DNA from: Cyanidiococcus yangmingshanensis
Lineage: Eukaryota; Rhodophyta; Bangiophyceae; Cyanidiales; Cyanidiaceae
Length of the DNA: 64,000 nt
Assembly (NCBI GenBank): GCA_013995675.1
Contig: VWRR01000006.1
Location: 310,001 to 374,000 of the forward strand
Direction: 5' to 3'
Shown here piece by piece: positions 1-64,000 of this stretch. Below the pieces are notes generated by a model. It made no database searches and was not told the DNA's origin. It saw only the letters and a list, made by a program, of their open reading frames with translations. Numbering within the stretch: the stretch's first letter is position 1; each line of letters opens with the position of its first letter. The position numbers were made by a program, and so were the translations under genes.

Positions 1-452
1 CCCCGTTGACGAAGTGGAGGCGACAAGCTCGCGAGCAGATTGCGGGTTCGCTCCCCACAAGAGGCATGCCGCGTTCTGTCCGCGGATCGGATTGGAGACG
101 AGTCTGTCGAGCGTTGGACGACTCGTTGTATTTGTCGACTGGGCAGGCTGATCCGAAGCATCTTGGTCCATGGAATTGCATCGAGTGTACTCGGACTAGT
201 CGACGCGATCTCGGGAACAAGGCGCGCTCACGAGGACTACTCGAATGGCTCGGTCTCCCCTGATGCATATACGTTGGGCAGTCAGAAACGCGAATGAGTC
301 GCAGCACAGCTGCCTAGAGTAGAAGAACAGCTGCCAAGACCTATCTTTGGATCGAGAGCCACTTGCTTCAGCGGTCTACTGGCCGTTCGAGTTCGGTGGA
401 TACAAGGCAGCTCGGTCGTGGCTCGCCCTGATATGCACATACGCCCATGTCC
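1..452. other. left-edge stretch, no gene recognised
   Basis: Two overlapping 85-codon plus-strand frames begin near the edge, but neither shows a recognisable domain, and they overlap each other in different frames. This is probably the 3' flank of the AAA ATPase gene that ends at 453, together with the flank of a gene to the left of the window. Confidence 0.5.
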
Positions 453-2532
453 TCAGACCTGATTTGCCGCAAATGATCGACCAACGGACGGCAGGTGAAT
501 ATAATGTGTAGCGCCTGGACCGAACATATCGCTTGTTCCGGAGTGTGGTCCAACAACCGAACCAGCGTCTCGAAGCAGCCGTTCACTTCGGAACTCCAGT
601 GCTGTCAAGTAGGCGCACACATCAGGAAGGCTGTTTCGTGGATGCTGGCCACGAATAATCCCGGCTGCCCATTGACGCTCTGCTTCCAAGCACGAGTCAT
701 GAATGGCTCTAGGCGAGAGGCCCTCTGTGGCGGTGGCCAGCTTTCGAACATCCTCCGGCTTCAGATGCTTGGCGTACATCTCGTAGATGGATTGACGCGT
801 GCTAAAGTCAGGCAACGGAAACTCGAGTACGATATCGAAACGGCTCAGTAAAGCTTGGTCTAGGTCCTGCATTCGATTCGTCGCCGCGATAACCACAAAC
901 CAGGCATCTGCGTCCTCGGAAACGTCGCCATTGGCCGACGACGGAGCGGAAGGCAGAGATGGCAACGAGCCGAACGGATTATCCTCATAGAATCGACTTT
1001 GCGGTTTTGGTCGCTTTCCGGCTTCCCGATGCAACCCATCAAGACGACGAAGGAGCACCGAAAGGGTTCTTCGCGTAGCCTCGTGGATTTCACCACGATC
1101 TCGTGAAGTGCCCAGTGCATCAACCTCATCGATGAAGAGGATAGCCCCGCCCAGTTCCAGCGCCAAATCGAAAATACTCGACAGTTGCTTCTCAGAGGCA
1201 CCATAGAAACGAGAAACCACTGATTCAAGCGTTACATGAATAAAAGGCACCTCGGCCTGTTCAGCAATGATTCGCGCGGTGGACGTCTTGCCACAACCCG
1301 GAGGGCCCGCAAAAAGCAACGCTCGTGGACGATTTGGTGTGAACTCGCGTCGGGTACCTTTTGCGATATCGTCATAGACTTCACCATGCCGCAATGGTAG
1401 CACCAGCGATGCTTCGATGCTTTGTTTGATATTCTCGTAGCCGGCCAGCGCACCCCAGTCAATGTCTCGATACTCTGCACCATTCTCGTTCTCTCTCCCT
1501 GGACTTGTCGGCGGAAGGTACACATCAACGCCCATGGCTTCCAGTTTCTCCTGTACAATCCGCATCCGGACATCGTCTCGAGAGCGTCGCCATGGTCGTT
1601 TCGATGATTCCAGCGACGACGACGACTTTGAAGAAGACCCAGCATCTTGCTCTATCCTGTGTCTCGGTTCCCGTTCGGAGGTGCTCAGACCCCGAGCTGT
1701 CGTACGATACGCTTCAACGAGTGCAGTGATTTCCTGATCGCTAAGTGCACTGTGCTCAGGGGGCTTGGAATAACAGAGCTCAGCCGCAAAGCCACCGACA
1801 TGGGGTAGGAATACGTGCAGAAGTTCGCCCTGCGGTCCCTGGGCTGTCACCGTCGTCGAAGTCGCTGAGCTCTGAGCAGTCACACGGGGTATCCGTAATG
1901 AACCTTGCACCAAGCTCGGCAGCCGACTCGGCCGCAGATGCCTCACTTTCCTGCAGCGTCTCGAGCACGGTCGCAAAAGCAGCGAGCAAGTCGTCACCTG
2001 GTGCAGCCCGACGCACCGCCAGGTGCTTCTCATTTGAATCCTGCAGCCGCAACATTAGCTTGAAGCTCTTCTTTCCATCAGCAGCTGTATATATCTGAAA
2101 CTCTGGAAGAGGGCCGCGCAACTTGCGCTCCTCTATCCGCAACCTCTCTTCGAGGAGACGCCACGAAAGCCCCGCTGAGGCCTTGTTATCCGCAGCCTCA
2201 TTCCAGCTCGCACGAACTGGATGTAAGAATCGATCCCCAGAACCATTCAACAAGTCCGAATAGAGCCAGTGTCGTTGTTGAAACAAACGGTCGTGGACCC
2301 AGTAGGAGGTCACACCGACGCTCGCCACCGAGAAAACAACCAGAGGCAGTCGACCTGAGGACCAACGCGGTTTCGTTCCCGGAAGTGGCCTTGGTTTCTG
2401 AAACGACAACAAGCTGCAAAGTCGTTGCCAAAGAACCAACGTCCTTCTCATTGGAAAGCAGCCCTTCCACCAAACAGAGACACGAAAAAACTTGTTCGCT
2501 CGAAGCTGGCTGACAACCTCGCGACTGCGCAT
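453..2532 (-). CDS. membrane-anchored AAA-type ATPase (one frame switch)
   Basis: The C-terminal half is a single AAA module. Walker A reads GPPGCGKT (near 1290-1310), Walker B reads AILFIDEVDAL, and a later ATNR stretch matches sensor 1. It is preceded by ALAGYENIKQSIE, a typical AAA entry segment. The N-terminal part starts at an ATG at 2532, is Arg-rich, and carries one likely membrane span (residues near SSGRLPLVVFSVASVGVTSY), so an organelle-membrane AAA protein is plausible. The N-terminal frame closes at 1780 while the ATPase frame is open from 2033, so the reading frame changes by +1 inside this overlap and no intron is needed. The exact subfamily is not clear: it is neither FtsH-like (no protease domain seen) nor clearly Bcs1. 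It probably remodels membrane or organelle proteins using ATP, which is inference from the family. Confidence 0.75.
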
Positions 2533-2850
2533 GTGGCTTCACCGCGAGATAGTCGTCTTGCCGCCTGCTCCTTCTTGCCACGTGTTGAGCAACCGTTGAA
2601 GGCGGCGAGACCTGGCGACTGGAGACACTTGTCAGCTTGAAACCTGTTGCATAGAGAAGGTTGGTTGTGGTTTAGCTTTCGATCTGTTGTATAGCGTGTT
2701 TCTGGTCTGTGTAGCAGCGTTGACGCTGTGATCGACAACGTGATCTGGAGGGTTTCCACCAGGCGTCAGTGCTGGGAGCGCCACGTCTCTGTCTCGCTCT
2801 GCGAAACGAAACTGGGCAGTAAGTTTCTTAGAATTGTTGCGTCGTCTCTC
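2533..2850. other. divergent intergenic stretch
   Basis: This separates the divergently transcribed AAA ATPase and TFIIE-beta genes and presumably holds both promoters. The TFIIE-beta frame stays open upstream to 2728 without an ATG. No clear motif stands out. Confidence 0.5.
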
Positions 2851-3630
2851 ATGAACAAGTATGGACCAACTGATGCTGGCACAAAGCACGGTACACAGTC
2901 GAGTGCCGCTCAACCGTCGCGGAGCGAGAAAGACATGTCGTCAACCTCGTCAATGGAGCCTCTGGGGGTACGCATCCACAAAGTGCTTCGTTATCTAAAG
3001 AGGGAACTTCGCCCGGTGGCGCCGGATGAAATCGAGCAGGCTTTACAACTGGAACTGCAACGCGGCTCAGAACTCTGGTCGAACTTGGTTGCGAACCCAC
3101 GAGTTTTGCTAGAGTCCGACGGACATTGGCGTTGGCGCTCAAAGTACTATCTTCGCAACCGCGATGACTTGTTGAATCTATTGAAACAGACGACCGATGG
3201 CATCCCGGTGTCTGAACTTTTGGACTCGTACAAGGATGCCCTACGAGATATTCACCAGCTCGCCTACGAGCGGAGACCGCCTTTGATATTGGCGTTCCGA
3301 CCGAGCGATCATGCGAAAGAGGTCATTCTCTTTCCAAATGACCCAGCTTTGTATGCAGATATCAGTGATCAAGTGCGCAAGCTATGGCAAAGCATCCATG
3401 TTCCAGATAGAAGCGTTGTCTACGACTATCTGGTCCAACACGGGTTGAAGCGCAACCCTGATGGCAAAGAAGCCCTGGCTGCTCTAGCTTCAGGAATGCA
3501 GCGACCTCCGCTGTTGAAGCGACGCGTTCGAACCGGAGCTGGGTCGTCTTCTCGGAGAATTCGTCTTACGAATGTACATCTGGAAGGCACTGGCATTGAT
3601 CTATCTCGGGACTACGAGCCGCCCTCGTAA
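2851..3630 (+). CDS. transcription initiation factor IIE subunit beta
   Basis: This 259-residue protein (from the ATG at 2851) resembles human GTF2E2 across both winged-helix domains. An N-terminal IHKVLRYLKRE helix is followed by the core signature HWRWRSKYYLRNRDDLLNLL. Next come ISVSELL-type and RRPPLILAFRP segments, then ILFPNDPALYADISDQVRKLW, which parallels [21 protein letters not shown] of the animal protein (recalled). The basic tail (LLKRRVRTGAGSSSRRIRL) is also typical. TFIIE-beta partners with TFIIE-alpha to recruit TFIIH to the RNA polymerase II pre-initiation complex in the nucleus. The frame is open 41 codons upstream but only with a GTG, so the ATG at 2851 is preferred. The length is close to that of animal and plant orthologues. 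No break is seen. Confidence 0.88.
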   Translation: MNKYGPTDAGTKHGTQSSAAQPSRSEKDMSSTSSMEPLGVRIHKVLRYLKRELRPVAPDEIEQALQLELQRGSELWSNLVANPRVLLESDGHWRWRSKYYLRNRDDLLNLLKQTTDGIPVSELLDSYKDALRDIHQLAYERRPPLILAFRPSDHAKEVILFPNDPALYADISDQVRKLWQSIHVPDRSVVYDYLVQHGLKRNPDGKEALAALASGMQRPPLLKRRVRTGAGSSSRRIRLTNVHLEGTGIDLSRDYEPPS

Positions 3631-4803
3631 TGAGTCACCGTGTAGGACTCAACGTTCGTAGCGAGCCTCCGGTGGCCACGACGGTACGCAACGTGACCAG
3701 GAGCGTGGTCTAGGCTCTGGCAGACGTTCATGATTTCTTTCGATAGATGGAGATGAAAACCGGCACGCTTCCATGGAGCTGGAGGCAGCGTGCGCGAGCC
3801 CTCGCCTTGGAATCGTCGCACGGGGACCCTAATGCCGTGCAGCTGCGACCAGTGAAGAAACATTAGCCTCGTTCAAATAGATCGAGCAGTTCCATGGCTT
3901 GCTGGTCGACTGAATGCCTGGAACCGATTCGAGAATGCTGGTGGCAAAAAAGTTGCTTGTCAAGCAACGCCGTTGCCGCGTTTCGGAGACCGCATGCGAC
4001 CAAGTCCCCACAAATGCATACGAGCAACGCGTTCCCTGTCCCAGGTTTCGTCTGATCATAACTTTTGAGTTGCGTTCATGCATCGCCCGCGCTGAGAAGC
4101 TAGAAGCAGTCTTCATTACAGCATCGATGCGAAGGATAACGGACGGGCGCGACGACAACGGAACGAATACCAAACCAGCGCTTGCAAGTCAAATCCGAGT
4201 AAGCGTTCCGGTTGTTTGGGAACAGCATTGCTTTGGGGAACCTGATCGCAACTGCTGAACTGCTAGATTTTTAGACCAACATCCGATTCTCCTTGATGGT
4301 CCCTGGAACGACCTCATGGACGCTGAGATCAAACCAGTATCCGCAATACAAGGTAGCTCGGGTCGGTTTCGACCCGACATGACCCGTCCCAGAGACGTCT
4401 TGCAACCGATACTTCTCTGAGCCTGAACATCACGCAACGTGCTGCTCGACAGGGTGATATTGGCCACGTGTGACTGGAAAATCGTTGCACTCGGCTCCAT
4501 AAACACATCTGTGCTGTTCCATGCATTTGCGAAAGCAGCCGTCTCCTGGAAAGTGAGTGACTACGAGCATGACCTGAGAGACAAGCAACTCGTGACCGAA
4601 TAGGACTATTCCGCAACGTTTGTTCCAAGACTGTGTCCAGTAGAGATTGCTCGGTGACGCGGACCGATGTCCACGCTCCCTCGAGATGCTCTCTTTCTGC
4701 CATCGTGATCAACACAAGATACCAACCACGACGGAAACAGGATATTTGGTCGACCTATGCGAACAGAAGCAACCAGTGCCGGATCCGCTGAATTCGGAAC
4801 CGT
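3631..4803. other. 1.2-kb stretch without a recognised gene
   Basis: Several open frames of 105-128 codons lie here on both strands (for example minus 3829-4173 and minus 4329-4715). They overlap each other and show no known domain. The stretch lies between the 3' ends of two convergent genes, TFIIE-beta (+) and YKT6 (-). A 17-base palindrome lies at 3952-3968. Nothing else is recognised. Confidence 0.5.
3952..3968. repeat. near-perfect 8-bp inverted repeat
   Basis: GTTGCTTG and CAAGCAAC are separated by a single T. It could form a cruciform or bind a dimeric protein, but no function can be assigned and a site this short can occur by chance. Confidence 0.5.
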
Positions 4804-5415
4804 TCACGACAGGTTACAGCAGCTGTTCTGCTTCCGAGCAGTGCGATAAAACATCTTACTCTGGAGGGATAGATCGTTGCTCTTATCTACCAACTGATCG
4901 AGCTTCACGCCACGCTCCAGAATACTATCAATCGTCTGATGTAGTGTTGCTTTGGTTTCATCGAGGTCTCTCTCGATCCGCATGATCGGGTCTGCCTCTG
5001 CTGGGTTCTGGTACTTTTGCAGACGCTCTGTAAGATAAGGAAACTCTCGAGACTGGACCGCTTCCGCTGCTCCTTGCAACCACATGGGTTCCGGAAAGTT
5101 TCGACGAAACTCGTCCAAAACCTGTCCGAGAAGACTGAACGCAACCCGTTGGGGATACTCGGCGTCACAGAGCGCAACCGCAACCAGGCCGTTGACTCGT
5201 GAATACGCATAACAGACATAGTTTTCGTGATCGACAGAGAGACGTTCCCCAAGCGTGACGCGTTTCGCGATCAACTTGGCAAAGAAGACTGCAAACTCGC
5301 GCACACTACTCCGTTGGAAGTAGTTAAAATCGCCCAGTTCATAGGCAGCTGTGAGCAGTGTCGACTCCGACTCGTCGACACGTCTCCGCAGGATCGACAG
5401 CGCATATAACCGCAT
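4804..5415 (-). CDS. YKT6: R-SNARE YKT6
   Basis: This 203-residue protein starts at an ATG at 5415. An N-terminal longin domain (about residues 1-135, starting MRLYALSILRR) is followed by an R-SNARE helix. The helix contains the run DPIMRIERDLDETKATLHQT and the segment ERGVKLDQLVDKSNDLSLQSK, which has the central heptads expected of the family. The tail ARKQNSCCNLS carries the paired cysteines diagnostic of YKT6: the last four residues form a CaaX box for prenylation, and the cysteine before it is the usual palmitoylation site. YKT6 acts in fusion of ER-Golgi, endosomal and vacuolar membranes and cycles between cytosol and membranes by this double lipid switch. Length matches animal and yeast YKT6 (about 200 residues). 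The frame is intact. Confidence 0.96.
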   Translation of the reverse strand: MRLYALSILRRRVDESESTLLTAAYELGDFNYFQRSSVREFAVFFAKLIAKRVTLGERLSVDHENYVCYAYSRVNGLVAVALCDAEYPQRVAFSLLGQVLDEFRRNFPEPMWLQGAAEAVQSREFPYLTERLQKYQNPAEADPIMRIERDLDETKATLHQTIDSILERGVKLDQLVDKSNDLSLQSKMFYRTARKQNSCCNLS

Positions 5416-6340
5416 CTGTCGAAAGAAGCAGATCAGACGCGAACAGACAATACAGAAAAGGCTTTGTAAAAAGAGCCGTTAGGAGACGGTCGAGTCCCAG
5501 TCGCTCGCTTGAGTCACTGCTCGAAACGGTGGAGGAAAATATGGATTTGGCCTTCTGAAACGTGAACGATTCGCAAAAGCCCCTCAAGACCGTTCCTAGC
5601 TATTCCGTAGACCAGGGTGTCGTCCGAATCACCCAGCTTTTGCTAAAGGGTTGTCAGTACGTCGCGAAAACACCGACAAGACCACTGGAAGCAAGCAGCT
5701 ATCAACGAGGACCGTTTTATGGAAAACCGCGGTGTTTTTCGCAATGGGCCGCAAACCTCTACGACACTGTCTTCGGCACCACCGTTTCGTGACTAGTCGG
5801 ACAGACATTGTTGGGTTGTTGGTTCTGGGTGCATCGGTGAACGAGTCGGTTGTCGTACCGCTTTGGATGCCGGTTTCTTTATTGGACGCAGCGTACCGGC
5901 AAGAATCGTTCAAGACACACTGGCTGGCTAGTGAAGAGCGCGGCCTTGAGCGTAACATCACCGCTTTCGAGGCTTTTTCTTTGAGGTGCCTGGAGCCTCG
6001 TTGCCCTCTTGTTCAACCACTAGGTAGAACCTGGTTTCCGGACCACTTTTCGACGACGTCAACAGCGTGGTTATCGTGCCCTGAGGTGCTCCGGCAGGGC
6101 CTGGCGCGGTTACTGGGTCGCGTTGGCTGCAGGGCTGCTGCTAGAAGGACGAGTGAGGCTTATAGCCGTCGTCCTCGAAGGCAGCCTTTGCACCCGCAGC
6201 ACGGATTAGCAAAACCACTCGATCGGTTACGACTAGAGAATAGTAGGAATCCCGTTCTTTCTGAGTGTTCTTTTGTTGGTTTTTGGGGTTACCGTCACGA
6301 AACGACTCGGACGCTCTTCACTCGTCGCCTTTGTCTCCGT
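5416..6340. other. YKT6/CCA-enzyme divergent region
   Basis: The reading frame of the CCA-adding enzyme stays open upstream to 5651, so a longer N-terminal extension is possible. However, this part shows no conserved domain and its composition is unlike the enzyme. I treat it as promoter and 5' leader of two divergent genes. An alternative is that part of it encodes an organellar targeting extension. Confidence 0.45.
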
Positions 6341-7942
6341 ATGGCGACGACTGCAGGAGCGCCCCTCGGTGGCCAAGGACCAATGCAGCAACCAAAGTAC
6401 GCTCTTCGGGAGCGAATAGAGCTAACAGCACTCGAACAGCAAATATTTGCACTATTGCTCCAGGTGAACGCCGAGTATCGTCTGGGTAGCACGCTACGGG
6501 TCGCCGGTGGCTGGGTTCGCGACAAGCTTCTTGGCCTTCCGCAAAGCGAAACCGACCTCGACATCGCCCTCGACAATATGCTTGGTCGAACGTTTGCGGA
6601 ACGTCTTCACCAATATCTGACCGAGCGAGGCGAGAAACAGGGCTACGTCCATATCATTCGTGTGAACCCAGCGCAGAGCAAACACTTAGAGACGGCCCGC
6701 ATGCGTATCTTTCGAAACCTGGATTGATTTTGTGAACCTTCGAAAGGAAACCTATGCTGCTGAGTCACGGATTCCGACTATGGAAATCGGGACAGCGGCA
6801 GAGGATGCGTATCGACGAGACCTGACCATCAACGCGCTCTTCTACAACATCAATACGGAACAAGTGGAGGACTGGACGCAGATGGGTCTCCGAGATTTGA
6901 CCAATGGTCAGATTCGAACTCCGTTGCCACCTGAGATAACTTTTCTGGATGATCCTCTTCGAGTCCTCCGAGCGGTACGCTTTGCCAGTCGGTTTGGTTT
7001 TACGGTCGTTCCTGACCTCATCGAGGCAGCTTCAGTGCCTCAAGTACAAGAGGCGCTCGTCAAAAAAGTAAGTCGTGATCGTGTTGGCAACGAATTGTGC
7101 CAGATATTTGCTGGGCCGCGACCTGCCATGGCTCTATCGCTTTTGTATGACATGGGCCTCGAAGCATGTCTCTTTCCACTTCCGAATGTATTTGCCGTGT
7201 CAGACTACCCCAAGGGATGGACGAATCGATCTGTCACACAGGTTGCTCGATTGGAACGTTTTGGAATATACTGGCAGCGCCATGGTATCGACATGTTTCC
7301 GAATGAGTGCTTTCGACGAATTGCGGTAGCGAGTGCCTGTTTGAGTCCCCTTTTCCAATTGAATATGTGATCAAAGGGGAAGATGTCCACTCGGTGGTGG
7401 CATACATTCTCGGAAAAGGTCTCCGAATGAATCAACAGGAGAAGAAGACGATTCTGACCTGCCTGGCAGCGAGTCGTACGATTGCGCGTCTCGTGTCTGC
7501 TCCGCTGGACTGGAACGATCGAGCCCAACGCATCCAGGTAGGTCAAGTGATTCGTTCGCTGGGTCCATGGTGGGAGCTGGCTCTGCTTATCCAACTCGCT
7601 TTGGATGAACGTCTTCGCGAACTGGAACCAACGTCATTGCTCGATGGCAATCACCAAACGCCCTTGACGGATGCCGAAGAGACGATCGCTCGAGAGTATC
7701 TTTCCTTCCGCGAGCAGATCAATACACAAGGCCTCGACCGGGCATGGGAACTCAGACCGCTCTTAGATGGTCATGCAGTACGCCGTTTGCTGCCGGCATT
7801 GCCAGTTGGACCTCTGGTCGGTGAGGTTATGGAACGACAGATTCAGGAACAACTTGCCAATCCTGCATTGACGGATACTGAATGTGCGCAGCGTCTCCAG
7901 CAGCTCTACGCCTCGTACACCAAGACCCATGGAGCGCGCTAG
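6341..7942 (+). CDS. CCA1: CCA-adding tRNA nucleotidyltransferase (two frame switches)
   Basis: This is a class II tRNA nucleotidyltransferase, which adds CCA to tRNA 3' ends in cytosol and organelles. The N-terminal catalytic signature RVAGGWVRDKLLGL is followed by the metal-binding ETDLDIAL, then SKHLETARMRIF, then DFVNLRKETY and RRDLTINALFYNI, then DDPLRVLRAVRFASRFGF, all in family order. The C-terminal end (RPLLDGHAVRRLLPALPVGP) matches the ELKPIVDG..MA.LL region of yeast Cca1 as I recall it. The frame moves by +1 near 6715-6727, just before or at a TGA, and moves back by one base near 7335-7350 in a CCCCTTTT run, so the final frame equals the first. No residues are missing at either point, so introns are unlikely. 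The start is taken at the ATG at 6341, with a possible longer form upstream. Confidence 0.9.
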
Positions 7943-8445
7943 CGCTATGCCATCGGCTAGGGGTATCATTCCGTATCCGAAATAAAGCTCATGTCAATGG
8001 CGATGATTCGTCCGAGTTATCGGTTCAAGTCGATGACGACCCGAGCGCTTTCCCGAACGAACGGTGCTCGCTGCGCACCGAACTGAGCGTCCGCATCAGC
8101 AGAGAACGTGCTGTCCAAAAGAGAAGCTCCTCCGTTTTCGACACGGTTTATGGATGACGCGAGTGCAGGCGTGCTCATTGCTACTTGCGTCAAATACGCG
8201 TCGCTGCAGTTTACAGAGACAAGACAACATCTCTGGATTGATATCCAGATCGAGCGCTGCTCCCCAGATGAAGATCGACAGGCGAAAATTTCCTTCGTTA
8301 CAAAACGCCAACGAGTTCCACCGAGGAGGTTGGGAGGCATGCCTTGCACGTGTACACGGGTCATCGATGAAAGGTTTCGATTGCGTTTGCGTTTCGCGAA
8401 CCCGAAGCACGATGTTGGTCAAGGAGTGATCGTTACCCGACCAAA
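7943..8445. other. convergent intergenic stretch
   Basis: This lies between the 3' ends of the CCA enzyme (+) and RIC1 (-). Frames of 90-150 codons exist on both strands but overlap each other and show no recognisable domain. Confidence 0.5.
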
Positions 8446-11400
8446 TCATGTACCATCTGTATTCAGTGCGTCTTGCAGAGCAGTTCGCAAAGTGCTGAGA
8501 GGCGGCTCATCAAATTTGCTCAAGGCATGTAAATACGGCTCCCGGAGGTCTCCATGTTGACGCAAAAGATCCAAGATACGCGTTCCATTAAGGAGCAACG
8601 TCTCGAGAATCAGTGCTAGACTGTGGTACTCGGCCTGGTGGGCGGCCTCTACGAGTTGTTGCAGGTGAATGAGTGACGGGAGCGGTATGGCGAGGGCGAC
8701 TGGGTCACACCCCGCGTTCGTCTCGCTGGTCTCATCCGCTTGGGGTACCGAGGGTGCTGCGGGAGCCGCCTCGAACACCAGATGAACAGCCTGGAGCTGT
8801 TCAATGGCACGTCCGACGGCTTTCGCAGACGGCCTACCTACCTGGAACTGCTGTCGAGCAGCGGTGATGCCGAGGTAGAAATCGGTGATTTCTCGTCGAG
8901 AGGCGGATGTGTTTCGCAACCAGTCACTGAGCCGGAAACCAAGCCGTTCCGCCAAGACGCTCAATCTGTAGAGCTCAAAACGCCATAGCAACTCTGTCGC
9001 GTACATGGATAGCGATGTTTTGGCCATCTGGAGAAAGCGATTCTCCAGATGCTGACTCGAGGCCTCTCCATTGTCGGATGGGATCGATGTTGTTGAAACT
9101 CGATCTCGTTGTTGCCACCTTCCCAGACGAAACCACGGCTCTGGTTGCGTTTTCTGTCCGACATGGGATGTCCGTTCTGGAGCGTGCTCTGCATCTACAG
9201 GTAGCCGTGCCAAGTAAGAGAGCAGCTCACGGGCCAACGCGTCGTCGTTCCGAGAAAGCGCGGCCTGAAAGAGCCGCAATGCCTGAAATGCGCTCACCTG
9301 CAAACCGTGCATCTCTTGGAGGACAATGAGCAGACAGGCTGCTGTTCGGAGACGGCCACTCAGAAAGCATTGCTCCAGTAGTGCCGTTGGTTCACCGACC
9401 AGCGCGAACAAGGATGGCCACTTGTATGCCTCGGTTTTGCGGGTGCAATGAACCACGATATCCTCGTATTCGCCAAACTTGCGAAGCATCTGCACTACTC
9501 GCATCGCGACGTGCTTCTGGTCCATGTCCTGGCGCTCTGGCTCGGCGACGACCGAGCGATAGAGGAGCCACTCTAATGCGTCCATAAACTGCAGCTGGTG
9601 AGCGTTGCGTAGCGCGACATGCATGAGCAATAGATCGCTTGTTCCGTCCTCCAGGTGATGTTTGAGTACCATGGGCAGCATAGGTGAACCTTTCAGACGT
9701 ACCTCATGAAATGCATGGCCTCCGGGATGACGACCACTGCACCAATCCCGCGTGCGAGATGAGGTTGCCCCAACCAGCACATCAGCTGTATCGAGCAGAC
9801 CGAACACAAACGTTTCCGGATCGAACTCATTACAGAGACGTAAAACAAAACGAGTGCCCCCCATGGCATGGATACCGTGCGCGCTGCTGACCCAGAGAAG
9901 TGGTCTTGGCGGGCCACCTCGCTGGCCAACCTGGTTGTCCAGCCAGTACCGGATGACAGCGCGAGCCAATACACATTCGGCTTGCGTGAATGGGTCCAAT
10001 AGGAAGAGCGTCCCCCGACTACCCAAAAGCAGAAGCATCTCCTGCGGAGCGACTGCTTGCACTACGGCGACAGGTCCCGCGTCATCCTGGGTTGTCTCGA
10101 CCGCCCTGGTTGCGTCAGTGATGGGCAAACTCGTGTCAGTACTGTGCATGTCATTAGGTTGAGGTTCCATCTGCTGAGGCGCTGTCGAAGAGGCATCGAT
10201 CGAGGAGGCGGGACGCAAACCACGCCATTGGATGCTACCAGGCCAGGCTCCCATAGGGAGCAGAAACGCGAGCTCCATACCCGTTTTCTGTGGAAGCACT
10301 CTTGATGGAAGCACCCGAAATGACTCCAACCATTCCCCGTCTACACTTGTGTGTTCCAGTCCGTAATCAACTCGAATGGGAACCGAACGGAACAATTGCC
10401 AGTGAACCATGCTCGAGTGGGATCGATGCTGGTCCCAGGTGAGCTCATAAAAACGGATCGTGCAGTCACTGCTGTAGATACATAGCAACCTGGGCTCTAG
10501 AGTATCCATTTTCAGCGGTCGATGTCGGAAGCGGAGCGGCTTTGATAACCGCTGAATTCCGAAACGACTGCGGTGGAATACCTGTAGAGAGTAGGGTGGA
10601 ACGTCCCGTGACGATGAAGACGACGATGACAACTGCTCAGGATGCTTCGCAAGTACATTCGTCTGCGCATAGTACGAGAAACGCTCCTCTGACAGCAGCG
10701 TCTGCCATGGGGCCTGTCGACAGAGCACCAACAAAAAGGGCCCCAGCCAGGCCAAACCTATGCAAACGCATGGGTTCTCCTCAGTTCCTAGTTCAGCAGC
10801 AAACCAGCGCCGATGATGCGGGTTCCAGAGAGCCACTCCTTGGGCGCCCGCGACAGCCAGATAATGAGTGGAGGTATGCCAAACTGCGTACCGAAGAGGC
10901 CACGCGTTCTGCAAATAGTGTTCCTCGGGGACAAACCAGCGCCAATCGACCATTGCCGATCGTTGCACAGACTGGGTCTGTCCGGAAAACTGGTGAAGAA
11001 GCAGAGCAGCGGCCTGTGCAGCCAAACTAGATGAGCTCCGACGCTCGTCCCGGTTGTAGGCAACTCCAATAGCATCGGTTGTAAGCGCGCAAGATGTCGG
11101 TTGGGCTCGGCTGCCCTCCCAGACACCAGACCCACCAAACTCCCCGCTCAAACGAAGCAGTGGCAGTTCTGCGAAGAGCTCTGATCCTTCAAGTGAGCCG
11201 TTGGGCACTCCCAGCATGAACAGGAAGAACGCGGATGGATGCCAGACCAGGTTATGAGCTCTCTGATCAACATACTTGGATGAATCGCTTTGCGCAGCAG
11301 GCGACATGGCGCCTCGACTCGTTTCTGCCGACAAAACGGAGGAGAATAGACGACAACCGTGCCGACTCCACAGCGCTATCCCGTGTTCGGCCCAGGAGAC

Positions 11401-12606
11401 TACCAGGGCGTCACCATCAGGCGCCCAAGCGAGCGAGCGAACCGCTGACGCAGACTCATTCGTCCTTCGATTCCAGGAATTCCATGAGAGCACCGATTCC
11501 TCAACCATGGACTCCATGTGGTGAATGCGAACAGTACCATCCATCATGCCGAGGCCAACGAGTCCATGTCGTGGCTCCAGCGAGGTCCGACAAAGGCCCG
11601 GAAAACGATACAGACGCGCTTTGGTGGCCCCAAAATGCGGTCGACAATATCCGCCGCACTCAAGGTGGACGACGACAAGCCAGTTCGGGCTGAAGCAAAT
11701 CAGACATTGTCGTAAATGGTCATCATAGCTGATTTGGACGTGACTTGGAGTCTCGCTCGTATCTAGTTCAGTTGAAGGGTTGCTCGACAAGGCCTCTCGG
11801 AAGAGTTCGACCTTCCATCGCGTCTCACCATCCCAACTGATGCATTCTAGCCAGCCATCTACGCTGGCAACCAGCACACCTGCAGGACAAGCGGTTATCT
11901 CTAGAGGCCTCTCCGTCCCGGGTGAGCTTGTCCGCGTCGCTGCCAACGCTACGGATGCAAAGCGTTTTGGTTGAAACGTCCAAGTCGTACGAACTGTAGC
12001 ATCGCAGACAAGGGGAAAGCCTCCACGAGAAAGGATCGAAGCAGATGGTTGGTCATCCTCGTCATCCAGGATGACGCCTTCGCCTTGATCATAACCTTGC
12101 AGCCAATCGGTAAAATCAACGCAAGTCTTGTCGACCATCTGCCACCAGTGGTCGAGTCTCTCGGCGGTGGAAACCTGGCGCTCGTCCACCGTCAGCGTCA
12201 AGAGGTGGACAAAGCCTCGGTCTGTGAGCGCAGCGACCATGGCGTTGAATGCTGTCGAGTGGGCTCGCGTACGGACCGGGCCCCAAACTGCCTGGCACAG
12301 GTGCCCATATCGTTCCGTTTCCAAGAGATGACTAGGTACGGACAAGATCGGCTGTCGAACTCTTTCCGCCAACCAGATATGCAACGAGTTCTCGCTGCTA
12401 ATCAGCAGCAACGTTCCAGAGAGCAGCGCTCGAGCGGCACTCGTCCTCCAGTTCTGCTCATCTGCACCCAGGATGGCTTCCGATGAACTGGCCTTCAATG
12501 AGCCACCAAGAAAGGAGACATCAGCGTCTTGTGTGGACGCGCGCTTCCCAAAGATGCGCGTCCAGAAGGAGTCGTGGTCGGAACTCGACGTCGGCGAAGA
12601 GACCAA
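8446..12606 (-). CDS. RIC1: RIC1-like Rab6 GEF subunit
   Basis: This large protein (about 1,386 codons open) has an N-terminal region of degenerate WD repeats (for example VRSLAWAPDGDALVVSWAEH) and a C-terminal alpha-solenoid. Around residues 1,040-1,180 the run FLDALEWLL-like helix, EDIVVHCTRKTEAYKWPSLF, then ALVGEPTALLEQCFLSGRL and TAACLLIVLQEMHGL, follows the RIC1 domain (recalled animal counterpart [20 protein letters not shown], then LFEECL, then TAASYLIILQ). RIC1 with RGP1 activates Rab6-type GTPases in Golgi retrograde traffic. The frame has no ATG near its 5' end: upstream is a TGA and the first in-frame methionine lies about 110 residues in, after conserved-looking sequence. A neighbouring frame (minus 12521-12781, starting MPYFVQGNARVYA) could supply the start after a +1 switch. 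A small intron or a sequence error is the alternative. Confidence 0.82.
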   Translation of the reverse strand: MVSSPTSSSDHDSFWTRIFGKRASTQDADVSFLGGSLKASSSEAILGADEQNWRTSAARALLSGTLLLISSENSLHIWLAERVRQPILSVPSHLLETERYGHLCQAVWGPVRTRAHSTAFNAMVAALTDRGFVHLLTLTVDERQVSTAERLDHWWQMVDKTCVDFTDWLQGYDQGEGVILDDEDDQPSASILSRGGFPLVCDATVRTTWTFQPKRFASVALAATRTSSPGTERPLEITACPAGVLVASVDGWLECISWDGETRWKVELFREALSSNPSTELDTSETPSHVQISYDDHLRQCLICFSPNWLVVVHLECGGYCRPHFGATKARLYRFPGLCRTSLEPRHGLVGLGMMDGTVRIHHMESMVEESVLSWNSWNRRTNESASAVRSLAWAPDGDALVVSWAEHGIALWSRHGCRLFSSVLSAETSRGAMSPAAQSDSSKYVDQRAHNLVWHPSAFFLFMLGVPNGSLEGSELFAELPLLRLSGEFGGSGVWEGSRAQPTSCALTTDAIGVAYNRDERRSSSSLAAQAAALLLHQFSGQTQSVQRSAMVDWRWFVPEEHYLQNAWPLRYAVWHTSTHYLAVAGAQGVALWNPHHRRWFAAELGTEENPCVCIGLAWLGPFLLVLCRQAPWQTLLSEERFSYYAQTNVLAKHPEQLSSSSSSSRDVPPYSLQVFHRSRFGIQRLSKPLRFRHRPLKMDTLEPRLLCIYSSDCTIRFYELTWDQHRSHSSMVHWQLFRSVPIRVDYGLEHTSVDGEWLESFRVLPSRVLPQKTGMELAFLLPMGAWPGSIQWRGLRPASSIDASSTAPQQMEPQPNDMHSTDTSLPITDATRAVETTQDDAGPVAVVQAVAPQEMLLLLGSRGTLFLLDPFTQAECVLARAVIRYWLDNQVGQRGGPPRPLLWVSSAHGIHAMGGTRFVLRLCNEFDPETFVFGLLDTADVLVGATSSRTRDWCSGRHPGGHAFHEVRLKGSPMLPMVLKHHLEDGTSDLLLMHVALRNAHQLQFMDALEWLLYRSVVAEPERQDMDQKHVAMRVVQMLRKFGEYEDIVVHCTRKTEAYKWPSLFALVGEPTALLEQCFLSGRLRTAACLLIVLQEMHGLQVSAFQALRLFQAALSRNDDALARELLSYLARLPVDAEHAPERTSHVGQKTQPEPWFRLGRWQQRDRVSTTSIPSDNGEASSQHLENRFLQMAKTSLSMYATELLWRFELYRLSVLAERLGFRLSDWLRNTSASRREITDFYLGITAARQQFQVGRPSAKAVGRAIEQLQAVHLVFEAAPAAPSVPQADETSETNAGCDPVALAIPLPSLIHLQQLVEAAHQAEYHSLALILETLLLNGTRILDLLRQHGDLREPYLHALSKFDEPPLSTLRTALQDALNTDGT

Positions 12607-13030
12607 CGAACGCTTGTTCGTCTCGTCCTGTCACTCTGCTACCATGACTCGGACAAGATTCCGTACGGTTGGACAGCACCCCTACACTCCATAAGCACGG
12701 ACCCAAGTCAAGACTGCGTCCAGGGCCAGCTGCCTCGACATTCGCATAGACTCGGGCATTTCCCTGTACAAAGTACGGCATACCCCATGTTCTATAAGAA
12801 ACGCACTTACACCCAATAAGATCTTCCCAGTTTGACCCGGAAATGAACAGTTTCGACGGTTGATCGACAAGAACCGAGAACGAGAGAACGCTTTTCGTAC
12901 GCTGTCTCGGACGGGATGGCTCTCAGGCGAAACCGCGTTGTCTCAACCGGCCCGGCTGGCCCACGACCGCTGTATGCCGAAACGTTTTCTTTTCGCTCTC
13001 TAGCTGGTGTGTTCGGACTTCGATCGAGTG
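12607..13030. other. divergent promoter region of RIC1 and the IGPS-like gene
   Basis: It holds the short minus-strand frame at 12521-12781 that may encode the RIC1 N-terminus. The rest shows no recognised feature and presumably carries two promoters. Confidence 0.45.
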
Positions 13031-14339
13031 ATGACGAAAGATGGAGTTGATGACTTTGGATGGCCTGCTCTCTACAGGAGGAACCTGCGAACAAGCGGTA
13101 ACGTTCAAGAAGGGTCGGTCGGTTTCGGACTGGCGGTTGCAGACGCTGTCGAACACCGGGGCGGGTTGGTCTCAGCACGAAACGCTGCGTGCAACCGGTT
13201 CAAGCACTGTTCACACACCCGAAACTGGGGGCAAGCTCAAGAGATGCGAAATAAACTCCGTTGCAGACGTTTTGGACTCGTTACCTTGATGACCGAGACG
13301 GCACCTAAAGAGGAGCCGCTTGATTGGCGACCGAAAGGCGTCCTAGAAGAGCAGGCCTTGGCCAAGTTTCGATACGTGCAAGAGGAGCTCAAAGTCCGAG
13401 AGCCGCTTGAATTCCGTTTAAGCTATTTGTCTGAGGCGCCGCCGCGAAGCATTCGGGCTCAGCTGCGTCGTCGTCGAGGGCGTCTCTCCGTCGTCGTCGA
13501 CTTGAAGCGACGCTCTGCAACAACAGAACCACCACGGGAGTTTCACGCCTTGAATATGTATGCAGCAGCGCAGATCCTAGTGCAGGTTCGAGAACAGATT
13601 CCAGTGGCAGCCAAATACGGTCTTGACGCGATTATGTTTGGAGCGGACCGAACGCTCTACGATCAGGACTGTGCGAGCTTGGCCGATTTTACGCGACACT
13701 GGGCATACTTTCATCGAGAGGATCCCGATTCGGCTCCGCCAGTCATTTATAAGGACGTCATTGTGCATGAATTGCAACTGGCGGAAGGCGGCAGAGGCGG
13801 GAGCCAAAGCAGCCTGCTTGATTGCAGGTGTCTGTCTTCCGGATCTGGAGAAGCTTCTGAATGCAGCCTACGTTTTGGGTATGGAGGTCATGGTGGAAGT
13901 TCATACGGAAGAGGAGTTGAATTATGCATTTGAGGCCGGAGCGGGCATCTACTTGTTCACCGATGTCGATCGTGCCACTCGGCGCGTAATCAAGGGACGT
14001 TGCGTAGAGCTCTTCGACAAGTACAGACTCGATCTGAGCAACGCTGGCGCAGTGTGCCTCGGCGGAGGTCGCATAGAGACCCTCGAACAGGTAGAGCAAC
14101 TACGAGATGTTGGAGCCGACGGAATCGTGGTCGGTGGCAAACTCATGGCATCTATGGCCAACGGTGACTCGGAAACGCTTTCTAGAGTCTTGCAAGCGCT
14201 CCTGCTCCCGGGGAAACTGATCGAGCCTTGCCCAGCAGGAGACAATTCCAAGACGCAGTATCTTCAGATGCTCGAGCGCATGGGACCGCATCCAAATAGG
14301 TCGCCTGGGAGCTTGACATTTGTGCGTTTAACGTTCTGA
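13031..14339 (+). CDS. divergent indole-3-glycerol-phosphate synthase-like protein (one frame switch)
   Basis: This TIM-barrel protein can be aligned with the TrpC/IGPS family strand by strand. SVVVDLKRRS stands for the first catalytic strand, PVIYKDVIVHELQ for the KDF strand, EAGAKAACLIAGVCLPDLEKL and LGMEVMVEVHTEEEL for the fourth and fifth strands, and DVGADGIVVGGKLM for the phosphate-binding end. The lysines of strands 1 and 3 and the glutamate of the VEVH strand are present. The Asn and Glu expected in the INNRNL and ESG motifs are replaced (LFTDVDRAT, GGGR), so normal tryptophan-pathway activity is doubtful. The frame moves by +1 near 13786-13800 (GCGGAAGGCGG); homology continues in the second frame about 45 codons before the first frame stops. 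The start may be the ATG at 13031 with a targeting extension, or the one at 13289. Confidence 0.6.
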
Positions 14340-15389
14340 AGCGCACACCGAAAGCATATCGTACCAAGGATGCATTTTAGCGCGAGTCCCATGTAGACGT
14401 CGATCATGTTGACGAGATTGTTTAAACGAACGTTAATCTAGACGTTACGTTTGCATGTACGAAATTTGGGTCGCTCACATTCACCCCGTCCGCTGTCTAA
14501 AGAAATCGAATCAGTAGCATCCCTGCTGCAGTACATTTTCTCACTAGCCTACCGCTGAAGTTAGGCGAACCGCGATTCATGCTCGAAAATGAGCGAGAAC
14601 TTTGTATCCGTCAATAGAGACTCACGTTGGGGAACCATCTACGTAGAAAGAGTCGAGATGGCCGATCATCCCCGCTCGCAGACACGAATCACAATGGATC
14701 CTGCATATCGGATCGTACGCGACCCACAAAGTGTATATCCAAGAAATGCTTGACACGCCTTCGCACAGCACAGCGCGTCCTTTCGCCGAGACGTGCGGGT
14801 GCGTGTCCTTGACCCAGAATTATCCAAGCAAAGAATGAGGCCAATTTCGTTAAAGCAAACCATTTGAATCGACCGTAACCATTCATTGTCAGAGCAAAAG
14901 TGCGTCACTTGTGATCTTTGTGCCATCTTCGCCCAGCGAACAAGCTTGTGTTGGTCGTAGTTCGATGCTGCGACCTGTGTACCGCATGCATGCTCGTCGA
15001 TGCATGGAGCGCGCCATCGAACGCGTTCTCGTTGTGACCTCACCTCAGTGCATTGAGGCTTGGTCACCAGCAACTGCTCTCCGCCAAACGCCAGGACAAA
15101 TGGCAGGTCGCATGCTGATCTGCCGAGTGTTTCTTAAACCGTCTTTCATCACGTCATCATCGAAACAGGCCGTGCAGCACTTGCTCGAGATGGCGTTCGT
15201 CAACGTCATCGATCCATACGCCTTGGATCGCGTTGCGCGCCAAAAAAACGACCTGCCGTTGCGCGCCCCGACACCTTTGCGTGCATCCACGCGAAGCTGG
15301 ACGCGCGCGCGCACGCGTACCCGCTGGCCACGAGCGTTGATAGGGTGACGTCACTGCTGCTGGAGCGAACATTCCTCTTGACCAGTATG
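14340..15389. other. 1-kb stretch without a recognised gene
   Basis: One 145-codon plus frame (14911-15348) and one 135-codon minus frame overlap each other here; neither has a known domain. A CG-rich alternating run (CGCGCGCGCACGCG, near 15301) is the only sequence feature that stands out. Confidence 0.45.
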
Positions 15390-16235
15390 GTGACGCCAGC
15401 GTTACCTTTATCCCATCGTATATCCAAAATCATTACGAGCGAGTTCTCCAACCAAGATAATGTGGACATGAAGGGGATAGAGACGCCGATGGTGCGGACT
15501 GTCTCTGCTACAGAGCCGTGCACGGATAGGGCCGTCGCGCTCGGAGGCACGACCGGTGAGCAGGTACATTCCTGGCGTTCTATCAATCGACTTCTGGGTC
15601 AGGCAGGGTTCCAAGCTTTACCATTGGATGCAGGACTACAGGCCACTCCAACGGACACTTCTGTGAGGCTTGCGTTTGCGCAAGTTCTGGCAGAGTATGA
15701 ACGACGAGGACAGCTTGTGCAGAGCCTCCTCGGCGAGACTCAGGTTGGAGACGATCGTACTCGTGTCGCCGAAGCGGCGCTCATGGAGCTGGAGCAGGCC
15801 CTCTTGAAAAGTAACCAGCAGATTGCTTGGCTCAAGTCGAAACTCCTCAAATATCGAGCATATATAGAACGAAAACGCAAGGAGCGTCGAGAGCAGCAGC
15901 AGCAGCAGCAAGTCGCATCACAACCTCGTCATGGTCGTCAGTTTGCTTCCGAGACGGAGGGACCGCAACGGGAGACCATGGAGGAGCTGCGGCAACTCGT
16001 CGCCGATTTGCAAGTTATGCTCCATGTGCCGGACCATCGTCTTCTACCAGAACGTATACGGCAACTGCAGCGAGATGCAGAGAATGCTGCTTGGCTTGCT
16101 GAGTTCGCTGATTGTGTGCGCAGTATCGTTGAAGAGGTCCTAAGCCCCGAGTCTCATCTCAGTGAGGAACAAGTGCTCGACGAGCTTGAACGGTGGGCGG
16201 TCGAACGCGTTAGTACTGCTTCGGAACCAGCGTGA
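15390..16235 (+). CDS. coiled-coil protein, possibly CEP70/ADIP-like
   Basis: From the ATG at 15390 this gives about 281 residues. A short globular start (SINRLLGQAGFQALPLDAG) precedes a long, charged coiled coil with a run of six glutamines encoded by CAG units at 15894-15911. A helical tail follows (LAEFADCVRSIVEEVLSPES). The opening, which has the form INxLLxxxGF, is reminiscent of CEP70 and of afadin/alpha-actinin-binding proteins, which are centrosome or microtubule-organising factors. This is a weak resemblance from memory, so the function stays open. The 3' end overlaps the oppositely transcribed YVH1-like gene by 26 bases. The frame opens at a GTG at 15345, but the ATG is preferred. 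Confidence 0.4.
   Translation: MTPALPLSHRISKIITSEFSNQDNVDMKGIETPMVRTVSATEPCTDRAVALGGTTGEQVHSWRSINRLLGQAGFQALPLDAGLQATPTDTSVRLAFAQVLAEYERRGQLVQSLLGETQVGDDRTRVAEAALMELEQALLKSNQQIAWLKSKLLKYRAYIERKRKERREQQQQQQVASQPRHGRQFASETEGPQRETMEELRQLVADLQVMLHVPDHRLLPERIRQLQRDAENAAWLAEFADCVRSIVEEVLSPESHLSEEQVLDELERWAVERVSTASEPA
15894..15911 (+). repeat. short CAG repeat coding polyglutamine
   Basis: Five CAG codons followed by a CAA encode six glutamines in a row inside the coiled-coil protein. Such runs change length easily by replication slippage. Confidence 0.85.
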
Positions 16236-16524
16236 TCTGATGGCGCAGCTCTACACGGGTGCAGTGAAACTGGAAGGCGGGTCTTATCCATTCGCCACAT
16301 GAACAGGGCGCTCCACTCCAGCAAAAGCGCCCGACACAAAACTTACAATGTTGACAATGGATTCGACCTTGGTTCCGGCCGAAAGCATCGATCCATTCTA
16401 GCTCATTTGTGAATAAAGAAGTGCAGGCTAGGGTGTCCTTGTCCTGAAAACGGCTGTGATCAACGAGATCATCGTCGGTGAAAAGCTGCTCGCCACATCG
16501 CTTGCACGAATAACGCAACATCAT
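16210..16524 (-). CDS. stand-alone YVH1/DUSP12-type zinc-binding domain
   Basis: This protein of about 104 residues starts at paired methionines (16524). It contains only the C-terminal zinc domain of the YVH1/DUSP12 family: YSCKRCGEQLF with the first CxxC, LACTSLFTNELEWIDA, GRIHCQHCKFCVGRFCWSG with the second, then APCSCGEWIRPAFQFH, which matches QCSCGRWITPAFQIH of human DUSP12 (recalled). The dual-specificity phosphatase domain, with its HCxxG active site, is absent from this frame and I could not find it in any frame of the 450 bases upstream. In yeast the zinc domain is the part needed for late 60S ribosome assembly (release of Mrt4), so a phosphatase-free version could be functional. The frame opens at a TTG (16593), but the ATG is preferred. 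Confidence 0.82.
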   Translation of the reverse strand: MMLRYSCKRCGEQLFTDDDLVDHSRFQDKDTLACTSLFTNELEWIDAFGRNQGRIHCQHCKFCVGRFCWSGAPCSCGEWIRPAFQFHCTRVELRHQITLVPKQY

Positions 16525-17377
16525 CACCGGTTTCCTGGCACGCGTTGTTCGCCAAAGACACCAAGTGTACGCACGATCGTGATCTCTCGACAATTAAGCA
16601 CGGAAGTTGGTCCCAGTGCAGTGCCGCGTTCTCTATTCGCATGAAAGGAGATCGTAACGGTGTGCGTAACACTCAGACTCGTCAGAAATACTTCCCGGGT
16701 TGCAAACAAAATCCCACCTCTTGCCGAGAGGAACTTGCGAAAAGTTCTTCAGCAGATGGTCCAGGCCTCGGGCGATAAGTGCTCGCTGCTCTTGGTTACT
16801 GCTCCACCTCTGGGGAGGGCGCGTCGTTCCAACGCCTCTCAGCCTGACCACTGCAGAGCGTTGCACGCTCCGGGATGGAACCTCTCTGTCGAAGTTGCTC
16901 TGGAGACGAAGCTTTGCAAAGCGTTTCGAATAAACCTCAGTCTTTTTCGAGCGTAAAGGCAGATTAATACACGACGCCTGAGTTCGTGCTAGGATCTGGC
17001 AGCGACGCTACCTCGCTTTACTCGTGCCGTCCGCTGCCCAACGACTGCACTCGAGACCGCGAGCAGCGACCGTTCTCTAAGCGGAACCGACTTTACGCGT
17101 ATACTCCTCTCCAAGAACAGCTCAGGTGTGGCCAGTCATCCGTGAACAATATCAAAGCACCAACTGCTTCAAACCCGAACGTAGAAACAGGAACCGATGA
17201 CCCCTATCCAACCATAAAGTCTCGCGGAGAGCCAAGCTCCCCTACCCTTGGCCGATCCACGATGCACTCGACCGCAACGGTCGGCCAAGGTGGGAAGACT
17301 TCAAACCAGAACGTTCCCGAACCGAGGTTGGCTCCCCAGTCCTAGGCGAGGTGGTACTCCACCGAGACACGGTCCTG
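16525..17377. other. divergent region before the OSBP gene
   Basis: A 119-codon plus frame (16986-17345) ends just before the oxysterol-binding protein frame opens at 17351. It is rich in S, T, P and N, has no known domain, and could be an upstream frame, a leader peptide or part of a longer N-terminus in another frame. Nothing else is recognised. Confidence 0.45.
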
Positions 17378-18985
17378 ATGGACAAAATCAATGCTATGCC
17401 AGAGGACCAGACGAAATCCAGGCGTGATCTGAATAAACGTCGAAGCATTGAACGTTTTCTGACAGCTCGGGACTGGCGCGAAGTACTGGCTGCGCTTGAA
17501 GCGGACGGCGACTTGATTGACAGCAGCGATAGCGATGGCGAGCGCTCGGACCAGGATATTGCTTCAGGAGACATTTCCCAGACGTGGTCGGAGTTCCTGG
17601 ATGCACAAGAAGAGGCCTCACCGGGAAAAAGAGGAGCGGACGAGTGCAGCCATCAAAGCTCGCCGATGGGAAGCGTGTCGAGTCCAAGCCTCAACGCTAG
17701 CGCCGAGCGAGCGCTGTGGGTCGTTTCTGGACAAGCGCAGTCTCCAGACCGAATGCCAAAAGAACCGATCAAGCGAGATGCGCAAGACTTGACACCGCTG
17801 GAGCGCGTTTTGTTCTTCAGAGGTTTCCAACGAGATGATCGTATCGAGGCGAGTCTGGTTGAGGGAACCGAACAAGCATCCTTTTCAGTAGTCCAAATCG
17901 CCAGGCAAGTCCTTCGAGACCTGAAAAAAGGCGATTCATTAACGAATGTATCACTGCCAGCATGGTTGCTGGAACCGATGTCCTCGACGGAAAAGGTCGC
18001 GCTGGCGATGCGGCACGGAGAACTGCTCGCCGCTTGGGCCACTGAACCGAACCCGTTCGAGCGCTTCCTGAAAGGAATACAGTACTTCCTCTCAGGGCTG
18101 CCGCGAGTGTGTTCGCTTCGGAAACCGTTGAATCCGGTGCTTGGTGAGACATTCTGGTGTGCGTTCCCGCATCGAGACGAACTGCATGGCATCACTACCC
18201 TGTTTTGTGAACAGGTGTCGCACCATCCTCCTCGCACGGCAATGCATATGCGAAACAATCGTCTGGGTGTCCGTGTTGAGGCGCTTATGGAGCCTCGGCC
18301 CAGTTTCGGGGGCAACTCTCTCAAGATAGAGATGGCGGGGCATTCGTTGGTGGAACTCCTCCACATTGACCATGGTGAGCGCTACATTCTAACGCGCCCA
18401 GCCATGGTTATCACGGGAATCCTTGGCATCGGAAAGCAACAGGTCGAGTGTGTCGGCAAATGTATTTTCCATTGCCCCAAACTGGGTCTTCTGGCCAAAT
18501 TCGATTTCAAGGGAGTCTCCCTAGTCGGTCTCCGTGGGAGCACGCATGCTGTCGAAGGTAAGATTTACATTCAAGACCAGAAACGCTATGTGTTATTCGG
18601 CCGATGGGACGAGTGCGTGTACCTCAAAGACCTGGTTACAGAAGAGACTCGGTTGTTGTATGATGCGAATCAAGTCCATGCCTCTTATCAGCTACATATA
18701 TGGATGCCACCGGAAGACCAGCAACCTGAAAAGTTTGCGCGTAGAGTCTGGCGAGAGACCACGGACGCTTTGTCGTGCGGCGATTTTGATAAAGCCAACC
18801 AGGAAAAGCGCAAGGTGGAAGAAGGTGAGCGTGAGCTGCGGGCTCTGAGAGAGGAATCGGGTACAAGCTGGGAACCTACGTATTTTGAGCTTGACCCTCA
18901 AAGTGGTATTTATGTTTTCAACGAAAGGTACAGAAATCTGCTGGATATTGATGCTAATGATCCGGTTCCGGTCCCAGGACCGTGA
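17378..18985 (+). CDS. oxysterol-binding protein-related lipid transfer protein
   Basis: This 535-residue protein starts at the ATG at 17378. The family fingerprint EQVSHHPP is present. It is preceded by KPLNPVLGETFWCAF and followed by MAGHSLVELLHIDHGERYILTRPAM. The C-terminal end has the usual FARRVWRETTDALSCGDFDKA and WEPTYFELDP segments. The N-terminal 150 residues are acidic and disordered, and I see no PH domain or FFAT motif, so it is a short-type ORP. Such proteins exchange sterol or PS against PI4P at membrane contact sites; the ligand cannot be read from the sequence. It is convergent with the gene ending at 19507. The frame is intact. Confidence 0.93.
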   Translation: MDKINAMPEDQTKSRRDLNKRRSIERFLTARDWREVLAALEADGDLIDSSDSDGERSDQDIASGDISQTWSEFLDAQEEASPGKRGADECSHQSSPMGSVSSPSLNASAERALWVVSGQAQSPDRMPKEPIKRDAQDLTPLERVLFFRGFQRDDRIEASLVEGTEQASFSVVQIARQVLRDLKKGDSLTNVSLPAWLLEPMSSTEKVALAMRHGELLAAWATEPNPFERFLKGIQYFLSGLPRVCSLRKPLNPVLGETFWCAFPHRDELHGITTLFCEQVSHHPPRTAMHMRNNRLGVRVEALMEPRPSFGGNSLKIEMAGHSLVELLHIDHGERYILTRPAMVITGILGIGKQQVECVGKCIFHCPKLGLLAKFDFKGVSLVGLRGSTHAVEGKIYIQDQKRYVLFGRWDECVYLKDLVTEETRLLYDANQVHASYQLHIWMPPEDQQPEKFARRVWRETTDALSCGDFDKANQEKRKVEEGERELRALREESGTSWEPTYFELDPQSGIYVFNERYRNLLDIDANDPVPVPGP

Positions 18986-19128
18986 TGGAATAGCCGAGGG
19001 CGCCTCCTGGCACCAATGAGAGGTCATTGATCGGAGCCAATCTCCAACGAAACTCGACTGCAGGAGACGTCCATGCAACCTGCATCAACTGCTTGTATCG
19101 AGCTGCTCTTTTCGACTCGCGTTTGTGC

Positions 19129-19137
19129 AAAAAAAAA
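19129..19137 (-). terminator. T9 run, candidate RNA polymerase III terminator
   Basis: The plus strand has nine A in a row, giving nine T on the minus strand. It lies about 115 bases downstream of a minus-strand TATA element in a convergent intergenic region. Runs of four or more T end Pol III transcripts. Confidence 0.4.
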
Positions 19138-19223
19138 TAAGAATCATTGAACGACGCGCCCAAACGAGGTCATTCTCTGGATACTACACAAAGGACCTTG
19201 TGTGATGCCTTGTGATGGTCGTG
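19130..19223 (-). ncRNA. candidate small Pol III transcript
   Basis: On the minus strand TATAAA is followed after about 25-30 bases by a stretch of about 94 bases that ends in nine T. This is the layout of a type-3 Pol III gene (U6-like promoter). Inside is a good hairpin, ACACAAGG with CCTTTGTGT (around 19185-19202). A second, stronger hairpin, GCGACATG with CATGTCGC and a 7-base loop (19224-19246), lies between the TATA element and the presumed start. The body contains CCAGAGA but lacks the full U6 signature ACAGAGA followed by AGC, and no tRNA B box is visible, so I cannot name the RNA. The ends are estimates. Confidence 0.3.
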
Positions 19224-19246
19224 GCGACATGCACCGCTCATGTCGC
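19224..19246. repeat. 8-bp inverted repeat with 7-base loop
   Basis: GCGACATG and CATGTCGC are perfect inverted copies around CACCGCT. The repeat lies next to the TATA-like element and could be a transcript hairpin or a protein-binding dyad. Confidence 0.55.
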
Positions 19247-19249
19247 AAG

Positions 19250-19258
19250 TTTATAAAA
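19250..19258. promoter_or_regulatory. TATA-like element
   Basis: The plus strand reads TTTATAAAA, so TATAAA can be read on both strands. It lies between two convergent protein genes, where no protein-gene promoter is expected, and faces the candidate small RNA on the minus strand. Confidence 0.35.
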
Positions 19259-19506
19259 TTTGAATGGATGACTTTATCAGAGGTTCAGGACGTTTTTCGG
19301 GTCTTGCGGGGCATGCCGGATGCATCGGGAGCTACGCTCCGTTCTGGTTCGAGTTTACGGCAACGTGTGGCCTTCGCTGACGCACGGCTCGCGCTTGGGT
19401 GTGCAACCATACGCCGCATGGGGCGGAGGACCAAGCCCAGTAACAACGAACCAGGTCCTCGCGTCTCTGTGGGCATCCATTCTGAGTTGGTCTCCTGACT
19501 GAATGC

Positions 19507-21738
19507 TCATCGCGTCTCTTTTTCAGTGACACCCTCGGATTTCACGGATGCGTTTGGCGCACTTGAATGCAGTACAGAGCTCGATCCCAGACCTTGCTCG
19601 GTAAAAAATCGCGCAGCGCGAACAGCACTTCGAAGCTGCAACTTGAGACGATCACGATCAGCTCGTGTCTCTTCGAGCACCTGTGTGCATGATGCAACCT
19701 CGTTGCGTAGGGTTTGGTTGCTCGCAGCCAAGGTTCTCGTGGCCTGCTCCAAGTCTTGGACGCGGCAAGCAAGCGCTCGGTTCTCCGTTAGCAGCGCTTG
19801 AAACAGTTCATCCCGTTCCCGCTGCAGCGTGCAATCCCGCTCTGATAACTCATACAAGACGCTTTGCATGTTTGATGTCACAAGGTCCAGCTGGCTTGTC
19901 TGCAGACTGTCACCGGCAGGTGCTGCTGAATCGGGGTGATGATGATCCAGCATCAACGTTTTCAGTAGGGCATCGATGCTCATGCGGCTCGCCTGACGTT
20001 GCGCGTCGTGGTGTCTACGAAGGCTCCGCACCGCCAAGCCAACATCTTCGAGTAGCAGTTGCATTGTTTGCCAAGATATGAACGAGCGAGCGGTACATAC
20101 GGAGCGCTCATTTGGTGATTCCGTAAACCTCTCCAAAGTTGTTGTGGTGTTGATCTGCTCCGACAACGGAGCAGCTACATCAGGTGTCTGTGTGCAGTCA
20201 GTAAGCGCCTCGGCTAATTGTGGCACCCGTCGTTCCAGTGTCTCCAGCTCTGTATCCATTGACCTCGCATGATACTCGAGCACTCCATCGAGTTGGCTGA
20301 TGTGCTGGATAGCACTGATGCTTTGCGCCACTTGTTCTCTGCGGAGCGCTTCAGCTTCATCGTTCGTTTTTTTCTCGTCGTCAAATACGCTGATCTGATT
20401 CCTATGTGTTTGTTTCGTGCGCGCATCCACTGGTAGAACGTAAACTGCATGTGCGATATCCTCAACGCTCAGATGATCCCAAGCGTTTGGACTGGTGATC
20501 CGAGTGACCGAAATGAGGCCCTCGGGTGTTGCCTCCTCGTGCAGTAACTGATGCTGATTTTCAGCGACATTGTTTGCGATAACCGTATCTGTGTCCTGCC
20601 GATCACTAGACTTGGATAGGAGCATCGAGCCCAGTGACCCGTCCCAACAGAACAGGAGTGCAGCAGCTGGCGACCAGCCCCATATTCGTCTGCCTTGTGG
20701 ATCAGCACGCAGCAGCATCATTGCTCCATATCGCAGGCGCCATCGACGTATTGGACCTTCAAGTCGCTCTTCGAGTTCAGTATGCTCGGGCCACAATTCT
20801 ATCGTTCCGTCAGCAAACGCGCTCATGATGATGCCGTCGGCTGCGCAGAGCGATGTGAGCTTTCGTTTCAGCGCTGCAGGCGACTGGGCGCTAGGTTCTC
20901 CCCGAGGCGTTGCGTTCCCGTCAACCTCAATTTCCCCAGGTGTGGCTGCCCATGAGACCAAACGTACACGACGATTCATTCGGTCTTGTCGGTCATCAGA
21001 GACGTTAGCGTGATCATCTCGTTGACGACAGCATCGAAGCGTGCCTGTTTCTGAGGCAATCACCCCAGTGCCAGACATGGGATCAAGGGATATAAGGCCC
21101 CATCGGAATAGGCTCGGCAGCTCATATCTCTCCTGGAGCTGTAATGACTCGTCCATGACAACAAGGGAACTGTCAGCGCAGAGCAACCAGAACTGCTGAA
21201 AGCGCGGGTGAATAAAGCCATCGATGATTGGAGCGAACCGACTACGCTGCATCGACTGGCGTTGAGGCGGGCTCCGCACAGTCTTCGTACTCCATTCTGC
21301 ATGAAAAATAACTTGATCAGGTGAAGCGCTCGCACAGAGGAGCACCAGGCGGTCACCGGTATGCGTCCGCTTGGCCGGAAGAAGCGCAGCGCTCACAAGC
21401 GCTGGCGGCTTGCCTCTGTCAACGACAGTACGATAACGCAGTATGAGTGAGTTCGGAGACAGATTGGTCTCATTCAACAAAGCGAATGCGTGAAGCTCTC
21501 CCGCACCATCATAAATAAATACTCCTTCAGGAAACGACGAGAGTCGACAGCCTCTGACGTACAGCGCAGTCTCGGAAATCAGTGAGGGGCTCGGTTGACG
21601 ACCTCGATCTTCGGCCGAGGAAAAGACCAACACGCCGTCGGCACTCACCGACCAGAGTCCATCACCATTCCAATCAGGTTCCAAGGCCTCGACAAGACTT
21701 GGTGAAGCATTGGCTTGGTTCTGGTCCGTCTGGGGCAT
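19507..21738 (-). CDS. propeller plus coiled-coil protein, possibly Nup88-like
   Basis: This 743-residue protein starts at an ATG at 21738. The first 400 residues are rich in beta segments of the type FWLLCADSSLVVMDESLQ and DGDGLWSVSADGVLVF-like, suggesting a degenerate beta-propeller. The last 350 residues are helical coiled coil (for example LRRHHDAQRQASRMSIDALL and LQRERDELFQALLTENRALA). A propeller followed by a coiled coil is the layout of Nup88/Nup82, a cytoplasmic-side nuclear-pore protein, and the size fits, but no sequence signature decides it. Other propeller/coiled-coil tethers remain possible. The frame is intact. Confidence 0.38.
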   Translation of the reverse strand: MPQTDQNQANASPSLVEALEPDWNGDGLWSVSADGVLVFSSAEDRGRQPSPSLISETALYVRGCRLSSFPEGVFIYDGAGELHAFALLNETNLSPNSLILRYRTVVDRGKPPALVSAALLPAKRTHTGDRLVLLCASASPDQVIFHAEWSTKTVRSPPQRQSMQRSRFAPIIDGFIHPRFQQFWLLCADSSLVVMDESLQLQERYELPSLFRWGLISLDPMSGTGVIASETGTLRCCRQRDDHANVSDDRQDRMNRRVRLVSWAATPGEIEVDGNATPRGEPSAQSPAALKRKLTSLCAADGIIMSAFADGTIELWPEHTELEERLEGPIRRWRLRYGAMMLLRADPQGRRIWGWSPAAALLFCWDGSLGSMLLSKSSDRQDTDTVIANNVAENQHQLLHEEATPEGLISVTRITSPNAWDHLSVEDIAHAVYVLPVDARTKQTHRNQISVFDDEKKTNDEAEALRREQVAQSISAIQHISQLDGVLEYHARSMDTELETLERRVPQLAEALTDCTQTPDVAAPLSEQINTTTTLERFTESPNERSVCTARSFISWQTMQLLLEDVGLAVRSLRRHHDAQRQASRMSIDALLKTLMLDHHHPDSAAPAGDSLQTSQLDLVTSNMQSVLYELSERDCTLQRERDELFQALLTENRALACRVQDLEQATRTLAASNQTLRNEVASCTQVLEETRADRDRLKLQLRSAVRAARFFTEQGLGSSSVLHSSAPNASVKSEGVTEKETR

Positions 21739-22717
21739 CGGACCTGCTTAGAAACCGTCAAGAAGAAGGGGAAAATCGGGACTGCTCCAGTCTGCGCACT
21801 CGTTTCCCAGCCGGCGAACCATGATGGAACAAGAATGAACATATGTGGACTCAGGTCGTCTTCCGCGTTTTCGCGAACGACATCGCCAACGTGTTTTTGC
21901 GTCCCGATACAGTCCTTGTTCATTCCAGTCCGGAACGTTGATAGTCAATATGAGCGTCTTGCGTATATTGGCATCAAGGGAGCAATTGTGGATGCAAATA
22001 GCATCGGCGTTTTTCGTCCATCGAATCCTCCAGTTCTGTTTGGGGTTTCTGAATGTTCATTGTCCGACCCGGTCATGACGCTTTGCGAGAACGCGTCTCT
22101 CGAAAACGGGTCGAATGAACCGCTGGATCATCGGTTCGAATCCGATATCTCAGGGAAGGATGTATCGACCAAGCGCTGTACAGAGCTGGATATGGGCCAG
22201 CGCGGAGAGGCATCGGGTGCAGCGCAGTGCTCTCTGAGCCAAACCGAGAAGAGACATGACGGAAATTAGGGCCATCCTGTCCGACATGGGTATTCTCGAA
22301 ACGTGCTCTGAGGACGCTTCGCAGCTCAAATACTCAATGCGTGCAGTTTTACAAAGGTAGCAGTTTGGGATTCGATCGGGCACGGTCTAAAAAGCGTTTA
22401 CATACCCGGTTTCTGTCTTCATCGATCTATCCATTCTTGGAGAAACACGTTCACGAGATATGGGATGGCGCTCGTTGCAGAGTCCACAGCTTCTGTCTCA
22501 AAAAGTATTGTTCACAAAAAAACCAAAGAGACGATTCAGTCACCACCCATCGGCGTCAGGCTGCAGGCAGTCCCGTTGTTGGGCACGCCACCAAACACTC
22601 GATCCATATCTCAGGGAGACATTCTGTGAAAACTCGATGATACTGGGGCTAATTTGAGACACTGTAGGAGCATTCATGGTTGCAGATGAAGCGGGATCAA
22701 GCGAACCTACACACCAG
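21739..22717. other. 1-kb stretch without a recognised gene
   Basis: A 184-codon plus frame (21715-22269) runs through it but overlaps the start of the minus-strand gene and shows no domain. A tRNA T-arm-like hairpin, ATCGG-TTCGAAT-CCGAT, lies at 22129-22145, without a matching acceptor or D arm on either side. Confidence 0.45.
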
Positions 22718-25269
22718 TCAAAACTCTCCCACTAGATAGCCTTCTTCGCGAACCGATGCCTGTAGGATGCGCGCACGACCAGCAATCATTTGAACCTTGA
22801 AGATGATACCGTTTTTGGCTTTGGTTTCGAACGCAGTGTACTGCGCGTATACTTGAGAACAATCGAACAAAATCAAGAGTCCTTTAGCCCTCCCGAACAT
22901 ATTGTAGGTATAAATACTCGATCGCTGAGCGGACTCGCTGACTTGACTCGCTAGACCGACCTCCGCGTGATAGACCTCGCCAGCGCTCAAACGACGGACG
23001 GCTCGCAAAGGACTTGCTGCTCTGTACGAGCCCAGCTATGCCGCGGCCCAAAGCATGCCAGCCTGCACGCGCGAGCTCTACAGAGCGTCCGTCTCGTCGT
23101 ACCTCGCCGTCATGGCTGCTACTGAAACTGTCACGAGAAGCGACGGATACGTCTAGATCCAGAACGCTTAGCCGGTCGGCTTCAGAGGATACGGTCTCAG
23201 CGCGCTGAACGATGTTTGTGGGTTGTGCCGAGTCGAGGCGGCTCGCTGTGACACGCTCAGCCGCCGCTGCAGCCTGGACTGCAAAGCGTGCAATACCTGG
23301 TGGTGGTGCAGGGCCAGTTTCCGGGCGCTCGGCAGCATGACTTAAGTGTTGCAGAACGCAGATAGCAACGTTTCGCTCAGCAAAAGATCTGGCGGCCAGC
23401 ACCAGGGAAATACCACGGGCGGTATCAGCGATGAGTAAGAGCGGTTTGGATGAAGGCGCACACACGTCGCTGCTAACGTAGAGCACCCGGTACGGAATGC
23501 TGAGTAGGGAGGCCGCCGCACTCAAGCCTGCCGAGCTCGACAGAGAAGGGCGCCTGCTGGAGCGCTCAGCTGAAGGCAGCCGCTGGTCGCCAACTTCAGA
23601 AGGATAGAAAGCTACTTCATCCGATTGCAGGGACAACAGATACGACTCGCTCTCTTTCAGCATTGAGGCATCGTTCATGTCGCTTTCGCTGTGCTGCATG
23701 CGAACGCAGAGTACTCGACAACATGGCCGCCTACCCCAGCGCTGTAGCATAGCGGCCTCGAGACTCTGCCTTTCGATGAAAACTGGCTTCGTCTGTAGCT
23801 GGAACTCATCGATGACCGCGCCTGTGCGCAGACTTCGCACAGTCCAGCGAACCACGAGTGTTTTCGAGAGATCTTCACCGCTGCACACGTAGATACGGTT
23901 CGTGGCCCCTGGAATAGGCTCCATCGGAGGCCCTTTTTCATCTGACGCTGGTGTCACGGCAGCGCGTAACCACTGGATCTGAGCCCATCCGGCACTGATC
24001 CATGCCTTGGTGACCAGCGAAGCACCAACGCAACATCGTCCCTCGATGCGTACATTCATTCCTCGTTGACGGGCAACCTGACAAGCTTTCGCGAGTCTTT
24101 TGCGTAAATGCTGTGCCAGTACAGCCCGATACAACGCTTCGATACGTTCGATCGCTGCTTCAAGGGTCAGGGCTCGGGCTGAAATCTCGCTGGGGATGCG
24201 GCTGGAATGAGCAGCGCCAAACTGGGCCCAGAGGCTCGCATATAGCGCTCGCCACCGATGGTGCAGCCAGGTAGTCTCCAGAAACCGAACTGCACTCTGA
24301 AGAATGTGTGCCTGAAGAACAGCGACTTGTTTCATCTGGAGAAACTCGGTGAGAAACTGGTTCTTGTCTCGCTCGGTGAGGAACTCCAGTGCCAGGCCGA
24401 GGAACGGCGTCTCGACGACGAGCACGGCTGATGCTCGTTTTTCTGTATCGATCTTCTGGTCCCCACCACAACCATTCGATGCTGCGTTTGTAAATAATTG
24501 CTCCCCTGCTGAGCAAAATAGCTCACAAGCGGTGAGCGGTAGCGTGTTCACTCGGCACTCAAGTCGTCTCGCCCTATCGACAGCCACCAACATGCTACCG
24601 GCGAGCGACGGCGGAGACGCGAGCACAGCGACATCCACATGCTCGATAAACAAAATATTCGCCTCATAGACAGCGATTAGACAGCTTGTCCATGGCGCTG
24701 GTGTCCAGCTGCTCTCTGTACTCAGTTGAAACGGGGCTTGAGTCCGCTCCAGTCTTCTGCTCATCGCAGCTCGTACCGTAAATAAATCGCTGAGCGCCGC
24801 GTCCGGGAATCGGCTCAAGGCGTCGAGCTCGAACTTTGTATACAGCCGATCGGCTTGTCTCAGACTCTTTTCGCCCAAGTTGCTTCATCGCGGCCAAAAA
24901 GTGAGCCATGAGCGTGCTGCCGCTAGAGCCGTCGTTCTGAGCGGGCACGCCATTCCAAGGTCGCTGCTCGAGATCAGCAACACTTCCCGGATACCATCGC
25001 ACGCCATTCATCAACGCTACTCCATCAACGTTGAAAAAAGCTTGCCGACCGCAAAGTTCCCCTTTCTTGTCAGCAAATAGAGTGTTCTGCGCGGGGGGAG
25101 CGTCTGCAGCGTCCTGTGTTCGAGAATTGACCAAGACATCGTTCACGTTCACAACCGATTGTAGAATCTTTCTCGGTGATTCAGCCACAGATAATGAAGA
25201 TCTATCCCTAGCGCTTTCCCTTCCGAAAGAGTCCATCGCTTGATGAACACCAAACAGCGCTATAGACAA
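22718..25269 (-). CDS. uncharacterised protein spread over three frames
   Basis: Three minus-strand frames follow each other. The first (25269-24664) starts with an ATG and reads MSIALFGVHQAMDSF. The second (24878-22884) has 664 codons but opens at a TTG. The third (23008-22718) is short. Each handover is +1. The second frame has a beta-rich stretch (CLIAVYEANILFIEHVDVAV) that could be a PH-like fold. It is followed by helices (LGLALEFLTERDKNQFLTEF, TTWLHHRWRALYASLWAQFG) and a Ser-rich disordered end. I do not recognise the family. Joining the first two frames is likely because the second lacks an ATG near its conserved-looking start; the third is a guess based on its amphipathic, non-repetitive sequence. 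Confidence 0.42.
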
Positions 25270-25520
25270 ATTCTATCGAATTCGTTTTCGAAACGTTGAC
25301 GAGAAAATCATGGCGCGCGCGATTTTTCTTCAAGCCAATCCCGCAAGCCGTCCGAGAGGGTGCGTTCCATACCCCGTATCGCTGAACGGTGTCTTGTTTC
25401 GCTTTTCAACGCTTTCTGGAAGGCGTTCAATTGCTCGAAGGATCATCGTTTGTTGTTTCTGATGTTATTGAGATGAATTAGGTAAGTGTTATGGACGTTG
25501 ATCACGACTGAAAACTGTAC

Positions 25521-26450
25521 ATGTGGGTGACTAGCCTTGTACAGTGGCTTCGAGGTCGACGGGCGCGCGTTCGGCAGCAGCCGTTGACGACGCTCGAAGA
25601 CCTCGCTGCACGGCTTGTTCAAAGGGACCCTCTCTGGAAGGTGATGGTCATTCTGGGTGCTGGTGTCTCTACTGCTGCCGGAATACCGGACTTTCGCTCA
25701 CCAGAGACGGGGCTCTATGCACGGCTGGAGGCAGCCGGGCGCAGCGACGTGTCCCGCGTCTTTGATATTGATTATTTTCGGGAGCATCCGCAAGCTTTTT
25801 ATTTGCTCGCTCACGAGCTCCTGCGTGAAACTGGTGGCCGGCTGGAACCAACGCTTGCGCACTGGTTTGTTCGTTGTCTCGCTGATCATGGCCTGTTGCT
25901 GCGCTGCTACACCCAGAACGTTGATGGACTCGAACGCATCGCAGGTGTTCCAGAATCGTTGCTCGTTGAGGCGCACGGCACGGTTCAGCATGCGCACTGC
26001 AGTGCTTCTGGCTGTGGTGCGACCTATGACGCGCAACGTTTATTGCAGCAGGTCGTCTCGGGGGAGGCGGTCTCGAATCCACCTCGTTGTCCTCGATGCC
26101 GTGTTGGTTACGTGAAACCAAAGGTTGTCTTCTTTGGCGAACAATTACCCTGGAGATTTTTTCGATGTTTAACAACAGACGTCTGGCGAACAGATCTATG
26201 CTTGATTCTTGGCACTTCTCTCACGGTCGCTCCAGTTCGATGGATTCCTGATCGTCTGTCGAGACGAACACCTCGAGTGCTGCTGAATCGCACAATCTCG
26301 GGCTCGATTGGTCGTTGGCCACTTGATTCCTGGATTGAGTCCGATGTGCAGAAAGCTGTCGAACGCCTTGTCGAAATTTGTGGATGGCGGGAGGAAATCA
26401 ATGCGTTGGCAGGCGTGAAACGCGAGGCCCGGAACGCGGTTTCGCTTTAG
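25521..26450 (+). CDS. class I sirtuin, NAD-dependent protein deacylase
   Basis: This 309-residue protein starts at an ATG at 25521. NAD-binding GAGVSTAAGIPDFRSPETGL (around residues 47-66) is followed by YTQNVDGLERIAGV, the catalytic histidine in EAHGT, and a zinc site of CSASGC with PRCPRC. Then come KPKVVFFGEQLP and LILGTSLTVAPV. Together these place it with the SIRT1-3/Hst2 class. It removes acyl groups from lysines of histones or other proteins, using NAD. The short basic N-terminus (WLRGRRARVRQQ) might be a mitochondrial presequence as in SIRT3, but that is inference. The loop after TSLTVAP keeps the VLLNR segment. The frame is intact. Confidence 0.95.
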   Translation: MWVTSLVQWLRGRRARVRQQPLTTLEDLAARLVQRDPLWKVMVILGAGVSTAAGIPDFRSPETGLYARLEAAGRSDVSRVFDIDYFREHPQAFYLLAHELLRETGGRLEPTLAHWFVRCLADHGLLLRCYTQNVDGLERIAGVPESLLVEAHGTVQHAHCSASGCGATYDAQRLLQQVVSGEAVSNPPRCPRCRVGYVKPKVVFFGEQLPWRFFRCLTTDVWRTDLCLILGTSLTVAPVRWIPDRLSRRTPRVLLNRTISGSIGRWPLDSWIESDVQKAVERLVEICGWREEINALAGVKREARNAVSL

Positions 26451-26684
26451 CGTCTGGACTGCGGTATCGATCACGTGAGCGTCGATTCATGCCCTTTGTT
26501 GATATGGCTTGGTCGCGTTGCGATCTCGTCATGAATCTGCAAAGCGAGACAATGGAACTTGATGCTACTTTGTAGTAACTTCTACAAGAATTGAACGATT
26601 GGCTCCAATGGACTGCGCTGAAGTAGAGCTGAAGCATTGGATGATCTTTTACAAGAGGGCTGAAAAGTGCAAATGCTCCGTGCG

Positions 26685-27272
26685 TTACCATAACCAGGCG
26701 CCTTTCGTTTGGCGTCCTCTACAGACAAGATCATAAACTGCAACGGTTGCTGCGAAAGCGCTGGGGACTTTTCGTTCCATCGATGTCTCATTCAAATCCT
26801 TTCGCTCAGCCATGGCGACTGCTGACGGGGTGTCTCTGTGGAGCGAGACGCTCTCCTGATGGTCAGTTCGGGAACCGCTCCATTTTGTTGGAGATTGCGT
26901 CCTCGCACCATCAAACCGTCTCGATGACGGTCGTTCGCCACCAGCGGGCCGTTCCCTGCTGTTTTCAAGCTTAGCGGCTGACGAGGAAGACGCAGCCAAT
27001 GCCACAGAGCTGCTGAGGCGCAAACGTTCGGTGTTCTCGTGCAAGAGCTGCTTCGCATCGGGATCCGAAATACAGATCGAGGCGACTGGTACAAAAATGA
27101 GCTCCTCAAGTTCTTGGTGCGAGAGTTCAGGTAAGCTTTTGGCAAACTTGTCTCTCAAATTCGGCTCCGTTAATGTGCCAAGGTTATTCAGCACCGGTTC
27201 ACCCGGCTGCATGGACCCAAATGGGACCGACCTGCCTAGTGCGCCTGCGGCCACCCGCTTCATGCCTCTCAT
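26685..27272 (-). CDS. hypothetical protein
   Basis: From the ATG at 27272 (MRGMKRVAAGALGRSV) this gives about 195 residues. One segment, LRDKFAKSLPELSHQELEEL, looks like ordered helix. It is followed by IFVPVASICISD, and the second half is Ser/Arg-rich and disordered. The start lies 35 bases downstream of the end of the glycosyltransferase-like gene on the same strand. The frame itself extends upstream to 27413 and overlaps that gene. No family is recognised; it is kept because of its length and the ordered central part. Confidence 0.35.
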   Translation of the reverse strand: MRGMKRVAAGALGRSVPFGSMQPGEPVLNNLGTLTEPNLRDKFAKSLPELSHQELEELIFVPVASICISDPDAKQLLHENTERLRLSSSVALAASSSSAAKLENSRERPAGGERPSSRRFDGARTQSPTKWSGSRTDHQESVSLHRDTPSAVAMAERKDLNETSMERKVPSAFAATVAVYDLVCRGRQTKGAWLW

Positions 27273-27306
27273 CGTGCCGAGCGCTCCACGAGGACTACAA
27301 ACTCTC

Positions 27307-28882
27307 TCAGCGCAATAAAAATGTGAGGCCTCGGTGATCCGTACAGAAAAAGCTTGGGTCAGGCTGAAGCGAGTCGGCAATAGTGTGAATGAATGAAAAG
27401 AGCAGTCCTCCATTCTGCTTCATATGTCGACTTTCCAGCTCTTGAAGCCAGTTGATACCACCGTTCTGTGCACCGATTGGTCCACGGGCGTGTTGTGTAA
27501 TGAAAACGAAAAAGTTATACGACATATAACGGCTGTTCATGCGCAGGACGCTCAAACCCTGTAGACATAAGCTGGTGATGTCCTTTGAGTCATCCAGAAT
27601 CATTTGCACATTCGGGTACTCATCGAGACGCGAATCATGCACAAGCTTAGCGACTTGGGCGTCGCGCACAATCAACAGGTAGTCGATTTTGTCGCTGGGA
27701 CGAATGTGCTCCATAAAGTACTTGATATTGTCCCATTCGATGGTTGATGCGGGGCGGTCCCAGGACACGACAACAAGCTTCTTTTGTCCAATCGGTGGCG
27801 AAGCCACTCGGGGTGCCTCGATGGGATGCACCCGATCGTCGTGCTGGAAGTAGTAATAGGTAGCCAAGTCTGAGGGTTCCGGCGCGTCTGGACGATCCAT
27901 CCATTCTGAGTACAACAGCATATAAGGGTAGCTCATATGCCACTGCGCCTTCACGAAGACGATCTCATAGGGGTGGAGATCGATACCATCGACAGCGCCA
28001 CTTCGACTCGGGAAAACGTGGCGATTGCATGATACCATCTCGTTTGAGGTGTTCCAAATGCGCTGATATTTGGTCATCAGTGTATCGACAGAGAGGCCTG
28101 CCCGGAAAATCGCATCTGTCAGGCCAAACTCTCCATAAAGAATGGTCTCTCTCTTGGTGCGATAAGGGCGAAAGACGCCAGCTCGACGAGCAGCCCGCAC
28201 GCCTTCGTCGCTGAGGGCGAAAGCGAAGCCCTCCAGTCGTGCACCTGGGCCGCCAGCATCCTCCTTCGGAAGACAGACTAGCGAGGCGCCAACAGCGGCC
28301 ACATTGTCCCGAAATAGCGCGTCAAAAACAGTTGTCCATGGTCGCTTGCGGGCATATTTGGGCAGGAAAGGTCCACGCACGGAGGCATTCAGACAGTAGA
28401 AACGCTTCAAACGGGCAAGGAGACCGTGAATCTCTAAATAGTTCAAGACGTACCCGTGGGCGCCAAAGTCATGCCCATAGTTCTCTCTTTTTTCAATGTG
28501 GACGTTGGATCGAGCAGCCTCGCGCATCCTGCAGGGTGTGCAGTGTCCTCCGTTAATCACAATAAAAAAGAGCGTGTTTGGATCATCGAAAACTCCGTGA
28601 CGAAGAAAGAACTCGAGGTTGCGCATTTCGTGGGGCGATCCCTCACTATATGCGTATGATACAACATGAAGCGTCTTTGGGACCTCCCTGACGAAAGTTT
28701 TGGTCCGAGGAAACCTCCGCACCAATACCAGCACCACTAGCGAGAAGCACTAGACCTAGCCCGAGTTGCCACGTTACCTGGGTCCAGGAGGATCTTCCGC
28801 GACTTCGTTGTCGCCTACTCGACCTCGCTGCAAAGTCTTCGCTCTCGACGCTATGACGCTCGATATCGACCTGATTCTTCAT
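27307..28882 (-). CDS. glycosyltransferase-like protein with two related modules (one frame switch)
   Basis: The N-terminal frame (ATG at 28882) gives a basic tail and one membrane anchor (WTQVTWQLGLGLVLLASGAG), the layout of a type II Golgi protein. The main frame (28737-27307) opens only with a GTG, and the switch of +1 lies at 28660-28737. The first module has HVVSYAYSEG, TLFFIVINGG, KRENYGHDFGAHGYVL and NASVRGPFLP, which resembles rhamnan-synthesis-type (RgpF-like) and algal glycosyltransferases as I remember them. The second module repeats the pattern more weakly (KLVVVSWDRP, NIKYFMEHI, DYLLIVRD, FITQHARGPIG) but lacks the RENxGxDFGA motif, and it is shorter. It likely builds cell-surface or Golgi glycans; donor and acceptor are unknown. 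Confidence 0.55.
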
Positions 28883-30294
28883 TGGTGCGGACCAGCGCAA
28901 CACCGATTCACGCAACTTGAAGTGTCCTGCGCACCAACTCAAAAAAAAACAGTTCGATATCGTCAAGAGGTTGCGCGCCTGCCTCGGGATCGGTGTGGAC
29001 ACCTCTGCCTCATCCTGCAAAAGGGATGTGGCGCCAGGATAAAGCCCGCGGAGAATGCCATTTATTGACTAAAACGGGAAATGGAGGTTGCCTTTGATCA
29101 TGAAGAGTGTGGGATGTTCGGATTGGTTGAAGTTGAGGCCGACTCTCGAGCGAGTCGCTAGTGTGTTGTGGAATCCGCATCCTGTTTCACCGCGCTCGGG
29201 TACGGGTAGCGTTGAAGAACACGGATCTCTGGTTGATTCATCGTCGTTTGCATTCGCTGGACGTATTATGGGGCGGAATTTGAATCCAAAATTTAGGAGA
29301 TCTATATGCACTGGATGGGATATGCTGTGGAGATTGAGCGACCTCGATCATGGGCTAGCTTGCGGTGACCAATTCGAATAGGCTTGTTCAGAATGGGTGT
29401 CAAGGGAAATGTTTATCGGTCCATTGTCGCAACGATCATAGCAGTCCGCGGGAACAGGTATGAACGTTCATCAGTCGCTGCACATCATCGGTCAAGGGCA
29501 TGGAATGGTAACCAGCGACCACTTGTTGCGGCGAATACTGGATAGGATCTTGGTATTTCCAATTTCCGTCAAGCCATACGATGTCAGAGTCGAATGCTCA
29601 TGAACAGGTTGTTATTGAAATAGAGCAAGTTGGTCCAGGTGCTTCCATTTTTTTGATGGATATCTGATGACTAGTCCTGCAGCCGATGACATAGATATGA
29701 TTTTTGCCCTGGAGCTGCATGCGCTTTTCTGACGTTCGCGACACGCCTCTTCTCTAGCGCTCTCTATGCGGGGATCCCTGCCTCTCGCTTGAAGCCGCTA
29801 TCGTCATCGAACGCTTTCGATGCGAGCGATGCATCGCAAGGGTCTCCTCTTCATCAAGCCGTCAATGAAAGTAGTGTTTTTCCTCGAGCCGCCTACAACT
29901 GGTGACGTCTTGCACTGCCAACCGATGTTTTGACATTCTAAGGAAGGACCATTCTCTCAGACTTCTAATCTGGTTGGTCTAGTCCAACATAAGTGTTCAT
30001 TTCTTTTCCAATGATCAAGATCTAGCCCTGGCGATTTGCGTTCGTGACCAGTGTTCTCACATTCTCAGACAAGACCATTACGTCATCCTTCAAATATGAG
30101 CGTTCCAGTCCACCATAAGAGTTCATTTCTTTTTGAACCATCAAATCGTGGGAGAGAGGACCTCGACGACGCGTTGCTGCAGGGAATCGCTCTCTTGAGT
30201 GTTGCACCGTCGACATGAAATGCTCGGCGTGCACTCGCAATCCACCCGTCTGCTGTGACCGAGCTCAGGGCTATACAGCGGCTCGGTAGACGCT
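28883..30294. other. 1.4-kb gene-poor stretch
   Basis: Only short overlapping frames occur here. It contains a two-copy direct repeat with 126-base period (29922-30147). The T7 run near 29648 and a run of nine A near 28951 could be transcript ends, but no promoter-like element was found with them. I recognise no gene. Confidence 0.5.
29922..30147. repeat. two-copy imperfect direct repeat, period 126 bp
   Basis: Copy one (about 29922-30021) and copy two (about 30048-30147) share blocks in the same order and spacing: ACATTCT, GACCATT, AGTCCA-CATAAG (with A/C differences), GTTCATTTCTTTT, and a closing ATCAA. The rest has diverged. It lies in a gene-poor stretch and could be an old local duplication of a regulatory or RNA-coding element. 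Confidence 0.7.
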
Positions 30295-30813
30295 ATGCGA
30301 GGGAGATTGCCAGCGGTGATCACACCATTGCGTGGAAGTGAACGAGGGGTAGCCTTGCAGGACCACGTAGAGGGTTCATACCGAGGAGCGCTCGCTTTCC
30401 TTCCCGTACGTATGACGATACCGAACGGTGGCCTGAACCGTGGCCGCAACGTTCTCGGTGGACCGCTCGCTCCGTGCTGTCACCAGCCTCGGACAGGATT
30501 CTATCGGGATGGATACTGTGCGACTGGTCCAGAGGATATTGGCTCACACACAGTTTGCGCGCGGGTGACGGCGGAGTTTCTGGCGTTCACTGCGTCGCGG
30601 GGGAACGATCTGTCGACACCGGCGCCGCAATTCAACTTCCCGGGCCTTCGACCGGGCGACAAGTGGTGTCTCTGTGCTTCGAGATGGAAGGAGGCGTATG
30701 ATGCAGGTGTCGCTCCGCCAGTCATTCTCGAGGCCTGTCACGAGAACGCGCTTCGGTTCGTTCCCCTCGCTGTACTGCGTGAGTTTTCCCTCGACCAAAG
30801 ACTGGGGCGGTGA
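30295..30813 (+). CDS. DUF2237 family protein
   Basis: This gives 172 residues from the ATG at 30295, or 133 from the ATG at 30412. The conserved domain covers nearly all of the short form: RNVLGGPLAPCC, TGFYRDGYCATGPEDIGSHT, TAEFLAFTASRGNDLSTP, FPGLRPGDKWCLCASRWKEA and GVAPPVILEACHENAL. This is the COG3651/DUF2237 pattern known from bacteria and scattered eukaryotes, with conserved Cys residues and a compact single domain of unknown function. The bacterial distribution makes old horizontal transfer possible, but the base composition does not differ visibly from that of neighbouring genes. The frame is intact. Confidence 0.9.
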   Translation: MRGRLPAVITPLRGSERGVALQDHVEGSYRGALAFLPVRMTIPNGGLNRGRNVLGGPLAPCCHQPRTGFYRDGYCATGPEDIGSHTVCARVTAEFLAFTASRGNDLSTPAPQFNFPGLRPGDKWCLCASRWKEAYDAGVAPPVILEACHENALRFVPLAVLREFSLDQRLGR

Positions 30814-30969
30814 CTCGGCCCTATTGAACGCCAAAGCGGTTCAAGGGTCTCAGATACGTAGTTCAAAATTGGAGTAGTAAGGATACCGTTTAGTTGGGCA
30901 CATACATTTCGAGGACGATCATGCCAATGAACTCTACGTTTTCTGCACGGACGACTAGATCTCAAAGAC

Positions 30970-32602
30970 CTATGCAGGATGAACGCCTCGTTTCCAAGTC
31001 AGTAGACGCACAAAATCATGGAGAAGTAAATCAAACCAGGCACATTGGCGACGAATAGACGATTCCGGAAGATGTTGTCGAATTACATGCCAGAAGCGCC
31101 GTGGGGAGAGGCACCCAAGCTCCATCGCTTGACCTAGAATGCTTTGGCTGCGTGCTTGGATGACATCATCGGCGAACATGACTAGGGATGTCTCGCCTTT
31201 CGCATACGCCTCCAAAGCAAAAAGCGCTGAGTGCTCTCCGTAAAGATCATGGTTGTCATCCAACTGAGGCGGTGAATGGTGCACAGTACCTCGACGCGAG
31301 CGATAACATAGAGCAGAGTCCAGCGCCTCTTGCGGCAATGGAGGCCACGAGCCCCGCGGATCCTCAGTATCTTCGGGTTCGCCGAGCGACTCCAAACCGC
31401 GTGCAAAGTCGTCACAATCGTCTGGCATCTTTTCGATGCTAAATGGTAGGCGACATATCTGGAAGAGCGTGTTCGCAGTCTCCTGGACACCAATCAGTCG
31501 AATAGGAGAAGATGTCGCTTCCGTGGAATCCAGCTGTACCCGAGCGCTCGACTCAGGATCGCCTCCGAGATGCTGCGTGAGCGCCTGCTCCTCTATGAGC
31601 TGCAACCGCGTGATCCCCGCACGGATATACCAGCCCAACAAGAGATCGAATTTTCAAGGATGACAAGGCCTCCGCAAACGCCGTCGCGCTCTCCTCAGCC
31701 ATTTCCTCTGGATGCTGTGCCTGACAATCAGGGACGCGAACCCAGAGCAGACCGCTCCCCAGTTCTCCGAGAGACTCGGCCAGCGCCCGAACACACGCTC
31801 GAATGCGCTCTTGCTCGCGCATGCTGCGTCTGCGGCCGTGTTTGTCCCAGGGTGTTTCCGTAAAGACGGGCAGCAGACGCACTGGCAAAGGTGCAGCGGA
31901 GCGCTCTATAAGCGCTGGGCCACCCTGGTCAGAGGATGCTGCTTCGTGCAACAAGACCAAGGCCCGCTGCAATACGGGATTATCGTGGAGCCTGAGGTTC
32001 TCTCCTTCGCGCAACCATACAACCACCGTTCGGTAGCCAGCGGAGACCAACGAGCGCGGTGTCTTGAGACAACCACGAAACGCACGTTGATCACTGTTCA
32101 TGCACCATAAGTTAGGTGTCACGCGCGGCCCTATCTCCACGTCCGCGTGTAGGAAAGGAAAAAGCAATGGAGCCAGGCCACCGCGCTGTTTCAGAGAAAC
32201 ACGACGCCGACGGAAACGTTCCGTTCGCTGCGTACTCCGTTGGCCAGCCGTGTCCTTGCCGTGGCACATCAGACGCGGCACCGCATCGGTCGCTAAGAAC
32301 GCGGGGCAAAACGGCCCCAGGTCTATTTGATTGCATCCATGATCACCAGAAATATTAGTATTCGCCAAGTTGTGTCTGATATTACCCGGAATGCTCCTCA
32401 GCTGAGCTCGTTTCGCGCACGGAGGATACATCATGCAGACGTCACCGCAGCGGAGCTCAACAGTATGAGCTCGCGAGAAAGCCACCCCCGTTCTTCGGCT
32501 CAGCGGCATGGCGCCGGCAGCGTTCGGCGCAGCCGGGATACGCGCTGCTACCCAGACGCCAACCAGAGACACGCGTCGCTGCACTCCTCCGCATCCCATC
32601 AT
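30970..32602 (-). CDS. PHR2-type photolyase/blue-light-receptor-like protein (one frame switch)
   Basis: The first frame (32602-31553) has a long N-terminal extension. It then carries the photolyase/cryptochrome alpha/beta domain (TVVVWLREGENLRLHDNPVL, LLWVRVPD). The second frame (31641-30970) continues with LGWYIRAG-ITRLQLIEEQ, RLPFSIEKMPDD, then GETSLVMFADDV, LGCLSPRRFWHVI and WFDLLLHDFVRLLTWKRG. These match the order and spacing of plant PHR2 (recalled: DLPFKIEDLP, GETEAL, MGSISPR, WLMYELLWRDFFRFITKKY). The frame moves by +1 near 31635, about 25-30 codons before the first frame stops. Like plant PHR2 it is shorter than a true photolyase in the FAD domain, so DNA repair activity is uncertain. 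The extension could target the plastid. Confidence 0.76.
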
Positions 32603-33109
32603 TCATATCACTCGAGAGACAAGAGTTTGCCTGTAGAAGCGAGCAGAATGCAAAATTGAATACAAAGCTCCATAAAGTAGTTTCTACTTGTACATGACTG
32701 GACGTGTTCACTTTCATTGGGGACCGAGATGAGTGCTCATGTTGTGAAGTTGCTCCATCGAAGCACCAGCGTGCATAGAGGGATCTTACGACTCGGTACA
32801 AACCACGAATCCTGATCCGGAACGGGCCCGGTGAGATGAGAGGATCACGTGTAAAAAGGTCGTCGTCTCCACCAATTTCAACTTGGAACGAATGTAGGTT
32901 GGTAGCGACGAGCACTCGGTTCAGTTGCGAAATAGGCTTCATCTCTCGTCAAGCGTTGCACAACGAACCGCACGTTTCGACGCTAAGAATACTTTGTTTG
33001 TTTACGCCTTGGCGGACTGCACGGCGTCCGATCAAGTGGGACGTGTCTGGGACCCGCGCGTACCGGTGACCGTTTCTAGAAGTCGTGCGCTTTATTTGGA
33101 AGGTCGTTC
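32603..33109. other. divergent region between PHR2-like and Nudix genes
   Basis: A 161-codon minus frame (32457-32942) overlaps the PHR2 N-terminus and has no known domain. Otherwise it presumably holds two promoters. Nothing specific is recognised. Confidence 0.45.
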
Positions 33110-33730
33110 ATGTCTGCACTTATGGGCGGATCCAGTCGACAGGTAGCTGGTTGCGTACCGATAAGATCACTGGCTGGAACAGCCAATGTGCAGCCGGTGG
33201 CGGAGACTGCGCTACGACCCTGCGACCAGTACGAAGTGCTAATGGTTCGCTCCAAGTACAACCCGCGAGTTTGGTTGTTTCCAAAGGGAGGCGTGAAGCG
33301 AAAAGAGAGTGCGAAGGAAGCTGCTATTCGCGAAACACGGGAGGAAGCTGGTGTCGAAGGAACCGTTCTAGCCAAGTTGGGTAGCTGGCGAGCTTGGAGT
33401 GGAGAACAGCACACTATGTTTCTTCTGCGAGTCGATTTGGAGCGAAAACCTGGAGATCCTCTCTGGACAGAGTATAGTGAAAGACCGAGACACTGGTTTC
33501 GATTCGTCGACGCGGAGCGTCAGCTGGAAGCGACTCGAAGGGAGCGACCCGAGCTGGCGGATATGTTGCGGTGTGCCCGTAAGGCTATCACGGAGTACGA
33601 AGAAGAAACCGCCAAAAAACGAGACAAAGAACGCAAAAAAATGCTCAAGAAAGAGCAGAAGAGACTGGGGAAACTAGCAGGATCGTTAGCACCCTGCAGC
33701 AACGATGACAGCGACTCAGCCGTGCCTTGA
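33110..33730 (+). CDS. Nudix hydrolase, diphosphoinositol-polyphosphate phosphohydrolase type
   Basis: This 206-residue protein starts at an ATG at 33110. A complete Nudix box runs from GG to the final V (GGVKRKESAKEAAIRETREE, then AGV) with the expected Glu residues. It follows the strand VLMVRSKYNPRVWLFPKG, as in DIPP/Aps1-type enzymes that cleave inositol pyrophosphates and dinucleoside polyphosphates. The middle keeps the WFRFVDAERQL helix. The C-terminus is a highly charged helix (KKRDKERKKMLKKEQKRLG) that could bind nucleic acid or phosphoinositides. The exact substrate is inferred from the family. The frame is intact. Confidence 0.88.
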   Translation: MSALMGGSSRQVAGCVPIRSLAGTANVQPVAETALRPCDQYEVLMVRSKYNPRVWLFPKGGVKRKESAKEAAIRETREEAGVEGTVLAKLGSWRAWSGEQHTMFLLRVDLERKPGDPLWTEYSERPRHWFRFVDAERQLEATRRERPELADMLRCARKAITEYEEETAKKRDKERKKMLKKEQKRLGKLAGSLAPCSNDDSDSAVP

Positions 33731-34380
33731 GCCGGACGCGTATGCCTGGTGTGCCGAGGCGACATCGCGGCCTTTGACCCGCCCCGCATGCAACAGAACT
33801 GTCGCGCATTATCGACCAATTCATGGCTCGATAGGCCCGCATCTGCGACGCGCACTACCTCAACGACTACGTGTCCTCGTTGACTTGGCTCTCGAGACCG
33901 ACATGGATGCTGAAAGCTGCCTCGCTCAAGACGATCACGAGCGTCGCTAGTTGTCGACAACCACTTCGTTTGCGTGATGCCTTTATGCAGCGAAAAACGC
34001 CTAAAGCTTCTTAAAGCTTCTGATGGTATGCGTTTTGGGCCACGAAATTCTTGCGCTTTGGGGGTTGATTCCATCGCGGCGACGCATGCGATCACCTCCG
34101 TCTATGGAGTTCAGAAACGTGATCTCCTTGTCCTGTTTGATGTTTTTCAACGGACGAGCAGGAAGCTACAGGTCATATTCTATAAAATGCTATGTTGTAT
34201 ACCTGCTGAGCGATTTATGCATCATAGAAGCATAACCAGAGCAGTGTGCTCGCAACGGAACCGAGACCTCACACCCGCGGTCTGCGAAGCGAATCGCCGC
34301 GTGCCGTTCGCAACTCGTTGTCGTCGTCGACCTTTTCCAGCAACCGTTTTCGTCGCTTTAAACCGTCTCATCGCTTCGAC
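33731..34380. other. stretch before the COG0523 gene
   Basis: A 169-codon plus frame (33974-34483) runs into the next gene in a different frame and shows no domain. It contains the promoter side of the COG0523 gene. Nothing else is recognised. Confidence 0.45.
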
Positions 34381-35685
34381 ATGTTCATTTTTGCAACTTC
34401 AACAGTTCGTCGAAGCTCAGACCGATTTCATCTATCGCAATCAAGTCAAAGATGGGGTTGGCAGTGGTGCTGTCGTGCCTTAAGAACGCGACGAGGGATC
34501 GCGTCGATCTCGGTTCGCAGCGCTGCTCGTTCGCTTTGGGCGAGCGCCGCTCCATCGCCGAATTCCTCTCCTTCGGGCGCTTCAGGGACAGTTGCGGAGA
34601 ATATGGAAAGTGCCAGCGGTACCGACGAAGTGGATCAACGCATTCCGGTGAGCATTTTAACAGGCTTTTTGGGTTCAGGCAAATCAACGCTTCTCAACCG
34701 TATTCTGAAAACCAAACATGGTAAACGATACGCAGTTATTGAGAACGAGTTCGGCGAAGTCGGTATTGATGATGAGCTTGTTAAGAATCACATTCGTCTT
34801 GAGGGTGGTGACGAACTCTTCGAGATGAACAACGGGTGTCTCTGCTGCACGGTTCGCAGCGACCTCGTACGGATTCTACGGCGGCTTCTGACGCGAACCA
34901 CCAAATACGACGGCATCCTTATCGAAACGACGGGTATGGCCGATCCGACACCCGTCATCCAGACATTCTTTCTGGATGAGACACTCGCGGACTTTCTTCG
35001 TTTAGACGGTGTGATCACTGTGGTGGACGCCAAGCATCTCCAGATGCATCTGGATCCGAAACATGGCGTTCGTCGTGAGACCGTTGAGCAGATTGCCTTT
35101 GCCGATAGGCTTTTGCTGAACAAGATCGATCTGGTGAGTTCCGCGGAACGACGCAATGCTCAGGAGACGCTTCGACGACTGAATGCGACGGCACCAATCA
35201 TTCCCTGTGTTCGTGCGGAGGTGCCTATAGAGGAGCTTTTGAATATGCGTGCCTTTGACTTGGATCGCATTACGGAACGTGACCCATTCTTCTTGGCAAT
35301 GGACGAGTCATCAGAGAACGGTGATCATCAGCATGAACATGAACATGAACATGAACATGGGGAGCACGATCACATCCATGACCATTCGATTACCTCGGTC
35401 GGCATCCTGGAGCCTGGTGAGCTCGATGTCGATCGGCTCAATGAATGGCTCAGCAATTTTCTGAGCGAGCGAGGCGAGGATATTTTCCGCATGAAGGGTA
35501 TCTTGAGTATCCATGGAACAGACCGTCGATACATATTCCAGGGCGTTCATATGTTGTTCGAGAGCATGCCATCGGAACCATGGGGCACTGATCCTCGTGT
35601 CAATCGACTGGTCTTCATTGGACGCAACCTGGATCGGGCAGCAATCACTGAGGCCTTTCGCACCTGCTTGAGGTCGGAGACATGA
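34381..35685 (+). CDS. COG0523 GTPase, metal chaperone of the CobW/ZNG1 family
   Basis: This gives 434 residues from the ATG at 34381. The first 80 residues are Arg/Ser/Ala-rich and poor in acidic residues, like an organelle transit peptide. The GTPase domain shows ILTGFLGSGKSTLLNRIL (Walker A), ENEFGEVGID, the metal-binding CLCC motif in NNGCLCCTVRSDL, ETTGMADP, VVDAKHL and NKIDLV. A His-rich linker (HEHEHEHEHGEHDH, encoded partly by a hexamer repeat) precedes the CobW C-terminal domain (ILEPGELDVDRLNEWL to LVFIGRNLD). Such proteins deliver zinc or another metal to client enzymes using GTP. The His tract suggests storage or sensing of metal. The frame opens at a GTG at 34246, but the ATG is preferred. 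Confidence 0.92.
   Translation: MFIFATSTVRRSSDRFHLSQSSQRWGWQWCCRALRTRRGIASISVRSAARSLWASAAPSPNSSPSGASGTVAENMESASGTDEVDQRIPVSILTGFLGSGKSTLLNRILKTKHGKRYAVIENEFGEVGIDDELVKNHIRLEGGDELFEMNNGCLCCTVRSDLVRILRRLLTRTTKYDGILIETTGMADPTPVIQTFFLDETLADFLRLDGVITVVDAKHLQMHLDPKHGVRRETVEQIAFADRLLLNKIDLVSSAERRNAQETLRRLNATAPIIPCVRAEVPIEELLNMRAFDLDRITERDPFFLAMDESSENGDHQHEHEHEHEHGEHDHIHDHSITSVGILEPGELDVDRLNEWLSNFLSERGEDIFRMKGILSIHGTDRRYIFQGVHMLFESMPSEPWGTDPRVNRLVFIGRNLDRAAITEAFRTCLRSET
35335..35358 (+). repeat. four tandem GAACAT hexamers coding His-Glu
   Basis: Four perfect copies of a hexamer inside the COG0523 gene encode alternating Glu and His of the metal-binding linker. Expansion or contraction by slippage would change the number of metal ligands without breaking the frame. 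Confidence 0.9.
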
Positions 35686-36715
35686 GTTTCCGGACGCACC
35701 ACTGAAAGCCATTGTGGTCTCAGTGCCGATTCCAAGGTGCTTCAAGCAATGAATTCAAATCGCGTCTCTGATGCGGACGTATACGTTTACCACACGGAAT
35801 GGCGAATGCGGGGCTGGACCGAAGCACTGTAATCGACAAACGGTCCCGCTACGAGGAGGAGGGGCTCTCCTACAGAGCAAGTAGTAGCAGTTGAATGATA
35901 CAGCAGGATAGAGACGATTCGAGGTTCCCCCAGAGTTGACCAACGTATGCATTCCATTGGTGAGCTCTGGTCTGCAAACAATAAAGATGCTTTTCAGTCA
36001 GAGGTAAGGTTCACATCAAGTGCTTCTCCCTGGAACGCTCTACGGAGTATCTTTTACAGGGCGCCTTATCAGCGATACGCTTCTGAATCCGCCCTCTCTC
36101 ACGAACACGGGTGGCCAAGTCGCACAGACTCGTGGTTGTCCTGCTGGTGGGTCCGGCCCCTGGAACGAGCCTTGTCTCCGATACTGTCGCGACAAGAAGA
36201 ACATTAGAGCCAGCAATGCTCCTGCGTACAACAACCTGTCGCACTCATCGAAATTCATCGGAAGCTATGCTCTATCGAATGTCGGTGATTTCATTCATGT
36301 TCTTTTCGCTGCATGATGTCAACGATGAATACGGAACTGAAATGAAACGTGCACTCGTTTTCGGACTCCTTTGGTGTGATTTGCGCTCTTCGAGACGTTC
36401 GTGTCTTTGTATGGTCAGCGGTCATTTCATAAACATGCACAACTCGAACAGATCTCCTGCTTGAGTGAGAGACAAACGAGTTCAATGGAATCGTTTTTGG
36501 AGAGGAATCCACGTTCACACCCAGGTCCAGCTTGCCTCGCGGATGTCGTCTTTTCGGACAAACTCCTTGTCTCGGTTCATGGTCGCAGCAGCACGCTCGC
36601 CAATTGCTTGCGTTCAATTGCTCTAAAACTTTTCAGGAAAACGCTTTGATCAAACGACATTTGTCTCGCCCTGTTTATTTGCCATGTAAAGTGAGGATTC
36701 GCGAGCAGTCCGCCC
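35686..36715. other. 1-kb stretch without a recognised gene
   Basis: It lies between the 3' ends of the COG0523 gene (+) and the BCL7-like gene (-). Frames of up to 117 codons overlap on both strands and have no known domain. Confidence 0.5.
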
Positions 36716-37138
36716 TCACGGATGGTCGACCAAGTCTGACCCCATCACTCCGTCCGACACGTCAGCAGGCGATCGGGCGCGGAACGCCTCCTCGACCTTG
36801 AAAGAGACCGAATCCGTCACCAGTGCGTCGCTTTGAGCTTCGATCTCAGGTTCGTTCGGTAACTGGGACGGTTGCTGCCGGCCCAGCGCTGACGCCCCGT
36901 CGTCGGTCGACGCTCCTGCAGCCCCCTCCGTTTCCATGTCTTCGTCATCGGCTTTACGAGTTTCCTCTTCAGAAGATGGGACCCAAGCATAACAACGCAC
37001 ATTTCCAATAGTAACCCAGTCTTTTCTCCATCGTCGAAGCTCACCGTAGCGTGCTGCTCGTTCTACCTCCCGCAGGAGGCGTCGAGTCTCACCGCGAGTC
37101 CCCAACGCTACTTGCGGCCGGGAGGTTGCTGAACTCAT
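36716..37138 (-). CDS. BCL7-domain protein, putative SWI/SNF subunit
   Basis: This 140-residue protein starts at an ATG at 37138. Residues about 14-55 (GETRRLLREVERAARYGELR, then RWRKDWVTIGNVRCYAWVP) match the BCL7 N-terminal domain: recalled BCL7A reads ETRSRAKDDIKRVM, then VRKWEKKWVTVG, then IYKWVP, with the same spacing of Trp and Tyr residues. The rest is acidic and disordered, as in BCL7 proteins. BCL7A/B/C are small subunits of animal BAF complexes, and plant homologues (BDH) belong to SWI/SNF too, so a role in chromatin remodelling is likely by homology. It is divergent from the ZNF593-like gene with about 250 bases between starts. Confidence 0.68.
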   Translation of the reverse strand: MSSATSRPQVALGTRGETRRLLREVERAARYGELRRWRKDWVTIGNVRCYAWVPSSEEETRKADDEDMETEGAAGASTDDGASALGRQQPSQLPNEPEIEAQSDALVTDSVSFKVEEAFRARSPADVSDGVMGSDLVDHP

Positions 37139-37385
37139 CGATTGAACTTCAAAACCACAGCGAGATCAGGTCTTGATTCATAGATTAGAAGCACCTCACC
37201 CCGTGAAAGCACTTTTAAACGCCGAATCCTGGTCCAAAGAAGACCTCGACTCGCGAGGATACTTCTCGTTAGAGCGCTACGCGTTGTGCACGGCCGACGG
37301 ACACGGTGAGGCCGTCGGCCTCTCGGCAGTGTGCCTCGTTGCGAAAACGCTTTACTTGTTCATCGTTTGCGTCTCTTACTTTCGG

Positions 37386-37730
37386 ATGGGTCGTCATAAA
37401 TCCAACAAGCGATCGAGGAGACGAAGAGAGTACCAACCAGACTTGGATCTTATTCACGGTGAGATTCGCAAACGGGGTGTTTTTGCTCCAGAGGCGACCG
37501 TCGACCTGGACAAACCGGGTCTGGGACAGTTTCGCTGCATAGCTTGCGCTCGCTACTTTATGAGCAGAAAGGCTCTGGATGAGCATATTGGTTCCAAGCT
37601 ACATAAACGGCGAATGCGGCTTTTGCAGCGAGAGGTGCCTTTCACGCTCCAGGAGGCAAACTGGGCCGCAGGTCTCGGCGCTTTGCCCTCGCAGAGCCTT
37701 GGCCAGCGAAACCCCAGTGAACGTGAATAG
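37386..37730 (+). CDS. Bud20/ZNF593-type zinc-finger ribosome assembly factor
   Basis: This 114-residue protein starts at MGRHKSNKRSRRRREYQ, a basic tail usual for this family. The core PDLDLIHGEIR is followed by LGQFRCIACARYFMSRKALDEH and KLHKRRMRLL, one C2H2 finger of the Bud20/ZNF593 kind (human counterpart recalled as LHRCLACARYF, then KTHFRSKDHKKR). After it comes PFTLQEANWAAGLG, matching the conserved PYSQEEAERAAGMG. The family is a shuttling export factor of pre-60S ribosomes. The frame is open upstream to 37173, but that part is not conserved, so the ATG at 37386 is preferred. The frame is intact. Confidence 0.88.
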   Translation: MGRHKSNKRSRRRREYQPDLDLIHGEIRKRGVFAPEATVDLDKPGLGQFRCIACARYFMSRKALDEHIGSKLHKRRMRLLQREVPFTLQEANWAAGLGALPSQSLGQRNPSERE

Positions 37731-38803
37731 ATAGGGAACTGCCGCTGATCGAGTCGAGTTGACGTTTATCCAAACGGTAAACAAAATTGTTTCATATCTG
37801 GGATAGAGGTTCGCCTTCCAGATCGTATTTGGAAAGGAGCGCTGGGGCGCAGAACATGGCTCGTTCGCTGTGTAAAGTGCTTGACGAGTCGCACTTGATG
37901 GTCATCACGAGCATTGGCACAGTAGGATTGTGATTACGATATGCTAGACGTTGATAGTTTCAGTGATTGGATACAGGGATATTGATGGACGTAGCTGCGT
38001 GCTCACAAAGCGGTGGATGCAACACGAGAAGCACCGAGGTCGAACACGACAAAAGCGTGCGGGGATGCGACCGATATTTGATACTCGGACGCATCTGGAC
38101 TGCAACTGATTCCACGGCTAGGGTGGATTGGGCTTGCTGGAGATGGAATTCAAAAGCTATCGACCATTCTTCCCGAAGGAGTGCATGATACCCAAGCCCA
38201 GACGCGTCACGGCGACACCATCGCGAGAGCGTACACGAGTTTCAAAAATTTGAGTTTTCGCATGTCAACCATTGACCGCAGTGCTAACAAGCCGCACCTG
38301 TTGTGCGCTTGTCCTCGACCGACCCGCACTCGGCAGTGTCTTTCGGATGTATCTAGTCATGCCTATATATCAGCACGCGGTGACCCATTCCTTGCCAAGA
38401 TGCGTGCGGGAGAGTGGTTGCTCGGAGAGGCCTACTCTCCATGGAGGTGCCCGCAGAGCGCCTTGTGACCCTAAATGGAGACGTGGTTGCTTTCGGGAGT
38501 ATTGGATCCAGAGAACCGAAAGAGTTTGATCCGATGGAAGCAGAGAGAAAGCTAGTGGGAGGATGTGTGAAGCCAGAGGCATCGGACAACCAAACAGGAC
38601 GTGCTCGTTGTAGCTTGTCGATAGGAACGTATCTTTATCATCCGCTATGCTCTGGCAGCCAGCAAGCGCCAGCTAGCATGTTCAGTCCCTGCAGTTCCAA
38701 TGCTTACACCGCCTAGTCTATTTGTGTCTCCCTACAGCGCTCCAAAACACTCTACAACTATTGGAAAGCCGACTGCACTCGATGATCACTGCGACAATCG
38801 AGT
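37731..38803. other. 1.1-kb stretch without a recognised gene
   Basis: It lies between the convergent ZNF593-like and NDP kinase genes. A 100-codon plus frame (38414-38716) includes a plausible ordered start (MEVPAERLVTLNGDVVAFGS), but I know no family for it. No RNA gene is visible. Confidence 0.45.
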
Positions 38804-39265
38804 TTAGGCGACGTTCTCGTAGACCCACCCCAAATCGCACGGAGCATAGTGCGCTATTTCCTCGGGTTTAAACCATAACGCGATCTCGCGTTTGGCACTC
38901 TCCACACTATCAGAGGCGTGAACAACATTGCGTCCCACATCGTTGCAGTAGTCGCCTCGGATCGTGCCCGGTGCCGACTCCTTCGGGTTGGTCGCCCCAA
39001 CGATCGCTCTACCCAAAGCCGCTGCAGACTTGCCTTTCCAGACCATGGCAACAACCGGACCACTGAGCATGTACTGCTTTAATCCAGGATAGAAAGGTTT
39101 ACTGGTCAACTCTGCGTAATGCTGATCGATCAGCGACTCGCTGGCGTGCACCAACTTGATCGCCACCAGCGTGAAACCGCGGTTCTCGAAACGGGCTATA
39201 ATCGGTGCCACCAAACGTCGTTGGATTCCATCAGGTTTGATCATAATAAAAGTCGTTTCTTCCAT
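38804..39265 (-). CDS. NDK: nucleoside diphosphate kinase
   Basis: This 153-residue protein starts at an ATG at 39265. ETTFIMIKPDGIQRRLVAPI at the start is the family signature, followed by FENRGFTLVAIKLVHAS, GPVVAMVWKGKSAAALGR, and ATNPKESAPGTIRGDYCNDV. The phospho-accepting histidine is in NVVHASDSVESAKREI; the usual G after H is A here. The end, IALWFKPEEIAHYAPCDLGW, fits cytosolic NDK. It transfers gamma-phosphate between NTPs and NDPs. There is no targeting extension, so it is probably cytosolic. The frame is intact. Confidence 0.97.
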   Translation of the reverse strand: MEETTFIMIKPDGIQRRLVAPIIARFENRGFTLVAIKLVHASESLIDQHYAELTSKPFYPGLKQYMLSGPVVAMVWKGKSAAALGRAIVGATNPKESAPGTIRGDYCNDVGRNVVHASDSVESAKREIALWFKPEEIAHYAPCDLGWVYENVA

Positions 39266-39625
39266 GATGATGATGTCCTAGAATAGATCAGTCACTTCAA
39301 AGCGGACGCTTTCCAGTCGCAACGGTGTCGTTCGAGGGAGCGAGACTCGGTGGAACGCCAACAGGCGGCGACTCGGGGGCTTTGACACGTCCTGCGATCA
39401 TGAATCGACGACAGAGACGTTCGGATTTCTACCAGGCTCAGCACTGAATCGTGCAGTGCACCGGTGATGAGTCCAGCATGCTCGCTTGGATGCGTGGAAC
39501 TGAATATGGAGGTGCGTGCCGCGGTCTTATGTCCCAGAGCGATATGAGACTGCCAGGGAAAAGCTGCGAAAACGCCAGTGCAAGTGCAGTACGGCTGTTA
39601 CGCGAGACCGCGTTTCGTACGCAGT
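39266..39625. other. stretch upstream of NDP kinase
   Basis: It probably holds the NDP kinase promoter and the end of the CDT2-like gene's transcript. No gene is recognised. Confidence 0.5.
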
Positions 39626-41755
39626 CTAATGGGACCCTCGAGGAACCGTGTGGTGAGTTCCACTAATAGTTGGAACAGCACAGAAATGCTCATGGATGCA
39701 TCGGGGGCAAGCGGGGAGATCAACAGTTTGCGTTATCTCGAGTCCAATCGCTGGACAACAGCGACAGGGCAAGACGCCTGGACGCTGTTGCTGGCCACTG
39801 AGTACGGTTCGAGGTCGATCAAGGCCGCAGAGAGCTCGTTGCTGGCTAAAGCATCGCGACTGATGGTGCACTGAATTGACGCAGGATATTCGAATAGAGC
39901 GTTCAACCGAATGGGAAGATGCTTGTTCCCAGTCTGTGGTCGTTTGAGTGATTCGAACGGGCTCTAGATCAGCCAGACTGGCGATACGCATGGCTGCGCT
40001 GTGGCTCCAGTCGAGTCCGGTGACCTCTCCGGTACAGGCAATGCGAAAATAGCGGCACTCCTGCCAAGAAGATGAATCTAGCTCAGTTTGGCTCGGTGGC
40101 AGTGTCCAGGATGACGGAATAGCAGCAAGGTCCACCACGACAAGATCGCAACCAGAACCAAATGCGACCTGACTGCCATCAGGATTCATTCGAACGCGAG
40201 CGTAATGGGACCAGAGTGGGGCCTGGACACACTGGAGCACACCATTGGATAGGCGCTCATTGCCGAGCTGAAGCGGATCGATGATAAAGATCGAACCGCG
40301 ATCCGGAGCACCAGGATGAAGGGTTCCCACTGCGAGGCGGTTACAGGAGCGTTGGAGATGGGCATGAGCGATGCCAGCACCTGGAGAGAGCCTAACAGAG
40401 ATGAGCGGTTTGGCAAGTTGTCGAAGCGCACGCAGTGAACCTCCGTCGTGCTCTGGGCGCAAAAATGCACCAAAAGACGAGGTCTGTCGGAGGTCCCAGA
40501 GTTTCACGAGGCCATCCGTCGCTCCAGCTGATAAGAGCGCGCTCGGGTCGGGGCTGAGCCAAGCAATGCTCGCGACAGCCCGGTCAGGAGAGGCAGCCAA
40601 GAGTTGCGCTCGTGAGGCCATGCCTCGCTCCACAAGCTGGCGACCCCTCGCGTCGCGAAAGTGTCCCAACTGTACACTGCGTACTGGAAGCAGGGCGTTC
40701 CGTCGATCTGCTTGTTCACCATGCCCAGTATTCGTCGCGGAAGGTTGACGCCTGCAACTACGCAAATCATACACAAAAATGTTGCCGTCGCGTCCACAGG
40801 TGGCAATAATTCGACCTCCACTTGCTGGCAGCGGCGAGATGTTTCGCACAGCACCGTGATGGCCACAAAGTCGAGCGATCCGAACCGGTGGAGAAGGCGC
40901 TTCGTCACCGCCATGGTCTTGGAAGTGTCTCCAGTCGCGGTTCCAACCACGTACACGATTCTTGCGACCTAGCGAGGAGCAGGTGGATACATCGACCACA
41001 TCGATCACTCCGGAGGCGTGCGCTGAGGCCAGTGCGCTCGAGGGTGCCAGTGTGTCATCCAACCACGTTATATCAAATACCGCTCGATTACGCTCAGCAC
41101 TATTCCAGAAAGTGATCAGACTTTGGCCCTCTAGATAGCAGTCACGTCGCGGTTGGTCCAAGGCGAGACTCGAAACGGAGTCAGCTGCGCGCACTGCGGT
41201 GTCAACATCAATGAGCCGCACCTGTCCTTCCTGGTTACCGGTCGCGAGCACCTCCGCACAGGGATGATACGCCAAAGCGTACGCCAGGCTTGTTGTCGCC
41301 GAGAAACGTTCCCTAGCCTGCAGGGCAGCGCGGCTCGTTGCTTCTCGGAGCAGCGCATTCGAGAGCAAGCAATGCTGTCTTCGGTGATAAACGGAACGTT
41401 CGTGTCCTTCTAGCAGACGCTGTGCAGCTTGCCGCCCGCACAAGCACTCATCTAAAAGCCGACCCCAGCAAATACTCTCCATATAGTCATGAAACCGAAA
41501 GGGCTGTTGCGGTTCGAGCTGATGACGCCATGGTCGCTTCGACTCAAAATCATCGTCCCAGTCAGGTCGCAAGTATTCATTCGCATCCAGTTCGGCAAGC
41601 TGGGCGGCTTGTGTCGGAAGCAGACGCACGCCGCCGATCGCGTGTTGTTTCACCGGCTGCGAACGCACCAGTCGCAGCGCCCTACAGAAGTGTTCCGTAT
41701 TAATCCGTCTCGAACTGATCTCCTGATCTGAAGATGCAGAAACGATTGATTTCAT
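39626..41755 (-). CDS. WD40 protein, probable CDT2/DTL-type CUL4 substrate receptor
   Basis: This 709-residue protein starts at an ATG at 41755. WD-like repeats include YALAYHPCAEVLATGNQEGQ, AVFDITWLDDTLAPSSALAS, GAVRNISPLPASGGRIIATC and VASIAWLSPDPSALLSAGAT. The segments ATCGRDGNIFVYDLRS and SAGATDGLVKLWDLRQT stand in the order of CDT2/DTL (recalled: CTGGRDGNIMVWDTRC, then SAGAVDGIIKVWDLRK), each with the WDxR or YDxR box used to contact DDB1. CELVTGLDWS-like EVTGLDWSHSAAMRIASLAD resembles the last repeat. CDT2 with CUL4-DDB1 destroys CDT1 and other PCNA-bound proteins during replication. The C-terminal 90 residues are Cys-rich and not conserved. Other WD40 DCAF proteins are possible. Confidence 0.58.
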   Translation of the reverse strand: MKSIVSASSDQEISSRRINTEHFCRALRLVRSQPVKQHAIGGVRLLPTQAAQLAELDANEYLRPDWDDDFESKRPWRHQLEPQQPFRFHDYMESICWGRLLDECLCGRQAAQRLLEGHERSVYHRRQHCLLSNALLREATSRAALQARERFSATTSLAYALAYHPCAEVLATGNQEGQVRLIDVDTAVRAADSVSSLALDQPRRDCYLEGQSLITFWNSAERNRAVFDITWLDDTLAPSSALASAHASGVIDVVDVSTCSSLGRKNRVRGWNRDWRHFQDHGGDEAPSPPVRIARLCGHHGAVRNISPLPASGGRIIATCGRDGNIFVYDLRSCRRQPSATNTGHGEQADRRNALLPVRSVQLGHFRDARGRQLVERGMASRAQLLAASPDRAVASIAWLSPDPSALLSAGATDGLVKLWDLRQTSSFGAFLRPEHDGGSLRALRQLAKPLISVRLSPGAGIAHAHLQRSCNRLAVGTLHPGAPDRGSIFIIDPLQLGNERLSNGVLQCVQAPLWSHYARVRMNPDGSQVAFGSGCDLVVVDLAAIPSSWTLPPSQTELDSSSWQECRYFRIACTGEVTGLDWSHSAAMRIASLADLEPVRITQTTTDWEQASSHSVERSIRISCVNSVHHQSRCFSQQRALCGLDRPRTVLSGQQQRPGVLPCRCCPAIGLEITQTVDLPACPRCIHEHFCAVPTISGTHHTVPRGSH

Positions 41756-42003
41756 TACAATTCAAGCAGTAGGGTTCGGATGCTTAGGGTCCTCGTTTCA
41801 GACAGTGTTTCGGAAACCGCAACGGTACACGACGCGAACGGCGCTGGACAGGCGGCGCCACTCGTTCGCGCCATGCCAGAATGAGCGCCGTCAGCGTGAC
41901 GATTCTTACACGGGTCGCCTTGCAGTCGAGTACCATGACCACTATTCTGCGCCAGTAATCAAGACGTATCGTTTACGTCGAGCACCATTCGAGGATTCGT
42001 CGA

Positions 42004-43404
42004 ATGGTAGAACGAGACGATCAGAACTCGGGGCGTTGTTTGGTAAACGACAAGGCTGAGGCTGGGGCGGTGTGCAAGCCTGCAGCACGAGCGCGCAGAA
42101 GAACGAGTGTTGCCGACCAGGACAGCAGGCTGCCGCACCTGGATGCGGTAGATGGACGCTTTAGAAAACGATGGAAAAGAGGATTGGGTCTCGTAAAGGA
42201 ACACGACCCGAGTCGGATAGAGATGCAGTTGGGGCGCGTCGAGGCAAAGCTGGAAGAGCTTCAGCTGGCGTTAGCGTCGCTGCGAACGCTGGTTCTGCGA
42301 CAACAATGCGGATATGGTCGGCGATTGAGCAGGCGACGACCGCGTGGACTAGGTATCTCTGGATCGTTGACGTCACCGAGGCAGAAATGGATGCGTGCAC
42401 AGGAGTATGCGAACGTTGGAGCTGCCTCTGATCTCTTGGCAAGTTCTTCAGGAACGAGCGTGCAGTCGCAGCATGATGAGTCGAAGAGACCGGAGCGACA
42501 GCCTCTTCTTACCGGTCGTGAATCTTTTTACAGATTTTCAGAACGAACGAGTGGCGATTTACGAAGCCGAAATGAACGATTCGTTCCTAACGGTAAAGCG
42601 GAACGCAGTGCGCTTTTTACTTGTGCGAAAGCCATGCCTGGAAAGTGGCTCGAACCTAACGACTCATCCACGACTGGTATGTTACCGATAGAAGTTCGGC
42701 ACTCTCAGATCGCTACGAGCGTCGAAGAAAGTTCCCAGACTACTCCAACTGCGACGACCACCGAGACTCCTAGCTTTTCCTCTGATCTCGCGTCGCCTGA
42801 ACCAGAGTCCCACTTTGCTTTTGTGGAATCACCAGCACTCCTAGGGATCAACAAAGCTTGCCCAGAGAGCAAGCCCGATGCCGAGTCGCAGACGGGGGCC
42901 TCATCAAGGTCAGCGGGTGCCTTGACACCTGCTCGCAACGGCCCCGTTTGCGAGCACCGTTCGCACAAGCGTCTCCCTGGGGATCAGTCGTCTGCGTCGT
43001 ATCACGTAGCGCCGAAAACTTGTCAGCCAGAACCCGGACAAACGAAGCGCTGCATGTCCAGGCGAGCATCTCTGTCACGATACGCAGAAAATGGGGGCCG
43101 GAACGCGAAACCGGGTAACGTACATGCGGACCGATCAACCGGGTGCAGCTGTCCTTCTTGTCACAACTTTTTCACCGTGTTCGCGGAGGGATGCCCGATC
43201 CGTTTCAACAAAGCGTTGCAAAAGTTTTCTCGACATCAAAGAGCTCGAACGAACACCAGCGGACCGCGACCACCACCGACACCCCGGTTCTGGCGCAGAA
43301 TAGAGTTCAGTTCGCCGGAAGTGTCTCCACGCGCAGAGGCCCCCAGCGACAACCCTGCTCGGAATCAACGCTCAGCGCCTGCGCAGTGCGTCCGCAAGCT
43401 CTGA
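42004..43404 (+). CDS. CtIP/Sae2/COM1-type DNA-end resection protein
   Basis: This 466-residue protein starts at an ATG at 42004. An N-terminal coiled coil ([20 protein letters not shown]) could be the oligomerisation segment. The middle 250 residues are disordered. The C-terminal domain has the CxxC of [16 protein letters not shown], then [10 protein letters not shown], then [13 protein letters not shown]. This follows the CtIP/Sae2 pattern recalled as CKECEIYYADMP, then CSRHRFRY, then PPNTPENFW, including the TP pair that is a CDK site in CtIP. The family stimulates MRE11 to open DNA ends for homologous recombination and meiosis. The last 11 codons overlap the eL36 gene on the other strand. 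Such proteins diverge fast, so a search should confirm it. Confidence 0.66.
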
Positions 43405-43668
43405 AATCTTCCTTTTTGCCCTCGCTTGTGTACCTAAACGCCTTTTCGCAAACTTCAGAGCACGTTTATCTTTTCCGATGCGCAACAACTCCATGATGCG
43501 TCGCTCGTAGGGTGCAAAGCCAACAACCTCACGGATCAGCGCACGCACAAACTGAGTCTTTTTCACCAGCCGCCCTTTTCGTTGTGCCGGACGCACGGGA
43601 AGAACCCTCTTCGTCACTTGATGACCCTTTTGCTTCCCTATCGCCACACCTTCCGATTCTAGCGTCAT
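43372..43668 (-). CDS. RPL36: 60S ribosomal protein eL36
   Basis: This 98-residue protein starts at an ATG at 43668. It aligns over its whole length with eL36: [60 protein letters not shown] and [20 protein letters not shown]. This is a conserved component of the large cytosolic ribosomal subunit. It is intronless and slightly shorter than the animal protein (about 105) because the C-terminal Ala/Lys tail is missing. Its 3' end overlaps the coding end of the CtIP-like gene by 33 bases. The frame is intact. Confidence 0.97.
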
Positions 43669-45004
43669 GGTTTATCGTCGTCCAACAGAATGCGTACAAG
43701 CAAGCGGAGAAGATAGAATGAGAGAGCGACGACACGGCGCGACGTCCTGTGTCACGTGACACACATCCAGCTGCCAGCGCGCCGTCTCGTTGCATGAGCG
43801 GGTCGCATCGCTCGCTGGCGATCGAACCAGGGGACAGGGTTTTCAGGACACCACGCTCTAGAAAGCGCGTTGGAGCACGAATCGGGCCAAACAGACTTGG
43901 ATGCCCTTGGATGGACCTGGTTTGAAGCATGCATATAGTGAGTCATAAAATTGGAGACTTTCGAACGTAACGCTGATCCTTTTCTTGTAAGCATTGAATC
44001 GTTCCGAATATGGCGGCGTGTGTCTGACTCCTGTCGCGGAGCGCTTTCGATAACCTGCCAGCACGAATGCGTGGTGAGAACCTCAGTCGAGTTATCTGCT
44101 GAAATGCCGAAAAGCGTGTGCATGCCAGTTTGAAAGCAAATGAACCTATAGGCAGATAAATAATGAAATAAGCGGGCATGCATTCTCTGACCAGGCGTGA
44201 ATTCATGGATGTATATCTGCACGCATCCTCACATACACGCATGAATGCATGCATACGTGCATGCGTGCAAGACACGCATCTGGGGAGACGCTTGTGACGT
44301 GTCCAGCATGCATGAATATTTTGCGTAGAAATGTGTCTTTGTTGTTGTTGTTGAGATGATTCTCATTTCAAATGGTAACGCTCCAATGGAATAGATTGCG
44401 TAGAAGGAGAAGTTTTACTGAGCGGGCACACTTTTCAAAGACAGAGACTCATGGGTGCATAGAAACATATTTGACGCTCAATGGCACGAGCTCGATAATA
44501 TCGTGGTCGTGCATGGTTGTCGTGCACCCCACCGGCAGAGGAGCGATATGGGGCACGATTCAGACTATTGACGAAACTTGCACCGTTGACGTCGCACAAA
44601 AAGCGCAACGTCTCGAACCGCACATCCACACTCGACTCGAAGGTTTGGTTCATGCTCTTTTGGGGAATCGTTGCGAGGACTCGGAACAGGTCATGAGCTC
44701 AATATATTGGACCTGGATCTCATGTGAGATCTGTGTTGTGAGTTTATGCGCACGGGATGGTTCGATGTTCGCACCAGTCACCCGGTAACCGTATAAGCTG
44801 ATGCATCCCCCGCGGAGACATGGATCACTGTGAAGCGGGGTTTCGGGAACCCGCACCCACAAGGCCGCAGACGCCGCTCATCTGGGCGTGACCTAGAGCG
44901 CGCCCCGTTGCCCCCAGGAACCAGGGCACAAGACTCGTTTGCAATCTCGAGTTCGCGAATTCGCCCAGGGCAGTTGGGAAACACTGGTGCGTTCATCTTT
45001 CTGA
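43669..45004. other. 1.3-kb gene-poor stretch with alternating purine-pyrimidine DNA
   Basis: It is upstream of both eL36 (-) and Nar1 (+). It holds a 25-base alternating tract at 44245-44269, a short TTG repeat near 44340, and frames of up to 156 codons without known domains. Promoters of the two divergent genes must lie here. Confidence 0.5.
44245..44269. repeat. 25-base strictly alternating purine-pyrimidine tract
   Basis: Every step alternates purine and pyrimidine, within a longer run of CATGCATG-like words from about 44207. Such DNA can adopt Z-form under negative supercoiling. It lies in the region between the divergent eL36 and Nar1 genes. Confidence 0.75.
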
Positions 45005-46537
45005 ATGTCGAGTAGTGTATCTCAAGGACGCTTCTCCACTGGACTGCGGATAACAGATCTGGACGACTTTTTGCCGAACTCCACCGAGTGTGTTCTGCCG
45101 ATGCAGGGAGGTGCGATTCCTGCAGGTTCGGTAGCGGCACCGCTCTACGGCAGTCACTCGAGCGGGGCGAGTACGAGCCCCGCTGATGCTGTTGCGCGGG
45201 TGACACTCTCAGACTGCCTGAGCTGCAGCGGTTGCATTACTTCTGCCGAGACTGTTCTGTTATCGGCACACTCGGTCGATGCGTTTGTTGCGGAGAGTCG
45301 TCAACGGGCAACACAAGTCGGTGTTGTGGCGGTCGCACCGGCAGTGCTTGTTTCGCTGGCTTGTGCCTGGCAGACAACGGATCTCGAGTATGCCTTCGAA
45401 AGGTTGCAGCGACTTTTTAATGAGATCGGGGAGTTCGTTGTCCTTATGAACGGCGCAGGGCGATGTCTATCGGTATTGGAGACGTGTGCAGAGGCGGCAG
45501 AGCGGCTCCCGTGCGACGCGAACGGTGAACACGCTTCACAAGGACCACTTTTCGCTAGCGCCTGTCCAGGATGGACTTTTTATGTGGAGAAAACTCAGAC
45601 CAGCATGGTGCCGTATTTATCGAAGGCCAAGTCGCCGCAGGCAATGATGGCATTGCTGGCTCGGCACTGTTACGGTGCTGAAGCTTGGTTCGTGAGCCTC
45701 GCTCCATGTTTTGATAAGAAGCTGGAGAGTCAACGAGAGACGCTTAGAGAGGACAACACCTTCGTACTGACTACAGGCGAGGTCCTTGAGCTCTCAATGC
45801 GTTTCGAGAGAGCGCAGCATTCCGAGCTAGAGCGTCGCAATGGTGACTGTTTGGAACGACTGGAACTGATACCGCTTCGAGGTGCCTGGAGCACATTCGG
45901 TGGCCTATCAGGTGGCTACGCTGTTGAGGTGTTCCGCTACGTCGCGAAAAACGTTTTTCACTACGATGTTGCCGAGGCGGACTTGAAACTTGCACCCGTT
46001 CGCGAGCGGAATCCTGACTTGCAGCAGTTGCTGCTGTACGAGGATTGCACCACGGGCGCTTTTTCGGTAACATCCCAATCCATATCGGAGACGAAGAGGT
46101 ATCGCCTGCGGTATGCAGTAGCCACTGCCTATGGATTCCGAAACATTCAGAACATTGTGCGTCGTATGAAGACCAGCGGTGCCTGCGCCTGGGACTTTGT
46201 CGAGGTCATGGCATGTCCTGGCGGTTGCGGCAACGGAGGAGGCCAATGGCTACCAGCCGAGTCACTGGGAAAGGGATCAGTTCAGAGTAGTCGACGTCAG
46301 CACGTGCGCCAACTAGAGCAAAAAGGGCAGTGGCTGCCTCAGTACCACGTGGAGGAATGCCCTCAGATCGTGGAGCTCTGGACAAAGTTGCGGGCAAGTG
46401 CGCCCGAGTCGTTGCGAATCACGTTTGCCATTCGTCACGATCTCTTGACGGATCTTGAATCGAACGAGGCGCAACGCGCGGAGGCGACTTTGGAAAGGAG
46501 CGCCTCAGAGGCGCACCGAATTGCCAACCAATGGTGA
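45005..46537 (+). CDS. NAR1: Nar1/CIAO3, cytosolic iron-sulfur assembly protein
   Basis: This 510-residue protein starts at an ATG at 45005. The N-terminal cluster site CLSCSGCITSAETVLL is followed by the hydrogenase-like cysteines in SACPGWTFYVEKTQ, a central LAPCFDKKLES, and the C-terminal VMACPGGCGNGGGQ. These are the four cysteine regions of iron-only hydrogenase-like Nar1 and lack the extra domains of true hydrogenases. It ends in Trp, fitting the C-terminal aromatic tail bound by the CIA targeting complex. Nar1 links the early scaffold to CIA1-CIA2-MMS19 in maturing cytosolic and nuclear Fe-S proteins. Length is usual (yeast about 490). The frame is intact. Confidence 0.96.
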   Translation: MSSSVSQGRFSTGLRITDLDDFLPNSTECVLPMQGGAIPAGSVAAPLYGSHSSGASTSPADAVARVTLSDCLSCSGCITSAETVLLSAHSVDAFVAESRQRATQVGVVAVAPAVLVSLACAWQTTDLEYAFERLQRLFNEIGEFVVLMNGAGRCLSVLETCAEAAERLPCDANGEHASQGPLFASACPGWTFYVEKTQTSMVPYLSKAKSPQAMMALLARHCYGAEAWFVSLAPCFDKKLESQRETLREDNTFVLTTGEVLELSMRFERAQHSELERRNGDCLERLELIPLRGAWSTFGGLSGGYAVEVFRYVAKNVFHYDVAEADLKLAPVRERNPDLQQLLLYEDCTTGAFSVTSQSISETKRYRLRYAVATAYGFRNIQNIVRRMKTSGACAWDFVEVMACPGGCGNGGGQWLPAESLGKGSVQSSRRQHVRQLEQKGQWLPQYHVEECPQIVELWTKLRASAPESLRITFAIRHDLLTDLESNEAQRAEATLERSASEAHRIANQW

Positions 46538-47116
46538 GCGCATGTCATTCTTTTCCGCGAACCTCGACGGAGAGCTCCATGGCAATGCGTTTGTTGTACG
46601 GCAACTTGAGTCGTTCGTGCGAACGCGAGTCAGAGAAACCTTGTCACGGTGCATTTCGTGATCAGTGCAACGATACTCAACTGGAACGGGAACAGGATAA
46701 CTTGAGAAGATGGGCGCCCATAGACAACGCGCTCGAGTCGCATTCATATAGCGTCCACTGGTTTTCCTCGGGAACGTTTCATTAGCCAATGTGAATCTGG
46801 GACAGTATCGTGAAGACATCCTTGGGTAGCGATTTTGCCTCGAGCTCGTTGGAAGAACAGACACATGGGGCGAGAACAAAGTTTCCCTCGTATTCAAGGA
46901 ACACGAATCCTCGCTATTGGTGCTGAGGAGCGAGTCACGTATCCGTGGACGCAACCCCGCATCGAAATCTCATATACGAGGCGCAATCATTTCGACATGG
47001 TTCGTATGCCCCCAAGCCATGGCGACCATGTCAGAGGTTTATTCACAGACTTTGTGGAGAGTATGTTTTAGGTCTCGGCGCGCGCCTCAACCCGCAGTGG
47101 GTTTATGCCATCGCTT
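46538..47116. other. convergent intergenic stretch
   Basis: It lies between the 3' ends of Nar1 (+) and SF3B3 (-). A 149-codon minus frame (46505-46954) overlaps the Nar1 end and has no known domain. Nothing is recognised. Confidence 0.5.
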
Positions 47117-50100
47117 TCAATAACAGAGCATAGCACGCGCATGCAATCGACCAAGGGCAACAAGCAAGAGCGCCACGGCACGCCGTGCCTCAGAGGCAGC
47201 GATGGGCTCTTGGAGACCCAGCACCCGCCCAGCGATGCTTTCCTGCGTTTCCGCATCGAGCAGCGCAAAAAGTCCACATAGCTGACCACTGACCACATGG
47301 CGCTTAGGTTCAATGCCCCCGTAGAAGCGAACCACGGACGAATGGAGCAAGTTCCACTGGTGCAACCCTCGTGACGGGTGCGCACAAGTCCCTTGCTTTG
47401 CCCAGTACATGTCCATCTCTGATTCAAGGCGTTTCAGCATCTCCCATTCCGAGTAGGAGCGGAATGGCACGAGCGCTCCGAATGCACCATTCACGGTGCT
47501 GTACAGAATACCTTCAGGGCCGTGGTCGAGCGGTTGTTTTTGGCCTCTGCTATCCGTGTTCTCGTTTTTGGCACCGAAAACATGCAGGCTCGTCGCAACA
47601 CTACCCGCATGGAAGACGCACTCTGTTGTGAAACGGGCTACGAAAGGGCGAGAGAGTTGTGGATGCCCAAAGTATCGGTCCGCCAAGTGTCCACGACTCG
47701 GGTCGTCCTCGATCGCGGCGCTGGACTCGAGCGGCAACCGAAGAACGAAGATGGTGCCGAACTTGTCAGCCGCGACCACGGTGTCCGCGTCGAGCACTTG
47801 CAATCGATGAATCCAGCGGCGTTGAGTGTCCTCCGCAACCACTGCGAGACGATTGTCTTGGGGATAGTACTTGAAAAGATAGACTCCCTCTCGCAAGTCC
47901 GCAACAAAAAGACGACGCGTATCCTCGTTGGTTGCGAGCGCCACGATCGGATGAGGAAGTGGTCGACTCGTCTGGGTGAGCGGTTGCCACCCACGGCTCG
48001 TTCTTGCATAGAGTGCCAAGTGACCGCCCCAAGCCACCGCGAGATGGCTCAGAAATGGCGAGACGGCACTGATCTGTTCCGGAAACGATAGGCGATCCAC
48101 AGGAGCTAGTTTCCACGACGCATCACCTTCACCCTGGCGTTGTACCGAAAAGGTGATTAGAAGGGCGTTCGAGCTCGGTTTCATCTCTTCGTTGAAGGTG
48201 TGGGCACTCGATGTCGCGCTCGAAGCGGGCGCTGGGGCTAGTCCCACAACCAGCAGATGTTCCTGCAATACAACCTTCTTTGTTTCGCTCACCTGACGAG
48301 GCACAGGCATACTTGTCAAGGTCGTGACCCATCCAACGGGCCATGCGAGCTCGCCATTTACCGTGACGCCGTCAAGCAGAAACCACGGGGATGTTGGCAT
48401 CTTCGTGGTCGAACTGGCGTCAACATGATCGATTCGATGGCGGCACAGCAGCGACAGGTGGGTCTGCCAGCCTCGCTGTTGCTCAACGCTGTAGGCTACG
48501 GCAGCGAGCCTGTTCGGGATGATCCAACATAGCTTCCGTATGCACTTGTGTGTGGCGTCGAGCGTTGAGAACTCGCGCTTGGTTGCGACGAGCCAACCAC
48601 ATGAAACGCAAGCCAGTTTCGAATCGACTCTGCCTCCGAAAAAGCAAACAGGTGCAGTGCACGACCGTCGCTGCTCAAGCCCACAAGAGCAGTCGCTGCA
48701 GGAAACACTGCAATCGCCTCGGTCTCGGCACCAGCATCGATCGTGGTGCCTCCCTGAGGCAACGGAAAACTCGCGGCATCCATAAGTGCTTCGACGTTAA
48801 CCCGGTAGGGATTGGACCAAAGCGTGCTTGGCGCGAGCGGCACCAACCAGGTTCGAGAGCCGAGAACCAGAATCGCTTCAGAGCCGAGAACAGTCGGAAC
48901 CCGAACGCGACGCAGTTGGAGTGCACCCCTACCGAGACCGTACGAACGGATTCGAGGCATCTGAGATGCCGACGCAGACTCGTTTGTTTTGCGTTCATCA
49001 AGATCGACGGCTTCCAGACGCAGCAATGTGCCGTCTTCGAGACCAGCCCACACGTCATAGCCAAAATGCGACGCGAGATGCACCATCGCCAGTGATGCTG
49101 CCGGCTGTGGCAACGCGACACTGCAAGATGCACTGAGCAGAGGCGCTCTCTCTCTTCTTCGGCAGTCGACAGATGCGCAATGTAACGGGATTACCAGCCT
49201 CGACGTAGGCCATCAACGGAGACCAGCTGTCCTGTGGCGGCGATAAGCAGCACGCCATTGCATGAAGTGTTGGTGATGGCGCTACAGAGAGGTCCGTTGC
49301 AGACGTTGTGCGGGTTCGCTGACCTGTCGCTTTCTTGGTGGTGGCTCCAGGAGGCCCAAACACTACGTTCATTGGTGTCGGTGTAGTGCCATCTGTGGAT
49401 GCTGGACCCGTCGCGTCGGGCCATGCGGCATCTGCTGAGACCAAATAGACTAGTTGGCCATCAGCAAGCAGGAGCAAAAGCTGCGAGACCGTGCTGTCAG
49501 CTGCCACGATGTGTTGTTGCGCATTTGTGGCATAAACCTCGATGTCTGAGGGGGTTCCCTCCTTCGAACTCGACGGCGCAACGAGACGGACACCGTTGGT
49601 GTGAACTTGCAACCAGTACGGGGTTGCGGGTTCACCGCCGAACAGAACCGAGGCGTGTATTGTGCCGGTCTCTCGTTCAAAACCAAGTTCACGCTCTTCT
49701 CTCAAGGCAAGGGCATGGAAACGAAATACACGCGTCTCCTGAGTGAATGATATCAAGAGAAGGGCGTCATCGTTTCTCGTCGACCATGATTGGTTCGAAT
49801 CTGCAACAGAGGATTCGTTCGCATTGGTCTCACCGGGATTCATGGGCAGGGTGAAGAGTCGCTGAGCGCGACCGCCGACTGGACATTGTGCGAGCGCTAC
49901 GGTGTCTCGGGCGGGTACCACCGTCCACAGGTTTGAATCAGCTGGACCAGAGCCAGCCGAGCCACAGAGCAAATGCCACTGCGGATGGGCGCGCTCTTCG
50001 TCAGCGAGTCCGGTGCGAATCGGCTGGACCAGGAGACTCGTCGTTACCGGATGATGACAAGCCATCGAGTCCCTGATGGATATACTGCGGACTCCGGACA

Positions 50101-51906
50101 TTGGCTCCATGCCCTGAGCCTTGATCGCGAAATCCTGAACGGGCTCCAGAGTCGTTCCAGACGACTGACTTGCGCTCATGCTCGACGTTGCAGCGATGTC
50201 AACTTGGTCATCAGCGAATGGCCACTGGAGGTGGATGACGACATGGTCGCCACGCTCCAAGACCAAGAAGACATCCGTCGCAGTTAGGAAACAGAAAGCG
50301 CTCACTGGAGCAGGCATTCGTTCCAACAACTTGAGTTTGAGGGCCGCTTGCGGTCGCTCGAGCGAGGAGGCGCTCCTATCCATCGTCAGGAGGAAAATGT
50401 GCCCATCTTCGTCGCCGATTAAGATTTGGAGATGATCGGCGGTGCTTGCTGCTTGCCAAAAGATAGCGGCAGTCACCAGCACATGCTGAGCACGCTCTGG
50501 ACGGGTCTCCGTCGGAGGTAAATCGAAGAACGAACCCCTAGCGAGCGCACCGCAGGTCGTTCCTGGGGACATCGCAGGGCTCGCTTTCGTTGGTATTGCA
50601 ATCGTTCCCATACAACGGAATGTTTTTGTGAAGAGCCAATTCGTCGTCGTCGTCGTCGCTGATGTTGTGGTGGTCGTCTCGGCGTCGTCGGTCACTTGCC
50701 ATACCTCCATTGTTGACAAGGTCACAACAAGGAGCATTGCCTCAGCGAGTGGATAGAGAGCGTACGCATGTCTTGCGAGAGGCTCACTTGCAACGCCCTG
50801 TTGCATGGTCTGGGCATTGCAGTCAACTTGAAGCAGCACCAGGCGTCGATCATTCACCTGACGCTGCCGCTGCATTGAGTTTGCATCACTCGCGTGAGCC
50901 ACGCAGTCCTGCAAGCATGACAAAGCATGGTTCATCATCTAGCTTTGTGCCGGGCACCGGCACAAGTCCCAGGCAGGCACTGATACCAAGCGCGAAACGT
51001 TCATCTGAAGTGCATTCAATAGGGGCGGAGAGCTCGCACGTCGATGGGGCATAGAACTCGTCATCGTCAAGATCATCATCATGGTCATGGTCTTGATCAT
51101 TGTTGAAGTCACCATCCACATCGTCTTCATCGTTCGAGTCCGTCTCGGGCCCCTCACTGGATGCATCGACAGCATCTGTGAACGTACGTTTCCGTCTTCG
51201 ATAGGAACGCCTTGATGCGGTGGATCGACGTCCACGAAGGGTTCCAGTTGACGTAACCATAGCATGTCCGGTACTTGTTCTAGTCCGGTTTCGTCGACGG
51301 GACTGAGAACGTTCTGGTGCCTTTTCTGCGGACCCAGCGTGGAGTGTAAACGCATATGATGTACCGTCGAGAGCAGCAATGACACACGCCTGACCGCGTT
51401 CATCGACAGCGAGGAATGAGCCAGGTCGATTCGCTCGAGCACCAGGTTTGCCAATAACTGCACTAGCGAGACATACCCAGCCTGCGACGACGCCTGCAAC
51501 CTCGCCCGTGCTCTGGGGCCAGGCTGCTTCGCCAGGTGCACTAGAACCTGCAACTGGTTGGGTAGACCAGGTCAGCAGACTGATCGTGCCTGTGTCTGCC
51601 ACAACAAGCAGGTGATCTGGCCCTTTCACTGTGTGCCATGTGGCAATGTTCCAAACGTTCGCAAACGTTGTCTCTTCCAGACAGGTGCCTGCGCGGAGAC
51701 CTCTCGCCTCCTTTCGTTGGAGCGTTCCGAGGCTCGATCTATAGGACCAGCACTCCAGTATTGAACCGTAACTGCTACCTTGTCGTATCAATACCAGGTC
51801 TTGCGCATCCGTCGCGTCCCTCTCCGTGAAGTGTCCCGAGGTTGCCTGCACAAGTGAGCGAAGGCGGGCAGAGCTCCAGCGCAAACAAAGCCAATGGCTC
51901 CGCCAT
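47117..51906 (-). CDS. SF3B3: splicing factor SF3B3/SAP130 (several frame switches)
   Basis: This is a triple-propeller scaffold of the U2 snRNP SF3b complex. Four frames together follow SF3B3 in order. The first (51938-50886) holds FLAVDERGQACVIAALDG (compare FLAVDPKGRAVMI). The second (50938-49055) is the long middle. The third (49113-48496) holds AGLEDGTLLRLEAVDL and VLGSRTWLVPLAPSTLW (compare GLQNGVLLR and SSRSWL). The fourth (ending 47117) holds QRRWIHRLQVLDADTVVAAD then KFGTIFVLRLPLE (compare PRWVTTASLLDYDTVAGADKFGNICVVRLP) and VNGAFGALVPF. Switches are +1 near 50890-50930, +1 near 49060-49110, and minus one near 48590-48620. The first frame has no ATG; an ATG at 51906 in the neighbouring frame is a likely start, which would need one more +1 switch. 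The joined length exceeds 1,500 residues, mainly from acidic inserts (51061-51130). The gene is essential in other eukaryotes. Confidence 0.87.
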
Positions 51907-52204
51907 GCGAGCAGAGTACTCGAGGCTTGGACGACCAAAAGTCCAGACTAGCCTAAAAATAACGTATGAAAAGAAAGATCAACGAAGCAAGCGACGGACT
52001 GGTTTCGTCAAGTAGACGCAGAACGTCTCAGTAATTGCAGTGGCGAGAGGGGGCGTTGAACGCGCCGAAAGCCTCGGCTACCTCCTAGCCTGCAGCCCAG
52101 TTGTTTATTGGAACGCTGTTCAGGGAACACACGGGGGACCCTGTTGTTGTTTTCTGTGAAACTAGACGATAGATTCGTTGATGACGGTGCGCTAGTGAGC
52201 GCAT

Positions 52205-52687
52205 ATGATGGAGAAGGGCATAGAGAAGCCGGTATCGGACGTTTCTCCGATACTAGAACGACATGGCCTCTGGGAGACTTTTGATCGCCTGCGTCGTACG
52301 CGGCTCCCCAGTTCGATGCTCGAGCACCTGACCGATTTGAAGGAGCAGATGTCGATACCTTTTCGCCCTCAGTGTCGTGCTGGGTCGCTTTTTGAAGTAG
52401 CGTTACAACTGGAAGCCCATGCGGGTGTTCGCTTCGCAGCGTTTGATCCGCAGCTGCTGGAGACGATTCGACTTGGCCAGCTGGTGCCGAACGAGTCCCT
52501 GCCCGGCCAGCCAAAACAGGAAACATTCGACGAGTCCAATATCGTGACGACCATGGCGGTATGGCAACCAGCTTGGCTCGAAGAGCGACAGGCAGCAGAG
52601 TTTGCGCCCTTGTTGAGAGCTCGTCGTAGACGCTTTCGCGAACGAGAGAAACGTATGCAACCGAAGAATGCAGCAGTTGAACCTTAG
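52205..52687 (+). CDS. possible Mediator subunit 19-like protein
   Basis: This 160-residue protein starts at an ATG at 52205. The segment ILERHGLWETFDRLRRTRLP, followed by SSMLEHLTDLKEQ and FDPQLLETIRLGQLVPNESL, loosely follows the MED19 layout (recalled: TRYYETFCKKPLPSSLSDTL, later LKPGPLPE). The Arg/Lys-rich C-terminal helix (RARRRRFREREKRMQ) also fits MED19 tails. Identity is low and short helical proteins are easy to over-match, so this is a suggestion only. If right, it would connect Mediator's middle module to RNA polymerase II. The frame is intact and the gene is compact. Confidence 0.4.
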   Translation: MMEKGIEKPVSDVSPILERHGLWETFDRLRRTRLPSSMLEHLTDLKEQMSIPFRPQCRAGSLFEVALQLEAHAGVRFAAFDPQLLETIRLGQLVPNESLPGQPKQETFDESNIVTTMAVWQPAWLEERQAAEFAPLLRARRRRFREREKRMQPKNAAVEP

Positions 52688-53012
52688 CCTGCGACAGAGT
52701 CGAGCTTCCGAGATCGCGGCTCTATGTTGCATGGAGAACGAAGAAAATGAAAGTGGTCAAAGTCACAATTTATACATATTGAGGTAGAACGAAGGGTGCC
52801 GCTTCCACGGACGACCATGCTTTCGTAGCGAGTAGGGAGCAGTGCCCGCCAGCTGTGTTTGCAAGCGAAGAGAACCCGTTTGTGCCAAACCAGAAGAAGG
52901 CTCCCTCTCATCGTTCAGATACCAAGTACCGCCTGCATTTGGGAGCGGACATTTTCGTGGGACCTACTCCAGGAGCGTGCCTTCCGACCGGGTAGAGAAA
53001 CAGATGAACGCC
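52688..53012. other. convergent intergenic stretch
   Basis: It lies between the 3' ends of the possible MED19 gene and the MYST gene. Only overlapping short frames are present; nothing is recognised. Confidence 0.5.
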
Positions 53013-54218
53013 TCAAAGGCCTCGTCTTTTTCGCCCTGTTGGCGGAGTCCATCGTAAATACTGTGGATCGAAGGGCATGCCGCGGTTGCCGAGACGCATA
53101 TGTTGGACTCGACGCAAGTCGATGATGTGCTGGCCCTCGTGATAGTGTACCAGATCGAGCGCTCGTAAAGTACCAATAATATCCTCTGTTTTCATCATGG
53201 TTAGATTCGCTATATCTTCAATGCTCAGCGGCGTCTTTGCTTGCATCAATAAATCAATGAGCACTTGACTCCAGTAGCTTCGGTAACCAAGCAGTCCGAG
53301 ATCACTAAGAGGTTTTTCGGGCGAGCCTCGGATACCCTCTCGACGACTCAGCTCGTAGCTCAAGGCGATCAGGAACTTGCCGTAGCCTTTTCGCTGATAC
53401 GGCGGCAGGGTGAGGATACAGGCGACGTTGTAGTTCTCTTCACTGGCCTTCTCTTTGGAAAAATAGCCTACGAAATGGTAGCCGAAAGAGTCGATTTCAC
53501 AGAGCACGTAAAACAAAAAGGGATCCACATCATAATACAAAGTCTTGTGATCAAGGAACAGTTTGGATATATAGCAGATGTTCTGGCAGTAGAAACGATT
53601 CCTGGCACCGTCGACTTCAAAGACTGCCAGGTTTTCCTTGCGGTAGATCTCCTGACCAGGTGGATGCCAACGGGTGTTCCGAGCCAAGTGTCTTAAAAGA
53701 CCGTCTTTCGTACGAAAAAACTTGAGGGTGAATTCACAGATGTAAAGTGTGCGCAGATTACAGTACTCTGGCGGCAGCGGCGAGTAGTACCAGGTCTCGA
53801 TCTCCCATCGCCCAATCGAAATGCTGTGTAGGTTCTTCACGCGAGTAACCACTTCAGAGGATGGTTTCTTATCCGAGCCGCCTTGGACAGCATTTGCAGA
53901 TGCTCCTGCCGAAGCGGAACAATGGCCATTTTCTATGGACAACGAATGGTCTGTCTTTCGCTGTCGTTTGCCAGCATTCGCCGAAGAGCTGGTTCGGGAA
54001 CGCCGTCTCTCCTGTCGCTGCCGCTCACGCCGGCTGTGTTCAGCCAGTCGTTCAGGCAAGTCCGAAAGATCGAGGTCGTCCACCGAGAGCCATTCATCAA
54101 GTCGTTTGTTCCATCCGTCAAAGTGAATGTAGTACTCGAACTGTTGGATGTCATTGTTGTACCGAATGTCAACAATCGATCCCAGGTGCTGCTCATCCAA
54201 AATTCGCGAATGTGCCAT
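53013..54218 (-). CDS. MYST-family histone acetyltransferase, Esa1/Tip60 type
   Basis: This 401-residue protein starts at an ATG at 54218. A chromo-barrel domain (IVDIRYNNDI then YYIHFDGWNKRLDEWLSVDD) is followed by a basic linker and the MYST domain. LYICEFTLKFFRTKDGLLRH keeps only part of the zinc-finger ligands, as in yeast Esa1. SKLFLDHKTLYYDVDPFLFY carries the autoacetylated lysine, NVACILTLPPYQRKGYGKFL the catalytic cysteine and acetyl-CoA loop, and SYELSRREG the catalytic glutamate. SPEKPLSDLGLLGYRSYW and the C-terminal RWTPPT complete the family pattern. It acetylates histones H4 and H2A in a NuA4-like complex. An open frame upstream (54757-54219, another frame) might encode an N-terminal extension; see that entry. 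Confidence 0.95.
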   Translation of the reverse strand: MAHSRILDEQHLGSIVDIRYNNDIQQFEYYIHFDGWNKRLDEWLSVDDLDLSDLPERLAEHSRRERQRQERRRSRTSSSANAGKRQRKTDHSLSIENGHCSASAGASANAVQGGSDKKPSSEVVTRVKNLHSISIGRWEIETWYYSPLPPEYCNLRTLYICEFTLKFFRTKDGLLRHLARNTRWHPPGQEIYRKENLAVFEVDGARNRFYCQNICYISKLFLDHKTLYYDVDPFLFYVLCEIDSFGYHFVGYFSKEKASEENYNVACILTLPPYQRKGYGKFLIALSYELSRREGIRGSPEKPLSDLGLLGYRSYWSQVLIDLLMQAKTPLSIEDIANLTMMKTEDIIGTLRALDLVHYHEGQHIIDLRRVQHMRLGNRGMPFDPQYLRWTPPTGRKRRGL

Positions 54219-54757
54219 AGCTGCAAGTCACGTGGTAACGGAACCCGAGTTGGGTCGGATATCGACTCTTGTTGAGTACCCGAGACCTCATCGCTGACGC
54301 TCGAGGCGCTCGGCTGTGGCGAGGGGCTCGGCCCGAGAGCAGCGTTCAACTTGCCGCCTGAAACATAAGCGCCAATTTGAAGTCTTTGTGTTTCGTTCTG
54401 ACTTGATGTCTGTTGCTCACTCGCACTATCGGTCGATGCGGCCGAGGTCAGTTCAACGACTGCGCTCGCACTTGGTACACCGCGCTGCGACCTGGTCGCA
54501 CGGTAAAGGCGACTCCTGGTTGCACCCGACTCGCCACTGCTAGAGTTTGACACGGATCGGAAACTCCATTCATTCCGTGCGTCTGATTCTACGGACTCAT
54601 CAAGCTGCACCGCACCCGATGTTGAAGTCGAGGACGATAAGGCCTGTTCCTGCGCTGCCGTCACGCTGGGATTCGCCTCTGACGTGCCTTCATCTTCATC
54701 TGGAAGCGAACGCTCCTCCCTGTAACGATGTTTGCGTCGAGAACGTTTCCGCCTCAT
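54219..54757 (-). other. open frame upstream of the MYST gene, possible N-terminal extension
   Basis: A minus-strand frame starting MRRKRSRRKHRYREERSLPD runs into the MYST gene in a different frame (shift of minus one). It is Ser/Glu-rich and disordered. One piece, RLQIGAYVSGGKLNAALG, looks like the first strand of a chromo-barrel, which the MYST frame lacks at its start. It may be the true N-terminus split by a frame change, or a chance frame in the 5' flank. Confidence 0.35.
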
Positions 54758-55142
54758 GAGAAGAAAGCGAATGAGCCCCAGCGCGGCCCACTTGATGAGC
54801 GAAAACGATGGCGCGCTACCGGGCGCACGTGAAACACGTTGGAACGGAGCCGTTTCGTCGCGTTTCTTGCAACTTCGCCGGCAATGGAAAATACTGTATC
54901 ATATCAAACATTTATGGACGATATATCTTTTCGATTGCTTCGCGGGCATTTGGCCTGCAACGCTTATGCTGCACAACCAGCCGAGGCGACCAGCAGTGTT
55001 CGTCGCGAAACCATTTAGTGCATTCTTGACAGAGCACTCTCCGGTGCAGCGCTCTTTATGATATCGTCCTCGTCAATTGACTGCGTTTCTTTGCCAGCGT
55101 GGCGTTCAACGCTCGAGCGTCGCGCGTCTATCTGTACGAAAT
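54758..55142. other. stretch between the MYB and MYST genes
   Basis: It is upstream of the MYST gene and downstream of the MYB gene on the same strand. The short plus frames here lack known domains. Nothing is recognised. Confidence 0.5.
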
Positions 55143-56432
55143 CTATTCGAGCGTGTCATCGGCTGGGTGATGGATTCCAGCTAGTGCAATCGGCTTTCGC
55201 AGGTGAAAAACCTTGGCATCAGCCGGGAGGGACTCCTCTGGTACCATGAAAACAACAGGGATATGCTCGTCATCGGATGCAGTGGCTGCAGGCCGTCCAT
55301 CCGCAGTGCTGGCGCCATTGAATCCCTCCATCAATCGGCGCGTTTTCCACTCTTGTGTGCACTTTTGGACACTACGTCGCATATTGGAAACAAGCCTCTT
55401 CTTCGGAGGTATGTATGCGTGCGCCTGAACAAAACGCTCCAGATGGTCTCGAAGACGCGTTTCGATATGAGATGCGTTGGTGTCGAGGAGTTTCCGTTGA
55501 CGTGCTGCTGCCCTACGAGCATGTCGTTCGGCCCGCGCCCGTCGCTCATCCTCCTGGCGGGCAAGCTCGGTTCGTATCAGGTTTGGATCCCGGATATCAT
55601 GAATGCTTCGTTTGCATAATGTCCTCACTTTCGATGCAGGTATGGCTGGTGCTTCTGTGGCGTCCGCTGCGGACTGCATTCGCAGTTGCACCTCAGCACG
55701 GCCGAAGAACTTTTGCGCATGACTCTGGCACTGCGCCGCGCTTCGTGTGCCAACATACGCGGCAATATCCTTCCATTTCCCTTTTCCGTACAAAGTGAGC
55801 GCTTCGAGAAATCGAGCGTGTTCCTGAAGACTCCAGGCCCTTTTGAAACGCGCTCGTTTCGTCCTTTGCTCCGTCTGGTTCGTCGCTCGCCAGCGCTCCC
55901 AAAAACTGAGCGCCGCTTGTCCATCAAGCTCCTCCTCGGGACGCTCCCTGCTACCTGCAATTCGGATAGACGCAACGCCATCTTCAAAAGCGTGTCGGAG
56001 CTCTGTATCGGACAAAACGTCTGCTCCACGGCTTTGACCTGAGGGGTTCACCTCAGCGGGCTCCAGGGTCGGCCGCGCTTGCGCGTCTCGCTTGTCTGTG
56101 AACGACGTGTACGGCTCAGTACTAGGGCCGAAGCTGGGCGCAGCACTCGCCATATCCTTTTCAGGCGCTTCGGCAGATGGCCTGACAACCTCTTCATAGA
56201 TATCTTTGCGAACAGTTTCAATCGATTTCATCTCTTCGGAAGCTCCGTTGAGCGTACCCTCTGTGGAGTGAAAAGGACAACGGCCCAATCGTCCACAGAA
56301 TAGGTGTTTGCAGTTGCGTGCTCCGCAGATCCGAAAGCCGTGTAAGTTGAAAAACCGTGTTTCAGAGGCCTTTAGTACTATGATAGCAGAGAGACTCCTG
56401 CCATTATCAGCTGCATTCACAGCTTGAGGCAT
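55143..56432 (-). CDS. SHAQKYF-type MYB/SANT protein
   Basis: This 429-residue protein starts at an ATG at 56432. One MYB/SANT repeat is clear: RAWSLQEHARFLEALTLYGK then GKWKDIAAYVGTRSAAQCQS, ending HAQKFFGRAE. This is the SHAQKYF class of plant and algal transcription factors, with SHAQKFF here. The N-terminus has a Cys/His cluster (RICGARNCKHLFCGRLGRCP) that could bind zinc. A long basic helix (ERRARAERHARRAAARQRK) follows the SANT domain. It probably binds DNA through the SHAQKYF helix; targets are unknown. In plants such proteins serve circadian, dark or stress responses. The frame is intact. Confidence 0.85.
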   Translation of the reverse strand: MPQAVNAADNGRSLSAIIVLKASETRFFNLHGFRICGARNCKHLFCGRLGRCPFHSTEGTLNGASEEMKSIETVRKDIYEEVVRPSAEAPEKDMASAAPSFGPSTEPYTSFTDKRDAQARPTLEPAEVNPSGQSRGADVLSDTELRHAFEDGVASIRIAGSRERPEEELDGQAALSFWERWRATNQTEQRTKRARFKRAWSLQEHARFLEALTLYGKGKWKDIAAYVGTRSAAQCQSHAQKFFGRAEVQLRMQSAADATEAPAIPASKVRTLCKRSIHDIRDPNLIRTELARQEDERRARAERHARRAAARQRKLLDTNASHIETRLRDHLERFVQAHAYIPPKKRLVSNMRRSVQKCTQEWKTRRLMEGFNGASTADGRPAATASDDEHIPVVFMVPEESLPADAKVFHLRKPIALAGIHHPADDTLE

Positions 56433-56734
56433 AGTGTACGCTTCACAGAAACTTTCCGAGAGAAGAAACGAAACCGTATCGCGTTGTCCGAGAGCCAGTT
56501 GCGCCTGACCCTATGGTGGTGTCCATTTCTTCTAGTTTATGAAGACGGGCAGCGTTTCCCAGCGCGCGCTGCGCGCTCACAGACTCTGTCAACGTTCTGT
56601 GACTGAAAAGCAGTCAGGCACGTAAGAGGCCCGCTCCTGGACAGGCTTTTTCTTTGCAACAACCACAACACGAACAAGAGGCACAGGAAACGAGGGGAAG
56701 GTAGCGCTTCGGGGGCCAGGTTGTACCCCTCGGC
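56433..56734. other. divergent promoter region of MYB and TBL1-like genes
   Basis: This separates two divergent start codons by about 300 bases and so must hold both promoters. No clear core element is visible. Confidence 0.5.
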
Positions 56735-58417
56735 ATGTCCAACACGATAACCTCTGAGGAGGTCAACTACCTCATTTTCCGCTACCTTCTCGAAAGCGGC
56801 TACACTCACGCAGCTTTTACGTTTGGACACGAGGCACTTGTGCTTGAAAGTGGCATCGACGGGCTTGGTGTACCTCCTGGGGCCTTGCTCGGTTTCTTGC
56901 AGCGAGGGGTTAGCTACGCGGAGATAGAGGCGCACGTTGCGCGTTTGCACGCTGAGCGATTGAAGGAGGGTGCTGATAGGCGCGAAAACGGGAGCATGCT
57001 GGCTGAGACCGTGAGCTCAGCTGATAAAAAAAGCCACATGCAACCGGTTGTGATCAATCTCGCAGAGGTGCATCGAACTTTGGTCAATCGGCCAAGGCGA
57101 CGACAACGAACTGCTGTAGAGGTGCCTGCAGTGAAGCAGGAAACGGCACCGGCGGAGGCGATGGCTGCTGACGCGCTCTACACAGTTCACGACACCGAAG
57201 TCACGGTGCTTTACGGGCATACTGCGGAGGTGTTCGCAATTGCCTGGAACCCCACTCAGGAGCACTTGCTCGCGAGCGGCAGTGGCGATGCCACTGCCCG
57301 GATATGGGCGATTCCATCGGGTCCATCAGGGCGCACTGCAGTCGCCCCACCCTTGGAGCTTCGACACCAGAGTCTGGACGAACATCGACCATTGACTAGT
57401 CCGACGCTGTCCAGCGCTACCGATGACGTGACGATGGATAGCGCGAGCGGAGCACCGGTGGCTTCCAGCGGTTCTCGCCAACGTCGCGCCCCATCGCGTG
57501 ATGTGACCGCGCTGGACTGGTCTCCTGACGGTCGTCGCATTGCCAGTGCATCGTACGACGGTGCGACACGTGTTTGGACGAGTACTGGCGCGCTCGAACG
57601 GCTCTTTTCGATTCATACCGGACCTGTCCTCTCATTGAAATGGAACTCGACAGGGAAACGACTTGCGACATCGAGCGTTGACCATAGCGTTGCTATTTGG
57701 GATGTCTTTTCGGGGCGTCTTGAACAGCAAGTACAGCTCCATCGGGCGCCTGTACTAGATGTGGACTGGCAGAGCGAGGATACCTTTGCCTCGTCGGGAA
57801 GTGATAAGATGATCTACGTCTTCCGGGTCGGTGAGTCCAAACCGCTCCGGATGTTTTACGGTCACCAAGATGAGGTGAACAGTATCAAATGGGATCCAAC
57901 AGGTACCCTGCTTGCGAGCGGCTCCGATGATTGCACCGTTAAAATATGGCGACCAATCCGCCAGAGCGGACTCGCGACAACGCCTGGAGAAACATCTCCT
58001 GATGGCCCGAGCAGCGGCTCAAGCTGCGACTATCTTGTTCATGATTACACGGACCATACGAAAGAGGTCTACGCGGTTCGATGGAGTCCGGGGGCGAACC
58101 GTTACTTCGCGTCGGCGTCTTTTGACAGCACCGTGCGAGTTTGGGACCCAGCACACGCTGGGGGCGCCCCTACAATGGTCTTGTCGAGACATTTCGGACC
58201 AGTGTTTTCCATCGCGTTCTCTCCTTGTGGTCAGTACCTGGCTTCGGGATCATCCGATCGCAACATGCTCATTTGGAGTTTGCGTGAAGGCGGTAAGCTC
58301 ATCCGAGTCCTTCGATGCCAAGGCGGTATCTTTGAAGTTGCGTGGAATGTGACTGGATCCAAAGTGGCTGCGGCATTGAGTAATGGCACCGTGGCGATCA
58401 CCGACCTGCGCCTCTAG
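56735..58417 (+). CDS. LisH-WD40 corepressor, TBL1/HOS15/Sif2 type
   Basis: This 560-residue protein starts at an ATG at 56735. The LisH motif SEEVNYLIFRYLLESGYTHA is followed by FTFGHEALVLESGIDG and VPPGALLGFLQRGVSYAEIE, the same order as in TBL1XR1 and plant HOS15. Eight or so WD repeats follow from residue 150, including LYGHTAEVFAIAWNPTQEHL, LASGSGDATARIW, MFYGHQDEVNSIKWDPTGTL and FASASFDSTVRVWDP. TBL1 proteins tie histone deacetylases to repressor complexes and exchange corepressors. The insert between repeats 1 and 2 is long and Ser/Ala-rich. The frame is intact over all 560 codons. Confidence 0.93.
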   Translation: MSNTITSEEVNYLIFRYLLESGYTHAAFTFGHEALVLESGIDGLGVPPGALLGFLQRGVSYAEIEAHVARLHAERLKEGADRRENGSMLAETVSSADKKSHMQPVVINLAEVHRTLVNRPRRRQRTAVEVPAVKQETAPAEAMAADALYTVHDTEVTVLYGHTAEVFAIAWNPTQEHLLASGSGDATARIWAIPSGPSGRTAVAPPLELRHQSLDEHRPLTSPTLSSATDDVTMDSASGAPVASSGSRQRRAPSRDVTALDWSPDGRRIASASYDGATRVWTSTGALERLFSIHTGPVLSLKWNSTGKRLATSSVDHSVAIWDVFSGRLEQQVQLHRAPVLDVDWQSEDTFASSGSDKMIYVFRVGESKPLRMFYGHQDEVNSIKWDPTGTLLASGSDDCTVKIWRPIRQSGLATTPGETSPDGPSSGSSCDYLVHDYTDHTKEVYAVRWSPGANRYFASASFDSTVRVWDPAHAGGAPTMVLSRHFGPVFSIAFSPCGQYLASGSSDRNMLIWSLREGGKLIRVLRCQGGIFEVAWNVTGSKVAAALSNGTVAITDLRL

Positions 58418-60305
58418 ACTCCTTAGAATTGTCCATTGGGCAACTCACTGAATCATGGCTGGTGGTACATAGCGTTACCAAATGGAGCTCGTGTTTTCGA
58501 TGCCGAACCACGTCGATTGTAACAATAATGTTATGACCATGAGAACAGACTCTCGGAGCTCACCATGGAGCGCTGTTCTCGGACGGTTGGCTCTTCATTG
58601 TTATTCGATCAGCCTGACATGACTTGGATCTCGTGATGGCACAGGGCGTGTGCCTCAAGACATCGGGGCTGTTCAAAGGCGTTGCGGAAGAGAAGACGGA
58701 ACCTTGACGCCCGTGTCGGCGGAAAAACGAAAGCGATGGCAACCGAATGACTCGCGTAACGAAGGATGGTCTGAATGAAAAAGTGACGCTCTGCTGCGAG
58801 AAGCACCTAGCACAGGAGAAATACCGAACCTCGCAAACACGAATCATGAGCACTTTTTCAAACCAGCGCCTGTTCGGAAGGGGCCACTCGCGCGAACCAT
58901 CATCCAAGTCAAGAAACAAGGCCGCTCAACGAAATTGAGCAAGTTGTAAAACATACGCCGCTGGCGCTGAACGAATGAAATACCGCCAGGCGATGCGCAC
59001 TCGGTCCAAGTTGGGGTTAACGTGTCGGCAAGACCAGCGACGCGTACAAGTTCTACAAAAAAGATCGCACTCAGAGGGGAGTTGTTGTCTGAAACACTTT
59101 TGCTCAAGATAGGAACGGCAAATCGACACAAGCCCTAAGCGAATTCCAGCTATAAGATTGACTTGGTCGAGCGCGACAGGCATCCGAAAGTGTTGAAAGC
59201 AATCATGGCAGAATTCAACGAGGGCACGCTCCCTCTGCCGCCTTCCATTTACAAAGTTCATGGATCACTGGGCTCGTTCATGGCCAGGCATCGATTGAAC
59301 ATTCCAAGTCCACCGGTGCATATGCGACAACAAAGAGAAACACGTCATGCAGACATCGCAACAATGCACCGTCGAACGATCCATGGTCATGGACGATTTC
59401 GTGACGACGCCTGAAGCTTTTCGTACCCATACGGGGTTATGCCATCGTTGGTATCACAGACACAAGGAATGACAATGGCGTCGCTGCGAGGTCCGATGGC
59501 GTCACGCATCAGCCGCCAGGGAGATACCTGCTGGTTAGGGGACGCAGCAGATGTCTTTGTTCTTGGCAGCGCCACTTGCCGTAACATCGAACGATCGCAA
59601 CACGAATGATTCACTGTGTTCACGGCGAATCACGAGAAGAAGCGCATGCTTTGAATGTTCTTCTGCAGGGCTCCATCGATAGGAGTATTCCTGATCTATC
59701 ATGACCGAAATATATCCATCTCCTACGTTTCCGTAAACAGGGCCGATGCATCCTGTCGAGGAGAGGCGGTGACCGCGAGTCGTAACAACCCTCATGCATC
59801 CACTCGAACAAACGATGATTCATCTGTACCTGCGCGAAAATGAATAATCGATGTCACCGAAAGCATAAAATCGATGATTTCTATCTAGAAAACACGGATC
59901 GAGCGATGCCGTCGATGCCGATCTGCGCCAGGCAGTCGCCGGGTCGTTGCGCGCTCGAGACTTGCCAACCCGGTCGCCTTGCAGGGCTGTTTCAATTCGG
60001 TCGACGACGGAGACGTGGTCGACTGCGCCACTCGCAAGACGCGTGTTGCAACGTGGGTTGGTTTTTGACACAACACTAGTTGCTCCGTCTATTAGGGCTC
60101 TAGAGAGTTCTGCAACGAGTATTCTGGGACGTGATACAAGGTGAGCGCCTTGGGATGCAAAGGCTCTGGGCACGCGGCGTTGTGCGCGCGTTCTCCAGGA
60201 CACACCCGAGACGCCACGGTCGATGCGACTCATCGGTGGCGTTGTAGGGAAACTATTGGTGTGCATGGTTACTGGAGGACTGGATCTTTGAAGGGGTATG
60301 AGCCG
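58418..60305. other. 1.9-kb gene-poor stretch
   Basis: This is the longest stretch without a recognised gene. A 288-codon minus frame (59820-60686) overlaps the COX5b gene and appears to be its shadow. Other frames are under 120 codons. I see no RNA gene, repeat or element signature. Confidence 0.5.
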
Positions 60306-60773
60306 ATGCGGTGGCAGCAGGTTCAAACGTTGTGGGGGAGGCGTCACTGGCGCGACACTGGGGTGGCGAAGACTTCTGCGCTTGCGAGCTTGGCGACAAA
60401 AGCCAGCGGCTCGAGCGCATCCCCGCCGAGAGCATCTGCGGCAGTTGAAACGAATCATTCGAGTGAGCTTGAAATGCCTGTGAGAGGCACGCCGCCTGGA
60501 GTCATGCCTACTGCAGAGGACCAGGCGACCGGTATAGAGCGCCTGGAGCTGGAGCACCCCGACATCTTCAAACACAACGAGGTCATTCGGGGCCCGTTTG
60601 GGACCTCGGATGCGCCAGTACTGGTGGAGAGCGCGTACGAGAGCCGTATTGTAGGGTGCACTGGCGCAGCTGCCCCCAATGATCATGATCTATACTGGAT
60701 CGAGGTGCGGAAAGACCATCCGGCTGTCTGTCCACTTTGCGAACAGGTGTTTGCCCTCAAGCCGGCAGCGTAA
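60306..60773 (+). CDS. COX5B: cytochrome c oxidase subunit Vb
   Basis: This 155-residue protein from the ATG at 60306 has an Arg-rich, acid-free presequence (MRWQQVQTLWGRRHWRDTG) typical of mitochondrial import. The mature domain shows ERLELEHPDIFKHNEVIRGP, FGTSDAPVLVESAYESRIVG, then CTGAAAPNDHDLYWIEVRKD and CPLCEQVFALKP. The zinc site uses the Cys of GCTG, probably the His of NDHD, and the final CPLC pair, the variant seen in fungi and plants rather than the four-Cys animal site. It is a nuclear-encoded structural subunit of complex IV. The frame opens upstream at a GTG (60141), but the ATG is preferred. Confidence 0.92.
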   Translation: MRWQQVQTLWGRRHWRDTGVAKTSALASLATKASGSSASPPRASAAVETNHSSELEMPVRGTPPGVMPTAEDQATGIERLELEHPDIFKHNEVIRGPFGTSDAPVLVESAYESRIVGCTGAAAPNDHDLYWIEVRKDHPAVCPLCEQVFALKPAA

Positions 60774-61330
60774 ACTGATGTGCCTTTGATTACACAAATA
60801 TCAACAGTGTGCATTCGCATTGCTCTACCATGGGTCCCTTCCAAGTTTCCAAGGACGCGACGCTGGGAAAGAAGCTCGAGAGTCGTCGTATCGGGCTTTG
60901 GACGAGACGCTCGTCGCCGACAGGTACAACGGAACGCTCCTGTGCGAGACGCATGGAGTCCCTACGGTTGGTTGGTCTGGCAGGCATGATGGCGACGCCC
61001 TTACCTGACTGATATCCCGCTGGTCACCGATTCCTTGGAATGAACCTGTCGTCACGGTTACGACTTTGTTCAACTGGATCCATAGGACACTTCAGAGGAG
61101 CAATCATCGCCTGATCGGCGGGCAAGGGTGCCGGTCATCCTCGGGACACGAAACCGAGTTGCATTCGCTTGAATGCGCAAATTTTTACGAATTTGTCAAG
61201 GCCCGTATACAAAGATAGCGACGAACGCACAACATGAAGTCTCATTCCGTATCATTGAAGGGTGACCTCCTACCTCTCGGAACTGGCTGCGGCCTCGTTC
61301 GGGAGACCGGCGCCCTCGACCGGCTTGCGA
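60774..61330. other. convergent intergenic stretch
   Basis: It lies between the 3' ends of COX5b and XPC/Rad4. Short overlapping frames only; nothing is recognised. Confidence 0.5.
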
Positions 61331-64000
61331 TCAGACCAGCGACTCGTATGTGACGCAGAGATCACAAATTGTACATCGCTTTCGACCAAGGTCGCTTTTT
61401 GTGGTCGAATCTTCCACAATGACCCATTGATGGTCATGTGCTGCGATGTCTTTCGGCGCTGCCGATGCATCCGCAGCCGCAGCGATTGCCGTCGCAGCTT
61501 GTGCCCGACCGAGCTGGCTCTGCGAACTCGGTCCGGTCGCTGCTTTGCCTGCTTTGCGACTGGAAAAGTCCGCATTTGTATCAGCGATTTGGAATCCTCC
61601 ATATCGTTTGCGCAGACGCTCTTTGGCGACAATGGTGCGAATCAGTTGGCGCCAACGACGCATGGCTTCTTCTCGACTGCGTCTCTCGGCGCGTTCCTGA
61701 CGCTTCTTGATCTCTGCTCGACAAGCATCTACAAGCGCTGAGGCATTTTCGGTGCAAACGACGACACCACGAATCGCTGGAACAAAGCCGCACGCTCTCA
61801 CCTCAAAGCCAACCATCGCCGGGACGAAGTCGAACCCTAGACGACGAGAAAACATGGCTGCGAACGGCAAGTCGACATGAGTCGTGCCCAACGGAAGATG
61901 ATCAGGCGTCCAGAGCTCAATATTGCCACGCAGACCGCTACGGGGAACGATGCCGTTCTCAGCTTTCGGACGAGACATCGGATCTGTTTGCCAGAATCCG
62001 AACAGCTCGGTTGGGCCTGCACTAGGCTCCGTTGACTCGTCGTTCTCCGCTTCAGGCAGGCGCTTACGCTCTCGCCGCCGTTCCTCTCGGCTGTTGTCGA
62101 AATCGAGACATGAAGGATTGCACGATTTTGTAGGGTTGCTCGTCTGGACGCACGATGCGGCACTCACGGAACCAGCGCTCTCGCGTGTGTAATACGTGAA
62201 CATCTCGTCGACGATAGACTGGGATCGTCTGGAGAATCCCATTCGAATGGATGCGTCGAATGGTCCCAACCTCAACTTTCGGGTGTAACGCCTCGTATTT
62301 CTTCAAATGCTCCTCGAGCACAAAGGCTGGGTGGTTTTTCAATGCAGATAAGGATTGGGGTATCGGTTCCGATTCGTTCAGCGTCAGAAACTCCTCCCGC
62401 TCCAATGCATCCAGATGACACCAATCACGCAGCCGCTCCTGCTGCAATTCATCATCATCGTTTTCAGAATCGAGCCGAGAACCTGGTCGGTAAGGATTCA
62501 AAAGCGGTAAAACTTCCTCCGTCCAATACCGATGGCCATCGAGACTCCGAGTTTCCAACACCGGTTGAAAGCGGGCGACGTATCGCCGGGTTACATCGCG
62601 GACAAAGCCACCATCTATCGCGAAGATATAGGAAACCACGCGTTCTGCACGTTGTCGAGCGCTTCGTTTCACAGTCGTGATCGACGAGTCGTGGGCGAGG
62701 GGCCCACTAGCGTCCGATTCCTGTCCACTGCTAGATGCCTCCGCGCTCTTGTCCGTTGAATAGGCATCATCAGCATCTCGTGGCCGTTGCTCGGGAGACA
62801 GCAGCGCCTGGCGAGTGCGAAGCCTGCCTGATACCGTGCCACGGACCGAGGCGTTAGCTACAGAGCGAGATTTTGCAACCCGCTGTTTTTGCTCATCACC
62901 AGACGTCAAATTCGTATCCAGTCGTTCAGGCTGAGGCGCAGGTCGCTCGACCGCAGTCCACCAGGGTAGAACGGTCACTGCTAGTGGATCGTTCAACAGA
63001 CATCGCAACGGGTCCAAATGAATCCATCGTTCATGCCACGGATCCCAGACCTCAAGCCAGTAATTGCGGTGCTCGATAGAGCGCTGCATCTACGAGGGGC
63101 CAACGACCCCGAATCGTGTAGAACGCGTACTTCGCCTGAGAGGCGTTCTTGACATCTTTCGTCCGCACTTTTCTCGCTGTCTCCGCATCTGCGCCTTCCA
63201 GTGACGCCTGCATGCGCACTCCATGGAGCAAGAAACGATGGGGACAATCGATAATGCCAGTATGGAACAGCACCAGGAGCATTCTGAAGCAATCGAACAG
63301 CTGCAACACCAGCCGAGACGTGTATTCGAACCTCCCTCTCGTTCGTGATTGACTCGTCTGACTGATGTATTTCGGATGCTTTTCGAGACCTGGTGCGCCG
63401 GTTCACATGCTGCTCCGTTGGTCTCGCTTTGGCTCCTTCGTTTTCAGGGTCAAATGCACGCTTCGATATCCCCATACTTGTCGTATGATTTCTAGTCTCA
63501 AATGATCCCTGACAAGTTGAATGAGCGCCCTTGGTAGATGGGCGACCCAGCACTCGTTTTGCATGTCGCGTAGGACCAGAGTGACAGCCAGTTCCTAGAG
63601 GCTTGCCAGGTCGGGTACGATTCAGCGGCGGCTGCACGAATGGCGTGGCGGTATTCTGAGAGTCCGGCTCCGACCGAGGACCGTACCACTGGGTCAAAAG
63701 GGCGGCCAGTCGCGCTCTCCAGGAGGGCAATGCGGCCCATCGATCCGCGTGCATCAATCTCTCAGGTCTCCTGTTGATGAGATTTGGACAAGCCACAAAC
63801 CGTACCATCAATCGCCCACTGGGCCTCGAGCTGGGCATATGAGGTCTTTGTCGACAGCGTTGCCGCACTGTATCATTCGCGTCCGACGCCCTCTTGTCGG
63901 GATAGCGCAGCAACGCTCGCAGCATCGCGCTCGCCAGCGCGATCAGCTCCTCTTCTCCACCACAACCATGCAACATGGCATGATCAAGTCGACTAGAGGG
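61331..64000 (-). CDS. RAD4: XPC/Rad4 DNA damage recognition protein, partial at the edge, multiple frames
   Basis: The gene enters from the right edge with its frame open. Pieces follow XPC/Rad4 in order. A transglutaminase-like end reads YWLEVWDPWHERWIHLDPLR, then VSYIFAIDGGFVRDVTRRYV. BHD1 reads PIPQSLSALKNHPAFVLEEH. BHD2 reads VYRRRDVHVLHTRERWFREC, then EQPYKIVQSF. BHD3 reads ELFGFWQTDP, then VDLPFAAMFSRRLGFDFVPA, GFEVRACGFVPAIRGVVVC and KERLRKRYGGF. A C-terminal Cys cluster (KRCTICDLCVTYESL) ends it. Frames used are 64000-62993, perhaps 63309-63052, then 63089-62064 and 62275-61331; each handover is +1. XPC finds helix-distorting lesions and starts nucleotide excision repair with Rad23 and centrin. 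The N-terminal third outside the window is not seen. Confidence 0.92.

Follow-up and report, generated by a model that had tools for sequence, protein, structure and literature searches.

Antizyme and RF2 are known for +1 frameshifting. In Euplotes, several conserved genes need a +1 shift that is specified by the stop codon, as described in passages of three reports (PMC4759687, PMC5011710, PMC10235951), and in Euplotes octocarinatus such shifts are reportedly needed in ~11.4% of genes (excerpts of PMC5011710). Genes may also be broken in the sequence record: long-read errors are chiefly short indels tied to runs of the same base, and in nanopore data deletions, not insertions, are associated with such runs (both from sections of PMC12007338). 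For Cyanidioschyzon merolae Soos (12.33 Mb, 54.33% GC), parts of the assembly paper describe PacBio RS II P4-C2 reads, Canu and three applications of Quiver; in the text of the paper 'Pilon' is absent and 'Illumina' is confined to the references (PMC6629376). The same paper gives predicted multi-exonic genes as ~10% in C. merolae Soos versus ~0.5% (26 genes) in C. merolae 10D (PMC6629376). A gene finder that bridges false frame breaks could yield the multi-exonic share of Soos.

The window analyzed here, a stretch of 64,000 nucleotides from Cyanidiococcus yangmingshanensis, is gene-dense and has long uninterrupted frames on both strands, and the frame changes within several of its genes are very probably residual single-base indel errors of an incompletely corrected long-read assembly. 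Like the gene-breaking errors described for long reads (sections of PMC12007338), they are single-base breaks of either sign, scattered over genes that are sound in other respects, and have no common motif; unlike the nanopore case, insertions outnumber deletions, although not significantly. As in Euplotes, several conserved genes of the window would need a +1 shift, but the two switches pinned by homology do not lie at a stop, and −1 switches are present as well. With antizyme and RF2 it shares a TGA just past some of the switch regions, but the genes are different, there is no common site, and the share of TGA is at background.

Detection of frame switches

A three-periodic order-3 codon model, trained on long open frames, used for six-frame decoding and retrained, gave nine same-strand frame switches at default settings in the 64-kb window, seven of +1 and two of −1, and a tenth was added at two lenient settings (Table 1). 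Two strict settings retained just four of the nine, all four of +1, and since the sensitivity of the decoder is 33% (151 of 460 simulated indels, one per gene), undetected switches may remain. In indel-free surrogate windows no switch was decoded (40 of 40), but this null and the sensitivity are rough figures, because surrogates and model share one window and the shuffle erases the context between codons. Among the recovered indels the sign was correct in 151 of 151, and recovery was near equal for insertions (77/229) and deletions (74/231). The decoded switches are no product of decoder bias. Furthermore, the codon signal runs straight on at both sides of every decoded switch; the lack of in-frame stops in the decoded segments is partly built in, since the decoder penalizes stops. 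The sequence does contain the frame switches.

Table 1. Genes, gene pieces and frame switches in the 64-kb window (positions counted from its first nucleotide)
Feature	Position	Strand	Shift	Evidence
AAA ATPase gene, in two open frames that overlap	456..2538	-		Pfam AAA downstream; codon model
AAA switch, interval	1783-2054	-	+1	model placement 1858/1859
AAA switch, decoder call	1858		+1	default, kept at strict settings
CCA-adding enzyme, first piece	5600..6724	+		PolyA_pol profile 1-70; aligned to 9kma_A
CCA first switch, alignment	6707..6719	+	+1	gapless frame-aware alignment; adjoins three-T run
CCA first switch, decoder call	6723		+1	default, kept at strict settings
CCA-adding enzyme, second piece	6690..7367	+		PolyA_pol 71-126 (Pfam) and PolyA_pol_RNAbd
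CCA-adding enzyme, third piece	7307..7939	+		second 9kma_A alignment domain, 24 bits; codon model
CCA second switch, overlap	7307-7367	+	-1	overlap contains C4-T4 tract
CCA second switch, decoder call	7365		-1	default
RIC1 homologue, unbroken comparison gene	8449..12630	-		one open frame, 1394 codons; RIC1 Pfam 5.9e-36
IGPS-like gene, two frames	13004..14336	+		Pfam IGPS, downstream frame; alignment to a bacterial IGPS (L002)
IGPS-like switch, decoder call	13793		+1	default, kept at strict settings
Glycosyltransferase-like gene	27310..29068	-		open frames only
Glycosyltransferase-like, possible switch, overlap	28649-28749	-	+1	open frames only
Photolyase-like gene	30973..32602	-		codon model
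Photolyase-like switch, overlap	31556-31653	-	+1	codon model
Photolyase-like switch, decoder call	31649		+1	default
SF3B3/RSE1 homologue, four pieces	47120..51947	-		Pfam, human SF3B3, codon model
SF3B3 switch, interval	48499-48796	-	-1	codon model
SF3B3 switch, decoder call	48593		-1	default
SF3B3 switch, interval	49058-49212	-	+1	codon model
SF3B3 switch, decoder call	49064		+1	default
SF3B3 switch, interval	50889-50938	-	+1	codon model
SF3B3 switch, decoder call	50893		+1	default
XPC/Rad4 homologue	61334..64000	-		Rad4, BHD_1, BHD_2 (split), BHD_3; human XPC, yeast Rad4; codon model
XPC switch, interval	62067-62115	-	+1	codon model
XPC switch, decoder call	62090		+1	default, kept at strict settings
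XPC second switch (probable), interval	63055-63089	-	+1	see text
XPC second switch, decoder call	63057		+1	tenth switch, added at two lenient settings

Homology on the two sides of the switches

An earlier note on this DNA had described frame changes in conserved genes and had claimed homology on both sides at eleven points or more. The presence of the changes was borne out by the decoder and by split Pfam domains; homology on both sides was found for both CCA switches, XPC 62090 and SF3B3, so that the claim of eleven such points was reproduced in part.

In the CCA-adding enzyme gene, whose start falls within the open frame 5600..6724, the PolyA_pol domain is split over successive frames. The first-frame TGA at 6725 comes after the switch as placed by homology: when the switch was forced, the score was 148 to 154 at 6707-6719 versus 131 at the TGA, a loss of 23 points. 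At the second switch, a solved CCA enzyme was matched on both sides, the downstream part with just 24 bits.

The second pinned site lies in the IGPS-like gene. The Pfam IGPS domain (4.4e-13) was found in the downstream frame only, and the upstream frame contributes 16 aligned residues versus one bacterial IGPS. The +1 switch is placed at ~13787 (13781-13796) with a gapless alignment around it; over 30 residues, the six best placements in this range have scores of 46 to 52. The first frame runs on to a stop at 13931, 143 nt past the switch, in agreement with the earlier observation that the switch lies well upstream of that stop.

In the SF3B3 homologue, the RSE1 propellers and CPSF_A follow in order across three frames (Pfam): the first propeller is split into profile positions 4-139 and 257-340, the second into 28-134 and 191-306, and CPSF_A follows, with one of the five Pfam matches under the cut-off. 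Compared with human SF3B3, the C-terminal piece alone is strong, and the other four are ordered, at 0.3 to 10.8 bits. A PDB search with one SF3B3 piece as the query gave no match. In XPC, BHD_2 is divided around 62090 into profile positions 1-29 and 26-60, both halves being under the Pfam cut-off, and human XPC was matched on both sides of this switch. The further +1 switch at 63057 is probable; the codon model covers its upstream side and a match of 3.8 bits its downstream side. A frame change still further upstream in XPC is uncertain.

For the AAA and photolyase-like genes, homology was found on one side only. The AAA domain (1.1e-32) lies in the downstream frame only, the upstream frame being given by the codon model and the open frame. 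Conversely, the DNA_photolyase profile (1-76, 2.8e-08) was matched in the upstream frame of the photolyase-like gene, which is the gene that the note called PHR2-like; the Pfam search of its downstream frame was without match, as was the comparison of the joined pieces with the PDB. In the glycosyltransferase-like gene, whose name is that of the note, a +1 switch is possible from the open frames, but Pfam gave no match up to E = 1 and the decoder no switch. The gene at 22.7-25.3 kb has two open frames overlapping at 24667-24884, but neither was matched in Pfam up to E = 10, and the decoder made no switch.

Scans of the window for tRNAs and Rfam families were empty. A search of genome contigs with the MYST protein for an independent copy gave one distant locus (L001) and no close relative, and the RIC1 and MYST proteins gave no match in viral contigs.

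Direction, stop codons and the origin of the frame breaks

The note had counted nine +1 and two −1 switches and considered the changes to be nearly always +1. Our recount is eight and two, or nine and two if the glycosyltransferase-like gene is included, and the excess of +1 is not significant against 50:50 (binomial; 7/9, p = 0.18; 8/10, p = 0.11; 9/11, p = 0.065). A strong +1 bias was therefore rejected. Both signs occur within one gene, +1 then −1 in CCA and +1, +1, −1 in SF3B3. The switches hit 6 of 23 coding blocks versus 7.2 expected (P = 0.23), with no significant clustering (P = 0.16), and the chance of the RIC1 block staying unbroken is 0.33. A comparison of the 4- to 7-mers common to the eight +1 intervals with those of random coding intervals gave P values of 0.93, 0.30, 0.74 and 1.00, on which a common slippery motif was rejected, although the power of this test is low because several of the intervals are wide. 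Long-read errors are expected to have both signs, random placement over genes and no motif, and this is the pattern found. Runs of the same base are seen at three places, given here as observed and without a chance baseline: TTT at the CCA +1 switch, GG at the IGPS-like switch and C4-T4 in the CCA −1 overlap. Decoded coding sequence carries 0.25 switches per kb. In our judgement this rate is high for a polished assembly and counts against sequence error.

Programmed +1 frameshifting by the ribosome, in which a base that stands in both the DNA and the mRNA is skipped in many genes at stops or slow codons, as in Euplotes, antizyme or RF2, would account for the preponderance of +1 among the switches and for the nearness of some of them to stops. 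A stop follows within 25 nt in five of the eight (4, 6, 8, 15 and 25 nt; the others at 76, 95 and 143 nt), distances for which six of the eight placements are codon-model estimates. Random switches would meet a stop within 18 nt in 27% and within 36 nt in 44% of cases; we found 4/8 within 18 nt, versus 2.2/8 expected, and 5/8 within 36 nt, somewhat above expectation. Homology pins just two of ~11 sites, and in SF3B3, XPC and AAA the positions allow a shift at the stop; moreover, Euplotes octocarinatus sets a precedent for +1 shifts in many genes. However, at the two pinned sites the switch comes 143 nt before the stop (IGPS-like) or loses score when moved to the TGA (CCA, from 154 to 131), no common motif is present, and with −1 in 2/9 default and 2/10 lenient switches the shifts are not one-directional. 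The note had seen in the TGA endings a reminder of RF2/antizyme recoding. Indeed, 7/8 of the first frames of +1 switches end at TGA (1/8 at TAA), but in this window an old frame left by a one-base insertion hits a stop at 4.2% of codons, of which 78% are TGA; the endings match this background, their richness in TGA follows from the composition of out-of-frame stops, and TGA was rejected as a mark of the sites. Of the −1 switches, one runs into TGA and the other into TAG, and the first frame of the glycosyltransferase-like gene ends at TAG. Taken together, programmed frameshifting is extremely improbable here. We give just as little credence to the idea that a eukaryote using the standard code has ribosomes which put up with, or are steered through, many +1 and some −1 shifts in core genes, with no motif and away from stops. 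If recoding were this widespread outside Euplotes, the result would be a major one, but the evidence is against it.

Short spliceosomal introns of a length that is no multiple of three might be considered for some sites, since AAA, SF3B3, the photolyase-like gene and the 5′ XPC switch have no gapless alignment across the joint. In contrast, no gap interrupts the protein alignment at the CCA and IGPS-like joints, which leaves no room for an intron there, and the decoder moves from frame to frame without an intervening non-coding state. An alga of the Cyanidiales is expected to have <50 introns in total, and Cyanidiococcus 8.1.23 F7 has 36 (from parts of PMC9812998); introns are a very unlikely cause. 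True inactivating mutations at some sites, in decaying genes or in a broken allele, would look identical in a single sequence. Yet they would have to strike the CCA enzyme, SF3B3 and XPC together, which are core genes of different pathways, and the codon signal is kept on both sides of each switch; we regard such mutations as very doubtful.

With residual sequence errors as the cause, the preference of the note for single-base insertions from long reads over recoding at stop codons is supported, in agreement with the pinned sites and the TGA background. The source assembly would consist of single-molecule long reads that were not fully corrected, and each frame change would be a base added to or lost from the sequence record, with the DNA of the cell unaffected. 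In the living genome, which would be free of these breaks, each gene is presumably one open frame that is read normally. As biology the finding is ordinary, and its value is that of a quality warning: gene counts, intron counts and claims of gene loss drawn from the record would be wrong wherever frames break. The window itself would be nuclear DNA of an ordinary kind, from a eukaryote poor in introns and most probably from a red alga of the Cyanidiococcus/Cyanidioschyzon type. Its GC content is 54.4% (coding GC 55.25%) and its GC3s 0.543, compared with 54.6% and 0.554 ± 0.048 in C. yangmingshanensis and 0.550 and 0.581 ± 0.046 in C. merolae 10D (values from parts of PMC10496412); the composition is slightly nearer to Cyanidiococcus than to C. 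merolae 10D, with GC3s within one standard deviation of both.

Multi-exonic genes in Cyanidioschyzon merolae Soos

According to PMC6629376, the share of multi-exonic genes is far higher in C. merolae Soos, a PacBio-only assembly, than in strain 10D (about 10% against about 0.5%). Frame breaks, of the kind seen as single-base reading-frame switches in conserved genes of the window, may have artificially raised this published share.

Open frames in the window

The hexanucleotide repeat in the CobW-like open frame separates the two CobW domains of that frame. Two short frames on the reverse strand are free of breaks (see table). By eye, where the glycosyltransferase-like frame comes to its 3' end (27310-27345, reverse strand), a second open frame could take over behind a run of five T, possibly a further −1 change.

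Features in and around open frames of the window
Feature	Position	Strand	Remark
Tandem repeat, unit CATGAA (6 bases), perfect, 4.7 copies	35332-35359		within CobW-like open frame
Short open frame without breaks	38807-39277	-	resembles, presumably, nucleoside diphosphate kinase
Short open frame without breaks	43375-43671	-	resembles, presumably, ribosomal protein eL36

A distant match to the MYST acetyltransferase

MYST acetyltransferases are a family of eukaryotes. The window's member weakly matched a distant locus (L001:4002-4289; 31% identity over query residues 253-341) on a contig binned as uncultured Clostridium; perhaps this bin is contaminated, or perhaps the match reflects no more than a common acetyltransferase fold.
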